64,000 nt of DNA from Arenimonas composti TR7-09 = DSM 18010 (GTDB taxonomy: Bacteria; Pseudomonadota; Gammaproteobacteria; Xanthomonadales; Xanthomonadaceae), in NCBI RefSeq assembly GCF_000426365.1, contig NZ_AUFF01000003.1, forward strand, positions 434,001 to 498,000. Reading direction: 5' to 3'. Numbering within the stretch: position 1 is the first letter of the stretch; each line of letters starts with the position of its first letter. Positions 1-64,000 of the stretch are shown here, in pieces. A model generated the notes under the pieces. That model had not been told where the DNA came from, searched no databases, and saw only the letters and a program-made list of their open reading frames with translations. The position numbers and the translations under genes are program-made.

Positions 1-139
1 CGCCGGCGAGCCAGCGCTGCAGCGACGGCAGGAAGTCGGCGCTGCCGTGCGCGAAGGCCTGGGCCGCGGCCGGCGCCCGGCCCGGCCGCCAGGCGGCGAC
101 CTTCAGCCGCGAATTGCCGAGATCGAGCAGCCAGTTCAT
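1..139 (-). CDS. coaX: Type III pantothenate kinase, N-terminal fragment
   Basis: Only the first 46 codons are in the window; the rest runs off the left edge. CoaX phosphorylates pantothenate in the first step of coenzyme A synthesis. The start MNWLLDLGNSRLKVAAW matches the N-terminal phosphate-binding DxGNSRxK signature of type III kinases. The ATG (139-137) overlaps the birA stop as ATGA, so it is translated with birA; a birA-coaX pair is common in gammaproteobacteria. The family call rests on this short but characteristic segment. Confidence 0.8.
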   Translation of the reverse strand, partial: MNWLLDLGNSRLKVAAWRPGRAPAAAQAFAHGSADFLPSLQRWLAG

Positions 140-1101
140 GCGGCGCGCAGGCTGGCTTCGCCGGCGTGGAAGCGCCGGACGGTCCCGTCGGCGCCGCGCA
201 GGCACAGCGCGCCGTCGGCGGCGATGCCCTCGGCGATGCCCTCGTGCACGCGCTCGCCCTCGATCAGGCGCACCGGCCGCTGCGCCAGCAGGTCGTGCCG
301 CTGCCAGGCCGGCAGGAACGGCGCCAGGCCCTCGGCCTCGAAACGCGGCAGCAGCACCAGCAGCGCATCGAGCAGCGCGGCGGCGACTTGCGGCCGCGTC
401 GGCGCGCTGTCGCCGGCGAGGGTGGCGACGTCGATCCACGGCTGGTCGATCGCCGCATCGGCCGGCATCGCCACGTTCAGGCCGAGGCCGATCACCACCC
501 GCATCGGCCCGCCGGCGTCGCCACCGACCTCGACCAGGATGCCGCCGAGCTTGCGCCCACGCGCGAGCAGGTCGTTGGGCCATTTGAGTCCGGCCTCGCC
601 GATGCCGAGCGCGTGCAGTGCCTCGCAGGTGGCGACGCCGACCGCCAGGCTCAGGCCCTGCAGCGCGGCGATGCCGCCCTCGAAGCGGCGCGACAGGCTC
701 AGGTAGAGGTTGGCGGCGAGCGGTGACTGCCATTCGCGGCCACGGCGGCCACGGCCGGCCGTCTGCCGCTCGGCGAACCAGGCGCGCGTGCCCTGCGCCG
801 GCGCCGGTTCGCGCAGCGCGAGCGCATTGGTCGAATCGGTCTCGAACAGCACCTCGAGCCCGGCGAGTTCCGTGCGCGCCGCCGGTGACAGCGCCGCGGC
901 GAGCGCGTCGGCATCGAGCAGCTGCAGCGGCCGCGCCAGCCGGTACCCGCTGCCCGCCGCCGCGGCGATGTCGACGCCGGCGGCGCGCAGGCTTTCGATG
1001 CGCTTCCACACCGCGGCGCGGCTGATGCCGAGTTCGCGGGCCAGCGCCGCGCCCGAGGCCGGGCCGGCGCACAGGCGGGCGAGCAGGGCGCGGTCGCTCA
1101 C
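136..1101 (-). CDS. birA: Bifunctional biotin--[acetyl-CoA carboxylase] ligase / biotin operon repressor
   Basis: BirA (321 aa) makes biotinyl-AMP, attaches biotin to the carboxylase carrier protein and can repress the biotin operon. An N-terminal helix-turn-helix is visible (around residues 15-45, GISRAAVWKRI), followed by the ligase core with the biotinyl-AMP loop GRGRRGR and the KWPNDLL motif, and a small C-terminal domain. The GTG start at 1101 overlaps the plsY stop as GTGA. An open frame continues upstream, but it reads through plsY out of frame, so the GTG is preferred. The DNA-binding domain suggests it also acts as a regulator. Confidence 0.93.
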   Translation of the reverse strand: MSDRALLARLCAGPASGAALARELGISRAAVWKRIESLRAAGVDIAAAAGSGYRLARPLQLLDADALAAALSPAARTELAGLEVLFETDSTNALALREPAPAQGTRAWFAERQTAGRGRRGREWQSPLAANLYLSLSRRFEGGIAALQGLSLAVGVATCEALHALGIGEAGLKWPNDLLARGRKLGGILVEVGGDAGGPMRVVIGLGLNVAMPADAAIDQPWIDVATLAGDSAPTRPQVAAALLDALLVLLPRFEAEGLAPFLPAWQRHDLLAQRPVRLIEGERVHEGIAEGIAADGALCLRGADGTVRRFHAGEASLRAA

Positions 1102-1715
1102 GCGGCGCCCCGCCGGCGCGCGAACAGGCGCACGCGCTCGAAGCGGCTCTCGGTACCGGCGCGCAGCCGCGCGACATTGCTGCGATGGGTGTACAGAATG
1201 AACAGCGCCGCGAAGGCCGCGAACACCAGGCGTTCCGCCGGGGCGCCCTCGATCAGCGCGAACGGCAGCAGCGCGAAGGCCGCGAGGATCGTCGCCAGCC
1301 CGACGTAGCCACCGATCACCAGGACGACGAGCCAGGTGCCGAGCATCACCGCGACCGCCCACGGCCAGGCCAGCAGCAGCGCGCCGAGCAGGGTCGCCGC
1401 GCCCTTGCCGCCGCGGAAGCCGTGGAAGACCGGCCACACGTGCCCGAGCACCGCGGCCGCCGCCGCCGCATAGGGCAACCAGCTCACACCAGCGCCGAAG
1501 CGGAGCGCCAGCCACACCGCCAGCACGCCCTTGCCGACATCGACGACGACGGTGCCGAGCGCGAACTTCCAGCCCTGCGTGCGCAGCGCATTGGTGCCGC
1601 CGGCATTGCCGCTGCCCTGCCGACGGATGTCGATCCCGCGCAGCCGCCCGAGCAGCAGGCTGCCGGAGAGCGAGCCGAGGGCGTAGGCGGTGGCGAGGAG
1701 GGCGAGGACGAGCAT
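1098..1715 (-). CDS. plsY: Acyl-phosphate glycerol-3-phosphate acyltransferase PlsY
   Basis: PlsY (205 aa) is an inner-membrane enzyme that moves an acyl group from acyl-phosphate to glycerol-3-phosphate, the first step of phospholipid synthesis. It has the expected five or so hydrophobic segments and the family motifs GSGNAGGTNALR (around residues 35-46) and FRGGKGAAT (around 100). Length is normal. It is the first gene of a plsY-birA-coaX run joined by four-base overlaps. A REP-like repeat block lies just upstream. Confidence 0.95.
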   Translation of the reverse strand: MLVLALLATAYALGSLSGSLLLGRLRGIDIRRQGSGNAGGTNALRTQGWKFALGTVVVDVGKGVLAVWLALRFGAGVSWLPYAAAAAAVLGHVWPVFHGFRGGKGAATLLGALLLAWPWAVAVMLGTWLVVLVIGGYVGLATILAAFALLPFALIEGAPAERLVFAAFAALFILYTHRSNVARLRAGTESRFERVRLFARRRGAA

Positions 1716-1739
1716 CCCGTGATTCTAGGCCATGCCCCC

Positions 1740-1838
1740 TGTAGGAGCGGCTTCAGCCGCGATGCCCTGCAGGAGCGCCTCCAGCCGCGATCGAACGGCA
1801 TTGACGGCAAGAGCATCGCGGCTGAAGCCGCTCCTACA
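1740..1838. repeat. REP-like palindromic cluster (GTAGGAGCGGCTTCAGCC family)
   Basis: Two outer copies of TGTAGGAGCGGCTTCAGCCG in opposite orientation (about 1740-1765 and 1813-1838) enclose a diverged copy around 1770-1790. The same element recurs at 45958-45980 and 51820-51939. Such dispersed extragenic palindromes are typical of Lysobacterales. It lies between plsY and the DegV gene, both on the minus strand. Confidence 0.9.
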
Positions 1839-1856
1839 AAGCCCGGTGGCGGTGAG

Positions 1857-3668
1857 TCAGCCCGCCGGCTGCACGGCAACCACCACCGCCCCCGGCCCCG
1901 CATGCGCGCCGACCGCCGAGCCGGTCTCGACCAGCCACGCGTCGCGCACGTCGAGGCGTTCGCGCAGCGCGGCGAGCGTGGCGGCGCCGGCTTCCGGCGC
2001 ATCGCAGTGGCCGACCGCGACATGCCAGGCCTGCCGGCGATCGACCCGGCGCGCGACCCAGCCGGCGAAACGCTCCGGTAGCCGCCGGCGCCCGAACAGG
2101 CCGCTGGCCAGCTTCAGGCGGCCGTCGTCGGTGAGCCGGGCGATGCCGGCCAGGCCCAGCGCCTGCGCGATCGGCAGCGCCCAGGCCGGCACGCGGCCAC
2201 CGCGCACCGCGTGGGCGATGTCGGGTGCCATCGCGAAGGTCTTCGTCAGAGGACGCAGGCGCGCGAGTTCGGCGAGGATCGCATCGGCGTCCGCGCCGGC
2301 CAGTGCCATCTCGCCGGCGCGCGCGACCATCAGCCCTTCGCCGACCGAGGCATTGCCGGTGTCGAACACATGCGCGCGGCCATCCTGGCGCTGCGCCGCA
2401 GTCTCGCCGGCCTGCAGCGTGCCCGACAGCGTCCGCGACAGGCCGACATAGACCAGCGCCCGGTGATGCGACAGCAGGAATTCGAACTGGCGGCGGAAGT
2501 CGCCCGCCGGCGGCTGGCTGGTGCGCGGCAGCACCGCTTCGCTGCGCAGCTTGCGGTAGAAGTCCTTCGTCGACAGCCCGACCTTGTCGAGGTAATCGCG
2601 TTCGCCGAAGTTCACGCGTGCCGCGACCATGTGCACGTTGAGCTGCGTCATCAGCGTTTCCGGGAGATCGGCGGCGCTGTCGGTGATCACCGCGATGCCG
2701 ACCTTGCCGGCGGCGGTGCGTGCCTGCGCATGCATGTCGTCGGCCTTCGCCGATTCCACGCGGCCGAAGCGGCCGGCGATCTCGAACAAGGCACCCGGAT
2801 CGCGCACGTGCGCATGCAGGCGCAGGCGCTGCGCACTGCCGGCGAGCACCACGCAGGAGGCGCCGAGGGCGTCGACGGCGGCGCGCAGCGCGGCGCGGTC
2901 GAGCACCTCGGCCACCAGCAGGCATTCGCTGCACCAGCGGTGTTCCGGATCGGCGTCGGCGAGTTCGCCGTGCGCCTCCGCGGCCTCGAGCTCGGCCGGG
3001 GTCTCGTCGGCGACGCCGGCGGCGTCGACCGCGCCGGAGGCGATGAATTCGTCGATGCCCTCGAGCAGGTCGACGAAGCCGCGCGCACCGGCGTCGACGA
3101 CCCCGGCCTTCGCCAGCACCGGCAGCTGCTTCGGCGTGTCCGCGAGGGCGCGCCGGCTGTGTTCGAGCGCGCGCCTGAACCAGGCGCCGAGGTCCTCGCC
3201 GCCACGCGGATCCAGGGCCTCGGCGAACGCGGCGATGACGCTGAGGATCGTGCCCTCTTTCGGCTCGCTGAGCGCCTGGCGCGCGGAAGCGGCGCCGGCG
3301 CGCACGGCGCGGGCGAGTGCCGCCGGGTCGAGGGCACGCACCGGCCCGACCGCTTCGGCGACGCCGGTCAGGAACTGCGCGAGGATCGCCCCGGAATTGC
3401 CGCGGGCGCCGTCGACGGCGTCCTCGCCGACGCGCCGCAGCAGGTCGCCGGCGCCCTGGCTGCGGCGGCTGAGCGCGCCGGCCAGCACACCACCGAGGGT
3501 GAAGGCGAGATTGCTGCCGGTGTCGCCGTCGGGCACCGGAAACACATTGATGCGATTCAGGGCGTCGCGCTGGGCGATCACCCGCCGCGCCCCGGCGATC
3601 AGCGCACGGCGCAGGGCGGGACCGCGGATCAGCGCCGGTGCGGACAGGGCGAAGGAGGCGGCGTTCAT
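1857..3668 (-). CDS. DAK2/DhaL-like plus DegV domain fusion protein
   Basis: This 603-residue cytoplasmic protein joins a DhaL/DAK2-like domain (about residues 20-200, with NVFPVPDGDTGSN, the Mg-ADP-binding aspartates) to a C-terminal DegV domain (about 315-600, starting ITDSAADLP). DegV proteins bind fatty acids, and in Firmicutes FakA (DAK-type) and FakB (DegV) are separate subunits of fatty acid kinase. A fusion of both modules suggests a one-chain fatty-acid-binding or kinase-like protein; this is inference. It stands alone between two intergenic spaces. Confidence 0.85.
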   Translation of the reverse strand: MNAASFALSAPALIRGPALRRALIAGARRVIAQRDALNRINVFPVPDGDTGSNLAFTLGGVLAGALSRRSQGAGDLLRRVGEDAVDGARGNSGAILAQFLTGVAEAVGPVRALDPAALARAVRAGAASARQALSEPKEGTILSVIAAFAEALDPRGGEDLGAWFRRALEHSRRALADTPKQLPVLAKAGVVDAGARGFVDLLEGIDEFIASGAVDAAGVADETPAELEAAEAHGELADADPEHRWCSECLLVAEVLDRAALRAAVDALGASCVVLAGSAQRLRLHAHVRDPGALFEIAGRFGRVESAKADDMHAQARTAAGKVGIAVITDSAADLPETLMTQLNVHMVAARVNFGERDYLDKVGLSTKDFYRKLRSEAVLPRTSQPPAGDFRRQFEFLLSHHRALVYVGLSRTLSGTLQAGETAAQRQDGRAHVFDTGNASVGEGLMVARAGEMALAGADADAILAELARLRPLTKTFAMAPDIAHAVRGGRVPAWALPIAQALGLAGIARLTDDGRLKLASGLFGRRRLPERFAGWVARRVDRRQAWHVAVGHCDAPEAGAATLAALRERLDVRDAWLVETGSAVGAHAGPGAVVVAVQPAG

Positions 3669-3805
3669 GCCCGCCGGAGTCTAGCCGGGACGTACACCGT
3701 TGATCACCCGGGAACCCGGGAGGGAGATCACGGATTTGGTATAACGTCGGCTGCAACCTTTCGCCGCCGTCGGGCATCCCTTCGGCATTCCCTGCGAGGT
3801 GACCC

Positions 3806-4057
3806 ATGAACCGGATCCTGATCGCGCTGCTGCTCGCTTTCGTCGCGTCCGGCGTCCACGCCGCCGATGGCGAACAGGACGCGGCCCCGGCCACCGGCTG
3901 CCCGAAAGCGCAGGAAACGCCGACCAAGGCCACGCCGGCGGACGCCAATGGCAGCACCGGCGGTCCCGGCACCACCGCGCCGGTGCGTCCACGCAGCGAA
4001 TCCCGTACCCGCGGCGGCCCGCGCTGGCACAGCCTGCTGCCGGGAATGATCCGCTGA
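3806..4057 (+). CDS. Small secreted hypothetical protein
   Basis: An 83-residue protein of unknown function. Residues 1-19 form a clear signal peptide (MNRILIALLLAFVASGVHAA). The mature part is low in complexity, rich in Pro, Thr, Gly and Ala, with one Cys. A Shine-Dalgarno-like GAGGTGA sits just before the ATG. The last codons overlap the probable mtfA start, so the two are likely cotranslated. A GTG seven bases upstream opens a competing frame that runs into mtfA without a signal peptide. Confidence 0.6.
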   Translation: MNRILIALLLAFVASGVHAADGEQDAAPATGCPKAQETPTKATPADANGSTGGPGTTAPVRPRSESRTRGGPRWHSLLPGMIR

Positions 4058-4800
4058 GATCGCTGTTCCGCCGGCTGCGCGCGCCGCGCACGCTTTCCCC
4101 CGACGATATCGCCCTGCTCGCCGAGGCCGCGCCGTGGGTCGCGCGCCTCGCGCCCGCACGCCGCGAACGCCTGCACGGCCTAATCACCCGCTTCCGCGCC
4201 GGCAAGTCGATCACCCCGCTGCATGGTCTCGAACTCGACGACCACCAGCGCATGCTGCTGGCGGCGCTGTGCTGCCTGCCGCTGCTCGAGTTCGGCGCCG
4301 AGGGTCTGCGCGGCTGGTCGCAGGTGCTCGTCTACCCCGGCGCCTTCCGCGCCCAGCGCCACGAGCACGACGAGGACACCGGCGTGCTGCACGAATACGA
4401 CGAGGACCTGATCGGCGAATCCTGGGAATTCGGCCCGCTGGTGCTGTCCTGGGACGACGTCGCCGCCGAGGCCGGGTCGCCGCACGAGGGCTTCAACGTC
4501 GTCGTGCACGAGATGGCGCACAAGCTCGACGCCCTCGACCAGGCGATGGACGGCACCCCACCCCTGCCCGCCGCCTGGCAGCGCGCCTGGGCCCGCGACT
4601 TCCAGGCGGCCTACGAGGCCTTGTGCGCCCGCGTCGACGCCGGCGAGGAAACCGTCATCGACCCCTACGCGGCCGAAGCCCCCGAGGAATTCTTCGCGGT
4701 CACCAGCGAATACCACTTCTCGGCGCCCGCGGTACTGGCGGCGGCGATGCCGGAGGTCGCGTCGCACCTGCGGCGGTTCTATGGCGAGTCGCCGCTTTGA
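4054..4800 (+). CDS. mtfA: Zinc-dependent peptidase of the MtfA family
   Basis: MtfA is a cytosolic M90 metallopeptidase that in E. coli binds Mlc and affects the glucose phosphotransferase system. The HEMAHKLD zinc motif (around residue 152) and the downstream EEFFAVTSEYHF segment match the family, and the length fits. No in-frame ATG, GTG or TTG lies at the expected place. The family-like sequence begins near a CTG at 4054 that overlaps the stop of the preceding small gene, so either a CTG start or translational coupling is used. The stop codon sits at the edge of an inverted repeat. Confidence 0.85.
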   Translation: MRSLFRRLRAPRTLSPDDIALLAEAAPWVARLAPARRERLHGLITRFRAGKSITPLHGLELDDHQRMLLAALCCLPLLEFGAEGLRGWSQVLVYPGAFRAQRHEHDEDTGVLHEYDEDLIGESWEFGPLVLSWDDVAAEAGSPHEGFNVVVHEMAHKLDALDQAMDGTPPLPAAWQRAWARDFQAAYEALCARVDAGEETVIDPYAAEAPEEFFAVTSEYHFSAPAVLAAAMPEVASHLRRFYGESPL

Positions 4801-4910
4801 AGCGAGGAACGAGGAACGAGGAACGAGTGACAGCCCGCGCCCCTGGCGCGGCCGCGCGAAGCGCGAGTGTTCACTCGTTCCTCGTTCCTCGTTCCTCGTT
4901 CCTCGCTTTC
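4799..4910. repeat. Inverted repeat with GAACGAG tandem arms
   Basis: The arms are runs of the 7-mer GAGGAAC (left 4799-4830, right 4871-4910, opposite orientation) around a GC-rich centre of about 40 bases. It fills the whole space between the convergent mtfA and phoQ genes: the mtfA TGA (4798-4800) and the phoQ stop (4909-4911) are both at its edges. Related copies lie at 30440-30592 and 45879-45956. No T-run follows, so it is not a classic terminator. Confidence 0.85.
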
Positions 4911-6291
4911 AGATCGCCGGCGGGAAGCGCACGACGAACCGCGCGCCGCCCAGCTCCTCCGAGCGCCCGACACTGAACTCGCCGCGGTAGGCGGCGACGA
5001 TGTCCTGCACGATCGACAGGCCGATGCCGTGGCCCTGCACGCGTTCGTCGCCGCGCACGCCGCGCTGCAACACGCGTTCGACCTTGTCCGGCGGGATGCC
5101 CGGGCCATCGTCCTCGACCTCGAAGGTGACACCGGGGCGGCGGTTCGGCGCCGGCTCGCCCTGGACCCGCAGCAGCACCCGCGATCCCGCCCACTTGAAG
5201 GCGTTCTCGAGCAGGTTGCCGAGCAGCTCCTGCAGGTCGCCGAGTTCGCCGTGGAAGCGCGCGGCGCCGTCGATCTCGAACTCGCAGAGCACGCCTTTGG
5301 CGGCGTAGACCTTCTCCAGGCCGGCGACGATCTCCTCGGCGCGCGGCTCGATCTCGATCGGCGCCGCGAACAGCGCGTGGCCGCTGCGGGCGGCGCGCGA
5401 GAGCTGGTAGGAGACGATCTCGTTCATGCGCTGCACCTGGGTCTCGACCTCGGCGCGCAGTTCCTCGTTTCCGGCGTCGGCCTCGAGGCGCGCACGCAGC
5501 ACCGCCAGCGGCGTCTTCAGGCTGTGCGCGAGGTCGGACAGGGTATTGCGGCTGCGCTCCAGGTGGCTGCGCTCGCTCTCGATCAGGCCGTTGACGCTCT
5601 CGGTGATCGCCTCGAGCTCGCGCGGATGCCATCCGGAGAGGCGCTGGCTCTGGCCGGCCCGCACGCGCGCGACCTCGCGCTCGACGTTGCGCAGCGGCAG
5701 CAGGCTCCAGCGCAGCACGCCCAGCTGCAGCAGCAACAGCGCGATCGTGGCGACGCCGAGGTAGCTCCACAGCGCGCGCCGGAAAACGATCACCTGCGCC
5801 TGGATCTGCGCGGCATCCTCGTAGACGCTGAAGGTGACCTCGAAGTCGTCGACCGACTCCCAGACCACGCCCATCGAGTACGAATAGACGGCGTTCTCCA
5901 TGCCGTGCGCGTCGATGATGCGCAGCGGCCCCTCGAAGCGCGTCTCACCGGGGCCGAGCAGTTCGACCGGCGGCAGCGAACGCCCGCGCACCGACTCCGA
6001 TTCCCAGCGCAGGCCGGCGCCGCGCACGCTCGCGTACAGGCCCTGGCCGATCAGCGTGAAGCGGATGTCCGGCGGGATCTCCGGCGGGATGAAATTGCGG
6101 CCGCGGTCGAACTCGCTGCCCTGCACGTAGGCGATCGCCAGCGTCTCCAGGCGGACGCGCAGCGCATTCTGGGCGGTGTCGACGAAGGCGCGGTCGAGGG
6201 CGTAGCCGGTGAAGCCGAGGAACGCGACCAGCGCGAGGCTGGCCGCGAGCAGCTGCCGCGCCTGCAGCGACAGCGTGCGCCAACGCCGCAT
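4909..6291 (-). CDS. phoQ: PhoQ-type sensor histidine kinase
   Basis: A 460-residue inner-membrane kinase. Two membrane segments (about 13-34 and 172-194) flank a periplasmic domain of about 135 residues. A HAMP-like linker, the phosphoacceptor H-box DLAHSLKTPLAVL (H256), an N-box NLLENAFKWA and the G-box DDGPGIP follow. It lies directly after the phoP-type gene with a six-base gap, the usual order. PhoQ kinases sense low Mg2+, acid or cationic peptides; the actual signal here cannot be read from sequence. The stop codon overlaps the inverted repeat downstream. Confidence 0.88.
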   Translation of the reverse strand: MRRWRTLSLQARQLLAASLALVAFLGFTGYALDRAFVDTAQNALRVRLETLAIAYVQGSEFDRGRNFIPPEIPPDIRFTLIGQGLYASVRGAGLRWESESVRGRSLPPVELLGPGETRFEGPLRIIDAHGMENAVYSYSMGVVWESVDDFEVTFSVYEDAAQIQAQVIVFRRALWSYLGVATIALLLLQLGVLRWSLLPLRNVEREVARVRAGQSQRLSGWHPRELEAITESVNGLIESERSHLERSRNTLSDLAHSLKTPLAVLRARLEADAGNEELRAEVETQVQRMNEIVSYQLSRAARSGHALFAAPIEIEPRAEEIVAGLEKVYAAKGVLCEFEIDGAARFHGELGDLQELLGNLLENAFKWAGSRVLLRVQGEPAPNRRPGVTFEVEDDGPGIPPDKVERVLQRGVRGDERVQGHGIGLSIVQDIVAAYRGEFSVGRSEELGGARFVVRFPPAI

Positions 6292-6297
6292 GGGCGC

Positions 6298-6978
6298 TTA
6301 CTCGTCGCGCGGGATCGCGAAGCGATAGCCGCGGCCGCGCACGGTCTCGATGGGCTTGATCTGGCCATCCGGGTCGAGCTTCTTGCGCAGGCGGCCGATG
6401 AAGACCTCGAGGACGTTGGAATCGCGGTCGAAATCCTGCTGGTAGATGTGCTCGGTGAGGTCGGCCTTCGAGACCAGCTCGCCGGCGTGCAGCATCAGGT
6501 ACTCGAGCACCTTGTATTCGTAGCTGGTCAGGTCGACGAGCGTGCCGTTGACGGCCACCGTCTGCGCCGACAGGTCGAGACGGATCGGACCGCAGTCGAG
6601 CGTCGGCTTGCTCCAGCCGGCGGCGCGGCGCAGCAGCGCGTTCATGCGCGCCAGCAGTTCCTCGACGTGGAAGGGCTTGACCAGGTAATCGTCGGCGCCG
6701 GACTTCAGGCCCTCGACCTTGTCCTGCCAGCTCGAGCGCGCGGTCAGGATCAGGATCGGGAACTTCTGGCCCTCGGCGCGCAGCGCCTTGACCAGGTCCA
6801 TGCCGGACATCTTCGGCAGGCCGAGATCGATCACGGCGATGTCGAACGGCACTTCGCGGCCGTTGTACAGACCTTCCTCGCCGTCGGCGGCGGTGTCGAC
6901 CGCGAACCCTTCGCGCTTCAGGCGCGCGGCGAGGGTCTCGCGCAGCGGGGCTTCATCCTCGACCAGCAGAACGCGCAT
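6298..6978 (-). CDS. phoP: PhoP-type OmpR-family response regulator
   Basis: A 226-residue regulator with a receiver domain (phosphoacceptor D51 in VIDLGLPKMSG) and a C-terminal OmpR/PhoB winged helix ending RGRGYRFAIPRDE. The ATG at 6978 is chosen over an upstream extension because the protein then starts MRVLLVEDE and a GGAGA ribosome site sits seven bases before it. It forms an operon with the kinase downstream and probably the small secreted protein upstream. It should regulate envelope genes. Confidence 0.9.
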   Translation of the reverse strand: MRVLLVEDEAPLRETLAARLKREGFAVDTAADGEEGLYNGREVPFDIAVIDLGLPKMSGMDLVKALRAEGQKFPILILTARSSWQDKVEGLKSGADDYLVKPFHVEELLARMNALLRRAAGWSKPTLDCGPIRLDLSAQTVAVNGTLVDLTSYEYKVLEYLMLHAGELVSKADLTEHIYQQDFDRDSNVLEVFIGRLRKKLDPDGQIKPIETVRGRGYRFAIPRDE

Positions 6979-7028
6979 GTCGTCTCCTTCGACTGGGCCG
7001 ACCGGACGGAAGGTCCGGGCGGCGGGGT

Positions 7029-7475
7029 TCAATCGCCGCGACGGCCGCGGCCGCCGCCGCGGTCGAACCGGTCCTCGCGCCGGTCGTCGCGCTCGCGCGA
7101 CTGCTCGCGCTGGCGTTCGCGACGCTCGGCTTCGACGCGCTGCTGCCGTTCGCGGGCAGCCTCGGCGCCCTGATCGTTGCGGAACTCGCGTCGCCGGTCC
7201 GTCAACTCCGGGCGCTCGCGGCGACCCGGACCGCGGTCCTCGTCGATCACGCGCACGCGACCGTCGGGAGTCAGGACCTTGATGCGATAGACCTCGCGGC
7301 CGCCGCGCTGCATCGGCTCGGCCTGCAGCACCCGGCCACCGGCGCGTTCTACTTGGCGGACCCGGTCGGCGGCCTCGTCGCGGCTACCGCGGTCACCCCG
7401 CTGCTGCGCCGCCACGGTGAGTGGGGCGAGCGCGAGCGCGCAGAACATCAGCAGTGTCGTGGGGGCGTGACGCAT
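7029..7475 (-). CDS. Small periplasmic PepSY-like protein upstream of phoPQ
   Basis: A 148-residue exported protein: signal peptide at about residues 1-23 (MRHAPTTLLMFCALALAPLT), then a short PepSY-like strand-helix-strand unit (GGRVLQAEPMQRGGREVYRIK), then a highly charged Arg/Glu-rich coiled-coil tail. The start at 7475 gives the signal peptide. It lies 50 bases before phoP on the same strand. Lysobacterales commonly carry such a protein in front of phoPQ, which suggests a periplasmic accessory to the sensor; that role is inference. Confidence 0.75.
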   Translation of the reverse strand: MRHAPTTLLMFCALALAPLTVAAQQRGDRGSRDEAADRVRQVERAGGRVLQAEPMQRGGREVYRIKVLTPDGRVRVIDEDRGPGRRERPELTDRRREFRNDQGAEAARERQQRVEAERRERQREQSRERDDRREDRFDRGGGRGRRGD

Positions 7476-7689
7476 CGCTTGGATACTAGCTCCGGGCATT
7501 CGTGGCCGGCTAGCCACGGGAATGGGCGGCAGTCTGTTGAGCGGCCAGTGAACTCCTTCTGAACCTTTTGTGCATCAATCACTTGCGCCGCTTTCCGTGC
7601 AGCGGGCGGTCAGCCACGACGGGCCGCCGCCAGGGCGCGTGGCCGAAGCCCCCGTGTATCCTGTCGCGCTCGCATCCCCGGTACAGGAA

Positions 7690-8694
7690 ATGCCCGCAGC
7701 TTCAGCCGGATCTCCCCGCGAGCCCGCGTCCTGGCGCCTTTGCGTCGCGCCGATGATGGACTGGACCGATACCCACTGCCGGGTCTTCCACCGCCTGCTC
7801 GCCCCGGACGCGCGCCTGTACACCGAGATGGTGCATGCGCAGGCGGTGATCCACGGCGATCGCCGGCGCCTGCTCGGCTTCGACCCGGTCGAGCACCCGG
7901 TGGCACTGCAGCTAGGCGGCAGCGACCCCGGCCACCTCGCGACCGCGACCCGGATCGGCGTCGAGTGGGGCTACGACGAGATCAATCTCAACGTCGGCTG
8001 CCCCAGCGACCGCGTGCAGGCCGGCCGCTTCGGTGCCTGCCTGATGAAGGAACCGGCGCTGGTCGCCGAGTGCATGGCGGCGATGCGCGCAGCCGCCGGC
8101 ACGGTGCCGGTCACGGTGAAATGCCGGCTGGGCGTCGACGAGATGGAGGACTACGGCGTCTTCCTCGGATTCATCGACACCGTCGCGGCGGCCGGCATCG
8201 ACACCTTCGTCGTGCACGCGCGCAAGGCCTGGCTGCAGGGCCTGAGCCCGAAGGAGAACCGTGAGATCCCGCCGCTGCGTTACGACTGGGTCGACCGCCT
8301 GAAGACCGAGCGGCCGGCGCTGCGCATCGTCCTCAACGGCGGCCTGGGCGAGGTCGAGGCGGCCGTGGCCGCGGCGCAACGCCTCGACGGGGCGATGATC
8401 GGCCGCGCCGCCTACCACGAGCCCTACCGCCTGCACCTGATGCAGGTCGCGCTGTTCGGCGGCGAAGCCCGGCCGCGCGCCGAACTGCTGCGGGCGCTGC
8501 GCCCCTACGTCGAGGCCCAGCTCGCGCGCGGCGTCGCGCTGAAGCACATCAGCCGACACCTGCTCGGCCTCTTCCACGGCCAGCCCGGCGGCCGCCTGTT
8601 CCGCCAGGTGCTCAGCGAACGCGCGACCAAGCCCGGTGCCGGCTGGGACGTGATCGAAGCCGCCCTCGCCGCCACCGACCCCGCCTGCGCGTAA
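7690..8694 (+). CDS. dusA: tRNA-dihydrouridine(20/20a) synthase DusA
   Basis: DusA (334 aa) uses FMN and NADPH to reduce uridines 20 and 20a in the tRNA D-loop. Visible motifs are VAPMMDWTD at the start, GCPSDRVQAGRFGACLM with the catalytic Cys (around residue 120), VKCRLG, VHAR and GRAAYHEP. The DusA hallmark GCPSDRVQ separates it from DusB and DusC. The ATG at 7690 fits the family start; a longer frame from 7570 has an atypical N-terminus. It is transcribed divergently from the phoPQ cluster. Confidence 0.92.
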   Translation: MPAASAGSPREPASWRLCVAPMMDWTDTHCRVFHRLLAPDARLYTEMVHAQAVIHGDRRRLLGFDPVEHPVALQLGGSDPGHLATATRIGVEWGYDEINLNVGCPSDRVQAGRFGACLMKEPALVAECMAAMRAAAGTVPVTVKCRLGVDEMEDYGVFLGFIDTVAAAGIDTFVVHARKAWLQGLSPKENREIPPLRYDWVDRLKTERPALRIVLNGGLGEVEAAVAAAQRLDGAMIGRAAYHEPYRLHLMQVALFGGEARPRAELLRALRPYVEAQLARGVALKHISRHLLGLFHGQPGGRLFRQVLSERATKPGAGWDVIEAALAATDPACA

Positions 8695-8703
8695 GCGCAG
8701 TCA

Positions 8704-8731
8704 CTACCTCGTACCTCGTACGAACTACCAC
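8704..8731 (+). repeat. CTCGTACGAACTAC repeat just before a start codon
   Basis: A short repetitive stretch built from ACCTCGTA and CGAACTAC units ends nine bases before the next ATG. A longer copy occupies 27328-27366, five bases before another ATG. Both places lack a clear Shine-Dalgarno site. Confidence 0.6.
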
Positions 8732-8739
8732 CAAGCCGC

Positions 8740-9648
8740 ATGCTCACGCGCGACCCGACCGAATTCCTCGCCCACGCCCGCGCGCTCGCCGCCGACGCCG
8801 GCCCCGCCTGCGCCAAGGCCGCTTTCCTCGTCGCCCCGGACGGTTTCGCGCTCGCCGCGCAGTCGGCCAGCGACAACGCCTACATGGACCTGGCCGCGGC
8901 GGTGGACCCCGGGAAGGCGCTGGCCCAGCACCGGGCGCTGCAGGCGGCGCTGGCGACGAGCCTGCCGGTGATCGCCTTCCCCGGCGACCCGGGCTGCCCC
9001 GACGGCGTGTTCCCGAACAACGTGTTCGCCACCGCGCCGGGCCGGTTGCTGGTCGGCCGCATGCGCCACCCGGTGCGCCAGCGCGAGGCCGAACGCGCCG
9101 ACATCCGCGGCTTCTTCGCGGCGATGGGCTATGCCGAGGTCGACCTGCGCCAGGAGCCCGGCGTCTGCGAACTCACCGGTTCCTTCGTGATCGACCGCGC
9201 CCGCGGCCTCGGCTTCGCCGGCCTCGGCGAGCGCTGCGATCCGGCGGGCGCCGCCGCGGTCCACGCCGCGCTCGGTCTGCGCGCGACCCTGCTGTTCGAC
9301 CTGGCCGACGGCGAGTACCACACGAACGTCGTCATGAGCGTGCTCGCCGGACGCGCGCTGGTGATCTGCGCCGACGGTTTCGCCGACCCGGCGGTGCCGG
9401 CAGCGATCGCGGCGCTGTACGCCCCGCGGGTGGTCGCGCTCGACGCCGCGCAGAAAGCCGCCTTCGCCGGCAACTGCATCGCCCTCGACGAGGGCCGGGT
9501 CTGGTTCAGCCGGCGGGCGGCGCAGGCCCTCCGTGCCGGCCAGCGCGAGGTCCTGGCGAGCGCCGGGTTCGCGATCGGCGAGGTCGAACTCGGCGAACTG
9601 GAGAAGGCCGGCGGCTCGCTGCGCTGCTGCGTCGCCGAGATCTTCTGA
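8740..9648 (+). CDS. Arginine-deiminase-related hydrolase (CtlX-like)
   Basis: A 302-residue member of the amidinotransferase/arginine deiminase superfamily, closest to the CtlX-type 'citrulline utilization hydrolase' group. The fold's catalytic set is visible: an Asp/Asn loop (PNNVFAT, around residue 88), the His in EYHTNVVMS (around 190) and a nucleophilic Cys near the C-terminus (SLRCCVAEIF). The substrate is probably a guanidino or ureido amino acid, but it cannot be fixed from sequence. It follows dusA closely; the repeat between them occupies the ribosome-site region. Confidence 0.8.
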   Translation: MLTRDPTEFLAHARALAADAGPACAKAAFLVAPDGFALAAQSASDNAYMDLAAAVDPGKALAQHRALQAALATSLPVIAFPGDPGCPDGVFPNNVFATAPGRLLVGRMRHPVRQREAERADIRGFFAAMGYAEVDLRQEPGVCELTGSFVIDRARGLGFAGLGERCDPAGAAAVHAALGLRATLLFDLADGEYHTNVVMSVLAGRALVICADGFADPAVPAAIAALYAPRVVALDAAQKAAFAGNCIALDEGRVWFSRRAAQALRAGQREVLASAGFAIGEVELGELEKAGGSLRCCVAEIF

Positions 9649-9825
9649 CGGCCGCCTTCACACGGCATGGAGCCCGCCTCGGCCATCGTTCGCGCCGCGT
9701 GAAGAGGGCACCGGTTTGACGGCCGCCGTCGGCGGCGGCCAGCATCGGGGCGGCACACCACAGCTTTCACGCACGGCCCCCGGGGATACCGCGCGCCGTC
9801 GCGCCGCCCGCATGCAGGAGTTTTC

Positions 9826-13298
<3,473 letters not shown>

Positions 13299-13302
<4 letters not shown>

Positions 13303-14120
13303 ACGACCCCCACGATCTCGAACTGCGGCTGCTGGTGGACGCGATCTACCAGCGCTACCACTACGACTTCCGCCACTACGCGATGGTTTCGCTGCGGCGG
13401 CGGATGGCGGCGGCGACCGCGCGCTTCGGCGCGAAGACGCTGTCGGAACTGCAGGGGCGGATCCTGCGCGAGCCGGCGCTGTTCGCCCAGCTGCTCGACT
13501 ACCTGACGGTGCAGGTGTCGGAGATGTTCCGCGACCCGGCCTATTTCCTCGCGCTGCGCCGCGAGGTGCTGCCGCGGCTGCAGACCTTCCCCTCGTTCAA
13601 GATCTGGGTCGCCGGCTGCAGCAACGGCGAGGAAGCCTATTCGCTGGCGATCCTGCTGCAGGAGGCGGGGCTGCTGCCGCGGGCGATGATCTACGCCACC
13701 GACATCAACGCCACGTCGCTCGAACGGGCGCGCGCCGGGGTGTTCCCGCTGGCGCGGATGGCCGACTTCAGCGCCGCCTACCAGCGCGCCGGCGGCCAGG
13801 CGCCGTTCTCCGACTACTACACGGCCAACTACGGCAATGCGCTGATGGACAAGGCGCTGCGCAAGGCGATCGTGTTCGCCGACCACAGCCTGGCCACCGA
13901 CAGCGTGTTCGCGGAGGTGCAGTTCGTCTCCTGCCGCAACGTGCTGATCTATTTCGACCGCGCGCTGCAGGACCGCGCGCTCGGACTGTTCCGCGATGCA
14001 TTGCCGGTCGGCGGCTTCCTCGGCATCGGCAGCCGCGAGTCGGTGCGCTTCTCGGCGCATGCGGCGGCGTTCCGCGAGGTCGCCGGTCCGGAACGCATCT
14101 ACCAGCGGGTACGCGATTGA
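13299..14120 (+). CDS. cheR: CheR-type protein-glutamate O-methyltransferase
   Basis: A 273-residue SAM-dependent methyltransferase with the CheR signature: IWVAGCSNGEEAYSLAI for SAM binding (around residues 100-116) and CRNVLIYF (around 213). CheR methylates glutamates on coiled-coil receptors. No chemoreceptor or CheA is nearby, so the target may be the coiled-coil region of the kinase encoded just upstream; this is inference. The GTG start overlaps the kinase stop, and the stop overlaps the TTG of cheB. Confidence 0.9.
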
Positions 14121-14692
14121 ACGCGCCGGCGAGCCGTGCGGTGGTGATCGGCGCCTCCGCCGGCGGGGTCTCGGCGCTCGGCGCCCTGCTGCCGCACCTG
14201 CCGGCGGATTTTCCGGCGGTCGTGCTGGTGGTGCTGCACGTGCCGCCGGAACGGCCGAGCCTGCTGGCGCGGATCCTCGCCCCGCGCTGCGCGATGCCGG
14301 TACTCGAGGCCGAGGACAAGATGCCGCTGGTCGCCGGCACGATCGTCGTCGCCCCGCCCGACTACCACCTGCAGGTCGATACCGGACCCGCGGTGGCGCT
14401 GTCGGTCGACCCGCCGGTGAGCTGGTCGCGGCCCTCGGTCGACGTGCTGTTCGAGACCGCCGCCGCGGTCTTCGGCCCCGACCTGACCGGGATCGTGCTG
14501 ACCGGTGCCAGCGACGACGGCGCCGCCGGACTCGCCGCGGTCGTCGCCGCAGGTGGCCAGGCCCTGGTCCAGGATCCGGCCGAGGCGGAAGCGGCGACGA
14601 TGCCGGCCGCCGCGCTCGCCCGCGCCGCCGGCGCCCGGGTGCTGCCGTTGTCCGGCCTGCTGGCGGCCCTGCTCGACACGCGCGCCCGCTGA
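14117..14692 (+). CDS. cheB: Stand-alone CheB-type methylesterase domain protein
   Basis: A 191-residue CheB catalytic domain without the usual receiver domain. The catalytic triad is readable: Ser in IGASAGG (around residue 14), His in VLHVPPE and Asp in TGASDDGAAGL. It removes methyl groups added by CheR or deamidates receptors. The TTG start (14117) overlaps the cheR stop (TTGA). Lacking its own receiver, it must be controlled otherwise, perhaps through the hybrid kinase. Confidence 0.88.
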   Translation: MNAPASRAVVIGASAGGVSALGALLPHLPADFPAVVLVVLHVPPERPSLLARILAPRCAMPVLEAEDKMPLVAGTIVVAPPDYHLQVDTGPAVALSVDPPVSWSRPSVDVLFETAAAVFGPDLTGIVLTGASDDGAAGLAAVVAAGGQALVQDPAEAEAATMPAAALARAAGARVLPLSGLLAALLDTRAR

Positions 14693-14782
14693 CGCCGCGG
14701 CGTTCGCCGCGCGCACGGATCCTTCAACCCCGATTCGCCCGCCCGCGCGTTGCCACTCCTTGCCCAGCCAAGGAGGTGTCCC

Positions 14783-15448
14783 ATGGTCCATACCGCTCCC
14801 GCCCCCGCGCCGTTCGCCGAACTCGACGGCAAGCGCATCGCCGGCAATGTCGGCGTGATCAGCCTGCACGGGCTGGTGTTCGCGGTGCTGATGATGCCGT
14901 CGAGCTGGCAGGCGCCCGCGGCGATCGACGCCGAGCCGCCGCCGGTGGTGATCGAGGAGATCGTCAAGCCGGAACCGATCCGGGAGACCGAACCGCCGCC
15001 GCCGCGGATCGAGCAGATCCGCGAGCGCCCGCGCCCGGAGGTGCCACCGCGGGTCGTCGAACCGGAAGCGCCGCCGGTCAGCGACGCGCCGGTCTTCCCC
15101 GACGGCGAGATCTACGCCCCGCCGGAAGGCGAGGTGGGTCCGCTGGTCGACACCTTCGAGCCCGCTGCGCCGGCGCTGGTCGAGCTGGCGCTCGACGTGC
15201 ACCCGTCGCCGCGCTATCCGCGCAATGCCCTGCGCCGTGGCGAGGAAGGCCTGGTGGTGCTGCGCGTGCGCGTCGACGAGGGCGGCCACCCGGTCGAGGT
15301 CACGATCGAGCAGAGTAGCGGCCACCGCGAACTCGACCGTGCCGCGCGCGATACCGTCGCCGACCGCTGGCGCTTCCGCCCGGCGATGCGCGACGGCCGC
15401 GCGGTCGGGGCCTGGGGGCTGGTGCCGGTGCGCTTCGTGCTGCCCTGA
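14783..15448 (+). CDS. tonB: TonB-family energy transducer
   Basis: A 221-residue TonB-type protein: an N-terminal membrane anchor (around residues 24-42), a Pro/Glu-rich periplasmic stretch (about 47-105) and a C-terminal TonB domain with PSPRYPRNALRRGEEG and a VRVDEGG strand. It passes proton-motive force from ExbBD to outer-membrane transporters; no exbBD lies in the window. A strong AAGGAGG site precedes the ATG. It is convergent with the diguanylate cyclase gene. Confidence 0.88.
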   Translation: MVHTAPAPAPFAELDGKRIAGNVGVISLHGLVFAVLMMPSSWQAPAAIDAEPPPVVIEEIVKPEPIRETEPPPPRIEQIRERPRPEVPPRVVEPEAPPVSDAPVFPDGEIYAPPEGEVGPLVDTFEPAAPALVELALDVHPSPRYPRNALRRGEEGLVVLRVRVDEGGHPVEVTIEQSSGHRELDRAARDTVADRWRFRPAMRDGRAVGAWGLVPVRFVLP

Positions 15449-15498
15449 GGCCCGCCAGCGCGCTGCCGCTCGTTCCCGTTCCCCGTTCCGCGAACGCG

Positions 15499-16884
15499 CT
15501 ACTCGCCCTTCGCGGCGAGTACCGCCCGATTCCGTCCGGCGCCCTTCGCCGCATACAGCGCCGCATCGGCGCGGGCGATCAGGGCGGCGGCATCGTCACC
15601 GGGGCGGGCTTCGGCGACGCCGACGCTCGCGGTCACCGGCCGCCGGGTCCACAGGGCGCTGCGCATCTCCTGGACGATGCGCTCGGCGACGCGCACGGCG
15701 TTGTGGCCTTCGGCGCCGGGCAGCAGCACCGCGAACTCCTCGCCGCCGTAGCGGCAGGCGATGTCGCCCGGGCGCAGCGCCAGTCGCAGCAGCATGCCCG
15801 CCTGGTGCAGGGCTTCGTCGCCGGCGGGGTGGCCGAAGGCGTCGTTGTAGGACTTGAAGTGGTCGAGGTCGAGCAGCAGCAGGGAAAACGTGCGCGGTCC
15901 GGACACCCCGCGCTTGGCCAGCAGCTCGGCGAGCGACGCGTCGAAGGCGCGGCGGTTGCCCAGGCCGGTCAAGGCATCGGTGTTCGCGCGCAGCTGCAGC
16001 GCGGTGGCCGCGCGCTGCTGCCGCTCCAGGCGGTCGAGCAGCGTGCTCGCCCACCACATCATCGTGACCACCGCGGCCCCGGACGCGAGTGCCAGCCAGG
16101 TGATCGTCGCGCCTTCCGACAGCAGGTCGTTGCGCCGTGCGACCTGGGCGGCGTAGCTCAGCAGGACCGGCGTCAGCAGCGCCGGGCCGAGGGTGCGGCG
16201 GGCGAGCTCGCCGCCGAAGTTCTCGGCGCCGAGGATGCGCAGCAGGCCGACGTCGGGCTGGGTCGCCAGCCAGCCGATGCCGAGCAGCAGCAGGGCCAGC
16301 GCGGTGTGCAGCGACACCGGATTGAAGGGCGCGCCGTCGCCGCGCGTGCCCATCGCGTAGCCGTAGCCGCTGAGCGCGAACAGGGCGATGCCGACGATCG
16401 CCAGCGCCAGCCCCTGCGCGACCAGCACCGACGACTCCCGCTGGAACTGCAGTCCGCGCCAGCCGAGCAGCAGGCAGGCCGACGCGCTGATCTGCGACAT
16501 CTTCACGAACTCGTCGGCGCCCGCGCGGTCGAGCAGCAGCATCTGCGGGATCAGGCGGTAGCCGGTCGCGTATTCGGCGAGCGTCGTCAGCCCCAGCAGC
16601 AGCACGGCCACCGACGCGGCGAAGGTGCCGCTGCGCACCCAGCGGCGCTCGGCATCGCAGGCGCCGAGCACCAGCGCCGCCAGCAGCAGCGCCACGGCGG
16701 TATTGACCTTCATCGTCGCGTGCCCCGGCAGCAGCGACTTCAGCACGGCGACGTCCAGGGCCCAGCCGAGCAGGGTCATCGCCGCGATCACGCCGGTCAG
16801 CGCCGCCGCGGTCTGCCGCAGCAGGCGCAACTGCCGCCGGCGGCGCGGCGACACGCTGGGCGCGGCGGCGGTTTCGGCGCTCAT
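15499..16884 (-). CDS. Membrane diguanylate cyclase (GGDEF)
   Basis: A 461-residue protein with about eight N-terminal membrane segments (residues 25-290) and a C-terminal GGDEF domain (about 300-455). The active site is intact (YGGEEFAVLL), and the product-inhibition site RxxD lies five residues upstream (RPGD), so c-di-GMP synthesis with feedback is expected. The signal sensed by the membrane part is unknown. Its ATG overlaps the stop of the HAD gene, making it the last gene of a three-gene operon. Confidence 0.9.
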   Translation of the reverse strand: MSAETAAAPSVSPRRRRQLRLLRQTAAALTGVIAAMTLLGWALDVAVLKSLLPGHATMKVNTAVALLLAALVLGACDAERRWVRSGTFAASVAVLLLGLTTLAEYATGYRLIPQMLLLDRAGADEFVKMSQISASACLLLGWRGLQFQRESSVLVAQGLALAIVGIALFALSGYGYAMGTRGDGAPFNPVSLHTALALLLLGIGWLATQPDVGLLRILGAENFGGELARRTLGPALLTPVLLSYAAQVARRNDLLSEGATITWLALASGAAVVTMMWWASTLLDRLERQQRAATALQLRANTDALTGLGNRRAFDASLAELLAKRGVSGPRTFSLLLLDLDHFKSYNDAFGHPAGDEALHQAGMLLRLALRPGDIACRYGGEEFAVLLPGAEGHNAVRVAERIVQEMRSALWTRRPVTASVGVAEARPGDDAAALIARADAALYAAKGAGRNRAVLAAKGE

Positions 16885-17603
16885 CCGGCGGCCGCGATCC
16901 GGGCCAGGTCGGCCACCGCCGCCGGGATGCCGGCGGGTGCATCGGCCGTGCGCATGCGTGCGTCGTGCGCCGGTTCGAGGCTGTGCTCGAGTTCGTGCGC
17001 CCAGGTCACGTGATAGGGCAGGTGCACGCCCCAGCCACCGAGGCGCAGCACTGGTTCGATGTCCGAACGCAGGGAATTGCCGACCATCAGGAACTCGTGC
17101 GGCTGCACCCGGAACTCGCCGAGCACGCGCGCGTAGGCGCGGGCGTCCTTCTCGCTGACGATCTCGATGCGCCGGAACAGGTCGGCCAGCCCCGATGCGG
17201 CGACCTTCTGCTCCTGGTGGAACAGGTCGCCCTTGGTGATCAGCACGACCTCGTAGTCACCGGCCACGGCCTCGACCGCCGCGCGGATGCCCGGCAGCAA
17301 TTCGACCGGATGCCGCAGCACGTCCTTGCCGATCCCGAGGATCGCGTGCATGTCGGCGCTGTCGATGCGGCCGCCGGTCACCGCGTAGCCGGCCTCCAGC
17401 AGCGACAGGGTCATGCCCTTGGCGCCGTAGCCGAACAGCGACAGGTTGCCGCGCTCGACCGCCAGCAGGCGCGCGTGCAGGTCGGCGTCGCCGAGGTCGA
17501 CGTAGCGGCCGATGATCGCCTCGAAGCGCGCCTGCGCCTCGCGGTAATAGCCCTCGCTGTGCCAGAGGGTGTCGTCGCCGTCGAAACCGACCAGCCGGAT
17601 CAC
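16881..17603 (-). CDS. HAD-family hydrolase (YjjG-like)
   Basis: A 240-residue haloacid-dehalogenase-type phosphatase. The nucleophile motif is GFDGDDTLW (D8, D10), motif II includes VLITKG and the metal-binding motif is MVGNSLRSDIEPV. The helical cap between motifs I and II fits the YjjG/nucleotidase-like class, though the substrate is open. The GTG start overlaps the stop of the upstream secreted protein, and the stop overlaps the diguanylate cyclase start. Confidence 0.85.
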   Translation of the reverse strand: MIRLVGFDGDDTLWHSEGYYREAQARFEAIIGRYVDLGDADLHARLLAVERGNLSLFGYGAKGMTLSLLEAGYAVTGGRIDSADMHAILGIGKDVLRHPVELLPGIRAAVEAVAGDYEVVLITKGDLFHQEQKVAASGLADLFRRIEIVSEKDARAYARVLGEFRVQPHEFLMVGNSLRSDIEPVLRLGGWGVHLPYHVTWAHELEHSLEPAHDARMRTADAPAGIPAAVADLARIAAAG

Positions 17604-18412
17604 GGCGACCCACCCCGGCCGACGCGAGTCGACTGCACCTCGACGCCTTCGCCGGCGGCCGGCCCGGCGGCGAATTCACCCAGCAGGCGCGGCGGCACCC
17701 GCCCCGGCTCGACGATCGCCGGCGGCGGGTCCTCGCCGAGGCGTTCGGCCAGTGCGCCCGCCAGACGGCGCACGTCCGGCGGCAGGAAGGAGACCGTGGT
17801 CGCGAGGCGGAAACTCAGTGCCTGGTCGCCGATGCGCACCGGCCGATGGGTCCAATGCGGCACGACCGCGAGCGCGGCGTCGACCAGGGCGGTGCGCTTG
17901 CCCTCGTCACGACCGCCGCGGTCGCCGAAGAACCCGCGATCGAGCACGGAGACGCTGCCGGGCAGCAGCGCGCCCCCGGCATCGACGGTGTAGCCGACGC
18001 GCACATAGCCGCCGACGCCGGCCGTCGCGGCATTGCCCGGGTAGCGCGGCGGTGTCCGCTGGCTGCGCACGACCGGCAGGCGCGCCATCACCAGATCCGG
18101 GCGGTAACCGCCCGCGACCGGCACGAACTCGACCGTCAGTTCCAGCGGCGCCCCGCTGGCGACGGCGACGCCGTCCACGCTGGCCGGTGCGAACTGCAGC
18201 CGGCGCGCGTGCTGCTCGAGCACGCCGGCGATCAGCGGGACCTCGCCTGGGTCCTGCACGACATCGGTGACCTGGCCGGCGGCGTCGAGCTCGACCCACA
18301 CCCAGCCCACCTTGCGCGCGGGTCCGGCGGCGGGTTCGCCGTCCGCGGCCAGCGCGCCACCGCTGAACAGCGCGGCCAGCAGCGCCGCGACCAAGGCGAA
18401 ACGGTGTTTCAT
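17600..18412 (-). CDS. Secreted protein with TonB C-terminal-like repeats
   Basis: A 270-residue exported protein with a signal peptide (residues 1-22, cleavage near ALAADG). The segment TPPRYPGNAATAGVGG followed by VRVGYTVDAGG resembles the TonB C-terminal domain, and the first half carries a similar strand pattern. It lacks a membrane anchor and Pro-rich linker, so it is not a working TonB; a periplasmic interaction role is possible. It is the first gene of the operon with the HAD protein and the diguanylate cyclase. Confidence 0.65.
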   Translation of the reverse strand: MKHRFALVAALLAALFSGGALAADGEPAAGPARKVGWVWVELDAAGQVTDVVQDPGEVPLIAGVLEQHARRLQFAPASVDGVAVASGAPLELTVEFVPVAGGYRPDLVMARLPVVRSQRTPPRYPGNAATAGVGGYVRVGYTVDAGGALLPGSVSVLDRGFFGDRGGRDEGKRTALVDAALAVVPHWTHRPVRIGDQALSFRLATTVSFLPPDVRRLAGALAERLGEDPPPAIVEPGRVPPRLLGEFAAGPAAGEGVEVQSTRVGRGGSP

Positions 18413-18500
18413 GCAGCGCTCCCCTGTCTCTCGACGATTCTAGCCAGTACGGCGCGGGCTTCGTGTCGACGCGTATCATGACGGCCCCGCGGAGGACCCC

Positions 18501-19175
18501 ATGAGCGAGATCACCGGCACGGCCGAGGTGCCACAGCTGAGCCCGACCGAGGCGCGCATCCTCGGCAGCCTGGTCGAGAAGGAAGCCACGACGCCCGAGG
18601 CCTACCCGCTGACCGCCAATGCGGTGACCCTGGCCTGCAACCAGAAGAACAACCGCGAACCGGTGCTTGAGCTGGAGCCGGGCGAGGTCGGGCATGCCCT
18701 GCGCGAGCTGGAATCGCGCCGGCTCGTGCGTTCGCTCCACGGCGCCCGCGCGCAGCGCTACGAGCACCGCCTCGCCGAAGCCTATTCGCTGACCCGCGCC
18801 CAGCAGGCGCTGCTGGCGCTGCTGCTGCTGCGCGGCGCCCAGACCGTCGCCGAACTGCATGCGCGCAGCGAAAGGCTGGCGAAGATCGCCGACCTCGAGG
18901 AAACGCGGCAGGTGCTCGAGCGCCTGGCCCAGCGCGGCATCGTCGCGAACCTCGGCCGCGGCCCGGGCCAGCGCGAGGACCGCTGGATGCACCTGCTCTG
19001 CGGCCCGGTCGAACTCGCCGACCTGCCGCCGCCGCGGGCGTCCCGCGGCCGCGACCAGGACGACGGCGACGCGCGGGACGACACGCGCGCTGCCCGCATC
19101 GATGCGCTCGAGGCGCGGGTGGAAGCTCTGGAGGCGCAGGTCGCCGGACTGGTCGCCGCGCTGGGCGGCGGCTGA
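18501..19175 (+). CDS. yceH: YceH family protein (DUF480)
   Basis: A 224-residue member of the YceH/DUF480 family, which folds as two winged-helix domains. The N-terminus LSPTEARILGSLVEKEATTP and the TANAVTLACNQKNNREPV motif (residues 36-53) are diagnostic. The C-terminal 25 residues form a short coiled coil (ARIDALEARVEALEAQV). The function is not established. A GGAGG site precedes the ATG. It is divergent from the TonB-like operon. Confidence 0.9.
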   Translation: MSEITGTAEVPQLSPTEARILGSLVEKEATTPEAYPLTANAVTLACNQKNNREPVLELEPGEVGHALRELESRRLVRSLHGARAQRYEHRLAEAYSLTRAQQALLALLLLRGAQTVAELHARSERLAKIADLEETRQVLERLAQRGIVANLGRGPGQREDRWMHLLCGPVELADLPPPRASRGRDQDDGDARDDTRAARIDALEARVEALEAQVAGLVAALGGG

Positions 19176-19178
19176 TCC

Positions 19179-19754
19179 TCAGGGATCCGGTTCCATGCTG
19201 TCGGTGCCGCCGATGACGACGGTACCGGTGCGCATCGTGTACACCGCATCGTGGCCGCGGCCGAACACCGCCTCGGCGACTTCGGCGTAACCCGGGCCAT
19301 CGCCGTCGCGGCGCCAGTAGCGGCCGCAGGGCTGGCCGGTCGCCGCCGACACCGCGAGCCGCGCGTCACCCAGCCGCTGGCCGGTGATCCGCTGCGATTC
19401 GTCGCCGCTGGCGAACACCGCCTGGACTTCGGTCTCCGGCGACACCCGCACCATCCACACCGTCATGTCGGGCGCGGTCAGCAGCAGCGACACCGGCCCG
19501 GGCACTTCGATGTCGACCCGGCGGATCGCTTCCCGGCCCGGTTCGGCGCCCGGCGCAGGCCGGCCACCATCGACCACGAACAGCCGCCCGCCGACCGGCA
19601 GTGCCGAGGCCGGCAGCCGGCAGGCGCTCCAGTCGATCGCCGTGGCGTCCTCGACGACTTCGGTGCCGGGCGCTTCGGCGACGGCGGCGTCCGGCGGCGC
19701 GCCACCACAGGCGGCGAGCAGCAGCAGCGTCGGAGCGGCGTAACGCAGGGACAT
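19179..19754 (-). CDS. Hypothetical lipoprotein
   Basis: A 191-residue predicted lipoprotein. The ATG at 19754 gives a signal peptide with a lipobox LLAACGG (Cys18). The mature part has a central beta-rich region and no recognised motif. It is convergent with yceH, three bases from its stop. The upstream extension of the frame to 19820 would hide the signal peptide and is rejected as start. Confidence 0.65.
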   Translation of the reverse strand: MSLRYAAPTLLLLAACGGAPPDAAVAEAPGTEVVEDATAIDWSACRLPASALPVGGRLFVVDGGRPAPGAEPGREAIRRVDIEVPGPVSLLLTAPDMTVWMVRVSPETEVQAVFASGDESQRITGQRLGDARLAVSAATGQPCGRYWRRDGDGPGYAEVAEAVFGRGHDAVYTMRTGTVVIGGTDSMEPDP

Positions 19755-19831
19755 CGGAACCTCGAGGGCGTCGCGGGGGGCCCCAAGGTTACGCGGTCGC
19801 GGCGTTCCGGGGACGTGCACGCGCAGCTGCT

Positions 19832-20725
19832 TCAGGGCGGCGTCACGACCGCAGCCGCAGCGGCGAGCCGGCGCTCGCGGTGGATCAGATACAGGCCGCT
19901 GGCGACGACGATGCCGGCGCCGACGAAGGTCCAGCCGTCGGGCAGCGTGCGCCAGATCAGGTAGTCGAGCCCGAGGCCCCAGGCCAGCGCGCTGTATTCG
20001 AACGGCGCCACCACCGAGGCCTCACCGGCGCGGAAGGCTTCGGTGATCGCCACCTGGCCGATGAAGCCGCACAGGCCGACCGCGGCGATCACCCAGGCAT
20101 CGCCGCCGCGCAGCGGTGCCCACTGCGGCCAGGCCAGCACGGTCGCGCCGATGCCCGACAGCAGCAGCGTCCACAGCACCATGCTCTGGGCGCTGTCGGT
20201 GCGGTGCAGCACGCGCACGGTGATCGCCGACAACGCATAGGCCACGGCCGAGCCGATCACCGCCAGCCCGGCGAAGGTCATCACGCCTTCGCCGGTCGGC
20301 CGCAGCACCACCAGCACGCCGAGCATGCCGACGGCGATCGCCACCCAGCGCCGCGGCCCCACCTTCTCGCCGAGCAGGGGCACCGACAGGGCGGTGATCA
20401 CCAGCGGCGCGATGAAGAACAGCGCATAGGCACTGCTCAGCGGCATGCGCTTGATGGCGTAGGTGAAGGCGGCCAGCATCGCTACCGACAGGCCGCCACG
20501 CAGCAGGTGCAGCGGCCAGCGGATTCGCCAGAGGCTGCCGACGGTGGCGCCGCTCGCCAGCAGCCAGGCGGCCACCAGCGGCAGCGACGCCCACGAGCGG
20601 ATCGCCGCCACCTGCAGCGGCGGATAGTGGCCCGACAACTGCTTCAGGCCGCCGTCCATCAGCGAGAACATCGCCACCGCGCAGAGCATCGCGACGATGC
20701 CGCGCAGGTTGTCGGACCGGGTCAT
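19832..20725 (-). CDS. EamA/DMT-family transporter
   Basis: A ten-helix membrane protein of about 297 residues with two EamA repeats, typical of the drug/metabolite transporter superfamily (NLRGIVAMLCAVAMFSLMDG at the N-terminus; second repeat starting near residue 155). Substrates of such carriers range from metabolites to drugs and cannot be inferred. An alternative ATG at 20743 would add six residues; neither has a good ribosome site. It stands as a single gene. Confidence 0.85.
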   Translation of the reverse strand: MTRSDNLRGIVAMLCAVAMFSLMDGGLKQLSGHYPPLQVAAIRSWASLPLVAAWLLASGATVGSLWRIRWPLHLLRGGLSVAMLAAFTYAIKRMPLSSAYALFFIAPLVITALSVPLLGEKVGPRRWVAIAVGMLGVLVVLRPTGEGVMTFAGLAVIGSAVAYALSAITVRVLHRTDSAQSMVLWTLLLSGIGATVLAWPQWAPLRGGDAWVIAAVGLCGFIGQVAITEAFRAGEASVVAPFEYSALAWGLGLDYLIWRTLPDGWTFVGAGIVVASGLYLIHRERRLAAAAAVVTPP

Positions 20726-20764
20726 GGCCGAATTCTGACGCATGCCGCCGCGCGGTGGACGACC

Positions 20765-21187
20765 TCAGCCTGAATCGCGGCGCGCGCCCTCCACCTGTCG
20801 GGCCAGCCAGTGCCAGGCCTCGGTGCGGTCGCTGAAGCTGCGGACGCGGCGGCCACCGCGGCAGGCCAGGTGCTCGAAGCTGCGGTCCGGCAGGTGCATC
20901 TCCGGCAGGACCAGCACCGCCATCGGCACTTGTGGCGGCCAGGCTTCGGCCAGCCGGAAGCCGAGGCGGAGCCGGTCGCTGGCACAGACCAGGTCGTCGG
21001 CTTCGGTCAGGTCGACGAGCACCGCCGCGACCGGCCGGCGCCGGCAGTCCTCGGCGACCTGCACGAGATAGGCATCGAGGGTCTCCAGGCGGGTACAGCC
21101 GCTGACCCGGCAGGTCAGGCGGTCGCCGCGCCGGAGCAGGCTGAGGCCGGAAGCCCCCGCCGTCGCCATTTCCGCCCGTCCGTCCAT
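20765..21187 (-). CDS. Hypothetical cytoplasmic protein
   Basis: A 140-residue soluble protein without signal or membrane segment. It has two Cys in a strand (LTCRVSGCTRLET), an acidic LVDLTEADDLV segment and a hydrophobic strand VPMAVLVLPEMHL; the alternating pattern would suit an alpha/beta STAS-like fold, but no clear signature is present. The ATG at 21187 is chosen for the GGGAGAG site seven bases upstream. No operon partner. Confidence 0.55.
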   Translation of the reverse strand: MDGRAEMATAGASGLSLLRRGDRLTCRVSGCTRLETLDAYLVQVAEDCRRRPVAAVLVDLTEADDLVCASDRLRLGFRLAEAWPPQVPMAVLVLPEMHLPDRSFEHLACRGGRRVRSFSDRTEAWHWLARQVEGARRDSG

Positions 21188-21389
21188 CGCCGCTCTCCCT
21201 GCGTCGCGATGGCTGCATTGGAGCGTGCGGCGGCGCCCGCCGGCATCGGCGAACGGCGCGAAGCGAGTGCGAAAACCGCGCGGCGGGATGGCGGCAACGA
21301 TGCCGCCGCGCGAGGAAACCGCCGCGACCGGCGGCGGTCGCAGGCGTCGCCCGGTTCGGTGTTTCCGGACCCGCGCGCGGGGCGAACGC

Positions 21390-21881
21390 TCAGCGCAGCG
21401 AGAGCGGAACCGCGCTGCCGCCAGCGCCCGGATCGCGGCATTGTTGTTCCACCCATTCGCGCAGGCGGGTGCGGGCCGCGTCGCTGAGGTCGAGCCACGG
21501 TTTGGCGTCGACGTCACGGGCGAAATCGTGGGCCTTCGAGCATTCGGTCACCCGCGGCGGCGCACCGGACGCTTCCTCGGCGCGGGCGCGCTCGGCGGCG
21601 GCGCGGCGGGCCTCGTCGGCGAGACGGGCCTGCTCGGCCAGCCTCGCCTCCTCGGCGGCACGCTGCGCCTGCGCCTGGGCGAGCGCGGCACGGGCGGCCA
21701 GTTCCTCGGGCGTCGGACCCGCCTCCGGCGTCGCATCGCGGCGCCAGACCTCGACCGCGCCCCGCGGGCAGGGATCGGACTGGATCGTGATCGCCCCGCC
21801 GGCATCGCATTTGTAGAGCGTGCCGGGCGCGGCGACCGCGACGGCGGGCAGGCAGAGCAGGGCGAAGACGAGGCGCTTCAT
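21390..21881 (-). CDS. DUF4124-type secreted protein
   Basis: A 163-residue exported protein: signal peptide (1-18), a DUF4124-like N-terminal unit (LYKCDAGGAITIQSDPCP with the paired Cys), an Ala/Glu/Arg-rich helical stretch (residues 55-105) and a C-terminal region with two more Cys. DUF4124 proteins are common, uncharacterised periplasmic proteins of gammaproteobacteria. It lies 30 bases downstream of the BON-protein gene on the same strand and may be read from its promoter. Confidence 0.75.
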   Translation of the reverse strand: MKRLVFALLCLPAVAVAAPGTLYKCDAGGAITIQSDPCPRGAVEVWRRDATPEAGPTPEELAARAALAQAQAQRAAEEARLAEQARLADEARRAAAERARAEEASGAPPRVTECSKAHDFARDVDAKPWLDLSDAARTRLREWVEQQCRDPGAGGSAVPLSLR

Positions 21882-21911
21882 CGGAGGTGCTCGTGGCGCG
21901 AGACCGCCAGC

Positions 21912-22805
21912 TTACGCCGGCGGCGCATCCCCGGCAGCGTCGCGGCGCACGGTCAGGTGGTTGCGGATGTCGACGACTCCGCTGCACTGCTCGACCAGGT
22001 CCTCGACCCGGTGCTTGATCGCGCGATGGCCGACGCTGCCTTCGAGGGTGACGACGCCGTCCTGGGTGCTCACCGAAATGTCGCTGGCGTCGATCTCGTG
22101 GTCATCGCTCAGCCGCTCGCAGACATCCTCCTGGATGCGCGCGTCGGAACGCTTCCAGCCTTTCGGACCCTTGCCACGCAGGCTGCCGCCACCGGCAGCC
22201 TCGCCCTGGCCGCCCCAGTAGCCGCGCGCGCCGCGCTGCCCCTGCCACTGGCCGCCGGCGCTCTCGCCGTAGCCGCCGTAACCGCCCTGACCACCGAAAT
22301 CACGGCCGCTGCCGTAGCTGTCCTGGCTGCCGCCGCCGTGCCCGCCGCGGCCGCCGCCGCGACGGCCGTCCTCGCGCCAGGGCGAAGGCCCGTAGCCGCC
22401 GCTGCCCTGCCCGCCCATGCCGCGCCCGCCGGGAGCGTTGTCGGCGTAGTAGTCGTTGCGGCTGTAGTCCTGGGTGCCGAAACCCTGGCCACTGCCGAGA
22501 TCGCTGTAGCCGTGGCCGCCCTCGCGATAACCGCCGCCCTGGGTCTGGCTGACGAATTCGGTTTCGCGGAAGGAACGACCGCCGGCCCCCTCGCCGAAAC
22601 CGGGATCGCGCGCGTCGTAGTCGCCGCCGCGGGTTCCGCGATCACGATGGTCGAACTGCCCGCCGGCCTCGTGGCCGTAGCCGGGCGCGCCGCCGGAGGC
22701 GTCGCCCCCGCTCGCACCCCAGGCCTCGCCGAAACGTTCCTGGGCACGGCCGTGCTGCTGCCGTTCCGGTGCCGGTCCGCGTCGGTGGTCCGCATTGCGC
22801 TTCAT
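21912..22805 (-). CDS. Gly/Tyr/Asp-rich low-complexity protein with C-terminal BON domain
   Basis: A 297-residue soluble protein. Residues about 25-205 are low-complexity, dominated by Gly, Tyr, Gln, Asp, Arg and Ser (units like GYGGYGE and GGYREGGHGYSDLG). Residues about 215-285 form a BON domain (DARIQEDVCERLSDDHEIDA, VTLEGSVGHRAIKHRVEDL). BON domains bind phospholipid or protein, usually in envelope stress proteins, but no signal peptide is seen here. The ATG at 22805 follows a sigma-54-like promoter. The repeats resemble those of the gene at 36514; a surface, desiccation or condensate-like role is only a guess. Confidence 0.8.
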   Translation of the reverse strand: MKRNADHRRGPAPERQQHGRAQERFGEAWGASGGDASGGAPGYGHEAGGQFDHRDRGTRGGDYDARDPGFGEGAGGRSFRETEFVSQTQGGGYREGGHGYSDLGSGQGFGTQDYSRNDYYADNAPGGRGMGGQGSGGYGPSPWREDGRRGGGRGGHGGGSQDSYGSGRDFGGQGGYGGYGESAGGQWQGQRGARGYWGGQGEAAGGGSLRGKGPKGWKRSDARIQEDVCERLSDDHEIDASDISVSTQDGVVTLEGSVGHRAIKHRVEDLVEQCSGVVDIRNHLTVRRDAAGDAPPA

Positions 22806-22863
22806 CGTCGTCTCCTGGGTCGGGTGGGAAGGAAGCCGCGGCGCGACCTCCTGCCGGAACCGT

Positions 22864-22879
22864 TGCAATGCACATGCCA
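22864..22879 (-). promoter_or_regulatory. Predicted sigma-54 (-24/-12) promoter for the BON protein gene
   Basis: Read on the minus strand the site is TGGCATGTGCATTGCA: TGGCAY, five bases, TTGCA, with the invariant GG and GC ten bases apart. It lies 58 bases before the ATG at 22805. The rest of the 299-base divergent space (22806-23104) shows no other element I can support; the plus-strand lipoprotein starts at its far end. Confidence 0.65.
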
Positions 22880-23104
22880 GCGGCGTCGCGAGCGTCACCC
22901 GATTGCACGGTGGACGCGGGGGCCGCCGTGGCGCCCCCGGGGTGACCTCGCGGCCGTCGCCAGAGGGCGGAAAACGCCAGCCGGGCCGTGTAAGGATTTC
23001 GCGCCTCCGTTCCGGGAGGAAGACACGGCGTCGACATTTCCGACACGCGGTCGCGACGGCCACCGGCGGATCGTCCTCGTCCCCGTTCCACGCCGGAGGC
23101 CAAC

Positions 23105-23602
23105 ATGGCCACCTCCGCTCGAAGCCTGCCCTTGCTGTCGGCCTGCGCGGCCCTGCTCGCCACGGGCCTCGCCGCCTGCGCGCCCGACCCGGCCGACGCG
23201 CCGCCGATCGGCGCGGCAGAGGTGGACGCCGCGAGCCCGGCCGATACCGCGGTGATGGCGGTGCGCGACCGCGTCATCCCCGGGCGCGCCGACGGCATCG
23301 ATACCGGAGCTGCCGCGGAAGTCGGCTTGATCGACGCCAGCGACGTCTACGCACGCGCGCAGGTGGAGTTCCGGCTCGCGCACCACGACGCCCGCGAGCG
23401 CCTGCTCGCCGCCCTCGAGGTCTGCGACGGCAAACAGGATCCGGAGCCCTGCGCCGCGCGTGCGCTGCGCGCCTACGACGCCGAGGTGGCCGACATCGGC
23501 CGGCGCACCGGCCTGCGCGCCGACGAGATCGTGCCGCTGGATTTCGCCGGCGGCGTCGGCGACGGCTTGCCGGTGGTGCTCGCGGGCGGCAACCGCGGCT
23601 GA
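23105..23602 (+). CDS. Hypothetical lipoprotein
   Basis: A 165-residue predicted lipoprotein with a signal peptide ending in the lipobox GLAAC (Cys25). The mature protein is acidic and mostly helical, with two Cys pairs around residues 104-118 (VCDGKQDPEPCAARA). No family recognised. A GGAGG site lies seven bases before the ATG. It is divergent from the BON protein and precedes ubiB by 84 bases. Confidence 0.65.
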   Translation: MATSARSLPLLSACAALLATGLAACAPDPADAPPIGAAEVDAASPADTAVMAVRDRVIPGRADGIDTGAAAEVGLIDASDVYARAQVEFRLAHHDARERLLAALEVCDGKQDPEPCAARALRAYDAEVADIGRRTGLRADEIVPLDFAGGVGDGLPVVLAGGNRG

Positions 23603-23686
23603 GGCACGGCGGCAGGAAAGGATTTCGCATCGCAGCGACGCCGTGCCCGCGATAGTCGGCGCCACTCCCACGACGCCCCGCCTGCC

Positions 23687-25333
23687 ATGAACGAAGCCTC
23701 GCGCCTCGCCGCCATCACCGCGTTCCTGCTCAAGCACCGCAGTTCGCCACTGTTCCGTCGCGCCGGTGTCGGACGCGAGGAAGCCTGCGATCCGGCGAAG
23801 GCGAAGGAATTCGCCGACGACCTCGAGGCGCTGGGGCCGACCTTCGTCAAGGTCGGGCAGACGCTGTCGACGCGACCCGACCTGCTGCCGCGCGAATACC
23901 TCGACGCGCTCGAGCGCCTGCAGGACGAGGCCGAGCCGGTGCCGCTCGAGCAGATCGAGGCGCAGATCGAGAAGGAACTCGGGGCGCCGGTGCGCAAGCT
24001 GTTCAAGGCGTTCTCGCCGGAGCCGATCGGCACCGCCTCGCTCGCCCAGGTGCACGCGGCGACGCTGCCGAGCGGTCGCCGGGTCGCGGTGAAGGTCCAG
24101 CGGCCGGACCTGTCGACGCAGGTCGAGACCGACCTCGCGTCGCTCAAGCGCCTGGTCGCCGCCGGTGGCGCGGTCGGCCTGGCGCCGGGCCGCTACGGCT
24201 TCGCCGAGTGGCTGGAGGAATTCCACGCGGCGATGCTCGCCGAGCTCGACTACCTCCAGGAGGCCGAAAACCTCGAGACCTTCCGCAGCCGGATGGAGGA
24301 GTTCCCCGACATCCTGGTGCCGGCGCCGGTGTGGGACTACACGACGTCGCGCGTGCTGACGATGGAGCTGGCCACCGGCATCCGCGTCACCGACATCCCC
24401 GAAGTGCGCCGCACCGAGATCGACCTGGTGCCGCTCGCGCACGACCTCGGCCGCGCCTACCTCGACCAGATCTTCGTGCACGGGCTGATCCACGCCGATC
24501 CGCACCCGGGCAACATGCTGCTCACCGCCGAGCACCAGCTGGTGCTGCTCGACCTCGGCATGGTCGGCCACGTGCCGCCGCGCCTGCGCGACCAGCTGCT
24601 GAAACTGGTGCTGGCGACGGTCGAGGGCCGCGGCGAGCAGGCCGCGGAAGTGTTCATGCACATGGGCACGCGGCTGGAGGAATTCGACGAGCCGCGCTTC
24701 ACCCGCGAGATCAGCCGCAAGGTGTCGCGCTTCTGCCACGCCGAGGTCGGCGTCGAGTCGGAAGGCGAGGTGCTGCTGGAGATGATCCGGGTCGCGATCG
24801 ACTGCGGCCTGAAGCCGCCGACCGAGCTGACGATGCTCGCCAAGACGCTGCTGAACCTGGAAGGGGTGATGCTGGCGCTCGACCGCGACGTGTCGATCAA
24901 GGGCATCCTGCGCGAGCACATGGAAAAGCTGTTCCGGGCGCGCGCGACGTCCAGCCTGGACCTCGGCCGCCTGGTCACGGATGCGCTGGACGTGCAGGAG
25001 CTGGTGCGCGAGGCGCCGCCGCGGCTGTCGGTGCTGCTGCGCACGTTGGCCGACAACCGCTTCCGCGTGCACATCGCCGGGCTCGAGGAATCGAAGCTGA
25101 TCGAGGGCATCCAGAAGGTCGCCAACCGCATCACCGCGGGGCTGATCTCGGCGGCGATGATCGTCGGCGCGGCGTTGATCATGCGCATCGACGCCGGCCC
25201 GAAGCTGTTCGGCTACCCGGCGCTGGCGCTGGTGATGTTCCTGATCGCGGCGGTGGTGGGCGGAATGCTGGTGTTCGCGTCGCTGGTCGGCGACCGGCGC
25301 GCCCCGCCCGCCGACCACAAAGACCCCATTTAA
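23687..25333 (+). CDS. ubiB: ABC1/AarF-UbiB family kinase-like protein
   Basis: A 548-residue UbiB/ADCK-family atypical kinase that supports ubiquinone synthesis. The family KxGQ motif is present (FVKVGQTLSTRPDLLP, around residue 55), with VAVKVQRPDL for nucleotide binding and HADPHPGNMLL (around 265) as catalytic and metal-binding loop. Two C-terminal hydrophobic helices (about 480-540) anchor it. It is not next to ubiE or ubiJ, so the symbol reflects family. Its TAA stop lies inside the inverted repeat of the transposase unit. Confidence 0.85.
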   Translation: MNEASRLAAITAFLLKHRSSPLFRRAGVGREEACDPAKAKEFADDLEALGPTFVKVGQTLSTRPDLLPREYLDALERLQDEAEPVPLEQIEAQIEKELGAPVRKLFKAFSPEPIGTASLAQVHAATLPSGRRVAVKVQRPDLSTQVETDLASLKRLVAAGGAVGLAPGRYGFAEWLEEFHAAMLAELDYLQEAENLETFRSRMEEFPDILVPAPVWDYTTSRVLTMELATGIRVTDIPEVRRTEIDLVPLAHDLGRAYLDQIFVHGLIHADPHPGNMLLTAEHQLVLLDLGMVGHVPPRLRDQLLKLVLATVEGRGEQAAEVFMHMGTRLEEFDEPRFTREISRKVSRFCHAEVGVESEGEVLLEMIRVAIDCGLKPPTELTMLAKTLLNLEGVMLALDRDVSIKGILREHMEKLFRARATSSLDLGRLVTDALDVQELVREAPPRLSVLLRTLADNRFRVHIAGLEESKLIEGIQKVANRITAGLISAAMIVGAALIMRIDAGPKLFGYPALALVMFLIAAVVGGMLVFASLVGDRRAPPADHKDPI

Positions 25334-26083
25334 CAACTGGGGTCAGATTCCTCCGTTAAGCGGTCGTTCGCCGGCGGCTTCCCGAATGGCTCGCGCCGGC
25401 GCAGACAGAACCTGATCTCGTCGACGACGTGCGCCGGGAGCGGCCTGTCGAAGAGCCGCGCGTAATTCTCACCGCGGCGCCGGTCCTCGTCACCCAGACC
25501 GAGGAACGCCGCATGCGGCGTCAGCAGCCCGTCCGGCAACCCGGTCGCGTTCGCAATGTGGCTCGACCATGGCCACTCCCCGGCCGTGCCGACCATCCGC
25601 GCCCGCACCGGGTTCTCCTCGATGTAGCGGTAGCAGGCGAGCGTGTGACCCAGGCCGTACACCGGCGTCGAGTGATACCGCCCTTCCCAGAGCGTTCCGC
25701 TGCGTCCGTGCGTGTCGTTGACGTGGCGAACGAACTTGCGGCCCAGTGATTGCATCGTCGCGGCCACCGCGCCTTCCTCGCCCGGGGTCACGAGCAGATG
25801 CACGTGGTTCGACATGAGCACGAAGGCGTGCACCAGGCAGACGTTGCGCATCGCTGCCTCCCGCAACGCGCCCAGGTAGGTGCGCCGGTCCTCGTCGGCG
25901 AAGAAGCAGAGCCCGCGGTTGTTTCCGCGCTGGACGATGTGCTGGGTGAGGTCGGGATGGGTGATTCGTGGACGACGGGGCATGGCGGAACCTCCGGTTC
26001 GCGACGATCGTCGCGATCCGGAGGTCTGAAGTCGTCGGCAATTTCCCGATTCTTAACGGAGGAATCCGACCCCGGTTGTTAAG
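25329..26083. mobile_element. REP-associated tyrosine transposase unit with 32-bp inverted ends
   Basis: A single transposase gene is bracketed by imperfect 32-base inverted repeats: 25329-25360 and 26052-26083, differing at three positions. The ends begin and finish with TTAA-type hexamers (CTTAAC, GTTAAG). The same 32-mer forms a perfect pair without a gene at 41999-42102. The unit sits exactly between ubiB and ku; the TAA codons of ubiB, the transposase and ku all fall inside the repeats. Confidence 0.88.
25330..25983 (-). CDS. REP-associated tyrosine transposase (RAYT, IS200/IS605-like Y1)
   Basis: A 217-residue Y1 HUH-type transposase. The metal-binding motif is LMSNHVHLLVTP (around residue 60) and the probable catalytic Tyr is in YRYIEENPVRARMV. 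The start MPRRPRITHPDLTQHIVQRGNNR is a typical RAYT N-terminus. Such domesticated transposases act on the palindromes that flank them and on dispersed copies. The last eight residues (EESDPSC plus stop) are encoded by the left repeat itself. The gene appears intact. Confidence 0.93.
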   Translation of the reverse strand: MPRRPRITHPDLTQHIVQRGNNRGLCFFADEDRRTYLGALREAAMRNVCLVHAFVLMSNHVHLLVTPGEEGAVAATMQSLGRKFVRHVNDTHGRSGTLWEGRYHSTPVYGLGHTLACYRYIEENPVRARMVGTAGEWPWSSHIANATGLPDGLLTPHAAFLGLGDEDRRRGENYARLFDRPLPAHVVDEIRFCLRRREPFGKPPANDRLTEESDPSC

Positions 26084-26969
26084 CCTTTTTGCGTTTGGCG
26101 GGTGCCTTTTTCGCCGCGGCCTTCCTCGCCGGCGCCTTCTTCGCTGCGGTCTTCTTCGCCGCCGGCGTGCGCTTGCCGCCCTCCAGGCTCTTCTCGAGCA
26201 GCGACATGAAGTCGACCACATTGGTGGCGGCGTCCTCGCCCGGCTCCTCGTCGCCGTCGCTGATGCGGGTCGTCGTGCCCTTCTGCTTCAGGCGCGCGTC
26301 GATCGCCTTGCGCAGCCGCGTGCGGAACTCGTCCTTGTACTGCGACGGATCCCACGGCGCCGCCATGCTCGACACCAGCCTGGCCGCCATGTCCTTCTCC
26401 TGCTTGCTGATCCGGTATTCCTTCTCGGCCTTGTCCGGCAGCTTGTAGTCGTCGAGGTCCACCAGTTCCTGCGGGAAGCGCAGCAGCACCAGGATCAGCG
26501 CCTTCTCGAAGGGCTTGACCATGCACAGGTATTCCTTCGTGCGGATCACGACCCGGGCGATGCCGACCTTGCCCTCGTCGCGCAGCGTTTCGCGCAGCAG
26601 CACATAGCCCTTCTCGGCCTTCTTGCCGGGCACCAGCACGTAGGGTTTCTCGAAGTAGCGGGCGTCGATCGCACCCTCGTCGACGAAGCCGGAGATCTCC
26701 ACGGCCTCACGCCCCTCGGGCGCCGCGTTCTTGAAGTCCTCCTCCTCCAGCACGACGTAGTTGCCCTTGTCGTATTCGAAGGCCTTGACGATCTCCTTCC
26801 ACGGCACTTCCTCGCCGGTCTCGGCATTGACCCGCTCGTAGCGAACCGCGGCGTTGTTGCGGCTGTCGAGCATGCGGAAGTGCAGGTCGGTCCTGCGCTC
26901 GCCGGCCATCAGGCTCACCGGGATGTTCAGCAGGCCGAACGACAGGGTGCCGGTCCAGATCGGGCGCAT
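26079..26969 (-). CDS. ku: Ku protein for non-homologous end joining
   Basis: A 296-residue bacterial Ku that forms a ring on DNA ends. The start MRPIWTGTLSFGLLNIPVSL and the core segment KPYVLVPGKKAEKGYVLLRE are family hallmarks. The C-terminus (about residues 268-296) is a Lys/Ala-rich tail (AAKKAPARKAAAKKAPAKRK) of the kind that binds DNA. The usual partner ligase LigD is not in the window. The ATG at 26969 fits the family; the upstream extension is spurious. The TAA stop is inside the transposase repeat. Confidence 0.95.
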   Translation of the reverse strand: MRPIWTGTLSFGLLNIPVSLMAGERRTDLHFRMLDSRNNAAVRYERVNAETGEEVPWKEIVKAFEYDKGNYVVLEEEDFKNAAPEGREAVEISGFVDEGAIDARYFEKPYVLVPGKKAEKGYVLLRETLRDEGKVGIARVVIRTKEYLCMVKPFEKALILVLLRFPQELVDLDDYKLPDKAEKEYRISKQEKDMAARLVSSMAAPWDPSQYKDEFRTRLRKAIDARLKQKGTTTRISDGDEEPGEDAATNVVDFMSLLEKSLEGGKRTPAAKKTAAKKAPARKAAAKKAPAKRKKA

Positions 26970-27069
26970 GGATCGTCTCCAGCGGTGGGTCGTGAAGACT
27001 CGCGCGGGCGCCGTGGTCTTCCGGTGAAGCCCGGCTTCCGGCGCGTTGCTCTTGCGCGGGGCCGGGCGA

Positions 27070-27129
27070 TGCGAGGGCCACGAGCTCGTTTCCTCCTCGC
27101 GGCTCGGAAAGCGACTCGTGGCCCTCGCA
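27070..27129. repeat. Perfect 15-bp inverted repeat
   Basis: TGCGAGGGCCACGAG at 27070-27084 is matched by its exact reverse complement at 27115-27129, with a 30-base loop. It lies between the divergent ku and glycosylase genes, 101 bases from the ku start. No T-run follows either arm, so it is not a standard terminator; it could be an operator or transcript structure. Confidence 0.6.
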
Positions 27130-27327
27130 CCGCCCGGCACGGAGATCGTCGCGCGCCGGAAGGGCTTCGCCGGCTGGCGTGGCCCGCGTTCCTCTCCACG
27201 CCTCGCGGGCGCGGGCCCACGCTAACGGGGCCGGCACATCCCCGTGGTTACGCTTCCCGCGGACGCATCCCCGCTTCGTCCAGGCCGGTGCCCCCCCGCC
27301 CCTCGGGCCGCGACGCCGCCGCTCCTG

Positions 27328-27366
27328 ACTACGAACTACCTCGTACGAACTACGAACTAGCACTCA
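27328..27366 (+). repeat. CGAACTAC repeat before the glycosylase start
   Basis: Three or so copies of ACTACGAACTAC/CTCGTACG units end five bases before the ATG at 27371. This is a longer version of the element at 8704-8731, and like it occupies the place where a ribosome site would be expected. Confidence 0.6.
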
Positions 27367-27370
27367 AGCC

Positions 27371-27949
27371 ATGCCCAAACGCCCCGCCGCCGCCAACCCG
27401 CAGATCCTCACCGGCCTGCCGCCGATCACCTCCCCTGCCGCGCGGGTGCTGGTGCTGGGCAGCATGCCGGGGGTGGAGTCGCTGCGGCAGCAGCAGTACT
27501 ACGCGCATCCGCGCAATCACTTCTGGCCGATCGTCGGGGAGCTGTTCGGGATCGCGCCGGAACTGCCGTATGCCGAGCGCACGCAGCGGCTCGCGGACGC
27601 CGGTGTCGCGGTGTGGGACGTGCTCGCGGAGTGCGTGCGGCCTGGCAGCCTCGACAGCGCCATCGACGCGGCGACCGCCCGCGTCAACGACTTCGCCGGC
27701 TTCTTCGCCGCCTTCCCGGGCATCCGCGCGGTGTTCAACAACGGCACGTACTCAGCGAACACCTTCCGCACCCGAGTGATGCGGCCTGGGCTGCTGCCGG
27801 CCGGGATCGCGGTGACGCGGCTGCCGTCGACGAGCCCGGCGAACGCCTCGCTGGACTTCGCGGCGAAGCTGCGGGCCTGGCGCGTGGTCGCCGAGGCGGT
27901 GGCGGCTTCGAAGCGACACGAACCCACAAGCCGGAGAGCCGAAGCATGA
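27371..27949 (+). CDS. DNA-deoxyinosine glycosylase (family 6 uracil-DNA glycosylase)
   Basis: A 192-residue protein of the hypoxanthine-DNA glycosylase family within the UDG superfamily. The motifs LGSMPGVESLRQQQYYAHP (around residue 31) and NHFWPIVGELF are characteristic, and LPSTSPAN near residue 150 matches motif 2. Members remove deaminated adenine (hypoxanthine) from DNA. The start follows the CGAACTAC repeat. The stop overlaps the next gene as ATGA, and the gene is divergent from ku, so two DNA-repair genes face away from one another. Confidence 0.88.
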   Translation: MPKRPAAANPQILTGLPPITSPAARVLVLGSMPGVESLRQQQYYAHPRNHFWPIVGELFGIAPELPYAERTQRLADAGVAVWDVLAECVRPGSLDSAIDAATARVNDFAGFFAAFPGIRAVFNNGTYSANTFRTRVMRPGLLPAGIAVTRLPSTSPANASLDFAAKLRAWRVVAEAVAASKRHEPTSRRAEA

Positions 27950-28887
27950 GCCGTCGCCCGCTGGACTGCCTGATCGTCGGCGGCGGCCCCGCCGGCCTCG
28001 TCACCGCGACCTACCTGGCGCGCTATCGCCGCGAGGTCGTGCTCGTCGACGCCGGCGACAGCCGCGCCGCGAAGATTCCGAAGGCGCGCAACGTCCCGGG
28101 CTTTCCCGACGGCATTTCCGGACGCCGGCTGCTGCAGCGGCTGCGCGCGCAGGCCGAAACGGCTGGTGTCACGATGATCGCCGGCAGCGTCGAGACGCTG
28201 CGGCGCGAGGCGGATGACGACGACGGCCACTTCGTCGCCGGCGCCGGCCGGCGCCGCTTCCAGGCCCGCCGCGTGCTGCTCGCCACCGGCATGAGCGACC
28301 ACGCGCCGGTCCCCGGCCTCGGCCGCCGCGAGACGCTGACCGGCGTCGTGCGCTGGTGCCCGATCTGCGACGGCCGGGAAGCGCTCGACAAGCGCGTCGT
28401 GCTGCTCGGCGAGGCCGATCACGGCGTCGCCCACGCGCTGTTCCTGCGTACCTGGACGCGCCGGCTCACGCTCGTGCTGGACCCGGCGGAGAAGCTGCCG
28501 GCGAAGGCCCGGCGCGAGCTGGATGCCGCCGGCATCGGACTGATCCGCGAGAAGGTGCGGCGCGTGCACGTGCCGCTGATGGCCGACGCGGAAGCGGCAC
28601 GTGCGACCGGCGGCGAAGTCGAGTTCGCCGACGGCGACCGCCTCGGTTTCGATGCGATCTACCCGATGACCGGCGGCCGCGCCCGAGTGGAGCTGGCGCG
28701 GGCGCTCGGCGCCCGTTGCCGCAGCGGCGAGGGCATCCGCGTCGGCGCGCGCCAGACCTGTTCGGTGCCGGGCCTGTATGCCGCCGGCGACGTCGTCGCC
28801 TCGCTGCGGCAGATCAGCGTCGCGGTCGGTGAAGGCGCGCTCGCGGCAACCGCGATCCACAACAGCCTGCCGCGCAATTCCCGCTGA
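27946..28887 (+). CDS. Thioredoxin-reductase-like FAD/NAD(P) oxidoreductase
   Basis: A 313-residue flavoprotein of the TrxR-like class. The FAD motif GGGPAGL is at the N-terminus (around residue 10), the redox pair WCPICDG is near residue 137 (canonical TrxB has CATC) and the C-terminal GLYAAGDVV motif binds FAD. The NAD(P)-binding GxGxxG motif is degraded (VVLLGEADHGVAHA), so cofactor use may differ. No thioredoxin gene is adjacent. It overlaps the glycosylase by four bases. Confidence 0.83.
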   Translation: MSRRPLDCLIVGGGPAGLVTATYLARYRREVVLVDAGDSRAAKIPKARNVPGFPDGISGRRLLQRLRAQAETAGVTMIAGSVETLRREADDDDGHFVAGAGRRRFQARRVLLATGMSDHAPVPGLGRRETLTGVVRWCPICDGREALDKRVVLLGEADHGVAHALFLRTWTRRLTLVLDPAEKLPAKARRELDAAGIGLIREKVRRVHVPLMADAEAARATGGEVEFADGDRLGFDAIYPMTGGRARVELARALGARCRSGEGIRVGARQTCSVPGLYAAGDVVASLRQISVAVGEGALAATAIHNSLPRNSR

Positions 28888-28923
28888 TGCCGCACGCGGC
28901 ATTCACGGCGGGCGAAATCCAAT

Positions 28924-28946
28924 GGCCTCCGATTCCTCCGGAGGCC
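28924..28946 (+). promoter_or_regulatory. Hairpin that would cover the ribosome site of the DUF2383 gene
   Basis: GGCCTCC (28924-28930) and GGAGGCC (28940-28946) are exact complements with a nine-base loop. The right arm contains the GGAGG Shine-Dalgarno site for the ATG at 28950. A fold would hide the ribosome site, which suggests translational control; not proven. Confidence 0.45.
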
Positions 28947-28949
28947 GCC

Positions 28950-29387
28950 ATGAGCACCGAACGCGCAACCCTCGACGACCTGCTGCAGGCCCTGCTCGAT
29001 GCGATCGCCTTCTTCGGCGACGCCGCCGACCACAGCCGCAACCCCGCGCATGCGCAGCTCTTCCGCGACCTGCGGATGAACAAGCAGAAGATCGCCGACG
29101 ACCTGCGCGCCGCCGCGCCGATCGGCAGCTCGCCGCCGCAGCGCAGCAGCGTCGCCGCCGGCCTGCTCGCCGGTTGGACCGACCTGCGCGCGCGCCTGGC
29201 CGACGATCCCGATGCGCCCTACGCGCGCGCGCTGGAAGCGCAGGAGGACCGCCTGCTGTCCACCTTCCACGACGCCGTGAACCACGGCCCGCCCGGGCCG
29301 GTGCGCGACATCGCCCGCAGCTACCTGCCGCAGGTGCAGCGCATGCACGACCTGCTGAAGGCGCTGAAGGACCAGTACGACCACTGA
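28950..29387 (+). CDS. DUF2383-like four-helix-bundle protein
   Basis: A 145-residue all-helical soluble protein that resembles the PA2169/DUF2383 family (ferritin-like four-helix bundle). Motifs: LDDLLQALLDAIAFFGDAAD at the start and SYLPQVQRMHDLLKALKDQ at the end. It lacks the full set of iron ligands. These proteins are linked with stress but have no known activity. The start at 28950 is set by GGAGG. Its TGA directly touches the tandem repeat downstream. Confidence 0.7.
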   Translation: MSTERATLDDLLQALLDAIAFFGDAADHSRNPAHAQLFRDLRMNKQKIADDLRAAAPIGSSPPQRSSVAAGLLAGWTDLRARLADDPDAPYARALEAQEDRLLSTFHDAVNHGPPGPVRDIARSYLPQVQRMHDLLKALKDQYDH

Positions 29388-29388
29388 C

Positions 29389-29470
29389 GGGGTACGTCCC
29401 CTTCCTACAGGGTACGTCCCCTTCCTACAGGGTACGTCCCCTTCCTACGGGGTACGTCCCCGTTCAGGGG
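29389..29470. repeat. Tandem 20-bp repeat (GGTACGTCCCCTTCCTACAG)
   Basis: Three and a half copies with an exact 20-base period begin at 29391, right after the DUF2383 stop codon. The last copy is diverged. The reverse-orientation motif recurs at 44531-44590. There are no unique spacers, so it is not CRISPR. Confidence 0.9.
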
Positions 29471-29541
29471 CGTGTGCACGCGGGCAACACGTGCGCGCTG
29501 CTCCACTGCCGGCCCCAACCCCCGAACCACGAGAGACCGCC

Positions 29542-30168
29542 ATGGCCAGGAAGAAGTCCGACATCGAAAACCTCGACGAGCTGCTGTACCAGGCGCTGGA
29601 AACCGAGATCGGCGGCATCGCCGTCTACGAGAAGGCGATCGAATGCGCCGTCAACGACGACCTGCGCAAGGAGTGGGAGGAATACCTCGAGGAGACCCGC
29701 ACCCACCGCCAGGTGCTGCTGAACGTCTTCGAGCAGCTCGGCATGGATCCCGACGTGCGCACGCCGGGCCGCGAGGTCTGCAACCACATCGCGATGTCGC
29801 TCGTGCAGGCGATGACGATGGCGCAGGAAGCGGGTGACCCGGCCAAGGCCGAGATCGTCGCCGGCGAGTGCGTCGTGCACGCCGAGACCAAGGACCACAT
29901 GAACTGGGAACTGATCGGCATGGTCGCCGAGAAGGGCAGCGGCGACTTCACCGACGTGCTGAAGCAGGCCTACGAGGCGGTCGAGGATCAGGAAGACCAC
30001 CACATCTACCACTCGAAGGGCTGGACCCGCGAGCTGTGGATCCAGGCGCTCGGCATGCCGGCCGTGCTGCCGCCGCCGGAAGAGGTCAAGCAGGTCGAGA
30101 CGGCGATCGGTGCCTCGCGTGCCGAGCAGGCCCGCGACGACATGCTGCGCGGCCGCCGCAAGAACTGA
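29542..30168 (+). CDS. Ferritin-like di-iron protein
   Basis: A 208-residue helical protein of the ferritin/rubrerythrin-like superfamily. Glu and His pairs sit at helix positions expected for a di-iron site: TEIGGIAVYEKAIE (helix 1), EEYLEETRTHRQVL (helix 2, ExxxxxH), CVVHAETKDHMNWEL (helix 3) and VEDQEDHHIYHSKGW (helix 4). It may store iron or remove peroxide. The ATG at 29542 is chosen over an upstream frame because it begins the helix bundle. It follows the DUF2383 gene and precedes a SemiSWEET gene. Confidence 0.78.
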   Translation: MARKKSDIENLDELLYQALETEIGGIAVYEKAIECAVNDDLRKEWEEYLEETRTHRQVLLNVFEQLGMDPDVRTPGREVCNHIAMSLVQAMTMAQEAGDPAKAEIVAGECVVHAETKDHMNWELIGMVAEKGSGDFTDVLKQAYEAVEDQEDHHIYHSKGWTRELWIQALGMPAVLPPPEEVKQVETAIGASRAEQARDDMLRGRRKN

Positions 30169-30184
30169 CCGGCACGACTCCGCG

Positions 30185-30490
30185 ATGGAACCTGCGGACT
30201 GGCTCGGCTGGGGGGCGTCGGCGATCCTGCTGGCGACCCTCATCCGCCAGGTCGTCGTGCAGTGGCGCGAGCGCAGCACCGAGGGCGTCTCGAGCTGGCT
30301 CTTCGTCGGCCAGTGCGCGGCCAGCGTCGGCTTCCTGCTCTACAGCTGGCTGGTGGGCAATGCGGTGTTCGTGTTCACCAACGCCGCGATCCTGGCGACG
30401 GCGGTGATCGGGCAGCTGATCTTTCGGCGCAACCGGAGACTCGAGGAGCGAGGAGCGAGTAACGAGCGGAGAGTAACGAGTGGAGAGTGA
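30185..30490 (+). CDS. SemiSWEET-type PQ-loop membrane protein
   Basis: A 101-residue protein with three membrane helices (about 5-23, 38-58, 62-80) in the SemiSWEET/PQ-loop arrangement (GWGASAILLATLIRQVV, then STEGVSSWLFVGQCAAS). Such half-transporters dimerise to carry sugars; the substrate is unknown. The last 17 or so residues (EERGASNERRVTSGE) are encoded by an intergenic inverted repeat, so the natural C-terminus has probably been extended by insertion of the repeat. Confidence 0.75.
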   Translation: MEPADWLGWGASAILLATLIRQVVVQWRERSTEGVSSWLFVGQCAASVGFLLYSWLVGNAVFVFTNAAILATAVIGQLIFRRNRRLEERGASNERRVTSGE

Positions 30491-30592
30491 GGGCCCGCGC
30501 TGCGCGCGAATGCCGATGCCGCCGACTGCTTCCCGCGCAATAGCGCCAGCCCCTACTCGTTACTCGTTGCTCTCCACTCTCTACTCGCTCCG
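30440..30592. repeat. Inverted repeat with GAGCGAGTAACGAG arms
   Basis: The left arm (30440-30490) and right arm (30552-30592) are runs of GAGCGAG/GAGTAACGAG units in opposite orientation around a GC-rich centre. It is a relative of 4799-4910. The SemiSWEET TGA (30488-30490) and the S9 peptidase stop (30581-30583) both lie inside it. Confidence 0.85.
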
Positions 30593-32617
30593 CGGAATTT
30601 CCGCATTTTCCGTCCCATCCGCCCCCACCGGAATCCGCGCCGGCCGCGGTGCCGGCGCCGGCACCGGCGCGTTCTTCAGGTGCTCGTCGAGGAAGGCCAG
30701 CACGGCGCCGTAGCCGGCGATCTGGTTGGCCTTCTTGGTGAAGCCGTGGCCCTCGTCGGGGAACACCACGTACTCGACCGGCACGCCGTTCGCGCGCACC
30801 GCGGCGACCACGTCGTCGCTCTCGGGCTGGATCACGCGCGGGTCGTTGGCGCCCTGCAGCACCATCAGCGGCACGTCGATGTTGCCGGCGTGGTTCAGCG
30901 GCGAGGTCGCGAGCAGGAAGTCGCGCTGCGTCTCCGGGTTGCCGATCTCGCGGTACAGGGCCTCGCGGAAGGACTCCCAGTACGGCGGGATCGATTCCAG
31001 CGTGCGCACCCAGTTGGCGACGCCGAAGATGTCGACGCCGGCGCGGAACTCGCCCGGGTGGTAGGCCAGCGCCGCCAGCACCATGTAGCCGCCATAGCTG
31101 CCGCCGATCACGCCGATGCGGTCGGGGTCCACGTAGTCCTGCTGCGCCAGCCAGCGCTTCGCCTCGATCACGTCCCACAGCGGCTCACGGCCATGGCGGC
31201 CGTCGTCGGCGGCGTAGAAGGTCTTGCCGTAGCCGCTGCTGCCGCGGTTGTTGATGCCCAGCACCACGTAGCCGTGGTTGGCGAGGAACTGCTGCACCTG
31301 CGCGAATGCGCGCGTGGTCTGCCCGCCCGGGCCGCCGTGTACCCACACCAGCGCCGGCGCGCGGTTGTCGGCGCTGGCCTGGTGCGGCTTCCACAGGATG
31401 TTGGGGATCTGCAGGCCGTCGAAGGACGGGAAGCGCACGACCTGGCTGTCGACGAGGTCGGCGGCGTCGATCGCCGGGTTCAGTGCCCGCGTCAGCGCCC
31501 GCGGCTCGCCGCCGAGGTCGAGCACGTACAGGTCGCTCGGCTGGCGGTCGCCGTTGAGGTAGAAGGCCAGGCGCGCGTCGGAGCGGCCGATGCGCAGGTT
31601 GCGGATCTCGCCGCCGGGCAGTTCCGGCAGCGCCACTTCGGTGTTCGTCGTGGTGTCGAACAGCTGCACGCCGGTGCTGCCGTCGACATTGGTCGACACC
31701 GCCAGGTAGCGGCCGCTGTCCGACAGCGCGGCGTCGACGATGTCCCAGTCGGCGGAGCGCACGTCCTCGTGCGTCCAGTCGCGGGTGGAGACGCGGCGCA
31801 GCGCCGCGAACTCGCCGGCGTCGTTGGCGGTGTAATAGAGCCACTCGCCGTCCGGGCTGAAGTCCTGCGCGGCGAAGATCGCGTCGCCGGTGTGCTCCGA
31901 GACCTTCGTCGCCTTGCCGGTGGCCAGCTCGACGACGTGGAGGTCGCCGTCGTTGGTGGTGTTGGGGTCGGCGAAGGCGGCGAAGCGGCCGTCCGGCGAC
32001 ACCTCCGACGGCTCCCAGCCCTGGTCGTTGCGGAACACCAGTTCGCGCGCGTAACCGTCGCTGGCGTAGCGGTAGAGGTCGAAGAAGCGCGGGTCGCGTT
32101 CGTTGCTCACGACCCAGAAGTGGTCGCCGTCGCCGCTGAAGCCGAGGAAGTCGGCCTTGAGCGCGTGCTCCGGGCCGGTGCCCGGGGTCAGGTCGGTCTC
32201 GCTGCCGTCGGCGGCGATCACGTAGAGGTGGTCGAGTTCGTCGCCGCCCTTGTCGCGGGCGATCAGGATGCGGTCGTCGTTCGGGAAGAAGGACACCGCC
32301 CAGCTGTTGTCGGTGGTGGAGTTCGTGACCGGCATCCAGTCGCCGCCTTCGACCGGCACCGTGAAGACGTTCCAGACGCCGTCGCGGTTGGCGGCGAACA
32401 GCAGCTTCGACTCGTCGCCGTTGAAGGACACGCCGCCCATCTGGGTGCTGGCGACGAATTCCTCGATCGTGTACTGCCGCGACGGCCGGGCGACGGCCTC
32501 GGCGGCCGCCGCGGCCGTGCCGCCGCTGGCGGGCCCGCTGCCGCGCTCGCAGGCGGCCAGCGACAGCGCGGCCGCGAGCGCGGCCAGGGCAAGGATCAGG
32601 TGGCGGCTCGGGCGCAT
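30581..32617 (-). CDS. S9-family prolyl-oligopeptidase-like lipoprotein
   Basis: A 678-residue peptidase with an N-terminal lipoprotein signal (lipobox SLAAC, around residue 18), a beta-propeller (about 45-400) and a C-terminal alpha/beta hydrolase domain. The catalytic Ser is in GGSYGGYM, the Asp in GANDPRV and the His in DEGHGF. It resembles dipeptidyl- or acylaminoacyl-peptidases that trim peptides in the periplasm. The start at 32617 gives the lipoprotein signal; the stop lies in the inverted repeat. Length is normal. Confidence 0.9.
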   Translation of the reverse strand: MRPSRHLILALAALAAALSLAACERGSGPASGGTAAAAAEAVARPSRQYTIEEFVASTQMGGVSFNGDESKLLFAANRDGVWNVFTVPVEGGDWMPVTNSTTDNSWAVSFFPNDDRILIARDKGGDELDHLYVIAADGSETDLTPGTGPEHALKADFLGFSGDGDHFWVVSNERDPRFFDLYRYASDGYARELVFRNDQGWEPSEVSPDGRFAAFADPNTTNDGDLHVVELATGKATKVSEHTGDAIFAAQDFSPDGEWLYYTANDAGEFAALRRVSTRDWTHEDVRSADWDIVDAALSDSGRYLAVSTNVDGSTGVQLFDTTTNTEVALPELPGGEIRNLRIGRSDARLAFYLNGDRQPSDLYVLDLGGEPRALTRALNPAIDAADLVDSQVVRFPSFDGLQIPNILWKPHQASADNRAPALVWVHGGPGGQTTRAFAQVQQFLANHGYVVLGINNRGSSGYGKTFYAADDGRHGREPLWDVIEAKRWLAQQDYVDPDRIGVIGGSYGGYMVLAALAYHPGEFRAGVDIFGVANWVRTLESIPPYWESFREALYREIGNPETQRDFLLATSPLNHAGNIDVPLMVLQGANDPRVIQPESDDVVAAVRANGVPVEYVVFPDEGHGFTKKANQIAGYGAVLAFLDEHLKNAPVPAPAPRPARIPVGADGTENAEIPRSE

Positions 32618-32683
32618 GCGGACTCCGGGGCGGTCGGCGGTGGATGCGCCGATCCTATCCCGACGTGAAGACAATCCAGAAAC

Positions 32684-32875
32684 TCACGCGTTCGGCGGCC
32701 GCCGCTGCTCGCGGCGTTCCCGTGCCCGCGCCAGGATCCGCCGCTTCTCGTCTGCGTCGGCCGCGTGCCAGGCGACGATCTCGTCGATGTGGCGGCCGCA
32801 GCCGAGGCATACCGAAGCGTCGTCGAGGCAGCAGTTGCGCACGCAGGGCGAGCGTGGTTCGTCGGCGGTCGTCAT
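32684..32875 (-). CDS. DUF1289 small cysteine-rich protein
   Basis: A 63-residue protein with the DUF1289 cysteine pattern (SPCVRNCCLDDASVCLGCGR), a likely metal or Fe-S site, followed by a helical Arg-rich tail. Function unknown. The ATG at 32875 fits the family's usual start. It precedes the S9 peptidase on the same strand and is divergent from the sigma-54 regulator. Confidence 0.8.
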   Translation of the reverse strand: MTTADEPRSPCVRNCCLDDASVCLGCGRHIDEIVAWHAADADEKRRILARARERREQRRPPNA

Positions 32876-32996
32876 CGTTTCCGGATTGCAATGCGCACGG
32901 TCGGGCACGCGCGGTGAATGCGCATCCTCACGCGACCTAGACCCGCCCGCAACATCCGCTGCGACAGAATCGCCGCACCCCCGGAGCAAGACGACG

Positions 32997-34427
32997 ATGA
33001 CCGCAACGCAGTCCCCCGCCTCACGGCGCGTGGCGATCGTGACGACGCCTGCGCCCACCCTGTTCATCCTCGACGACGACGTCGGCTTCGTGCATGCGGC
33101 CGCCGAACTCGCGCGCGCGCACGGCTGGGAGATCACCATCGCCGGCACGCTCGAGCAAGCACGCGCGCGCCTCGCCTCGGCGCAGTTCGACCTCGCCCTG
33201 CTCGACCTCAACCTGCCCGACGGCGACGGCCTCGCGCTGATCGACGCGATCGACCTCGGCCGCACCCAGGTCGTGCTCTGCACCGGGCGGCCGACGGTGG
33301 ATTCGGCGCTGAAGGCCTTGCGCGTGCACGTCGCCGACTACCTGGTCAAACCGCTGCACGCCAGCCAGTTCACCGCCCTGCTCGACACCGCCGCGCGCCG
33401 CCGCCCGGCGACGGCTTGCGCCCCCGGCCGCGACTGGCACGGCATCGCCGGCGAATCGAAGGCGATCCGCGAACTGCGCCGGCAGGTGCAGCGGGTGGCG
33501 CCGACCGATGCCGCGGTGTTCGTCGAGGGCGAGAGCGGCACCGGCAAGGAACTCGTGGCCGGCGCGATCCACGCCGAGAGCGGCCGCCGCGGCGCCTTCG
33601 TCGCGATCAACTGCGGCGCGGTGCCGGCCGACCTGCTCGCGACCGAGCTGTTCGGGCACGAGCGCGGCAGCTTCACCGGCGCCACCGGCCGCCACATCGG
33701 CGTGTTCGAACAGGCCCAGGGCGGCACCCTGTTCCTCGACGAGATCACCGAGATGCCGGCGAAGCTGCAGGTGCACCTGCTGCGGGCGCTGGAGTCGCGG
33801 CGCATCCGCCGCGTCGGCGGCAGCGACGACATCGCCGTCGACGTGCGCATCGTCAGCGCGACCAACCGGCCGTTCGCCGACGCGATCCGCGAAGGCCGCC
33901 TGCGCGAGGACCTGTACTACCGCCTCGCCGAATTCCCGCTGGCGGTGCCGCCGCTGCGCGAACGCCCGGACGACATCCTGCTGATCGCCGACGTCTTCCT
34001 GCAGCGCCTCAACGCCCGCCACGACGTCTGCCGCCGGCTGTCGCAGGACGGCGCCGAGCGGCTGCTGCGGCACGGCTGGCCCGGCAACGTTCGCGAGCTG
34101 AAGAACGTGCTGCAGCGCGCCTTCATCCTCGCCGAGGACGAACTGGTGACGCCGGTGCCGGGCGCCGGCGCCACCGACGCGCCGCTGGCCGAAACCCAGG
34201 GCACGATCACCTTCGCGGTCGGCACGCCGATGCACGAGATCGAGCGGCGGATGCTGTTCAAGACCCTGGCCTATTTCGACAACAACAAGGCGCGCGCGGC
34301 GCAGGCGCTCGGCATCACCACGAAGACGATCTACAACCGCCTGCACGCCTACCGCAGCGCCGGCATCCCGGTGACCGAAGGGGAACCCGCCGGCGCGCGC
34401 CGCGGGACCGACCATGACGAGGCCTGA
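32997..34427 (+). CDS. Sigma-54-dependent response regulator (NtrC family)
   Basis: A 476-residue activator: receiver domain (acceptor D70 in LLDLNLPDGDG), AAA+ domain with Walker A GESGTGKE (around residue 180) and GSFTGA in place of the usual GAFTGA sigma-54 contact loop (around 223), and a Fis-type helix-turn-helix (KARAAQALGITTKTIYNRLH, around 440). GGAG precedes the ATG. It should work with RpoN on -24/-12 promoters; four such sites lie within 13 kb. It overlaps the small histidine-box gene, and no full kinase is adjacent. Confidence 0.92.
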   Translation: MTATQSPASRRVAIVTTPAPTLFILDDDVGFVHAAAELARAHGWEITIAGTLEQARARLASAQFDLALLDLNLPDGDGLALIDAIDLGRTQVVLCTGRPTVDSALKALRVHVADYLVKPLHASQFTALLDTAARRRPATACAPGRDWHGIAGESKAIRELRRQVQRVAPTDAAVFVEGESGTGKELVAGAIHAESGRRGAFVAINCGAVPADLLATELFGHERGSFTGATGRHIGVFEQAQGGTLFLDEITEMPAKLQVHLLRALESRRIRRVGGSDDIAVDVRIVSATNRPFADAIREGRLREDLYYRLAEFPLAVPPLRERPDDILLIADVFLQRLNARHDVCRRLSQDGAERLLRHGWPGNVRELKNVLQRAFILAEDELVTPVPGAGATDAPLAETQGTITFAVGTPMHEIERRMLFKTLAYFDNNKARAAQALGITTKTIYNRLHAYRSAGIPVTEGEPAGARRGTDHDEA

Positions 34428-34647
34428 GCCACCGGGGGCAGCGGACGACGAGACCGCAGCGTCCGCCGCGCGCCTGCTGCACGACCTGCGCAACCGGCTC
34501 GGCTCGCTGCTGCTCAATGCCGAGGTGCTGATCGCGCGCCTGCCGGAAGGCGAGCGCGAATCGGCCTCGGCGCGTCACCTGGTCGCCGACGGGCGCCGGT
34601 GCGCGGCGCTGATCATGCAGCTCGAGGAAAGCCTGAAGCAGCGGTGA
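34414..34647 (+). CDS. Stand-alone histidine-box (DHp-like) protein
   Basis: A 77-residue protein resembling only the dimerisation/phosphoacceptor part of a histidine kinase: RLLHDLRNRLGSLLLNAEVL (H23) matches the H-box, followed by a second helix (ADGRRCAALIMQLEESLKQR). There is no ATPase domain. The start lies inside the 3' end of the sigma-54 regulator gene (14-base overlap), so the two are cotranslated. It may relay or drain phosphoryl groups to that regulator. This is inference; the H-box match is by eye. Confidence 0.65.
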   Translation: MTRPEPPGAADDETAASAARLLHDLRNRLGSLLLNAEVLIARLPEGERESASARHLVADGRRCAALIMQLEESLKQR

Positions 34648-34650
34648 CGC

Positions 34651-34773
34651 TCAGCCCTCCGGCTCGCCCTTCTGGAAGTAGTAGAAGCCGAGTCCGAAGA
34701 TGATCACCGGCAGGGCGATCGCCACCACGCCCTGCTCCGCCACGCGGCCGGCCGCCGCTGGCTGCGGCGGCAT
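34651..34773 (-). CDS. Possible 40-residue single-span membrane protein
   Basis: A short frame encodes about 40 residues: an Ala-rich start (MPPQPAAAGRVAEQG), one membrane helix (VVAIALPVIIFGLGFYYF) and a charged tail QKGEPEG. The sharp hydrophobic segment with aromatic end supports a real micro-protein. It is convergent with the histidine-box gene, three bases from its stop. No strong ribosome site is visible. Confidence 0.45.
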   Translation of the reverse strand: MPPQPAAAGRVAEQGVVAIALPVIIFGLGFYYFQKGEPEG

Positions 34774-34938
34774 CCGCTGCGTCGCCGCAGGCCGCGCAGA
34801 CTAGCCGACGCCGGCGGCCGCCGCCTAGCCGTCCGAAGGACCGATGGCGGGCGACGTCATTCCGCCTTCCCCGACACGTCCTCGCCGAAGTCCTTCAGCG
34901 CGCCGGCGGCCGGTGCAGTTCGCGCCGCACGACCAGCT
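34774..34938. other. Intergenic stretch with a possible gene remnant
   Basis: On the minus strand a frame ending at 34857 reads AAGALKDFGEDVSGKAE before a stop, with charge pattern like a protein tail, but no start with a ribosome site precedes it. It may be the end of a decayed gene or a frameshifted end of the secreted protein at 34939-35118. Nothing else is supported. Confidence 0.3.
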
Positions 34939-35118
34939 TCAGCCCCGACATACCGCGTCGACCGCGCACACTTTGACGTCGACTTCGGCTTCGTCCATGC
35001 GCAGCATGATGCCGCCGAGCGAGAGTTCGTCGACGGCGATTTTCGGGTCGTCGGCGCGCGCGGTCGTCGACGCGATGGACGCGAACAGCAGGGTCAGGCA
35101 GGCGAGGTGTTGCGGCAT
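34939..35118 (-). CDS. Small secreted hypothetical protein
   Basis: A 59-residue protein with a signal peptide (MPQHLACLTLLFASIASTTA, cleavage near ARADD) and a 35-residue acidic mature part with two Cys at the end (VKVCAVDAVCRG). A GGGAGC site lies six bases before the ATG. Family unknown. It lies downstream of the short-chain dehydrogenase on the same strand. Confidence 0.55.
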   Translation of the reverse strand: MPQHLACLTLLFASIASTTARADDPKIAVDELSLGGIMLRMDEAEVDVKVCAVDAVCRG

Positions 35119-35195
35119 GGCGGCGCTCCCCGGGTTGGCCCGGGACATCCTACGCCCGGGCCGGCGCGCCCGCCCGCGCGGCAGGCGTCCGCGGA

Positions 35196-36062
35196 TCAGC
35201 CGCCGAGGAACGAGCCGCCGTTGACGTGCAGCACCTGGCCGGTGATGAAGGCGCCGTCGGCACTCGCCAGCAGCACGTACACCGGCGCGATCTCCGCCGG
35301 CTGGCCGGCACGCCCGAGCAGGGTGTTGCTGCCGAACTTCGCGACCTTGTCGGGCGGGAAGCTGGCGGGGATCAGCGGCGTCCACACCGGTCCGGGCGCG
35401 ACCGCATTGACGCGGATGCCGCGATCGGCGAGCGCCTGCGCGAAGGACTTCGTCATCGCCGCGATCGCGCCCTTGGTGCCGGCGTAGTCGAGCAGGCTCT
35501 CGTGGCCGCGCGCGCCGGTCACCGAACCGGTGTTGATCACCGCCGCGCCCTCGCCCAGATGCGGCAGTGCCGCGACCAGCACGTTGTAGTAGCTGAAGAC
35601 GTTGGTCTCGAAGGTGCGCCGGATCTGCGCCGCCTTCAGGTCTTCCGGCTCGGCGGTCTCGTGCTGCTCGCCGCAGTTGTTGACGAGCACGTCGAGGCCG
35701 CCGAAGGCGCGCACGACCCGGTTCACCGCGGTGCGGCAGTTGCGTTCGTTCGCGAGGTCGGTGGCGAGCAGCAGGCAGCGCCCGCCCTCGGCCTCGACCA
35801 GCCGCTTCGTCTCGCGGGCGTCCTCGTTCTCCTCGAGGTAGGCGATTGCAATATCCGCGCCCTCGCGGGCGAAATGCACGGCCACGGCACGGCCGATGCC
35901 GCTGTCGCCACCGGTGATGAAGCAACGCCGGCCCTGCAGCTTGCCGCTGCCGCGGTAGTCGTCGCGGATCGTCACCGGCGCGGGTGTCATCGCCTTCTGC
36001 CGGCCGGGCTGGCGGGACTGCTTCTGCGCGGGGCGCAGCTTGCGCGTGGACTTCGACTTCAT
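35196..36062 (-). CDS. Short-chain dehydrogenase/reductase (YghA/YhdF-like)
   Basis: A 288-residue SDR with a basic N-terminal extension (residues 1-25). The cofactor motif is TGGDSGIG (around residue 50), the catalytic pair DYAGTKG (Tyr and Lys) is near 191 and Ser is in NTGSVTG. This long subgroup (YghA of E. coli, YhdF of Bacillus) is often stress-induced. It follows the gene at 36075-36323 by 12 bases, so it should be transcribed from the same sigma-54-like promoter. Substrate unknown. Confidence 0.88.
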   Translation of the reverse strand: MKSKSTRKLRPAQKQSRQPGRQKAMTPAPVTIRDDYRGSGKLQGRRCFITGGDSGIGRAVAVHFAREGADIAIAYLEENEDARETKRLVEAEGGRCLLLATDLANERNCRTAVNRVVRAFGGLDVLVNNCGEQHETAEPEDLKAAQIRRTFETNVFSYYNVLVAALPHLGEGAAVINTGSVTGARGHESLLDYAGTKGAIAAMTKSFAQALADRGIRVNAVAPGPVWTPLIPASFPPDKVAKFGSNTLLGRAGQPAEIAPVYVLLASADGAFITGQVLHVNGGSFLGG

Positions 36063-36074
36063 TAGCGGCTCCGC

Positions 36075-36323
36075 TTACATCGTCAGGAAGGAATTTCGCG
36101 GTCTCGGGATCGCCACCTCGACGTCGTCGTCGCGCCCGTCGAAATACTCGGCGGGAACGATCTGCCGCGACTCCGGCGCCTCCAGCAGCTGGCGCAGGCT
36201 GTCGTGGGCCGCGGCCGCGAACGTGCCGTGGCCCTCGGCCGCCGAGAACACCACCAGGTGCACCAGCGCATCGATCGCATCGGCCGCGGCCTGCGGCAGG
36301 GTCTGGGCTTCGCGGACGCTCAT
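36075..36323 (-). CDS. Small hypothetical protein, first gene of an SDR operon
   Basis: An 82-residue soluble protein, helical at its N-terminus (AQTLPQAAADAIDALVHLVV) and acidic at the C-terminus (VPAEYFDGRDDDVEVAIPRP). Family not recognised. The ATG at 36323 has AGGAGA seven bases upstream. A sigma-54-like promoter lies 34 bases before the start. The SDR gene follows after 12 bases. Confidence 0.65.
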   Translation of the reverse strand: MSVREAQTLPQAAADAIDALVHLVVFSAAEGHGTFAAAAHDSLRQLLEAPESRQIVPAEYFDGRDDDVEVAIPRPRNSFLTM

Positions 36324-36357
36324 GGGGTTCTCCTCGCGGTGATCCTTCCGTGGTGCC

Positions 36358-36373
36358 TGCATCGTCCGTGCCA
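36358..36373 (-). promoter_or_regulatory. Predicted sigma-54 promoter, minus strand
   Basis: Read on the minus strand: TGGCACGGACGATGCA, with TGGCAC and TGCA spaced so that GG and GC are ten bases apart. Only the first base of the -12 element deviates (A for T). It lies 34 bases upstream of the ATG at 36323 and back-to-back with the plus-strand site at 36455. Confidence 0.65.
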
Positions 36374-36454
36374 ACCGGCGGCGGCCGGCACGCCTTTCCC
36401 CCCGCTCGGAGGCGGCCGGATCCGTGCCGAAAAAGCTTCCCCGCCGCCGCCCGG

Positions 36455-36470
36455 TGGCACGCGTGTTGCA
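36455..36470 (+). promoter_or_regulatory. Predicted sigma-54 promoter, plus strand
   Basis: TGGCACGCGTGTTGCA is a full match to the -24/-12 consensus (TGGCAC, five bases, TTGCA; GG-N10-GC). It lies 43 bases before the ATG at 36514. Together with the site at 36358 it makes a divergent sigma-54 promoter pair, with about 80 bases between them for a shared activator site. Confidence 0.72.
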
Positions 36471-36513
36471 GCGGTTCGGGTGAGCGCGCCGGTTGCGCGC
36501 GAAGGAGAACGTC

Positions 36514-37167
36514 ATGGCACGACAGGACACTGCAGGCGAGCGCGAGCGACCGTTGCCGGTCGCCGATCGGGGCCAGTCGTACGAGCGCGCCGGTGCGAAG
36601 GATTTCGAGGACGAGAACTTCGGTGCCGGCGGCGATTACCGCGGCGAGCGCGACTTCGGCGGCTTCAGCGACCAGGACTACGGCAGCCAGGGCTATTCGG
36701 GCCAGGGCTACGGCGACCGCAGCTATGGCGATCCCGACTACGGCGGCCAGACCTTCGCGCGGCGCGGTGGCGGCGAGCAGGGCGACGACGGCGCCCAGGC
36801 CGCGGAACCCCAGGCGCCCGAACTGGCGGAAGGCACGTGTGGTTTCGCGCACCATTCCGCCGCCTACGCCGACCACGGGCGCGGCTACGGCGACCAGGGC
36901 TTCGCCGGACTGACCTACGGCGACCACGGCTCGGCACCGGCGGACGCCGGCAGAGGCCAGGGCTTCGGCGGCCAGAACTACGACGGCAAGGGGCGCATCC
37001 GCGTGCCGAGCGACGACATGACCACCGCCGCGCAGCCACGCCCGGACGCTCAGGACGAGGAATTCGCGCACGCGTCCGAGGCCGACGGTGACGATCGCGG
37101 GAGCAGCGGCCGCCCGGGCGAGGCCGGTGAGGCCGGCACCGGCGACGGCGACGAGGAGGAATCGTGA
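36514..37167 (+). CDS. Gly/Tyr/Asp-rich low-complexity hydrophilic protein
   Basis: A 217-residue soluble, acidic protein dominated by Gly, Asp, Tyr, Gln, Glu and Ala. Residues about 35-80 are repeats of the type DYGSQGYSGQGYGDRSYGDP, with further copies near 120-155 (GYGDQGFAGLTYGDHG). One Cys (TCGFAHH). No signal or membrane segment and no known domain. It resembles the repeat region of the BON protein at 21912-22805 and, like it, follows a sigma-54-like promoter. AAGGAG precedes the ATG. Such disordered proteins often protect against drying or form gels; this is a guess. Confidence 0.75.
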   Translation: MARQDTAGERERPLPVADRGQSYERAGAKDFEDENFGAGGDYRGERDFGGFSDQDYGSQGYSGQGYGDRSYGDPDYGGQTFARRGGGEQGDDGAQAAEPQAPELAEGTCGFAHHSAAYADHGRGYGDQGFAGLTYGDHGSAPADAGRGQGFGGQNYDGKGRIRVPSDDMTTAAQPRPDAQDEEFAHASEADGDDRGSSGRPGEAGEAGTGDGDEEES

Positions 37168-37889
37168 TGCGCCGCCGCCCGGCGCGCGGCCGCGCCCTGG
37201 GCCGCGGCGCCCTGCTGCTGGTGCCGGCGCTGGTGATCGGCAACGCCCTCGCCGCGCAGAATCCGCAGGGCCCGACCGAAGAACCGACGTCGCCGCCGGT
37301 TGGCGTGGAAGGCGTCGACGGCCGCCAGGTCGACCCGCTGCCGACGAACCCGCCGCCGGCCATGCAGCCGCCGGTCGACGAAGACGGTTCCGTCGCCACC
37401 GCGGTCGACACGACCCAGCCACCCGCGCCGGAACCGGCGCCGCTCACCAGCGACGACGCTACTTTCCTCGCCGCGGCGATCGCTTCCGGCGAACGCGAGG
37501 TCTCGGCGTCGCGTCTGGCGCGCACCGCCGCGGCGGACGAAGAAGTCCGCGAGTTCGCGGCGCGGCTGGAGCGCGAACACGCCGCCGCGAACGCCGATCT
37601 CGATGCGCTGCGCGGCGGCAGTGCCGCCTCGCGCGTCGCGCCGTCGGCGCCGCGGAGCGAAGCCGGCCTGGTCGGCCTGCGCACCCTGCCCTCGACCGAG
37701 TTCGACGCCGCCTGGCTGCGCTGGCAGGCCGACGAGCACACGATGGCGATCGCCCTGTTCGAGCGCGCCTCGGCCGATGCCGCGCACAGCGAGGCGGTCC
37801 GTCGCGCCGCCGCCGGCCGCCTGCCGCAGCTGCGCCTGCACGCCGCCCGGGTCGCCGAACTGCAGCGCCGGATCGCCATCGCCGACTGA
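37164..37889 (+). CDS. DUF4142-type exported protein
   Basis: A 241-residue exported protein: a signal or anchor segment (about 12-31, GALLLVPALVIGNALAAQ), a Pro-rich linker (35-90) and a DUF4142-like helical domain (about 92-238, DDATFLAAAIASGEREVSAS, then EFAARLEREHAAANADL). DUF4142 proteins are ferritin-like in fold and widespread in stress clusters. The GTG start overlaps the upstream stop (GTGATG; the second codon ATG is an alternative), so it shares the sigma-54-like promoter. Confidence 0.78.
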   Translation: MMRRRPARGRALGRGALLLVPALVIGNALAAQNPQGPTEEPTSPPVGVEGVDGRQVDPLPTNPPPAMQPPVDEDGSVATAVDTTQPPAPEPAPLTSDDATFLAAAIASGEREVSASRLARTAAADEEVREFAARLEREHAAANADLDALRGGSAASRVAPSAPRSEAGLVGLRTLPSTEFDAAWLRWQADEHTMAIALFERASADAAHSEAVRRAAAGRLPQLRLHAARVAELQRRIAIAD

Positions 37890-37995
37890 GGGTCCTCGTC
37901 TGGAACGCCCGCGCCGGCGACAGGACACCGGCGAGCCCGGGCATCCGGACTTTCGCGCCGCCCGCCTCGGCGTGGCGGCGCACTTTTTCCAGGCT

Positions 37996-38607
37996 CTAAC
38001 GCAGCCGCGAGTCGATCTCGAGGGGCTGCGCGTCGCCGCGGCTGAGCTTGGCGAAATCCGGGTGCAGCGTGTTGATCAGGATGTTGTACTCGCCCGGGCA
38101 CAGCGCGCTCGGCACGCGCAGTGCCAGCGACTGCTGCTCGAGCGCCCAGCGGTCGCCGCACATCCGCACCTCGTTGCGGTAAGGCCGCTCGCGCCAGAGC
38201 TCGTGCGGGTTGTCGAGCCGGCGCAGGGTTTCGCCGGGAAGCTTCAGCGGCACCAGCTTCCACTCGTCGCGGCATTCCTCGAGGTGCTGGTTGACCAGCG
38301 CCTCGAGCAGCGCGCCGGCCGGGCTCAGCGAGGCGATCAGCGCCGGCACGTTGGGGCTCAGCCAGCGGCCCTGGCCGCAGGTGCGCCACTGCTCCACCGG
38401 CTTGTCGACGCAGGGCGCGGCGAGTACCAGCCAGGCGCAGACCTCGTCGATCTCATTGGCCGCCTCGGCGGTGGTCGGTGGGGTGAAACCGGTGGCCGCC
38501 GGCGGGTCGCTGGCCGGGAAGGTATCGCGCAGCGCGGCGTCGAGCGCCGGCTCGGGATTCGCGGATTCGAGTTCAGGCTTGGTGGTCGGCATGTCGGCAC
38601 TCGTCAT
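37996..38607 (-). CDS. RES-domain protein with TFPASDP motif at the N-terminus
   Basis: A protein of about 203 residues. The C-terminal part fits the RES domain, an NAD+-degrading fold of toxins: GQGRWLSPNVPALIASLSP, ALLEALVNQHLEE, LALRVPSALCPGEYNILINTLHPDF. The N-terminal 45 residues carry LDAALRDTFPASDPPA, a motif usually found alone in small proteins. The antitoxin normally encoded before RES toxins (Xre/DUF2384) is absent. The start is uncertain (38607 or 38592). A weak sigma-54-like site lies upstream. Confidence 0.72.
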   Translation of the reverse strand: MTSADMPTTKPELESANPEPALDAALRDTFPASDPPAATGFTPPTTAEAANEIDEVCAWLVLAAPCVDKPVEQWRTCGQGRWLSPNVPALIASLSPAGALLEALVNQHLEECRDEWKLVPLKLPGETLRRLDNPHELWRERPYRNEVRMCGDRWALEQQSLALRVPSALCPGEYNILINTLHPDFAKLSRGDAQPLEIDSRLR

Positions 38608-38636
38608 GGCGGAAGGGAACGGACGTGGGTATTCCG

Positions 38637-38652
38637 TGCACGGACCATGCCG
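38637..38652 (-). promoter_or_regulatory. Weak sigma-54-like site upstream of the RES gene
   Basis: On the minus strand: CGGCATGGTCCGTGCA. GG and GC have the right spacing, but the first base of the -24 and of the -12 element deviates. It lies 29 bases before the ATG at 38607. Supported mainly by analogy with the four stronger sites. Confidence 0.3.
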
Positions 38653-38729
38653 ATGCCGCGTGACGACGCGGCGCACGTCGCTTTCACGAGCCGCCGCCAA
38701 GAATCGCCGTCAACCAAGAGGATGCCGCG

Positions 38730-39227
38730 ATGAAGAGAAAGCACGTCTACCTGACCGACGACCTGGAACAGGCACGCGAGGCGATCAGCGCCGCGCGACG
38801 CGCCGGCGTGCTCGACGACGACATCGTCCTGATCGCGCGCAACGACATCGAGATGGAGGTGCTGCCGGAGAACCGGCGCTCCGCGGACACCGACTTCCAG
38901 CCGGCGGCGGTGAAGGGCGCGATGACCGGCGGCAGCGTCGGCATCGTCGCCGGCCTCGTCGCGATGGTGATCCCGCCGCTCGGCGTGACCGTCGCCGGCG
39001 CCGCGGCGATCGCGGCCCTCGGCGCGGTCACCGGCACCTGGGCCTCGTCGCTGATCGGCTCGGCGTTGCCGGATCCGATCCGTCGCCGCTTCGACGACGA
39101 AATCCAGGCCGGCCGCATCCTCGTGGTGGTCGACATCCCGGACGAGTCGCTGGCGCTGGTCGATGCCGAAGTGCAGCGGACCGGCGCGTCGCAGCTGCCG
39201 TTCGAGGAACCGTCGGCGATGACCTGA
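38730..39227 (+). CDS. DUF1269-like membrane-associated stress protein
   Basis: A 165-residue protein with an N-terminal soluble part (MKRKHVYLTDDLEQAREAIS), a central Gly/Ala-rich hydrophobic hairpin (about 62-105, GGSVGIVAGLVAMVIPPLGV) and a C-terminal strand region ILVVVDIPDES. The layout resembles DUF1269 and glycine-zipper stress proteins. Its stop overlaps the mscS start, so the two are coupled. No sigma-54 match is visible upstream. Confidence 0.7.
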   Translation: MKRKHVYLTDDLEQAREAISAARRAGVLDDDIVLIARNDIEMEVLPENRRSADTDFQPAAVKGAMTGGSVGIVAGLVAMVIPPLGVTVAGAAAIAALGAVTGTWASSLIGSALPDPIRRRFDDEIQAGRILVVVDIPDESLALVDAEVQRTGASQLPFEEPSAMT

Positions 39228-40561
39228 TGCGGCGCCTCCCGTCGCTGCCTTCCCTGCTGGCGCCCGCGCTGGTCTCGGCCGCCCTGGTGCTGCCCGGGCC
39301 CGCGCGTGGCACTGCCGAAGTTCCGGTCGTTCCAGTCGCGACCGAAACTTCCGGAACCCCGGCCGAACCGGCGACCCCGCCGGCGACGGCCGAACTGCCC
39401 GGCACCCCCGATCTGCGGGCGATCCCCGGCCTCGAGGACGTTCGCGTCGTGCGCCGCGGCCGCGTGCTGGTGCTCGAGGGCAGCGTCGGCCGCGAAGCCG
39501 ACCGCGAGCTCGCGCGCCGGGTCGCCGCCGCCGAGCCCGACGTCGCCGAGGTGCTCGACCGCCTGGTGATCGACACCGACGTCGGCGATCGCCTGCGCGA
39601 CTGGCGCGCCGACAGCCTGGACCGGCTCGGCCGGCTGCTCGCGGCGACGCCGCTGCTGGTGGTCGCGGCGCTGATCGTGGCGCTGTTCTGGTGGCTCGGG
39701 CGCCGGCTGTCGCGCGGGCGCTGGGGGCCGCTGCAGCGCAAGGACGCCAATCCCTTCCTCGCCGGCCTCGCGGCGCAGGCGATCCAGCTGGTGTTCGTGC
39801 TGGTCGGCCTGCTGATCGGCCTGCAGTTGCTCGACGCGCTGGCGCTGGCGGGTGCGCTGATCGGTTCCGCCGGCGTGGTCGGCATCGCCGTCGGCTTCGC
39901 CTTCCGCGACCTCGCCGAGAACTACATCGCCAGCATCCTGCTCAGCCTGAAGCAGCCGTTCGCGCCGGACGACAGCGTGGTGATCGACGGCAACGAGGGC
40001 ATCGTCGTCGGCCTGACCTCGCGCGCGACGCTGTTGATGACGCCGGACGGCAACCACCTGCGCCTGCCGAACGCGCTGGTGTTCAAGTCGGTGATCCTCA
40101 ACCACACGCGCAACGGCCGCCGCCGCTTCTTCTTCGAAATGCGGCTGGCGCCGGAAGCGGACATCGACGCGGCCCTGCGCGAAGCGCTGGCGGCGGTGAC
40201 ATCGGTGCCCGGCATGCTGGAGAACCCGGCCCCGTTCGTGCAGATCGGCAATGCCGACCACGACTGGCTGTTGCTGCAGGTTTTCGGCTGGGTCGACCAG
40301 CGCGAGGCGAATTTCGGCTGGTGCCGCAGCGAGTCGATCCGGCGCGTGCGCGCGGCGCTGATCGCCGCCGGCATCGCCTTCCGCCGGCCGGTGCAGCGCT
40401 GGATCGAATGCGGCGAGCCGGAGCCGGTGGCAGCGACCGTCGAGGCGCCGCCCCCGCCGCCGCCGAAAGCCGAGCACCACGCGGTCGGTGAGGCGGTGGC
40501 CGAGGCGCGCCGGGACATGGGCGAGGAGGATCTGCTCTCCGCGGCCGCGCCCCGGGAATGA
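39227..40561 (+). CDS. MscS-family mechanosensitive channel with BON-like N-terminal domain
   Basis: A 444-residue channel protein. Order: signal peptide (1-25), Pro/Thr linker, a BON-like domain (about 65-120, LEDVRVVRRGRVLVLEGSVG), membrane helices near 140-160, 180-200 and the pore helix (about 205-230, AGALIGSAGVVGIAVGFAFRD), then the MscS beta and C-terminal domains (about 240-410) and a Pro-rich tail. It opens on membrane tension to release solutes at osmotic downshock. The ATG overlaps the upstream stop (TGATG). Confidence 0.88.
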   Translation: MRRLPSLPSLLAPALVSAALVLPGPARGTAEVPVVPVATETSGTPAEPATPPATAELPGTPDLRAIPGLEDVRVVRRGRVLVLEGSVGREADRELARRVAAAEPDVAEVLDRLVIDTDVGDRLRDWRADSLDRLGRLLAATPLLVVAALIVALFWWLGRRLSRGRWGPLQRKDANPFLAGLAAQAIQLVFVLVGLLIGLQLLDALALAGALIGSAGVVGIAVGFAFRDLAENYIASILLSLKQPFAPDDSVVIDGNEGIVVGLTSRATLLMTPDGNHLRLPNALVFKSVILNHTRNGRRRFFFEMRLAPEADIDAALREALAAVTSVPGMLENPAPFVQIGNADHDWLLLQVFGWVDQREANFGWCRSESIRRVRAALIAAGIAFRRPVQRWIECGEPEPVAATVEAPPPPPPKAEHHAVGEAVAEARRDMGEEDLLSAAAPRE

Positions 40562-40609
40562 CGCGGCGTCGGTGAACGCCCTGCGTCAGCGTCGGCGAGC
40601 TCCGTGCTT

Positions 40610-40843
40610 TCAGACCCTGTCTTCCAGCCCCCGCACTCCGCTGTGCGTCGCGCAATGCGCGCAGCAGAACATCTTCCCGTCCGCCTCGGCGCCGTGGCCG
40701 ATGATCCGGCAGTCGCAGTGGGCGCAGCGTGGGGCGAAGGCGTGGATCGCGCATTCGAAGCTGTCGAAGGTGCCGCGGCGGTCGCCCTGGCTCAGGGTGA
40801 AGGCCTTGTCGTAGTCGTTGCCGCAGACGTCGCAGACGGCCAT
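40610..40843 (-). CDS. Small zinc-ribbon-like protein
   Basis: A 77-residue cytoplasmic protein with four Cys pairs: CDVCGNDYDKAF at the start, ECAIH, CAHCDCRIIGHG and MFCCAHCATHSG, arranged like a double zinc ribbon. It is a conserved hypothetical type seen across bacteria, also in stress settings. The ATG at 40843 gives the usual MxVCDVCGN start. It is divergent from corA and convergent with mscS. Confidence 0.78.
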   Translation of the reverse strand: MAVCDVCGNDYDKAFTLSQGDRRGTFDSFECAIHAFAPRCAHCDCRIIGHGAEADGKMFCCAHCATHSGVRGLEDRV

Positions 40844-40991
40844 CGCTGTTCTCCTTGCGAATCGCGAACGGGTCTCCAGCCTCGCCGCCGGCCCGTGAGT
40901 CGGGCGCGAACGCTTGCCCGGTCGGCGCCGCCGCCACGGCGCACTCACGGTGCGGCTGGCATGGTCGCGCGGACCTTTCCCCGAGGTGGCG

Positions 40992-41990
40992 ATGGCCGTC
41001 GTGGTTCCCCCTGCCGACCTGCCGCCGCTGCGCGCGGTGCTGTTCGACGTCGAAGGCGGCGGCGAGCGTCACCTCGACCTCGTCGAACTCGAAAGCCTCG
41101 AGGTCGGCCCGGGGCAGATGCTGTGGGTGGACCTGTGCGGGGCCGGCGACGACCTGGTCGCCGACGTGTGGCGGGCGCTGCGGCTCCCCGAATGCCACCT
41201 CGCCGGCAACGGGCATCCGGCGCTGGCGCGGCTGGGCACCCGCTTCGCGCTGCGTGTCGTTTCGGTGCGCGGCAGCCCGGCGGCCGGCTTCGAGGGCGAC
41301 GTGCTCGACGTCTGCGCCGGCGACAACGTCGTCGTGACCAGCCACGCCGCGCCGCTGGCCTTCCTCGAGGAACTGCGCGGCGGCGTCGACGCCGGCCGCG
41401 GCGGCCGCGGCGAGCTCGGGCGGCTGAGCGCCGAAAGCTTCGCGGCGACGGTGCTGGACGCGCAGCTGTCGACCTATTTCGACGCGGTGTCGGCCTTCGA
41501 GATGGCGGTGGAGCGCCTGGAGATGGAGATCTTCGACGACCGCCGGCAGGAATGCCTCGGCGAGCTGCGCGAGCTGCGGCGGGCGGCGTCGCGGCTGCGG
41601 CGGATGCTGGCGCCGCACCGCACCGTGTTCGCGTCACTGTCGCGGCCCGACTTCCGGCCCGACGAGGGCGCGCAGGCGGACCGGCATTTCCGCTCGCTCG
41701 ACGTGCGTTTCGAGCGGGCGATGGACATGGTCGAGAACTGCCGCGACCTGGTGATGGGCAGCTTCGACCTGTTCAGCAACCAGACCGCGCTGCGAATGAA
41801 CCGCACGATGTACGTGCTGACCTTCGCGACCGTGGTGCTCGGCCTGATGGCGGTCGTGGTCGGCGCTTTCGGGATGAACTTCGCGACCCGGCTGTTCGAC
41901 GCCGAGTTCGGCTTCTCCCTCACGGTCGGCGCCCTGGCCCTGCTCGGCGTCTCCGCCCTCCTGTTCGCCCGCTGGCGGCGGTGGTTCTAA
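40992..41990 (+). CDS. corA: CorA-family divalent-cation transporter
   Basis: A 332-residue CorA-type channel: a soluble N-terminal domain, long stalk helices (about 145-265) and two C-terminal membrane helices, the first ending in the signature GMN (GAFGMNF, around residue 296). The length and layout match the Mg2+/Co2+ or Zn2+ transporting CorA/ZntB group; the ion cannot be told apart by sequence. GAGGTG precedes the ATG. The TAA is nine bases before the REP pair at 41999. Confidence 0.9.
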   Translation: MAVVVPPADLPPLRAVLFDVEGGGERHLDLVELESLEVGPGQMLWVDLCGAGDDLVADVWRALRLPECHLAGNGHPALARLGTRFALRVVSVRGSPAAGFEGDVLDVCAGDNVVVTSHAAPLAFLEELRGGVDAGRGGRGELGRLSAESFAATVLDAQLSTYFDAVSAFEMAVERLEMEIFDDRRQECLGELRELRRAASRLRRMLAPHRTVFASLSRPDFRPDEGAQADRHFRSLDVRFERAMDMVENCRDLVMGSFDLFSNQTALRMNRTMYVLTFATVVLGLMAVVVGAFGMNFATRLFDAEFGFSLTVGALALLGVSALLFARWRRWF

Positions 41991-41998
41991 GGGGTCGG

Positions 41999-42102
41999 CT
42001 TAACAACTGGGGTCAGATTCCTTCGTTAAGGCGCGGGCGGAGTGGCTGCTGCTGACGGATCTGCGAGCGTCTTAACGAAGGAATCTGACCCCAGTTGTTA
42101 AG
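41999..42102. repeat. Non-autonomous REP pair of the transposase family (REPIN-like)
   Basis: Perfect 32-base inverted repeats at 41999-42030 and 42071-42102 with a 40-base spacer. Each arm begins with CTTAAC and ends with GTTAAG. The arm sequence is that of the ends of the transposase unit at 25329-26083 with a TTCG in place of TCCG, so this looks like a short element mobilised by that transposase. It lies between the convergent corA and PAS-kinase genes. Confidence 0.92.
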
Positions 42103-42117
42103 CCCGGTCGTCGAGGC

Positions 42118-43629
42118 TTATCGGGGCTTGAGGGCCGGGAGGGTCTTGAAGAGCATGTCGAGCGCCAGCGGCTTCGCGAGGTGGGCGTCGAAGCCGGACT
42201 CCGCCGACAGCTCCCGGTCCGCCTGGGTCGCGTAGCCGGAGATCGCGACGATCTGCATGCCTTTCAGCTCCGGCTCGCCGCGGAACGCGCGCGCCAGTTC
42301 GTAGCCGCTCAGTCCCGGCAGGCCGAGATCGAGCAGGGCGATGTCCGGCTTCTCCGCGCGCGCCAGCGCCAGCGCGGTCTCGCCGTCGAAGGCCATCACC
42401 GCGCGGTGGCCGCCCATCTCGACGACCTCGCGCAGGATCTGTGCGGCGTCGACGTTGTCGTCGACCACCAGGACGGTCAGCCCGGCCTCCGCGGCCGTCG
42501 ACTGCATCGGCAGCGTCACCTCGACGCGGGTGCCGCAGCCCGGCCCCGCGCTCTCGACGACGATCGTGCCGCCGTGCAGGTCGACGATCCGCCGCGCGAT
42601 CGTCAGCCCGAGGCCGAGTCCGCCCGGGCCCCGGTCGAGCGCGCGGCGGTCCTGGGTGAACGAGTCGAACACCCGCGGCAGCACCTCGGGATCGATGCCG
42701 ATGCCGTTGTCGGCGACCGTCAGCACCGCATCGTTCTCGCGCACGTCGACGGCGATGTCGATGCGGCCGTCCGGCGGCGTGTACTTCGCCGAATTGCCGA
42801 CCAGGTTGCTGACGACCTGGGTCAGGCGCACGGGGTCGCCGCGCACCACCGGATCGTGCTTCAGCTCGACGGTCAGCGTGTGCTGCTTCTGGTCGGCGAT
42901 CGGCCGGACGGCTTCGATGCCCTGCGCGACCGCGTCCGCGAGGCGCATCCGCCGCAGCTCCAGACGCACGTCGCCGCGGCTGATGCGGCTGACGTCGAGC
43001 AGGTCGTCGACCAGGCGGCCGAGATGGCGCGCCTGCCGCTCGATGATCGTCAGCGCGCGCGCGGTGCGTTCGGGATCGCTGGTGCCGAGCTGGGCCGCCG
43101 ACGAGGCCATCAGGATCGGCGCCAGCGGATTGCGCAGTTCGTGCGCGAGCATCGCCACGAACTCGGTCATCTGCCGGTTGCTGGTTTCCAGCGACTCCAT
43201 GCGCTTGCGCTCGGTCAGGTCGCGGGTGACCTTGGCGAAGCCGCGCAGGTGGCCGCTGTCGTCGTGCAGCGCGGTGATCACCACGTTGGCCCAGAAGCGG
43301 CTGCCGTCCTTGCGCACGCGCCAGCCTTCGTCCTCGAAGCGGCCCTCGGCGGCGGCGAGCTTGAGTTCGGTCTGCGGCCAGCCGGCGCGCAGGGCCTCCT
43401 CCGGATAGAAGCGCGAGAAGTGGTGGCCGACGATCTCCGCCGCCGCATAGCCCTTGATGCGCTGGGCGCCGCGGTTCCAGCTCATCACGATGCCGGCCGG
43501 GTCGAGCATGAAGATCGCGTAGTCGCGCACGCGTTCCACGAGCAGCTGGAACATCTCCTCGCGGGCGTGCGGCGGCATCTGTTCCGGATCCTGTACCGGT
43601 GGATCCGGGCGCGCGGCTTCCTGAGTCAT
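42118..43629 (-). CDS. PAS-domain hybrid histidine kinase with C-terminal receiver
   Basis: A 503-residue soluble kinase. Order: PAS domain (about 25-140, DYAIFMLDPAGIVMSWNRGA), HisKA with MLAHELRNPLAP (H163), HATPase (about 270-375, ADNGIGIDPEVL, GGLGLGLTIAR) and a C-terminal receiver (about 385-500, VLVVDDNVDAA; acceptor Asp in LLDLGLPGLSG). This layout is common in bathy- or stress-type hybrid kinases. The ATG at 43629 overlaps the upstream EcsC-gene stop as ATGA. Confidence 0.92.
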   Translation of the reverse strand: MTQEAARPDPPVQDPEQMPPHAREEMFQLLVERVRDYAIFMLDPAGIVMSWNRGAQRIKGYAAAEIVGHHFSRFYPEEALRAGWPQTELKLAAAEGRFEDEGWRVRKDGSRFWANVVITALHDDSGHLRGFAKVTRDLTERKRMESLETSNRQMTEFVAMLAHELRNPLAPILMASSAAQLGTSDPERTARALTIIERQARHLGRLVDDLLDVSRISRGDVRLELRRMRLADAVAQGIEAVRPIADQKQHTLTVELKHDPVVRGDPVRLTQVVSNLVGNSAKYTPPDGRIDIAVDVRENDAVLTVADNGIGIDPEVLPRVFDSFTQDRRALDRGPGGLGLGLTIARRIVDLHGGTIVVESAGPGCGTRVEVTLPMQSTAAEAGLTVLVVDDNVDAAQILREVVEMGGHRAVMAFDGETALALARAEKPDIALLDLGLPGLSGYELARAFRGEPELKGMQIVAISGYATQADRELSAESGFDAHLAKPLALDMLFKTLPALKPR

Positions 43630-44438
43630 GCGGCTTCCCCCAGCCGTTGCCACTGCTCGCGGATCACCAGCGCGCCATGTGTCCGCTCGAGCCGGCGGAC
43701 GATGAAGTGGCCACGGGCCATGCGCTGGAAATGAGAGATGAAGATCAGGTTCAGCGCCGCGCCGCTGGCGGCGCCGACGATCGGCGCGGCCTGCGCCAGC
43801 GCCTTCTGGCTGACCGGGATCGAGAAGCGGCTGGCGATGCCCTCGATCAGCCGCACCAGCACCGGCGCGCTGCCGTTGGCGGCGGCGCCGGCGAGGTGCC
43901 TGGTCGCCGCGCTGATCTGCTGCGCGAGCGCGGCACGGGTCGCGAAGTAGCCCGATTCGGCACCGTCGTCGCTGCGGCTGCGGCCACCGAGCGCCAGCAC
44001 TTCCAGACAGGCCAGGCGGGTGTCGACCTCGCGCGGGTCCTCGCCTTCGCTACGGGCGATGTCGGCGATCGAGCGCAGCATCGCGGTCGTCGTCAGCGGC
44101 AATTCGACCGCCAGCCCGGCCAGGCCGAAGAAACCGCCGACCGCGCCGGTACCGAGCACCGCGGCGCGGTGCAGGCCCTCGCGCGCGATCACGCCGGGCC
44201 TGCGGTCGCGCAGCGTGCGCACCGCGGCCGCGAAGGCCGTCTCCACCGCCTTGCGGCTGGCGCTTTCGACCAGGCGGCTCGCGGCCGCGGGCAGCTGCCG
44301 GGTCAGCAGGTATTCGATCGGCGCGCCGACCAGGTTCGCGAGTTGCACCGCCATGCCGGGGCTGGTCAGCAGCTCCCGCGCCAGTGCGAGATCGGCGAGG
44401 TCGGCATCCGGTGGGGTGGTGACGAGCACTGCTCTCAT
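43626..44438 (-). CDS. EcsC family protein
   Basis: A 270-residue member of the EcsC family (named after a Bacillus protein of unknown activity). The middle carries two hydrophobic stretches (GTGAVGGFFGLAGLAVELPL near residue 115, and a C-terminal IVGAASGAALNLIFISHF). The start MRAVLVTTPPDADLADL at 44438 is chosen over a longer frame with no family match. It is translationally coupled to the PAS kinase, which suggests joint action, though of unknown kind. Confidence 0.8.
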   Translation of the reverse strand: MRAVLVTTPPDADLADLALARELLTSPGMAVQLANLVGAPIEYLLTRQLPAAASRLVESASRKAVETAFAAAVRTLRDRRPGVIAREGLHRAAVLGTGAVGGFFGLAGLAVELPLTTTAMLRSIADIARSEGEDPREVDTRLACLEVLALGGRSRSDDGAESGYFATRAALAQQISAATRHLAGAAANGSAPVLVRLIEGIASRFSIPVSQKALAQAAPIVGAASGAALNLIFISHFQRMARGHFIVRRLERTHGALVIREQWQRLGEAA

Positions 44439-44530
44439 CTGGCGCCATCCTAGCGCCGGACGGCGAGCCGGCGGCGGGAAACCTGCGATCGGTGACGGGT
44501 CCTTCACATTGCCGACCGCCGTGTCGCCTG

Positions 44531-44590
44531 CGTGTGAACGGGGACGTACCCCGTAAGAAAGGGACGTACCCCGTAGGAAGGGGCGTAGCC
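44531..44590. repeat. Tandem 20-bp repeat (GGGACGTACCCCGTAGGAAG)
   Basis: Two and a half copies of a 20-base unit with the core GGGACGTACCCC, itself a near palindrome. It is the reverse-orientation relative of 29389-29470. It lies between the EcsC gene (upstream, divergent reading) and the KGG gene. Confidence 0.85.
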
Positions 44591-44642
44591 GCAGACCGCA
44601 GGAGGCGGGCGGCCGAGGACGGGCCGCCCGCTCCGTCGCGGA

Positions 44643-44960
44643 CTAGCGACCGCCGCGATTGCCGCCGCCGCTGGCCTCACCGCCCTTGCGGCCGGCCTCG
44701 CGGGCTTCCTGGCTGTCGAACTCGTGGGCGTTGCCGCTCCGGTGCGCGGCCTTGCCGCCTTCGGAGGCGATCTCGCGCTGCCGCTCGGGATCCATGCCTG
44801 CGAATCCGCGACCCTCACTCTGGTTCTGCTGACCCTGGCTGCCGCGGTTGCCGCCGCCCTGGCTCTGGCTCTGCTGGCCCTGGCTGCTGCGGCTGCCGCG
44901 CTGGCTGCCCTGGCTCTGGCTCTGCTGGCCGCGGCCGCCCTGCTGGTTGCGATTGGCCAT
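44643..44960 (-). CDS. KGG-motif stress-induced protein
   Basis: A 105-residue hydrophilic protein. The first half is low-complexity Gln/Ser/Gly (QQSQSQGSQRGSRSSQGQQ); the second half has KGG/con-10 type repeats (ASEGGKAAHRSGNAHEFDS, EAGRKGGEASGGG). Proteins of this class are produced under starvation or desiccation and may protect DNA or proteins. A sigma-54-like promoter lies 48 bases upstream of the ATG at 44960. Confidence 0.85.
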   Translation of the reverse strand: MANRNQQGGRGQQSQSQGSQRGSRSSQGQQSQSQGGGNRGSQGQQNQSEGRGFAGMDPERQREIASEGGKAAHRSGNAHEFDSQEAREAGRKGGEASGGGNRGGR

Positions 44961-45008
44961 TTCCGGTCTCCGTGGGGTTCGCAGCGACGTTGCTGCGAAG
45001 GAGAGCGC

Positions 45009-45024
45009 AGCAATGGCCGTGCCA
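45009..45024 (-). promoter_or_regulatory. Predicted sigma-54 promoter for the KGG gene
   Basis: On the minus strand: TGGCACGGCCATTGCT, a full TGGCAC and TTGCW match with GG-N10-GC. It lies 48 bases before the ATG at 44960 and about 160 bases after the stop of the preceding lipoprotein gene. Confidence 0.7.
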
Positions 45025-45186
45025 AGCGGCGGGCAGGCGCGGAAAAGCGGTGGCGGCCCCCCTGCCCCACGCACGGCACCGCGTTCTTTCGGCTCCTTTC
45101 CCGCAGCGCACGCGCAGCGCCTCGTCAGCCTCCGGAGGCGCAGCCGGAAGAAATTGCGTGTCCGGGAATTCCGTTCCCGGCTGTCG

Positions 45187-45828
45187 CTAGTCGTCGTCGA
45201 GCGAAATCCAGCCGGCATTGACCCAGCCGGCGCGGCAGGGCCCCCGGTAGGGGCCGCCGTCGCCGCGCGCGCTGGCGAGGCCGCAGTCCTGGCCGCCGCT
45301 CACGGGGTAGACGATGCCGAGCCATTGCTCGTCGGCGCTGCCGTCGCAGACGAAGACGCGGCGGCCGTTGCCGAGGCCGTCCTGGCGCGGGTGCCGGGTG
45401 CCGGGGCCGTTGCGCACGTTGAGCTGGCCCGTGCGCAGCCCGGCGACCGTGCCGGCCAGCGCGCAGGCGCTGCCGGAGCCGTCGCCACCGACCAGCACCG
45501 CGACGGCGCCGCCGACGTCGCCGGGGACCACGGCCGATGCGCCGTTGCTGCCGTCTCGAGGCCCGGCCGCGGCGGCGATCGCCCGCGCCTCGCCGCCGCG
45601 CTGGCGGCAGTCGCCGGCCGTCGTTCGCACCACCCGTCCGGCGGCAAGGATGCTGACGTTGCCGTGCAGGCGGCGGACCTGCGGCGGCAGCCTGCAGCTG
45701 ACCGGGTCGCCATCGGCCAGCGCCCGGGCGCCGTAATCGGCCGGCGCGGAAACCGACGTGGTGGTGGCGCAGGCGACCAGCGTCGCCGCGAAGGCGGCCG
45801 CGACGGCCGCGAACCTGAGCGTGGTCAT
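45187..45828 (-). CDS. Hypothetical SH3-like lipoprotein
   Basis: A 213-residue predicted lipoprotein with lipobox LVACA (Cys20). The C-terminal half (about 125-213) has a bacterial SH3-like pattern (GQLNVRNGPGTRHPRQDGLG, then WLGIVYP, AGWVNAGWISLDDD) used to bind peptidoglycan or protein. Six or more Cys may form disulfides. The ATG at 45828 follows GGAGA. It lies upstream of the KGG gene on the same strand but seems to have its own unit. Confidence 0.7.
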   Translation of the reverse strand: MTTLRFAAVAAAFAATLVACATTTSVSAPADYGARALADGDPVSCRLPPQVRRLHGNVSILAAGRVVRTTAGDCRQRGGEARAIAAAAGPRDGSNGASAVVPGDVGGAVAVLVGGDGSGSACALAGTVAGLRTGQLNVRNGPGTRHPRQDGLGNGRRVFVCDGSADEQWLGIVYPVSGGQDCGLASARGDGGPYRGPCRAGWVNAGWISLDDD

Positions 45829-45878
45829 GGCGTCTCCTGCCGGCTCCCCGCCGGTGGGGCTTACTGTGCGCCTGGAAG

Positions 45879-45980
45879 GGAGAAACGGGAAACGAGGAAC
45901 GAGGAACGAGTGACGGCCCGCGCCCATGGCGCGGACGCGCTTTGCGCGAGTGGGAGTGATCGCGGCTGAAGCCGCTCCTA
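45879..45980. repeat. Composite repeat: GAACGAG half-element plus REP-like element
   Basis: Positions 45879-45956 match the left arm and GC-rich centre of the repeat at 4799-4910 (AACGAGGAACGAGGAACGAG, then CCCGCGCCCATGGCGCGG), but the right arm is missing. In its place is a REP-like ATCGCGGCTGAAGCCGCTCC copy (45958-45980). It lies between the otsA 3' end and the SH3-like lipoprotein 5' end. Confidence 0.8.
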
Positions 45981-45997
45981 CGGCGCGTTTCTCATCG

Positions 45998-48262
45998 TCA
46001 GCGTTGCCGATGCCGCCGCAGCCGCGCCTCGACGCGGGCGCGCAGCCGCCAGCGGCCCGCGTCGACGAGCATGCGGCCGGCCCAGCGGAAGACGTTGAAC
46101 TCGGCGACATTGGTGCGCAGGCTGGCCATGCGTTCGCGCTGTTCGGGCTCGGACATCGTCACCGCGCGGTGCAGCGCGTCGGCGGTTTCCTCGACGTCGT
46201 AAGGGTTCACGATCAGCGCCTCGTGCAGCTCGCGGGCGGCGCCGGCGAAGCGGCTCAGCACCAGCACGCCGCGCTCGTCGTCGCGGGCGGCGACGAACTC
46301 CTTGCAGACCAGGTTCATGCCGTCGTGCAGGCTGGTCACCACGCAGGCATCGGCGGCGCGGTAGAGCTCGATCAGCTGGGCGTGGTCGTGGTGTTCGGCG
46401 AGCAGGTGCACCGGCTGCCAGCCCTCGCGGCCGAAGCGCGCGTTGACCCGCGCCACCAGCGCCTTCACCCGGTCCTGGAAGCCGTGGTACTCGTCGAGTT
46501 CGCTGCGCGTCGGCGAGGCCACCTGCACGAAGGCCAGGCGCCCGAGGTGCTCCGGATGCTTCTCCAGCAGCCGCTCGACCGCGTTGATGCGCTCGATGAT
46601 GCCTTTCGTGTAGTCGAAGCGGTCGACCCCGACCGCGATGCGCGCATCCTCCGGCAGCCCGAGCCGCGCCCGCACCGCCTCGCGGCTGGCCGCGACCGCC
46701 GGCCAGGCCGCGCTCTCGGTCTCGTCCGGCCAGGCGATCGAGATCGGATAGCTCTCGACATAGGTCTCCTTGCGCCCGACCGAGATGATCGAGTGCTCGT
46801 GCTCGATGCGCGCCTCGAGATAGCGGTCGACGGTCTCGAGGAAGTTGCGGCAGTGGAAGCGGGTGTGGAAGCCGAGGATCGTGCTGCCGAGCATCCCGCG
46901 CAGCAGTTCGCGCCGCCACGGACAAATGCCGAACGACTCCGGATTCGGCCACGGGATGTGCCAGAACGTCAGGATCGTCGCCTGCGGCAGCTTCTCGCGC
47001 ACCATCGCCGGCACCAGCGCCAGGTGGTAGTCCTGCACCAGCACGATCGGGTCCTCGCTGCGCGCCTCGGCGACCACCGCATCGGCGAAGCGCTGGTTCA
47101 CCGCCTTGTAGGCCTCCCAGTCCGAGCGCCGGAACACCGGCCGCACATGCGCGACGTGGCACAGCGGCCACAGGCCTTCGTTGGCGAAGCCGTAGTAGTA
47201 GCCCTTCTCTTCCTCCTCGGTGAGCCAGATGCGGCGCAGCCAGTAGTCCTGTTGCCCGCCGGGCACGACGACGCGGTCGTCGGCATCGACCATGTCGCGG
47301 TCGGCGCTGCCGCTGCCGTGGGCGATCCACGTGCCGGAACAGGCCTGCATCACCGGCTCGACCGCGGTGACCAGACCGCTGGCCGGCCGCTTCACGAGCA
47401 CGCCACCGTCGGCGCCGCGGTCGTGGATCAGCGGCTCGCGATTGGACACGCAGATCACCTGGTCGCCGCGCAGCTGGGTCAGCAGCAACGCGCGCAGGCG
47501 TTCGGCGGTCCAGGCGACTTCCGGGCCCTGCGAGCGCCGGTACTCGTCCTCGAGGTCGCGCAGGCGCGCACGCAGGTCGTCGGCCAGCGGCTCGAGCTCC
47601 GGCGGCAGCACCGCCGCGATGTCGTTGCCGTTGCCGGCGTCGCCGTCGCGGCCGAGCAGCGCGCGCACGCCGCGCACCCAGCCGTGGAAGCTCAGTTGCG
47701 CGACACCGATCGTCACCAGCGCCAGCACGAAGCCGAGCCCGGCGAGGAACAACACCAGCAGGCGGCGGCTGTCCTGGCTGCGATGTTCGATGAACGCCAG
47801 ATCGTGCAGCAGCACCAGTTCGCCGACGCCGCCGCGCAGCGGATGCACGCTGATGTGCAGCGGGCCGCCGAACATCTCCAGGCGCTGGCGGCCGGCCTCG
47901 ACGCGGGCACGCGCCTCGGTGCATTCCAGCGCCGCCGGGTAGGCCTCGCTGCGACCGACGACGGTGCCGGCGCGGTCGCACAGACCGATCGCGTACATGC
48001 GCTCGTCGAGGGCGGTGCGGCCGAACAGGCGCTCGAGCCGCGCGCGGTCGCCGGAACGCAGTGCTTCGGCCAGCGAATCCGACAGCGCATTGGCGACCAG
48101 TTCGCCGCGCGCATCGAGGTCGCGCGCGAACCAGCGCAGCTGCAGCCTGTCGAGGATCGGCACCGCCACCCAGGCGGCGAGCACCAGCACCGCCAGCAGC
48201 GGCAGCAGGAAGCGCAGCTGCAGGCGCAGCGTCGTCGCCATCGTGCGCAGGGCGGTCGTCAT
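45998..48262 (-). CDS. otsA: Membrane-anchored trehalose-6-phosphate synthase
   Basis: A 754-residue GT20 enzyme that makes trehalose-6-phosphate from UDP-glucose and glucose-6-phosphate. The catalytic part starts near residue 268 ([44 protein letters not shown]). E. coli OtsA has only this part. Here the first 260 residues add two membrane helices (about 16-38 and 168-190), a periplasmic loop of about 130 residues and a linker, as in sensor proteins. It overlaps the GH15 gene by four bases in an operon with otsB. Confidence 0.92.
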
Positions 48263-50037
48263 ACGACGTCCTCCCAGCGCCGGCTCAGGCGCATCGCCGC
48301 ATTGATCAGCCCGACCTGGGAATAGGTCTGCGGGAAGTTGCCCCAGGGTTCGCCGGTCTCCGGCTCGATGTCCTCGCTGAGCAGGCCGAGCGGATTGCGC
48401 CGCGCCAGCATGCCTTCGAAGAGCTCGCGCGCCTCGTCCTCGCGGCCGACCGCGGCGAGTGCGTCGATGTACCAGAACGTGCAGACGTTGAACGCGGTCG
48501 CCGGGGTGCCGAAGTCGTCGGCCTCGTCGTAGCGCAGCAGGGTCGAGCCACGGCGCAGCGCGCGACCGATGGTGTCGACGGTGGCGACGAAACGCGGGTC
48601 GTCGGCGGCGACGAAACCGAGGTCGGCGAACAGCAGCGCGCTGGCGTCGAGGCGATCATCCTCCGCCGCCTCGACGAAGGACCGTCGGCGCTCGCTCCAG
48701 GCCCGCTGCAGGATCGCCTCGCGGATCGACGCGGCCTGCGGCCGCCAGTGCGCCGCCTCGTCCTGCAGCCCGAGGTGGCCGGCGATGCGCGCGAGGCGGT
48801 CGCAGGCCGCCCAGCACATCACGCTCGAATAGGTGTGCACGCGGGCGCGGCCGCGGTATTCCCACAGGCCGGCATCGGGCACGTTCCAGAAGCGCGCGGC
48901 GGCCTCGCCCATCGGCCGCAGGCGCGCGTACATCGTGGCGTCGCCGCGGGCGCGCAGGCGGTGGTCGAAGAAGGACTGCGAGGCGGCCAGGACCACGCTG
49001 CCGTAGGCGTCGTGCTGCACCTGTCGCCAGGCATCGTTGCCGACGCGCACCGGGCCCATGCCGCGGTAACCGGCGAGCGTTTCGACGGTGCGCTCGTGCA
49101 GCTCGGTCTCGTAGTGGATGCCGTACAGCGGCGCCAGCGCGTCGCGGCCGGCGGCGAGATTGACGACGTAGCGGATGTACTCCTCCATGCTGCGCGTCGC
49201 CCCGAGCCGGTTCAGTGCCCGCACCACGAAGGTGGCGTCGCGCAGCCAGCAGTAGCGGTAGTCCCAGTTGCGCCCGGAATCGGCGTGTTCCGGGATCGAG
49301 GTCGTCATCGCCGCGACGATGCCGCCGCTGCCCTCGTACTGGCACAGCTTCAGGGTGATGGCGGCGCGGATCACCGCGTCCTGCCATTCCACCGGGATCG
49401 CCAGGAAGCGCACCCACTCGTGCCAGTAGTCGCGCGTCTGCGCGAGGTGGTCGCGGTAGAAGGCGCCGAGGTTCTGCGCGATCGTCTCGTCCGGCCCGAG
49501 CATCAGGTGCAGCTCGCGGTCGAGCACGAACGGGTGCTCGCCGAGCAGCAGCGGCAACTGCAGGTCGGTGCTCAGGCGCAGCGTCCAGCCGTCGAGCAGG
49601 AAGCGCACATGGTTGCTGCCGACGGTGCGCTCGGGCACGCGCCCGCCCCAGTCGGCGAGCGGACGCAGGCGGATGCGCACGCGCGGCGACCCGGCGAGCG
49701 GGCGCACGCGGCGGCCGATCGCCACCGGGTGGTAGACCCGGCCGTACTGCTTGAAGCGCGGGCAGAAGTCGGTGATCTCGACGATGCCGCCGTGGGCGTC
49801 GTGCAGTTCGGTGACCAGCACCGCGGTATTGCCCTCGTAGCGCTGGCGGCTGTCGACGAGGTCCTCGAGCTCGACCGCGAAATAGCCGCCGTCGTGGTGC
49901 ACCGGCTGCAGCAGCGCACAGAACACCGGGTCGCCGTCGAAGGCCGGCAGGCAGCTCCAGACGATGCGGCCGCGACCGTCGACCAGCGCGGCGCAGCCGC
50001 CGTTGCCGATCACGCCGAGGTCGAGCGAGCGGTTCAT
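48259..50037 (-). CDS. Glycoside hydrolase family 15 (glucoamylase or trehalase)
   Basis: A 592-residue GH15 protein with an N-terminal beta-sandwich (about 1-230) and an (alpha/alpha)6 barrel. Barrel motifs are NWDYRYCWLRDATF (around residue 260) and GNDAWRQVQHDAYG; the probable catalytic Glu residues lie in LWEYRGR and TGEPWGNFPQTYSQVG. GH15 members near otsAB include trehalases as well as glucoamylases, so it may split trehalose or a related glucan. It overlaps otsB and otsA by four bases each. Confidence 0.9.
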   Translation of the reverse strand: MNRSLDLGVIGNGGCAALVDGRGRIVWSCLPAFDGDPVFCALLQPVHHDGGYFAVELEDLVDSRQRYEGNTAVLVTELHDAHGGIVEITDFCPRFKQYGRVYHPVAIGRRVRPLAGSPRVRIRLRPLADWGGRVPERTVGSNHVRFLLDGWTLRLSTDLQLPLLLGEHPFVLDRELHLMLGPDETIAQNLGAFYRDHLAQTRDYWHEWVRFLAIPVEWQDAVIRAAITLKLCQYEGSGGIVAAMTTSIPEHADSGRNWDYRYCWLRDATFVVRALNRLGATRSMEEYIRYVVNLAAGRDALAPLYGIHYETELHERTVETLAGYRGMGPVRVGNDAWRQVQHDAYGSVVLAASQSFFDHRLRARGDATMYARLRPMGEAAARFWNVPDAGLWEYRGRARVHTYSSVMCWAACDRLARIAGHLGLQDEAAHWRPQAASIREAILQRAWSERRRSFVEAAEDDRLDASALLFADLGFVAADDPRFVATVDTIGRALRRGSTLLRYDEADDFGTPATAFNVCTFWYIDALAAVGREDEARELFEGMLARRNPLGLLSEDIEPETGEPWGNFPQTYSQVGLINAAMRLSRRWEDVV

Positions 50038-50804
50038 GCCGGCACCCCCGAGCCGCGCGCGGTCGCCATCGCCGCCAGCCAGGCGCGGACCGCGGTGGGC
50101 GATGCCAGCGCGTGCGTCGCCACCGTCGGCCGGCGGCCGCCGACGATCACCGCGTGGCCGCCGAGTTCGCGCGCGGCGACGAAGGCCGGCTCGTCGGTGA
50201 GGTCGTCGCCGATCATCATCGGCACCCGGCCGCGGAACGGCGAGGTCTGCATCAACGCGGCCAGCGCACTGCCCTTGTCCTGGCCGACCGGCTTGAGTTC
50301 GGCGACGCAGTCACCGTGCTGCACCAGGTAATGGCCGTCGGCGGTCGCGGCGATCTCGGCGGCGAGCGCGCGCACCGCCTCGGCCTGCGCCGGCGCGCCG
50401 CGGTAATGCAGGGCGAAGCCGATGCCGGCCTTGGCCTCGACGAACACGCCGTCGAGCGCGGCGGCGCCGGCGCGGCAGGCGGCGTCGACGCGGCCGGCGA
50501 CCAGCGGCGGCGGCGCCGTCGTCGTCAGCGTGCCGTCGACCGCGCGCCGCTGCAGCCCGTGCAGCGCGCCGGCGGGCAATTGCAGCGGCGCCAGCAGGCG
50601 GTCGGCTGCCGCCAGCTCGCGCCCGCTGAGCACCGCCAGCGCGCCGCCGAGCCGGCGCTGCAGATGCGCGAGCGCGGTGATCGCCGGCTTCGGCACGCGC
50701 ACGCCGTCGGGCCGGTCCGCGAACTCGACCAGGGTGCCGTCGATGTCGAGGAACAGCGCCAGGCTCGGCGCCGCCGGCAGCGGCGGGGGCGGCAGCGCGC
50801 TCAT
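50034..50804 (-). CDS. otsB: Trehalose-6-phosphate phosphatase
   Basis: A 256-residue HAD phosphatase that removes phosphate from trehalose-6-phosphate. The nucleophile motif is FLDIDGTLVEF (around residue 19), with LSGRELA and the metal-binding MIGDDLTDEPAF (around 197). It completes the two-step OtsA-OtsB route to trehalose, an osmoprotectant and desiccation protectant. The ATG overlaps the DUF421 stop. Confidence 0.93.
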   Translation of the reverse strand: MSALPPPPLPAAPSLALFLDIDGTLVEFADRPDGVRVPKPAITALAHLQRRLGGALAVLSGRELAAADRLLAPLQLPAGALHGLQRRAVDGTLTTTAPPPLVAGRVDAACRAGAAALDGVFVEAKAGIGFALHYRGAPAQAEAVRALAAEIAATADGHYLVQHGDCVAELKPVGQDKGSALAALMQTSPFRGRVPMMIGDDLTDEPAFVAARELGGHAVIVGGRRPTVATHALASPTAVRAWLAAMATARGSGVPA

Positions 50805-51253
50805 CGCGGATCTTCCCGCGGGATCACCGAGATCGAGCCGTCGCGTTCCAGCACCGCATAGCGGATCTGCGCGAAGTTCGCGAGGCCGTGCGCGGCACGC
50901 GCCGCCTCGAGGATGTCGGCGCGGTCCACATGTGAACGCTGCAGGCGCTCCTGCAGCACCTCGCCGTCGTCCACCAGCACCGTCGGCACACCGTCGAGCC
51001 AGCGATCGGCCGCCTTCGAATGCTGTTTGACCCGCGCGAACAACCGCTCGAGCACGAACAGGGTGGCGACCACGACGAAGGCGTTGATCACCGAGAAGTC
51101 CTCGCCGATCAGCGCCTGCGACGCCGCTTCGGCGACGATCAGCACCAGCGCGAGGTCGAAGGGCGTCATCTCCGCGAGCGTGCGGCGGCCGCCGACGCGG
51201 AACACCACCAGCAGGAACAGGTAGACCGCGGCGGCGCGCAGCACGCTCTCCAT
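50801..51253 (-). CDS. DUF421 (YetF-like) membrane protein
   Basis: A 150-residue protein with membrane helices near residues 5-22, 30-47 and 55-72, followed by a soluble DUF421 domain (VPTVLVDDGEVLQERLQRSH, DILEAARAAHGLANFAQIRY). YetF-like proteins occur in stress and spore operons; the function is unknown. It overlaps otsB by four bases in the trehalose operon. Confidence 0.85.
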   Translation of the reverse strand: MESVLRAAAVYLFLLVVFRVGGRRTLAEMTPFDLALVLIVAEAASQALIGEDFSVINAFVVVATLFVLERLFARVKQHSKAADRWLDGVPTVLVDDGEVLQERLQRSHVDRADILEAARAAHGLANFAQIRYAVLERDGSISVIPREDPR

Positions 51254-51262
51254 GCCGGGGAC

Positions 51263-51805
51263 TCAGGGCCAGACCAGGCTGCGCAGCCGCGCCGGTGCGC
51301 GTCCGGCGAGGCCGATGCCGGTGCGGGTCACGCCGGGCGCGGTCGGCAGCACGTGCATCCGCACCACCTGATCACCGGTGCCGGCGTCGAACTCGAGGAT
51401 CAGCGCATCGGCTTCGGTACGCATCGCCCGCGGCTGCGGCGCGATCGTCTCCATGCGCAGGTCGCGCCAGCCGCTGCCGCTCAGTTCGAGCGCGAAGCGG
51501 CGGTCGCCGGCGATGCTGTCGGCCTCGATCGTCGCGACGATCTCGACATCGGCGGCATGGCGCGCGAAGCGCGGATGGTCGACGAGCACGCCGTCGCCCG
51601 CGGCGATCGCGCGTGCGAACGGCCCGCGGCTGCCGGTCAGCCCGAGCAGCGCCGCCGCCACCAGCAGGACGAGTAACGCCCAACCCACGCGCTGCACGCG
51701 GTGGAAGCGGCGTTCGAATCCGGGATGCTCGTCGACCTCGAGCGTCGTGGTTGGTGGCACGGCGTGCACTCGTGGCGAGGGGCCATCGAGTGTCGTGCGG
51801 GCCAT
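51263..51805 (-). CDS. Hypothetical membrane-anchored protein, first gene of the trehalose operon
   Basis: A 180-residue protein with one membrane helix (about 38-58, VGWALLVLLVAAALLGLTG) after a cytoplasmic N-terminus and then a periplasmic beta-rich domain (residues 65-180). No family recognised. It lies nine bases before DUF421 and is probably the first gene of the run DUF421-otsB-GH15-otsA. A REP-like cluster sits in its promoter region. Confidence 0.65.
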   Translation of the reverse strand: MARTTLDGPSPRVHAVPPTTTLEVDEHPGFERRFHRVQRVGWALLVLLVAAALLGLTGSRGPFARAIAAGDGVLVDHPRFARHAADVEIVATIEADSIAGDRRFALELSGSGWRDLRMETIAPQPRAMRTEADALILEFDAGTGDQVVRMHVLPTAPGVTRTGIGLAGRAPARLRSLVWP

Positions 51806-51819
51806 GTGAAATCCACGTC

Positions 51820-51939
51820 TGTAGGAGCGGCTTCAGCCGCGATGCCCACGAACCCTCCCTGTAGGAGCGGCTTCAGCCGCGATGCTTTTCGCGCTCACGC
51901 GCGAAAGTGGAAAGCATCGCGGCTGAAGCCGCTCCTACA
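51820..51939. repeat. REP-like triple cluster
   Basis: Two direct copies of TGTAGGAGCGGCTTCAGCCG (51820-51845 and 51860-51885) and one inverted copy (51914-51939). It lies between two minus-strand genes, upstream of the trehalose operon. Same family as 1740-1838. Confidence 0.92.
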
Positions 51940-51969
51940 GAGGTTGTCGGGTTGGGCGGGTTGCGCGGG

Positions 51970-52332
51970 TTAGTCGGGTTCGTCGGGCTGGAGCAGCTCG
52001 GCGCGCACCCAGCCGCGCTCGCTCGCGCGGTCCTCGCACCACCAGGCGCCGTGCGCGGGGTCCTTCCACATCACCCGCACCTGGTCGCCGGCGGCGACGG
52101 TGAGTTCGGCGCTGCAGTATTCGGCGGTGGCGCGGCCGCGGTCACCGATCGCATCGATCACGTCGAGCGGCACCCAGCCGGCGCTGATCTGGCCGTCCTC
52201 GGCCCAGACATAGCCCGGACGATCGGGATGCGGCCGCCCGAGCGCGACCTCGTCCCCCGGATGCAGGGTCAGCGGGATCGCATCCGGCGCTTCCTGGTCG
52301 CCCAGCACGGTCGCCGTGATGGCCTTGAGCAT
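51970..52332 (-). CDS. Small SH3-domain protein
   Basis: A 120-residue protein with two SH3-like units (PDAIPLTLHPGDEVALGRP, then LTVAAGDQVRVMWKDPAHG), each ending in a GW-V pattern (SAGWVPLDVI, ERGWVRAELL). No signal peptide is visible. Bacterial SH3 units bind cell-wall peptides or partner proteins. The ATG at 52332 (MLKAITATVLGDQEA) marks where domain-like sequence begins; the longer frame upstream is spurious. Confidence 0.68.
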   Translation of the reverse strand: MLKAITATVLGDQEAPDAIPLTLHPGDEVALGRPHPDRPGYVWAEDGQISAGWVPLDVIDAIGDRGRATAEYCSAELTVAAGDQVRVMWKDPAHGAWWCEDRASERGWVRAELLQPDEPD

Positions 52333-52403
52333 GGTCACCGCTGTTTCTCCCGGAATTCCCGGCGCGCAGTTTCTCACGAACGTGGCGAAGGGAGCGGGAT
52401 TCG

Positions 52404-53195
52404 CTAGCGGGCGTTCATCCGTGTCCAGACGCTCTTGCCGACGAAGACGACGAGCATGAAGCCGACCGCGAGCAGGTCGAAGAACACGAGCTCGAAGGGC
52501 CAGAGGTTGTGCGAGGTCGGGTCGCGGAAGGTGTCGACGACCAGGCGCAGCACGACGAAGGCGAGCGCGGCCAATGGCAGCGCCGCGGCGATGCGCCAGA
52601 TCCCGCGCCAGCGCAGGACACCGTAGAGCGGCCACGCGGCGCCGGGAGCGGTGCCGAGCAGCGCGAAGACCAGCATCAGCGGCGCCGCCGCCAGTCGCCA
52701 GCCGAGGCTGCGCGGCTCGCGCGGCGGTGCGCTGCCGGCGGCGCGGCGGCGCTGGTTTTCGGCCTCGAGCGCGGCGACCCAGTCGGGCGGCGTCGGCGTC
52801 GACAGCGGGCTGCCGCGACGCACGTTCACCGGGAGCCGCAGCAGCACCGGGTCCTGGTAGCCGTTGCCGACCTGCACCCGGATCTCGTCGACGCGGGCGG
52901 TGCCGTCCATCAGGAAGAACCAGCCGACGACCTCGCCCTCGCCTTCGTAGCGCGCCGACGGGTGGCTGCCGGCGTTCGCCGGGGCGCCTCGCCAGAACGG
53001 GCGCGCCCAGATGCCGACCGGTTCGTCGCTGCGGTAGCGCAGGCGGACGTAGAAGTTCTGGCCGTCGGCGAGCACGACGTCGTCGCCGCGGGGCCAGGTG
53101 TCGAGCAGTTCGACCTCGGCGGCGGCGGCGGCCGGGCCGGTCAGTGCCAGCAGGGCCCACAGGGCCAGCGTGGTCAGCAGGATTCGAAGCTTCAT
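52404..53195 (-). CDS. Hypothetical exported membrane protein
   Basis: A 263-residue protein with a signal peptide (1-26), a periplasmic beta-rich domain (about 27-135, VLADGQNFYVRLRYRSDEPV), a short linker and about three C-terminal membrane helices (170-255). No known family. It lies 71 bases before the SH3 gene on the same strand and may be cotranscribed with it. Confidence 0.7.
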   Translation of the reverse strand: MKLRILLTTLALWALLALTGPAAAAAEVELLDTWPRGDDVVLADGQNFYVRLRYRSDEPVGIWARPFWRGAPANAGSHPSARYEGEGEVVGWFFLMDGTARVDEIRVQVGNGYQDPVLLRLPVNVRRGSPLSTPTPPDWVAALEAENQRRRAAGSAPPREPRSLGWRLAAAPLMLVFALLGTAPGAAWPLYGVLRWRGIWRIAAALPLAALAFVVLRLVVDTFRDPTSHNLWPFELVFFDLLAVGFMLVVFVGKSVWTRMNAR

Positions 53196-53377
53196 GGCGG
53201 GTTCCCCGGTGTCGCGTCGGATGGATGCTGGCGGCCGGGTGCGGGGGCGGCAACGGCCGCGTGCCGCTGCGGCGGATCGCGATTCCGGCGGTGGCGCGTG
53301 GTGATACCGGGCTGGAATTGGCGGTTGCCGATCCGTAGTTGCGAGGGTGGCCTCGGCGCGAACGGGAGGGGACCGGG

Positions 53378-53779
53378 ATGATCGAGCTGCGGAAACGCGA
53401 GCCCCTCACCGACGACGAATGCCGGGCGGTGATGCTGGCGGCGCGGCGCCTGGCGAAGGCGCTCGAGCGCGCGTTCGCACCGCTCGGCATCCTGACTTTC
53501 CAGAACAACGGCGTATACAGCGGCCAGGAAACGCCGCACTTCCACGTGGTGCCGCGCACGCCGGGCAGCGACTGGGGCATCGGGCCGCCGCAGCTGGCGA
53601 GTTTCGAGGCGGCCGGGCGCGTGCGCGGAACGACGCATGATGCGAGTGGCGATGCGGCGCGGCGCGAGCGGGTGCGGGTGACGCCGGCGCGGATGGCCGA
53701 GGTCGCCGCGTCGATCCGGTCGGCGATGGACGGATCATCGGTGCGATCATCGGTGCCAGGCACCGTTATTTCCGGTTAA
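53378..53779 (+). pseudogene. HIT-like protein, apparently lacking its N-terminal half
   Basis: A 133-residue frame. Residues 40-58 resemble the end of the HIT fold (ILTFQNNGVYSGQ, then ETPHFHVVPR), but the histidine triad is shortened to HFHVVP where HxHxH is normal, and the N-terminal zinc-ribbon and strand region is missing. Upstream sequence in the same frame has a stop codon at 53336-53338. The last residues (SSVPGTVISG) are encoded by repeat sequence. It may be a decayed gene, or a shorter variant still made. Confidence 0.5.
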
Positions 53780-53800
53780 CCGTGCCCGGCACCGTTCCGG
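53751..53800. repeat. GGTGCCAGGCACCG palindromic repeat
   Basis: GGTGCCAGGCACCGTT and GCCCGGCACCGTT copies, each near-palindromic. It covers the stop codon of the HIT-like frame (53777-53779). It is similar in design to the palindrome at 54253-54298. Confidence 0.75.
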
Positions 53801-53823
53801 GGACGCCGACTCGAGGAATGCCG

Positions 53824-54252
53824 ATGACACGCGCGATGTTCGCCGCCTTCGCACTCGCCCTCCCCGCCCTGTTCGCGGTGGGAGCGGCTTGGGCCGACTG
53901 CCCGCCGCTGCCGGCCGGCGCCGTCGAATTGAGCTTCGAGGTTCGTCGCTGCACGACCGTGCGCGCGCCGTGGCCGGACCGCCGGCGCCTGCTACGCATC
54001 GAGGTCGCGGATCCGGGCGTGCGCCTGCTGGCGGATTCAGGAGAGGAGATCGCCGCTGCCGGTCACGACGCCGTTCTCGTCGAAGGCCTGCGCGCCACGC
54101 GCGTGCTGTACGTCGATGCCGGTGCCGGGGCGCACTGCGGCGAGCACCCGGTCGGCGCGGCCCGGAGCGCGACGCTGCAACCCGCCTGCTGCGACACCCT
54201 TCCGCACCGCGGCACCTGCCGACTGCCCGGGCCGGTCGTCGTGCTCGACTAG
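53824..54252 (+). CDS. Secreted hypothetical protein
   Basis: A 142-residue exported protein with a signal peptide (MTRAMFAAFALALPALFAVG, cleavage after AWA) and a mature part with six Cys (PPLPAGAVE, RRCTTV, GAHCGEH, PACCDTLPHRGTC), likely disulfide-bonded. Family unknown. GAGGAA precedes the ATG at 53824. Its TAG directly touches the perfect palindrome that follows. Confidence 0.62.
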   Translation: MTRAMFAAFALALPALFAVGAAWADCPPLPAGAVELSFEVRRCTTVRAPWPDRRRLLRIEVADPGVRLLADSGEEIAAAGHDAVLVEGLRATRVLYVDAGAGAHCGEHPVGAARSATLQPACCDTLPHRGTCRLPGPVVVLD

Positions 54253-54313
54253 AACGGTGTCAGAGACAGTTCCGCGCGGAACTGTCTCTGACACCGTTAT
54301 TCCGACACCGTTA
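54253..54313. repeat. Perfect 46-bp palindrome (AACGGTGTCAGAGACAGTTC)
   Basis: Positions 54253-54298 form an exact palindrome with two 23-base arms and no loop; a further partial copy (CCGACACCGTTAT) follows to 54313. It fills the space between the TAG of the secreted protein (54250-54252) and the stop of korB (54315-54317). It could act as a bidirectional transcript end, though no T-run follows. Confidence 0.9.
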
Positions 54314-54314
54314 T

Positions 54315-55370
54315 TCAGCGCAAGGCGGCGTTGATCTTCGCGAGCACGTCGGGACCCGGCACCAGCACGTCCTCGCGCAGCGCGTTCAGCGGCGTGGCGA
54401 CCGTGCGCAGGTGCTCGTGCAGGTCGCCGGCCTGCGGGTCGACGTAGAGCAGGCCGGTGACGACTTCGCCGCGGGCCTGGCGGGCCTGGAGGTGGTTCAT
54501 CGCGGCGACGCGGTCGCGCGGGTCGTGGTCGGCGTCGAGCTTGTGCAGGCGCAGCCGGCTGCCGTCGTGCTGTTCGACCTCGACGGTGGTGCCGGGCGCG
54601 TAGTCGACGGCGATCTCGGCGCGCGGCGGGATCACGTCGAGGCGGTTCACGGCCTCGTTGTGCTCGCGCACCCAGGCGTAGCTCTTGGTGCTGCCGTCGT
54701 GGTTGTTGAAGGCGACGCAGGGGCTGATCACGTCGATGAAGGCGGCGCCGCGGTGGGCGATCGCGCCCTTGATCAGCGGCACCAGCTGGCGCTTGTCGCC
54801 GGAGAAGCCGCGGGCGACGTAGGTCGCGCCGAGCTGCAGCGCGAGCCCGACCAGATCGATCGGCGAATCGGCATTGACCACGCCGCGCTTGGAGACCGAG
54901 CCCTGGTCGGCAGTGGCGCTGAACTGCCCCTTCGTCAGCCCGTAGACGCCGTTGTTCTCGACGATGTAGGCCATGTTCACGCCGCGGCGCAGCGCGTGCA
55001 CGAACTGGCCCATGCCGATCGAGGCCGAATCGCCGTCGCCGGACACGCCGAGGTAGAGCAGTTCGCGGTTGGCGAGGTTGGCGCCGGTCAGCACGCTCGG
55101 CATGCGCCCGTGCACGGTGTTGAAGCCGTGCGACTGGCCGAGGAAATAGTCCGGCGTCTTCGAGCTGCAGCCGATGCCGCTGAGTTTCGCGACCCGGTGC
55201 GGCTGAATGTCGAGTTCCCAGCAGGCCTGGATGATCGCCGCCGAGATCGAGTCGTGGCCGCAGCCGGCGCACAGCGTGCTGATCTTGCCTTCGTAGTCGC
55301 GGCGGGTGAAGCCGACCTTGTTGCAGGCCAGCGACGGATGCCGCAGCGCCGGTTTCGCGATCCAGGTCAT
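54315..55370 (-). CDS. korB: 2-oxoacid:ferredoxin oxidoreductase, beta subunit
   Basis: A 351-residue thiamine-diphosphate-binding subunit. The TPP motif is GDGDSASIGMGQFVHA (around residue 110) with NNGVYGLTKGQ; Cys for the 4Fe-4S cluster lie in CAGCGHDS and GIGCSSKTP. With the alpha subunit it decarboxylates 2-oxoacids, probably 2-oxoglutarate, and passes electrons to ferredoxin. Its start overlaps the alpha stop as ATGA. Confidence 0.9.
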   Translation of the reverse strand: MTWIAKPALRHPSLACNKVGFTRRDYEGKISTLCAGCGHDSISAAIIQACWELDIQPHRVAKLSGIGCSSKTPDYFLGQSHGFNTVHGRMPSVLTGANLANRELLYLGVSGDGDSASIGMGQFVHALRRGVNMAYIVENNGVYGLTKGQFSATADQGSVSKRGVVNADSPIDLVGLALQLGATYVARGFSGDKRQLVPLIKGAIAHRGAAFIDVISPCVAFNNHDGSTKSYAWVREHNEAVNRLDVIPPRAEIAVDYAPGTTVEVEQHDGSRLRLHKLDADHDPRDRVAAMNHLQARQARGEVVTGLLYVDPQAGDLHEHLRTVATPLNALREDVLVPGPDVLAKINAALR

Positions 55371-57274
55371 GACGCAGTCCTTTCCCGAATGGCCCCGACG
55401 ATGAACCGCGCCGTGATCGGCGTCCCGTCGTAATGCAGCACCCGCTCCAGCCGCGCCGGATCCAGGTCGAATTCGTTGATCAGCAGGCTGCGCAACTGGG
55501 CGTCGCGGTTCTGCTCGATCACGAACACGCGCTCGTGCGCGAGCACGAAGTCGCGGACGCTGTCGGGGAACGGGAAGGCGCGGATGCGCAGGGTGTCCAG
55601 CGGGAGGCCGGAGGATTCGAGGATGGCGACGGCTTCGTCCATCGCGGGGGTGGTGGAGCCGTAGTGGATCGCGCCGAGGCGGGTGTTGGCGGAGGCATTG
55701 GAAGGAGGGGGAGGCATCGCGCCTGCAGGCGCTTCTGCATCAGAAGGCGTCGCGCCTGAAGGCGCTCCTACAGGGGGGGCGGACAGGCGGAGGATGGGGG
55801 CGGGGACGAGGTCGCGCGCGGTGTCGAACTTCTGCAGCAGTCGCTGCATGTTGTAGACGTAGTCGGGGCCGCGCTCGGAATAGCGTGCCTTCGGGTCGCG
55901 CGAGGTGCCGCGGGTGAAGTAGGCGCCGCGTTCGGGATGCGTGCCGGGCAGCGTGCGGTACGGGATGCCGTCGCCGTCGACGTCCTTGTAGCGGGCGAAC
56001 TCGCGGCCGGCTTCCAGATCGGCGTGCGACAGCAGCTTGCCGCGGTCGTGCCGGCGCGCCGGGTCCCAGGCGAACGGCGCGCACAGGCGCTGGTTCATGC
56101 CGATGTCGAGGTCGCTGAGCACGAACACCACCGTCTGCAGGCGGTCGGCGAGGTCGAGCGCGGCGGCGGCGAACTCGAAGCATTCGTTCGGATCCTGCGG
56201 CAGCAGCACGATGTGCTTCGTGTCGCCGTGCGAGGCGTAGGCGGCGGCGAGCAGGTCGCTCTGCTGGGTGCGCGTCGGCATCCCAGTCGAGGGGCCACCG
56301 CGCTGCACGTCGATGATCGTCACCGGGATCTCGGCGAAATAGGCCAGGCCGATGAACTCGCTCATCAGCGAGATGCCCGGCCCCGAGGTCGTCGTGAACG
56401 CGCGCGCGCCGTTCCAGCCGGCGCCGACCACCATGCCGATCGAGGCGATCTCGTCCTCGGCCTGGAGGATCGCGAAGCGGTTCTGTTTGGTTTCCGGGTC
56501 GACGCGGAACTTCAGGCAGTACTTCTCGAAGGCCTCGGCCAGCGAGGACGAGGGCGTGATCGGATACCAGGCGCAGACGGTGGCGCCGCCGTAGACGCAG
56601 CCGAGCGCGGCGGCGGTGTTGCCGTCGACGAAGATGCGTTCGCCGACCGCATCGGCGCGGCGCAGCTGCAGGCCCAGCGCCGGCGGCAGGTTCGCCGCGG
56701 CCCAGTCGCGGCCCATGCGCAGCGCCTCGCGATTGGCGTCGAGCAGCGTGGCCTTGCTGCGGTACTGCTCGGCGACCAGGGCGTCGAGCACGTCGGCGTC
56801 GATGCCGAGCAGCTGCGCCAGCGCGCCGACGTACAGGATGTTCTTGAACAGCTGCCGCTGCCGCGGGTCGGCGTAGTGCGCGTTGCAGATCGCGGTCAGC
56901 GGCATGCCCAGCGGCACGATGTCGTCGCGCAGCCTGCCGGGCGGCAGCGGCCGCGTGCTGTCGTGGAACAGGTAACCGCCGGGCGACAGTTCGGCGACGT
57001 CGGCGTCCCAGGTCTGCGGGTTCATCGCCACCATCAGGTCGATGCCGCCGCGGCGGCCGAGCCAGCCGGCCTCGCTGACGCGCACCTCGTACCAGGTCGG
57101 CAGTCCCTGGATGTTCGACGGGAAGATGTTGCGCGGGCTCACCGGCACGCCCATGCGCAGGATGGCTTTCGCGAACAGCTCGTTCGCCGAGGCCGAACCC
57201 GAACCGTTGACGTTGGCGAACTTGACGACGAAGTCGTTCACCGCGGCGATCGGCATCACGGCGGCGCGGTTCAT
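55367..57274 (-). CDS. korA: 2-oxoacid:ferredoxin oxidoreductase, alpha (fused gamma) subunit
   Basis: A 635-residue subunit that fuses the gamma domain (about 10-185, FANVNGSGSASANELFAKAI) to the alpha domain, with the substrate motif AWYPITPSSSLAEAFE (around residue 240) and TSGPGISLMSEFIGLA. A low-complexity Ala/Pro/Ser insert (about 500-530, GAPSGATPSDAEAPAGAMPP) falls between two domains and is encoded by a REP-like palindrome. It overlaps korB and korC by four bases each, so it is one operon. Confidence 0.9.
   Translation of the reverse strand: MNRAAVMPIAAVNDFVVKFANVNGSGSASANELFAKAILRMGVPVSPRNIFPSNIQGLPTWYEVRVSEAGWLGRRGGIDLMVAMNPQTWDADVAELSPGGYLFHDSTRPLPPGRLRDDIVPLGMPLTAICNAHYADPRQRQLFKNILYVGALAQLLGIDADVLDALVAEQYRSKATLLDANREALRMGRDWAAANLPPALGLQLRRADAVGERIFVDGNTAAALGCVYGGATVCAWYPITPSSSLAEAFEKYCLKFRVDPETKQNRFAILQAEDEIASIGMVVGAGWNGARAFTTTSGPGISLMSEFIGLAYFAEIPVTIIDVQRGGPSTGMPTRTQQSDLLAAAYASHGDTKHIVLLPQDPNECFEFAAAALDLADRLQTVVFVLSDLDIGMNQRLCAPFAWDPARRHDRGKLLSHADLEAGREFARYKDVDGDGIPYRTLPGTHPERGAYFTRGTSRDPKARYSERGPDYVYNMQRLLQKFDTARDLVPAPILRLSAPPVGAPSGATPSDAEAPAGAMPPPPSNASANTRLGAIHYGSTTPAMDEAVAILESSGLPLDTLRIRAFPFPDSVRDFVLAHERVFVIEQNRDAQLRSLLINEFDLDPARLERVLHYDGTPITARFIVGAIRERTAS
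55713..55773. repeat. REP-like palindrome inside korA
   Basis: On the minus strand: TGTAGGAGCGCCTTCAGGCG followed by a second inverted copy with GCGCCTGCAGGCGC. It is read in frame and gives the Ala/Pro-rich linker of KorA. It is a variant of the GTAGGAGCGGCTTCAGCC family. Confidence 0.85.
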
Positions 57275-59079
57275 GCGGCGGCCCCGCGGGCGCCGCAGGC
57301 CTTCGCGGTCTGCAGCAGGAACTTCTGCATCTCCCAGGCGCCGGTCGGGCAGCGCTCGGCGCACAGGCCGCAGTGCAGGCAGACGTCCTCGTCCTTGACC
57401 ATCACCCGCCCGGTCTTCAGGCGGTCGGAGACGTACAGCGGCTGCTCCATGTTCAGCGCCGGCGCGGTCAGGCGCGGGCGCAGGTCGGCCTCCTCGCCGT
57501 TGCCGGTGAAGCTCAGGCAGTCCATCGGGCAGATGTCGACGCAGGCGTCGCATTCGATGCAGCGCTCGCGCAGGAACACCGTCTGCACGTCGCAGTTCAG
57601 GCAGCGCTGCGCCTCCTTCCACGCGGTCTGCGCATCGAAGCCCAGCTCCACTTCCCGGGCGATGCTCGCCAGCGCCAGGTCCGGCGCCACCCACGGCACC
57701 TTGTGGCGCTCGTCGAGGGAGACGTCGTTGTCGTAGGCCCATTCGTGGATGCCCATCTTCTGCGCCTGCAGCGACACCTCGGGCAGCGGCCGCAGTTGCG
57801 GGTCGCGGCCGGACAGCAGCGCGTCGATCGACAGCGCCGCCTCGTGCCCGTGCGCCACCGCCCAGATGATGTTCTTCGGCCCGAAGGCGGCGTCGCCGCC
57901 GAACAGCACCTCCGGGCGCGTGCTCTGGTGGGTGCGCGGATCGACGACCGGCATGCCCCACTGGTCGAAATCGATGCCGAGGTCGCGCTCGATCCACGGG
58001 AAGGCGTTCTCCTGCCCGACCGCGACCAGCACCTCGCCGCAGGCATGGAATTCGTCGGGCTCGCCGGTCGGCACGAGCTGGCGGCGGCCGCGTTCGTCGC
58101 GCACCGACTTCACCTTCTCGAACAGCATGCCGGTCAGCACGCCGTTCTCGTGCACGAAGGCCTTCGGCACCCGGCAGTCGAGGATCGGGATGCCCTCGTG
58201 CATCGCGTCCTCCTTCTCCCACGGGCTGGCCTTCATCTCGTCGAAGCCCGAGCGCACGATCACCTTCACTTCCTCGCCGCCGAGCCGGCGCGCGCTGCGG
58301 CAGCAGTCCATCGCGGTGTTGCCGCCGCCGAGCACGATCACCCGCTTCGCGACCCGGGTGACGTGGCCGAAATACACGCTGGCCAGCCAGTCGATGCCGA
58401 GGTGGATGTGCGCCGCCGCTTCCTGCCGTCCGGGCAGATCGAGGTCGCGGCCGCGCGGCGCGCCGCAGCCGACGAACACGGCGTCGAATCCCTCGGCGAG
58501 CAGCGCGCGCATCGATGCGATGCGGGTGCCGCCGCGGAAATCGACGCCGAGGTCGAGCACGTAGCCGACCTCCTCGTCGATCACGGCCTCCGGCAGCCGG
58601 AAACGCGGCACCTGCGTGCGCATGAAGCCGCCGGCCCTGGCGTCGGCCTCGAACACGACGACCTCGTAACCGAGCGGCGCGAGGTCGCGCGCCACCGTCA
58701 GCGAGGCCGGGCCGGCGCCGACGCAGGCGATGCGCCGGCCGTTGCGGCGTTCGGCCGGCTTCGGCATCCGCGCGCGCACGTCGCCCTTGTGGTCGGCGGC
58801 GACGCGCTTGAGCCGGCAGATCGCCACCGGTTCGGGCTTCTCGCCATTGCCCTCCTCGACGCGGCCGCGCCGGCAGGCCGGCTCGCAGGGGCGATCGCAG
58901 GTGCGCCCGAGGATTCCCGGGAACACGTTGCTGTTCCAGTTGACGACATAGGCGTCGGCGTAACGGCCGGCGGCGATCAGGCGGATGTATTCGGGGACGG
59001 GGGTGTGGGCCGGGCAGGCCCACTGGCAGTCGACGACCCGGTGGAAGACCGCGGGATCCGCGATATCGGTCGGCCGCAT
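57271..59079 (-). CDS. korC: NAD(P)-dependent FAD/Fe-S oxidoreductase subunit of the 2-oxoacid complex
   Basis: A 602-residue protein like the small subunit of glutamate synthase with added Fe-S domains. The N-terminus has a Cys-rich cluster (CQWACPAHTPVP, RTCDRPCEPAC), then an FAD motif (GAGPASL, around residue 118), an NAD(P) motif (GGGNTAMDCC, near 240) and two C-terminal 4Fe-4S sets (CIECDACVDICPMDC, CLHCGLCAERCPTG). In Azoarcus such a KorC couples 2-oxoglutarate oxidation to NADP+ through ferredoxin-like clusters. First gene of the korCAB operon. Confidence 0.88.
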   Translation of the reverse strand: MRPTDIADPAVFHRVVDCQWACPAHTPVPEYIRLIAAGRYADAYVVNWNSNVFPGILGRTCDRPCEPACRRGRVEEGNGEKPEPVAICRLKRVAADHKGDVRARMPKPAERRNGRRIACVGAGPASLTVARDLAPLGYEVVVFEADARAGGFMRTQVPRFRLPEAVIDEEVGYVLDLGVDFRGGTRIASMRALLAEGFDAVFVGCGAPRGRDLDLPGRQEAAAHIHLGIDWLASVYFGHVTRVAKRVIVLGGGNTAMDCCRSARRLGGEEVKVIVRSGFDEMKASPWEKEDAMHEGIPILDCRVPKAFVHENGVLTGMLFEKVKSVRDERGRRQLVPTGEPDEFHACGEVLVAVGQENAFPWIERDLGIDFDQWGMPVVDPRTHQSTRPEVLFGGDAAFGPKNIIWAVAHGHEAALSIDALLSGRDPQLRPLPEVSLQAQKMGIHEWAYDNDVSLDERHKVPWVAPDLALASIAREVELGFDAQTAWKEAQRCLNCDVQTVFLRERCIECDACVDICPMDCLSFTGNGEEADLRPRLTAPALNMEQPLYVSDRLKTGRVMVKDEDVCLHCGLCAERCPTGAWEMQKFLLQTAKACGARGAAA

Positions 59080-59445
59080 GCCAAACCCCCTCGCTGCGCA
59101 CGTCCGGTGAGCCCGACGCGGCCCGTCGCCGGACGCCGGCGGGTCGGGGCGAGTGTGCCAGAACCGCGGGCGGGTGGCGGCGGCGTCCGGCGCGCGGATC
59201 AGGGACAGATCGGCGTGTACCTGATCTTCCGTGTCAGGAATCCGGGGTCTGCCGCCGCCGGCGCCGGGCAGCCACTGCGAGGAGCCCCCGCACGACGCCG
59301 CATACCAGCGCCGTCATCAACATCGCCCGCACCCCCTTCGATCGACGTTTCGATCGGCGTTCATCCGCTTCGGTCGAAGAAAAAGGGGGCACGCATCACC
59401 CGGTCGTCGGGTCCGGGCGTCGCGAGCGTGCCCCCGGGGAAAGCC
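59080..59445. other. Intergenic region between the autotransporter and korC
   Basis: A 366-base space between two minus-strand genes. It holds the autotransporter terminator (59378-59435). A 29-residue minus-strand frame (59234-59323, MLMTALVCGVVRGLLAVAAR) with a GGGGGTG site could be a micro-protein, but is weakly supported. The korC promoter must also lie here; none is obvious. Confidence 0.55.
59378..59435 (-). terminator. Rho-independent terminator of the autotransporter gene
   Basis: On the minus strand GGGGGCACGC (59435-59426) pairs with GCGTGCCCCC (59394-59385), with a smaller hairpin (CCCGGACCCGACGACCGGG) in the loop, followed by TTTTTCTTC. It begins 11 bases after the autotransporter stop codon. 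The stem is perfect over ten bases. Confidence 0.88.
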
Positions 59446-62400
59446 TTACCAGGCGTAGCGCAGCGTGAGCTGGGCGGCGACGAAGCCGTCGCGAGCGCCG
59501 CCATCGTTCCAGGCCAGGCCGGCGCCGAGCGCGAGGCCGCCGCGGCGGGCACCGAGGCCGAGTTCGAGCAGCGCCGAAGTGCCGTCGAGCGAGGTCTCGC
59601 CGACGATGCCGCCGTTGATGACGTGGCGCTGGCCGTCGTCGAACACATGCACCGCCGCCAGCGTCGCGTACGGCGCCAGCGTGAAGCCGCCGGCTTCGAA
59701 TTCGTGTTCGAAGCCCAGGCCGACGCGGGCGCGGTTGGCCTCGCCGCCGCTGGCGGTGAAGTCGGAGCCGGCCCAGGCCAGGCTCGGCAGCCCGTCGATG
59801 CGGGTATGCGTCAGCTGCAGCTGCGGGCTCACGACGATGCCGCCGAGATGCCAGCCGCGGTAGCCGAGCTCGAGGTGGCTGCTGGCGGCGTCGACGTCGG
59901 TGGCGAGGTCGCCACCGGGCAGGCGCAGGCGCACGTCGACCTGGCTCCAGCGCTGCGACAGGTCGAGGTAAACGCCGCCCTCGCCCTGCCAGGTGGCGTA
60001 CAGGCCGACGGTGTCGGCGCGGAAGCGGTTGCGGCCGCCACCGACGTCCTGGCTCGCGCGGCTGCGGCCGCCGAGCAGACCGACCGACAGCCGCGGCGTC
60101 AGCGCGAAGTCGATGCCGAGCTCCTGGCCGTTCGTGCGCTGGTGGAAGTCGATATCGGCGGCGCCGAAGCCGTGGTGCGCCGCACTGACATCGCCGCTGT
60201 CGGTGTAGGTGCGCAGCCACAACGCCGGCGCCGGCCGCCCTTCCGCGGCGACGTGGCCCATCCGCTGCCGCCAGCTGCCGCCCTGCGCCTCGACCAGGGT
60301 CGCGACGCCCGGCAGCAGCGCCGCGAACTGCTCGCCGACGCCGGTCAGGCCGTCGACGCGCACGCCCAGCGAGAACACGTCGGCGCCGGTGCCGGCGATC
60401 TGCGCACGCAGGTCGAAGTCCAGCGTCACCAGTGCCGACTGCCAGCCGACGTCGCCGAGGGCGAAGTTGCCGGCGGTGGAGACGCCGTCGACGCGCACCA
60501 GCTCGATCGCGAAGTCCGCCGCTTCCGGCCGCGCCAGCAGATTCACGTCGAGGGTGGTCACGCTGCCGGCGGCGATGTCGCCGGTGATGTGCAGGTGGTC
60601 GGCGGCGCCGCTGACGGCGTTCGCGTCCACGCGCAGGTGGCCGCTGCCGGCGAAGTCGCCGCCGATGCGCAGGCGGTCGCCGGTAGCGCCGTCGAGCAGG
60701 TCGAGAATGCCGGTATTCGTGAAGCGGCCGCCGCCGAGGTCGATACCGATGTCGCCGCCGCGCACGACCACCCGGCCGGCATTGTCGACGCGGTTGCCGC
60801 CGGCACCGAAGTCGGACTGGCCGAGCGCGAACCAGGTGCCGTCGGCGGCGTTCACCAGCACGTCGTCGCCGTCGCCGCCGCGCACCGCGCCGAGCAGTAC
60901 GCCGGCGTTGCGCAGCTGCGAGGCCGCCGCCGCCGAGGTGTCGATCGCGATCCGTGCGCCGTCGCCGAACGCGGCGACGCTGCCGCGGTTATCCAGCGTC
61001 GCGAGACCGCCGCTGGCGACCGTCAGCGCGGTGGCGCTGGCGTCGGCGCCGTAGGCCGTGGCGACGATCGTGCCGGTGTTGAACGCAGTGACGTCGCCGC
61101 CCGCCAGCAGGTGGACGCCGATCGCGCTCGCCGTCGCACCCTCGGCGCGGGCGGCGATGGCGCCGCGGTTGTCGAGGCCGGCGTCACCGTCGCTGCTGTT
61201 GGCCAGGGCGCCGACCGCATGCGCGACGTCGCCGCTGGCGCCGGCGAAGAGGTCGCCGCGGTTGACGATGCCGGCGCCGTAGGCACCGAGCTGGGCGGCG
61301 CCGTAGGCGTTGGCGCGGCCGCCGTCGGCAGCGGCGACCGCGGCGATGCTGCCGTCGTTGTCCAGCGTGGTGATGCCGCCGTCGGTGGTGAACCAGCCGT
61401 TGCCCCAGTCGCAGCCGTCGGCGTCGCAGGGCACGTAGTACTGCGCGTGGCGGGCGTAGGCGAACGCGCCGACCGCCCAGGCATCGCCCTGCAGCGCGTC
61501 GGCGACCGCGACGATGTCGCCGCTGTTGACGGTCACCGCCTCGTAGCCGGCGAAGACGAAGCTGCCGTAGGCCGTCGCGTAACCGAAGTCGGCGCGGGCG
61601 TAGGACTCGATGCGGCCGGCGTTGTCGATGACGCCGTCGAGCACGTTCGAGTTGTAGCCGATCTCGGCGCCCCAGCTCGAGGCGATCGCCGGGGCGTCGT
61701 TGCGCGCCTCGCCGGTGACGATCGCCTGGGCGACCACGAGGCCGTCGTTGTGAATCAGCGCGTGGTCGGAATGGAAGACCTTCAGGCCCATCGCCACCGC
61801 GCGGCCGCCGTAGGCGCTGGCGGCGTCGCTGCCGGCGGTGGCGATCGCGAACACCTCGCCCTGGTTCACCACGTCGGTATTGTACTTGCCCTCGCCGACC
61901 GCGCCGTAGGCGCTGGCGATGCCGAACTCGGTGTCGGCGGTGGCGACGATGCGGCCGGTGTTGACCACGCTGGCGTCGTACTTCGCGTAGGCATGCACGC
62001 CGACCGCGCCGGCGCCGCCCTGGAAGAAGTCGAACACCTCGTCGGCGGCGGCGATCGCGAAGACGTCGCCGTGGTTGCTGATCGCGGCGTCACCCTGGAA
62101 GTTGGCGATCGCGCCGATGCCGAGCACGCTGCCGGCACCGTAGAACCCGGCGTATTCGCTCTCGAGGAAGCTGCGGGCGGTGCCCTGGGCGATCACCGTG
62201 CCGAGGTTGGTCACGCCGGCGTAGTAGGTGCCGCTGGCGAGCACGCCGGTGGCGCGGCCGAGGCCGAAGCGCTCGGCGTCGGCGAGCGCGCTGATGGTCG
62301 CGCCGGCGGCGTTGTACAGCGCGGCGGACGCGCCCTGCAGCGAGACGCCGGTGGCCTCGTTGATGGCGCCGTAGGAGCGCGCGATCGCGGTGATGTCGCC

Positions 62401-63843
62401 GTGGTTGTCCACGTGGGTGTCGCCGTAGAACGAGGCGGCGAGCACGCCGGTGGCGGTCGCGTAGTTCACCGACACGTTCACCACGCCGCGCCGGGTGTCG
62501 GCGATCGCCAGCACGTCGCCGCGGTTGACGACGTCGATGCCGGCGAAGTCGTTGCGAGCGTAGACGCCGGTGGCCTCGGCGACGCCGATGTCGGCGTAGG
62601 CCGCGGCGGCGATGGCGCCGTCGTTGCCGACCACGACCTCGCCGCCGTAGAAGCCCGACGAGCGCGCGGCGACGCCCCAGGCGGTCGCGAAGCCGGTGCT
62701 GACCGTGGCCAGCGCGGTCACGTCGCCGTCGTTGTCGGCCACGGTGTCGAAGACGCCGTAGACGTTGATCGCGCCGATGCCCATCGCCTCGGCGCGCAGA
62801 AAGCCGTCGACCGGATTCATCGGCGCCGTCGCCGTCGCCACCGCGCGCACGTCGCCGCCGTTGAGCACGACCGACGAATAGGCCAGCGCGAAGCCGTACA
62901 GGCCGACCGCGGTCGCCTCGACCTCGCCGTAGCCGGCGATGCCGCCGGTCGCGCTCGCGACGACATCGCCGCTGTTCACCACCACGCCGTGGCCGTAATA
63001 CAGCGAGGCCGCGGCGACGCCGGTGGCGCGCGCGGCGTCACCGGTCGCGGCCACGACGACCTCGCCGCGGTTGTAGGCATAGGCCGAACCGACGACACCG
63101 ATGACCTGCAGACCGGTCGCGTCGGCATCGCCGCCGGTCGCGATCGCGGCGACCGACACGTTGCCGAGGTTGTCGATGGTGCCGCCCTGGAAACCGTAGA
63201 GGTCGGCGCCGGTGGCGCTGGCGTCCCCGTATTCGGCGACCGCGGTGGCGCCCAGGCTGCCGGCGTTCTCGACCCAGCCGTAGGACGACTGCACCTGGAC
63301 GGCGGTGGCGCTGGCGTCGCCGTTCACCGCGGACGCGGCGGCCGTCGTGCTGCCGTCGTTGAACACCGAGGCGATCTCGGCGAACACGTAGCTGCCGATC
63401 GCCAGCGCGTCGCCGTCGCCGGCACGGGCATCGGCCAGGAGGTCACCGCCGTTGACCAGCAGGCCGATGCCGCTCGGGTCGGCGATCGCGACGACGGCGT
63501 AGGCATAGGCGGCATCGGCGGCAGCGACCGCGGCGATGTCGGCATCGGTGTGGACGATCGCGTCGGGGCCGATTTCGAGCAGGCCGACCGCGGTGGCCAC
63601 CGCCTGCGGGGTCGCGCCGGGTGCCGGTTCGGCCACCAGGCTCGGGTCGTGGATCGCCGGCGGGGGCGACGGCGCCACGACGTTCACCGGCGCGCCGGCG
63701 GTCGAGGGTGCGGCCCCGGCCTGCGCGGCGAGGGCCAGCGCCAGCGTCGACACGGCGAGGGCATTGCGGACCGCGCGCGCGACCGGCGCGACGGCGGGAA
63801 GACGCACGGGCGCGGCCCGGCGGGAAGAACGGATGGCGGTCAT
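59446..63843 (-). CDS. Autotransporter with repeat-rich passenger
   Basis: A 1465-residue type V secretion protein. Order: signal peptide (about 1-45, ALAVSTLALALAAQAGAAP), a long passenger (about 50-1190) of irregular repeats of about 35-45 residues with the pattern V-N-x-G-D-V-x-A-x-A and ATGV turns (for example VVNSGDVVASATG), suited to a beta-helix, and a C-terminal beta-barrel (about 1200-1465) ending LTLRYAW, the aromatic end needed for outer-membrane insertion. The passenger has no recognised enzyme motif. A terminator follows. It lies downstream of the M4-like peptidase gene. Confidence 0.92.
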   Translation of the reverse strand: MTAIRSSRRAAPVRLPAVAPVARAVRNALAVSTLALALAAQAGAAPSTAGAPVNVVAPSPPPAIHDPSLVAEPAPGATPQAVATAVGLLEIGPDAIVHTDADIAAVAAADAAYAYAVVAIADPSGIGLLVNGGDLLADARAGDGDALAIGSYVFAEIASVFNDGSTTAAASAVNGDASATAVQVQSSYGWVENAGSLGATAVAEYGDASATGADLYGFQGGTIDNLGNVSVAAIATGGDADATGLQVIGVVGSAYAYNRGEVVVAATGDAARATGVAAASLYYGHGVVVNSGDVVASATGGIAGYGEVEATAVGLYGFALAYSSVVLNGGDVRAVATATAPMNPVDGFLRAEAMGIGAINVYGVFDTVADNDGDVTALATVSTGFATAWGVAARSSGFYGGEVVVGNDGAIAAAAYADIGVAEATGVYARNDFAGIDVVNRGDVLAIADTRRGVVNVSVNYATATGVLAASFYGDTHVDNHGDITAIARSYGAINEATGVSLQGASAALYNAAGATISALADAERFGLGRATGVLASGTYYAGVTNLGTVIAQGTARSFLESEYAGFYGAGSVLGIGAIANFQGDAAISNHGDVFAIAAADEVFDFFQGGAGAVGVHAYAKYDASVVNTGRIVATADTEFGIASAYGAVGEGKYNTDVVNQGEVFAIATAGSDAASAYGGRAVAMGLKVFHSDHALIHNDGLVVAQAIVTGEARNDAPAIASSWGAEIGYNSNVLDGVIDNAGRIESYARADFGYATAYGSFVFAGYEAVTVNSGDIVAVADALQGDAWAVGAFAYARHAQYYVPCDADGCDWGNGWFTTDGGITTLDNDGSIAAVAAADGGRANAYGAAQLGAYGAGIVNRGDLFAGASGDVAHAVGALANSSDGDAGLDNRGAIAARAEGATASAIGVHLLAGGDVTAFNTGTIVATAYGADASATALTVASGGLATLDNRGSVAAFGDGARIAIDTSAAAASQLRNAGVLLGAVRGGDGDDVLVNAADGTWFALGQSDFGAGGNRVDNAGRVVVRGGDIGIDLGGGRFTNTGILDLLDGATGDRLRIGGDFAGSGHLRVDANAVSGAADHLHITGDIAAGSVTTLDVNLLARPEAADFAIELVRVDGVSTAGNFALGDVGWQSALVTLDFDLRAQIAGTGADVFSLGVRVDGLTGVGEQFAALLPGVATLVEAQGGSWRQRMGHVAAEGRPAPALWLRTYTDSGDVSAAHHGFGAADIDFHQRTNGQELGIDFALTPRLSVGLLGGRSRASQDVGGGRNRFRADTVGLYATWQGEGGVYLDLSQRWSQVDVRLRLPGGDLATDVDAASSHLELGYRGWHLGGIVVSPQLQLTHTRIDGLPSLAWAGSDFTASGGEANRARVGLGFEHEFEAGGFTLAPYATLAAVHVFDDGQRHVINGGIVGETSLDGTSALLELGLGARRGGLALGAGLAWNDGGARDGFVAAQLTLRYAW

Positions 63844-63884
63844 CGGAATTCCTGGACGGTGGCGGACGGGCGCGGAGCGGCGGC

Positions 63885-64000
63885 TCAGGGAACGGCGACG
63901 GCGTTCCAGGCCTCGGCGACGGCGGCGACTTCCCTGGAGTCGTCGCCGTACAGGTCGGCGGCGGCCTGCAGCGTCGCGACCCGGGCGCCGGCGTAGTCGG
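63885..64000 (-). CDS. Probable M4 family metallopeptidase, C-terminal fragment
   Basis: Only the last 38 codons are in the window. The tail ARVATLQAAADLYGDDSREV followed by AAVAEAWNAVAVP matches the C-terminal end of thermolysin-type (M4) secreted proteases, which finish with a similar helix and A-V-G-V. The catalytic region lies beyond the window, so the call depends on this tail alone. It lies 41 bases upstream of the autotransporter on the same strand. Confidence 0.55.
   Translation of the reverse strand, partial: DYAGARVATLQAAADLYGDDSREVAAVAEAWNAVAVP

Follow-up and report, generated by a model that had tools for sequence, protein, structure and literature searches.

A predicted sigma-54 stress regulon in Arenimonas composti, with a likely local activator and a possible Spo0-like phosphorelay

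In Proteobacteria, RpoS or EcfG is usually credited with broad stress regulons, and sigma-54 is usually linked with nitrogen, pili and flagella. A 22-kb region of Arenimonas composti, lying in the 64,000-nt stretch of DNA analyzed here (the window), raises the question of whether stress-type genes can also form a sigma-54 regulon and, if so, which regulator would switch them on. The first-pass annotation had proposed such a regulon from four sites in the region.

Exact matches to TGGCAY-N5-WTGCW were found at the four coordinates and strands given there, 22864-22879 (-), 36358-36373 (-), 36455-36470 (+) and 45009-45024 (-), and nowhere else in the window. Dinucleotide shuffling yielded 0.14 exact sites per window, and four or more were reached in 0 of 100 shuffles, in keeping with the earlier estimate of fewer than one chance match per 64 kb. 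At all four sites the GG and GC elements are 10 nt apart, upstream of a gene and in its orientation, as in sigma-54 promoters; the gaps to the start codon, in site order, are 58, 34, 43 and 48 nt, the range (34-58) that had been claimed. When one mismatch was tolerated, 5 sites were found vs. 3.24 expected. Since just one site was gained, the signal sits in the perfect matches.

The first predicted promoter faces a gene for a Gly-rich protein with a C-terminal BON domain (21912-22805, - strand; Pfam BON, E=1.2e-16). The second faces a gene for an 82-aa protein (36075-36323, -) without a family match, which has a homolog and a sigma-54 site in the congener G103; behind it lies a short-chain dehydrogenase (SDR) gene (35196-36062, -; adh_short_C2, E=9e-56), which carries its own sigma-54 site in two relatives (L089 and L091). 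Divergent from these, the third promoter (PSSM score 19.5) precedes the gene of a 217-aa acidic, low-complexity, Gly/Tyr/Asp-rich protein without a family match (36514-37167, +), which is overlapped by a gene for a DUF4142 protein (37164-37889, +; E=1.5e-21). The fourth faces a KGG-repeat stress protein gene (44643-44960, -; Pfam KGG, E=3.6e-16), with an EcsC-family gene behind it on the same strand (43626-44507, -; E=2.4e-25). To call these genes of one kind is fair, although their function is read from family names only.

The 3.16-Mb genome encodes one rpoN and six strong Sigma54_activat domains, the machinery that such promoters need. A genome scan gave 10 exact matches vs. 2 for the reversed pattern used as control. 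Eight precede correctly oriented genes and two are intragenic (in cysS-like and cas7-like genes, named by eye from the translations). Besides these two, the sites outside the window precede pilA and glnA, which are classic sigma-54 targets, one more stress-type gene, and, at C4:132228, a correctly oriented gene of ambiguous nature. The regulon probably has a further member outside the window, at C2:106216. Four of the 10 sites fall within 22 kb (binomial p ~5e-7), a value that is merely descriptive because the region was chosen for its four sites. A relaxed pattern (last base C or G, and some other changes) showed no excess genome-wide (18 sites vs. 20 in the control), and we claim no additional targets in this genome from it.

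Three things had been overlooked in the first-pass annotation: the probable wider reach of the regulon, a sigma-54 activator (EBP) encoded within the region, and a DHp-like protein, standing alone, whose gene overlaps that of the activator. The EBP gene (32997-34427, +) encodes a receiver (REC), an AAA+ domain with a GSFTGA loop and a Fis-type HTH; REC, Sigma54_activat and HTH_8 all score above the Pfam cut-offs, which is the domain set of an NtrC-type response regulator, and the protein accounts for one of the six Sigma54_activat matches of the genome. In this EBP and in 78 of 96 rows the loop reads GSFTGA, vs. GAFTGA in 16, with two unmatched; GSFTGA is probably a natural variant of the GAFTGA loop. 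The best-scoring curated family was PrsR (NCBIfam TIGR02915, the PEP-CTERM response regulator), but 341.3 bits against a family cut-off of 502.6 led us to reject that assignment. This EBP is the likely regulator of the four promoters.

EBP relatives within the family stay near BON, KGG, SDR, RES and DUF892 genes, and stress-gene orthologs in other genera keep sigma-54 sites. With site matrices and score cut-offs devised for this analysis, a sigma-54 site (score at least 15.5) was found before the BON gene in 9 of the 15 EBP loci having a BON hit, and G103 retains TGGCATGTGCATTGCT upstream of its BON gene. Five of 20 family loci (L073, L074, L079, L080 and L085, the last just 5.5 kb long) lack a site at this cut-off. 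KGG genes and the EBP co-occur: among the 149 family genomes, 20 of the 33 with KGG are among the 32 with the EBP (Fisher 1e-8), and 18 of 33 when a stricter set of 30 EBP genomes is used (3e-7), both values being uncorrected for kinship. In EBP-positive family genomes a site scoring at least 16 precedes 9 of 20 KGG genes, that of the window included, and is absent from 11; compared with 1 of 10 in EBP-minus genomes, this enrichment is not significant (p 0.10). Site totals per genome did not obviously separate EBP-positive from EBP-minus genomes (60 of the 149 genomes), because other sigma-54 regulons vary.

Could the sites be accidental, or serve some other DNA-binding protein, with the genes using other stress sigma factors? 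We regard this as highly improbable. The one-mismatch sites, which show no excess, would fit such a reading, but the exact sites far exceed expectation, are conserved before orthologous genes and are linked to the dyad described below, and the recovery of pilA and glnA provides internal positives for the pattern.

A search of the window's own promoters for shared 9-mers and palindromes found nothing; a candidate activator site emerged only after relatives were pooled. The dyad GGAA-N5-TTCC was present in 10 of 108 upstream regions vs. 0.5 expected, and all 10 come from the window or from Xanthomonadaceae/Dokdonella loci with this EBP. Two other dyads were set aside: GTAA-N3-TTAC ranked higher in the pooled regions (8 vs. 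0.2) but came from loci outside the family of the window, and GTCG-N4-CGAC looked enriched, although in some loci (e.g., L084) it lies in the start of the receiver of a divergent EBP. With a matrix built from 7 seeds, the GGAA-N5-TTCC dyad was detected at 24 of 44 unseeded sigma-54 sites of EBP loci vs. 0 of 30 in EBP-minus family genomes (p 1e-7), and at 1 of 43 reversed-matrix control sites. Three of the 24 promoters (L077, L078 and L081) hold the exact core that had revealed the dyad; their exclusion leaves 21 of 41. Within the window, a perfect copy, CCGGGAA-N5-TTCCCGG (45162-45180, score 16.1, one of the seeds), lies upstream of the KGG promoter, and TGCCGAAAAAGCTTCCCCG (36425-36443, score 12.1, not a seed) lies between the divergent promoters at 36358-36373 and 36455-36470, which share this region.

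Coverage by the dyad is incomplete, and this bears on whether the promoters, although sigma-54 dependent, are served by another EBP (NtrC-like or PilR-like) while the local one controls something else. The genome has further EBPs; the BON promoter has only a weak upstream dyad (best score 6.6, shuffle p 0.10), and no strong dyad was found upstream of a fifth target (L002) or before the EBP gene of the window. We nevertheless consider service by another EBP improbable: the EBP-minus genomes, with the dyad at none of their 30 sites, do have other EBP matches; pilA lacks the dyad, and at glnA it does not reach significance (p 0.3); and in relatives the dyad precedes the EBP gene itself, with 14 of 26 loci (3 being seeds) having it within 300 nt upstream vs. 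2.6% of random windows.

These data suggest that (i) the promoters, the dyad and the association of the dyad with this EBP are well supported at the sequence level; and (ii) the four sites are probably genuine sigma-54 promoters, belonging to a stress regulon that the EBP at 32997-34427 switches on. The regulon first proposed from the four sites thus stands as the best reading, given the pilA and glnA sites, the sites kept before orthologs and the EBP-linked dyad.

What would feed this activator? Its gene end is overlapped by 14 nt by the start of an ORF for a 77-aa stand-alone DHp (HisKA-like) protein (34414-34647, +), which the third-codon bias indicates to be coding and which we propose as a phosphotransfer partner. 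The AlphaFold model is a helical hairpin (pLDDT 88) without a second domain, hhalign to HisKA domains gave 96.6%, and His23 is the only invariant column among 25 DHp sequences; a helical hairpin with a conserved phospho-acceptor His is what defines a HisKA (DHp) domain. Against PF00512 (HisKA, gathering cut-off 26.9) the proteins score below the cut-off, with 16.9 for that of the window and 26.8 for the best short relative scanned. The best Foldseek hits of the model were to the kinase ZraS (probability 0.99, E 0.19); no hit had E <0.001, and unrelated hairpins ranked close behind. Of the 36 members of one gammaproteobacterial clade, 27 have the DHp gene together with the EBP; in 6 of 20 family loci no DHp gene was found behind the EBP. 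At the sequence level, the EBP-DHp pairing is well supported.

In the window, a hybrid kinase (PAS-HisKA-HATPase-REC by Pfam; 42118-43653, -), a candidate phosphoryl source, is encoded ~7.5 kb away from the EBP; in L072, L083, L089 and L100, hybrid kinases with a C-terminal REC lie directly behind EBP and DHp. Most loci of the Alteromonas/Gilvimarinus type have EBP, DHp, and then a kinase, a lone receiver and a hybrid kinase. Pfam confirmed the kinase and receiver domains of this order, with a CHASE3 kinase, in L117 and L142, and the kinase and lone receiver in L136; L119, L124, L139, L153, L160 and L163 show this gene order in their ORF tags. Bowmanella (L127) carries the EBP-DHp pair, and the kinase-receiver genes are absent. 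In Cupriavidus the DHp position is taken by a HisKA protein of greater length whose ATPase region is degenerate, and one such protein beside the EBP weakly matches PF10090 (histidine phosphotransferase, E 0.027), which we take to be the ChpT family.

From this arrangement we infer a Spo0-like phosphorelay driving the sigma-54 stress regulon. A sensor kinase (in this genome probably the hybrid kinase) would respond to stress and autophosphorylate, and the phosphoryl group would move to a receiver domain. From there the 77-aa DHp protein may take it on His23 and pass it to the EBP receiver, rather than remove it. The EBP would bind GGAA-N5-TTCC dyads and open the sigma-54 promoters in front of protective genes such as BON, KGG and SDR. 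That the DHp protein is a phosphate carrier we hold to be about evenly balanced.

Alternatively, with promoters and regulon real, the DHp protein would dephosphorylate or hold the EBP, which a kinase would phosphorylate directly. An H-x-x-x-N motif, which resembles the HisKA phosphatase motif, is present in 22 of 25 DHp members. However, the N is replaced by K in three Alteromonas rows, the residue following the His is not fixed (13 have D, the others R, G, A, Q, S or E), and only the His is invariant; the lone receivers or hybrid kinases of the operons suggest a multistep relay; and the Cupriavidus proteins with a degenerate ATPase region, one with the weak PF10090 match, occupy the same place. 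A holding role has a precedent in PhyT of Sphingomonas, which is reported to hold its partner as well as phosphorylate it (PMC5898713). We judge the phosphatase or holder reading unlikely, though a genuine contender.

A broader reading, which we give tentatively and at somewhat less than even weight, is a general-stress-type sigma-54 response fed by a Spo0-like relay in which nothing but a DHp hairpin of ~75 residues is left of the phosphotransferase. Xanthomonadaceae, Alteromonadaceae and Cellvibrionaceae would have inherited it as one module, and a sister branch in Burkholderiales would use a ChpT-like carrier. If true, an activator, binding site and relay of its own would explain the control of BON/KGG-type protective genes in a range of soil, water and marine bacteria, and a DHp carrier that stands alone would illustrate in minimal form how phosphorelays arise from kinases. 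A literature search, thin in subscription-journal papers and preprints, turned up neither this regulon nor a sigma-54 activator with a DHp-only partner.

Known sigma-54 regulons serve nitrogen, pili, flagella and phage shock; the present one shares with them the promoter type, RpoN and an AAA+ activator, and differs in its targets, which are BON, KGG, SDR and similar genes. In Bacillus sporulation, Spo0F-Spo0B-Spo0A join a kinase, a lone receiver, a phosphotransferase derived from a histidine kinase (HK) and a DNA-binding response regulator. Alteromonas and Gilvimarinus have comparable parts encoded in a single row of genes, but here the carrier would be a bare DHp hairpin, and the output a sigma-54 activator near stress genes. 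Phosphotransferases of the Spo0B/ChpT/PhyT type combine DHp with a degenerate ATPase-like domain; the 77-aa protein was rejected as a member of this type in architecture since the second domain is absent, yet it is present in the Cupriavidus counterparts. ChpT of Caulobacter is reported to be an HK-derived histidine phosphotransferase (PMC3433190); the Cupriavidus protein with the weak PF10090 match is like it, whereas the gammaproteobacterial DHp proteins, in having no second domain, are unlike it. The SdrG-PhyT-PhyR system of Sphingomonas is likewise reported to place a lone receiver and an HK-derived phosphotransferase on the way to general stress genes; in contrast to the present system, PhyT is membrane-bound and longer, and PhyR frees the sigma factor EcfG rather than activating sigma-54 (PMC5898713).

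All four sites of the form TGGCAY-N5-WTGCW proposed in the first-pass annotation were found where it had placed them in the 64-kb window: 22864-22879 (-) before a BON gene, 36358-36373 (-) before an 82-aa gene and an SDR gene, 36455-36470 (+) before a Gly/Tyr/Asp-rich gene, and 45009-45024 (-) before a KGG gene. Its estimate of fewer than one chance match in 64 kb also held (4 found vs. 0.14 expected from dinucleotide shuffles). When one mismatch was allowed, a single extra site was gained in the window and the excess was gone (5 found vs. 3.24 expected). The whole-genome scan with downstream genes that it had called for (3.16 Mb, 29 contigs, with the window at C3:434001-498000) returned 10 exact matches vs. 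2 for the reversed pattern. Two of the 10 are intragenic (cysS and cas7), one is upstream of a pilin gene (pilA) and one upstream of a glutamine synthetase gene (glnA), all named by eye. Genes for pilin and for glutamine synthetase are textbook sigma-54 targets, and their presence among the matches indicates that the pattern selects the right class of site in this genome. The site at C2:106216 (contig:position) lies upstream of a gene whose small, hydrophilic product has a stretch resembling a glycine zipper (Pfam match below cut-off), and the exact match at C4:132228 precedes one further gene.

RpoN is present in single copy in the genome, and Sigma54_activat gave 10 matches, 6 of them strong. 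One of the six is a response-regulator-type activator (EBP, 32997-34427 (+)) with receiver, AAA+ and Fis-type HTH domains. By reading, the receiver aspartates, threonine and lysine are all in place, and the loop is GSFTGA, as in 78 of the 96 rows examined (GAFTGA in 16, 2 unmatched). A search of 149 family genomes gave EBP matches of >400 bits in 30, its own counted; the other 29 genomes, among them three of the five remaining members of the genus, showed 48-69% identity. Searches with the window proteins located relatives of BON, KGG, SDR, RES, YflT, DUF2383, DUF892 and CorA near EBP, each in some of 20 loci.

Sigma-54 sites in the relatives were scored with a hand-made matrix, at thresholds of 15.5 (BON) and 14.2 (other genes). 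Of the 15 loci with a BON match, 9 have a site of at least 15.5 upstream of BON (L072, L077, L078, L081, L082, L084, L087, L088 and L090), and sites of at least 14.2 were present upstream of SDR (L089, L091), DUF2383 (L072, L073), RES (L090) and the 82-aa gene (L072). No sigma-54 site of at least 15.5 was detected in 5 of the 20 family loci. Of the 149 family genomes, 33 carry KGG genes, and 20 of these 33 are among the 32 counted as EBP-positive (Fisher 1e-8, kinship ignored). The best KGG gene has a strong sigma-54 site before it in 9 of 20 EBP-positive vs. 1 of 10 EBP-negative genomes, a difference that does not reach significance by itself (p 0.10). The reversed matrix gave 0 of 30 at 14 or more before the best KGG genes. 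Sequence comparison supports both the promoters and their conservation, and we infer that the signal sensed would be a stress.

Other features of the window were also noted. Trehalose-phosphate synthase-, GH15- and trehalose phosphatase-like genes (named by eye) occupy 45998-50804, not far from the KGG promoter; in Trinickia and Paraburkholderia, too, OtsA-like matches lie close to related EBPs. A 20-nt tandem repeat, GGGTACGTCCCCTTCCTACA, apparently intergenic, has four copies at 29387-29461 and two inverted copies at 44535-44583; the 11-mer GGGTACGTCCC occurs 6 times vs. 0 in 100 shuffles. A transposase (25330-25983) resembling, by eye, the REP-associated Y1 type is flanked at both ends by near-identical TTAACAACTGGGGTCAGATTCC-like repeats (25330-25360 and 26052-26082), and an inverted TTAACAACTGGGGTCAGATTCC-like pair lies 16 kb away, between CorA and a hybrid kinase (41997-42104).

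The palindrome GGAA-N5-TTCC ranked second among those enriched upstream of 108 strong sigma-54 sites (10 vs. 0.5 expected), and all 10 cases come from the window or from Xanthomonadaceae or Dokdonella loci with EBP. With a matrix built from 7 of these cases (seeds; qualifying score at least 10), the dyad preceded 24 of 44 non-seed sigma-54 sites at EBP loci vs. 0 of 30 from ten EBP-negative genomes of the family (p 1e-7). The count was 21 of 41 without the 3 non-seed promoters having the exact core, and the reversed matrix qualified at 1 of 43 sites. In the window the dyad lies between 36373 and 36455 (non-seed) and at the KGG promoter (seed). Scores were weak at the BON promoter (6.6) and C2:106216 (3.9), the glnA score (8.5) was not significant, and no dyad was found at pilA or C4:132228 of the same genome. 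The 300 nt before the EBP gene contain a dyad in 14 of 26 loci (3 of them seeds) vs. 2.6% of random windows, which took in coding DNA and thereby inflate the contrast; none was found within 300 nt upstream of the window's own EBP gene. The association of dyad and EBP is supported by these counts, and a dyad before the activator's own gene is as expected for a site that EBP would bind.

Two other palindromes were observed. GTAA-N3-TTAC recurs upstream of sigma-54 sites in other EBP-family branches (L107, L109, L129, L130, L133, L148), suggesting altered binding specificity or another regulator. At L002, the locus around C2:106216, three nearby ACCGTGCGCGGCACCGTT-like palindromes (~1380-1500) lie upstream of the promoter, the fifth of stress type, which is without a GGAA dyad; they are possibly the site of another regulator.

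The gene for a 77-aa protein with a predicted phospho-acceptor hairpin (DHp, 34414-34647 (+)) starts 14 nt inside the end of the EBP gene. Short DHp-like ORFs come after EBP in 11 of 20 family loci, and the arrangement recurs in Alteromonas, Aestuariibacter, Bowmanella and Gilvimarinus; no DHp element was detected after EBP in 6 of the 20. The remaining three, two from Arenimonas and one from another genome of the family, have the element at the C-terminus of a protein of 165-179 aa (L073:8693-9211, L074:11277-11774, L075:10180-10719), whose N-terminal part gave no significant family match in L073 and L075. Third codon positions are the most changed in four pairs of close relatives, and the gene is therefore coding. 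H23 is the sole invariant position across 25 DHp sequences. DHp does not reach the Pfam cut-off for HisKA; a profile comparison with true HisKA domains gave a match at 96.6%, His aligned on His. AlphaFold models it as a hairpin of two helices (pLDDT 88). The best Foldseek matches are to ZraS, a kinase (prob 0.99, E 0.19), and unrelated hairpins rank close after. On the profile match, the model and the ZraS matches, the small protein is read as a DHp element that lacks an ATPase domain. Its pairing with EBP is supported by a tree of 99 activators, which were taken as the best matches to the window's EBP rather than sampled evenly. There, DHp-bearing rows fall within a single supported gammaproteobacterial group, and 27 of its 36 members have DHp.

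After EBP and DHp, the next genes in L117 (Alteromonas) and L142 (Gilvimarinus) encode a CHASE3 kinase, a lone receiver and a three-receiver hybrid kinase, as checked with Pfam; the kinase and lone receiver were so checked in L136. By ORF tags, the same order is present in L119, L124, L139, L153, L160 and L163 and was not seen in Bowmanella L127. In Xanthomonadaceae L072, L083, L089 and L100, a hybrid kinase with a C-terminal receiver is immediately next. The window's hybrid kinase (42118-43653), the putative partner, is encoded downstream of EcsC on the same strand as KGG; the stretch from KGG to EcsC showed no terminator-like site, so the kinase may, as a guess, share the KGG transcript. Placed between receivers, DHp would accept phospho-histidine and could not make it, and would pass phosphoryl groups on. 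Most simply, by analogy, it would be a carrier like Spo0B or PhyT; as the main rival, it could instead be a phosphatase. In Cupriavidus a longer protein occupies the same place; it has HisKA, and its ATPase domain is weak or undetected. One of these proteins weakly matches a histidine phosphotransferase family (PF10090). Such kinase-like proteins, with HisKA kept, follow EBP in Cupriavidus L121, L126, L145, L150 and L159 and in Verticiella L120.

Sigma-54 regulons and phosphotransferases are known as kinds; the target set and site of this proposed regulon, and a phosphotransferase so reduced, would be new. Those parts of the searched literature that were accessible describe neither a sigma-54 stress regulon of BON/KGG-type genes nor a DHp-only partner of a sigma-54 activator. 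The closest parallel found there is the Pak-SdrG-PhyT-PhyR system of Sphingomonas (PMC5898713).
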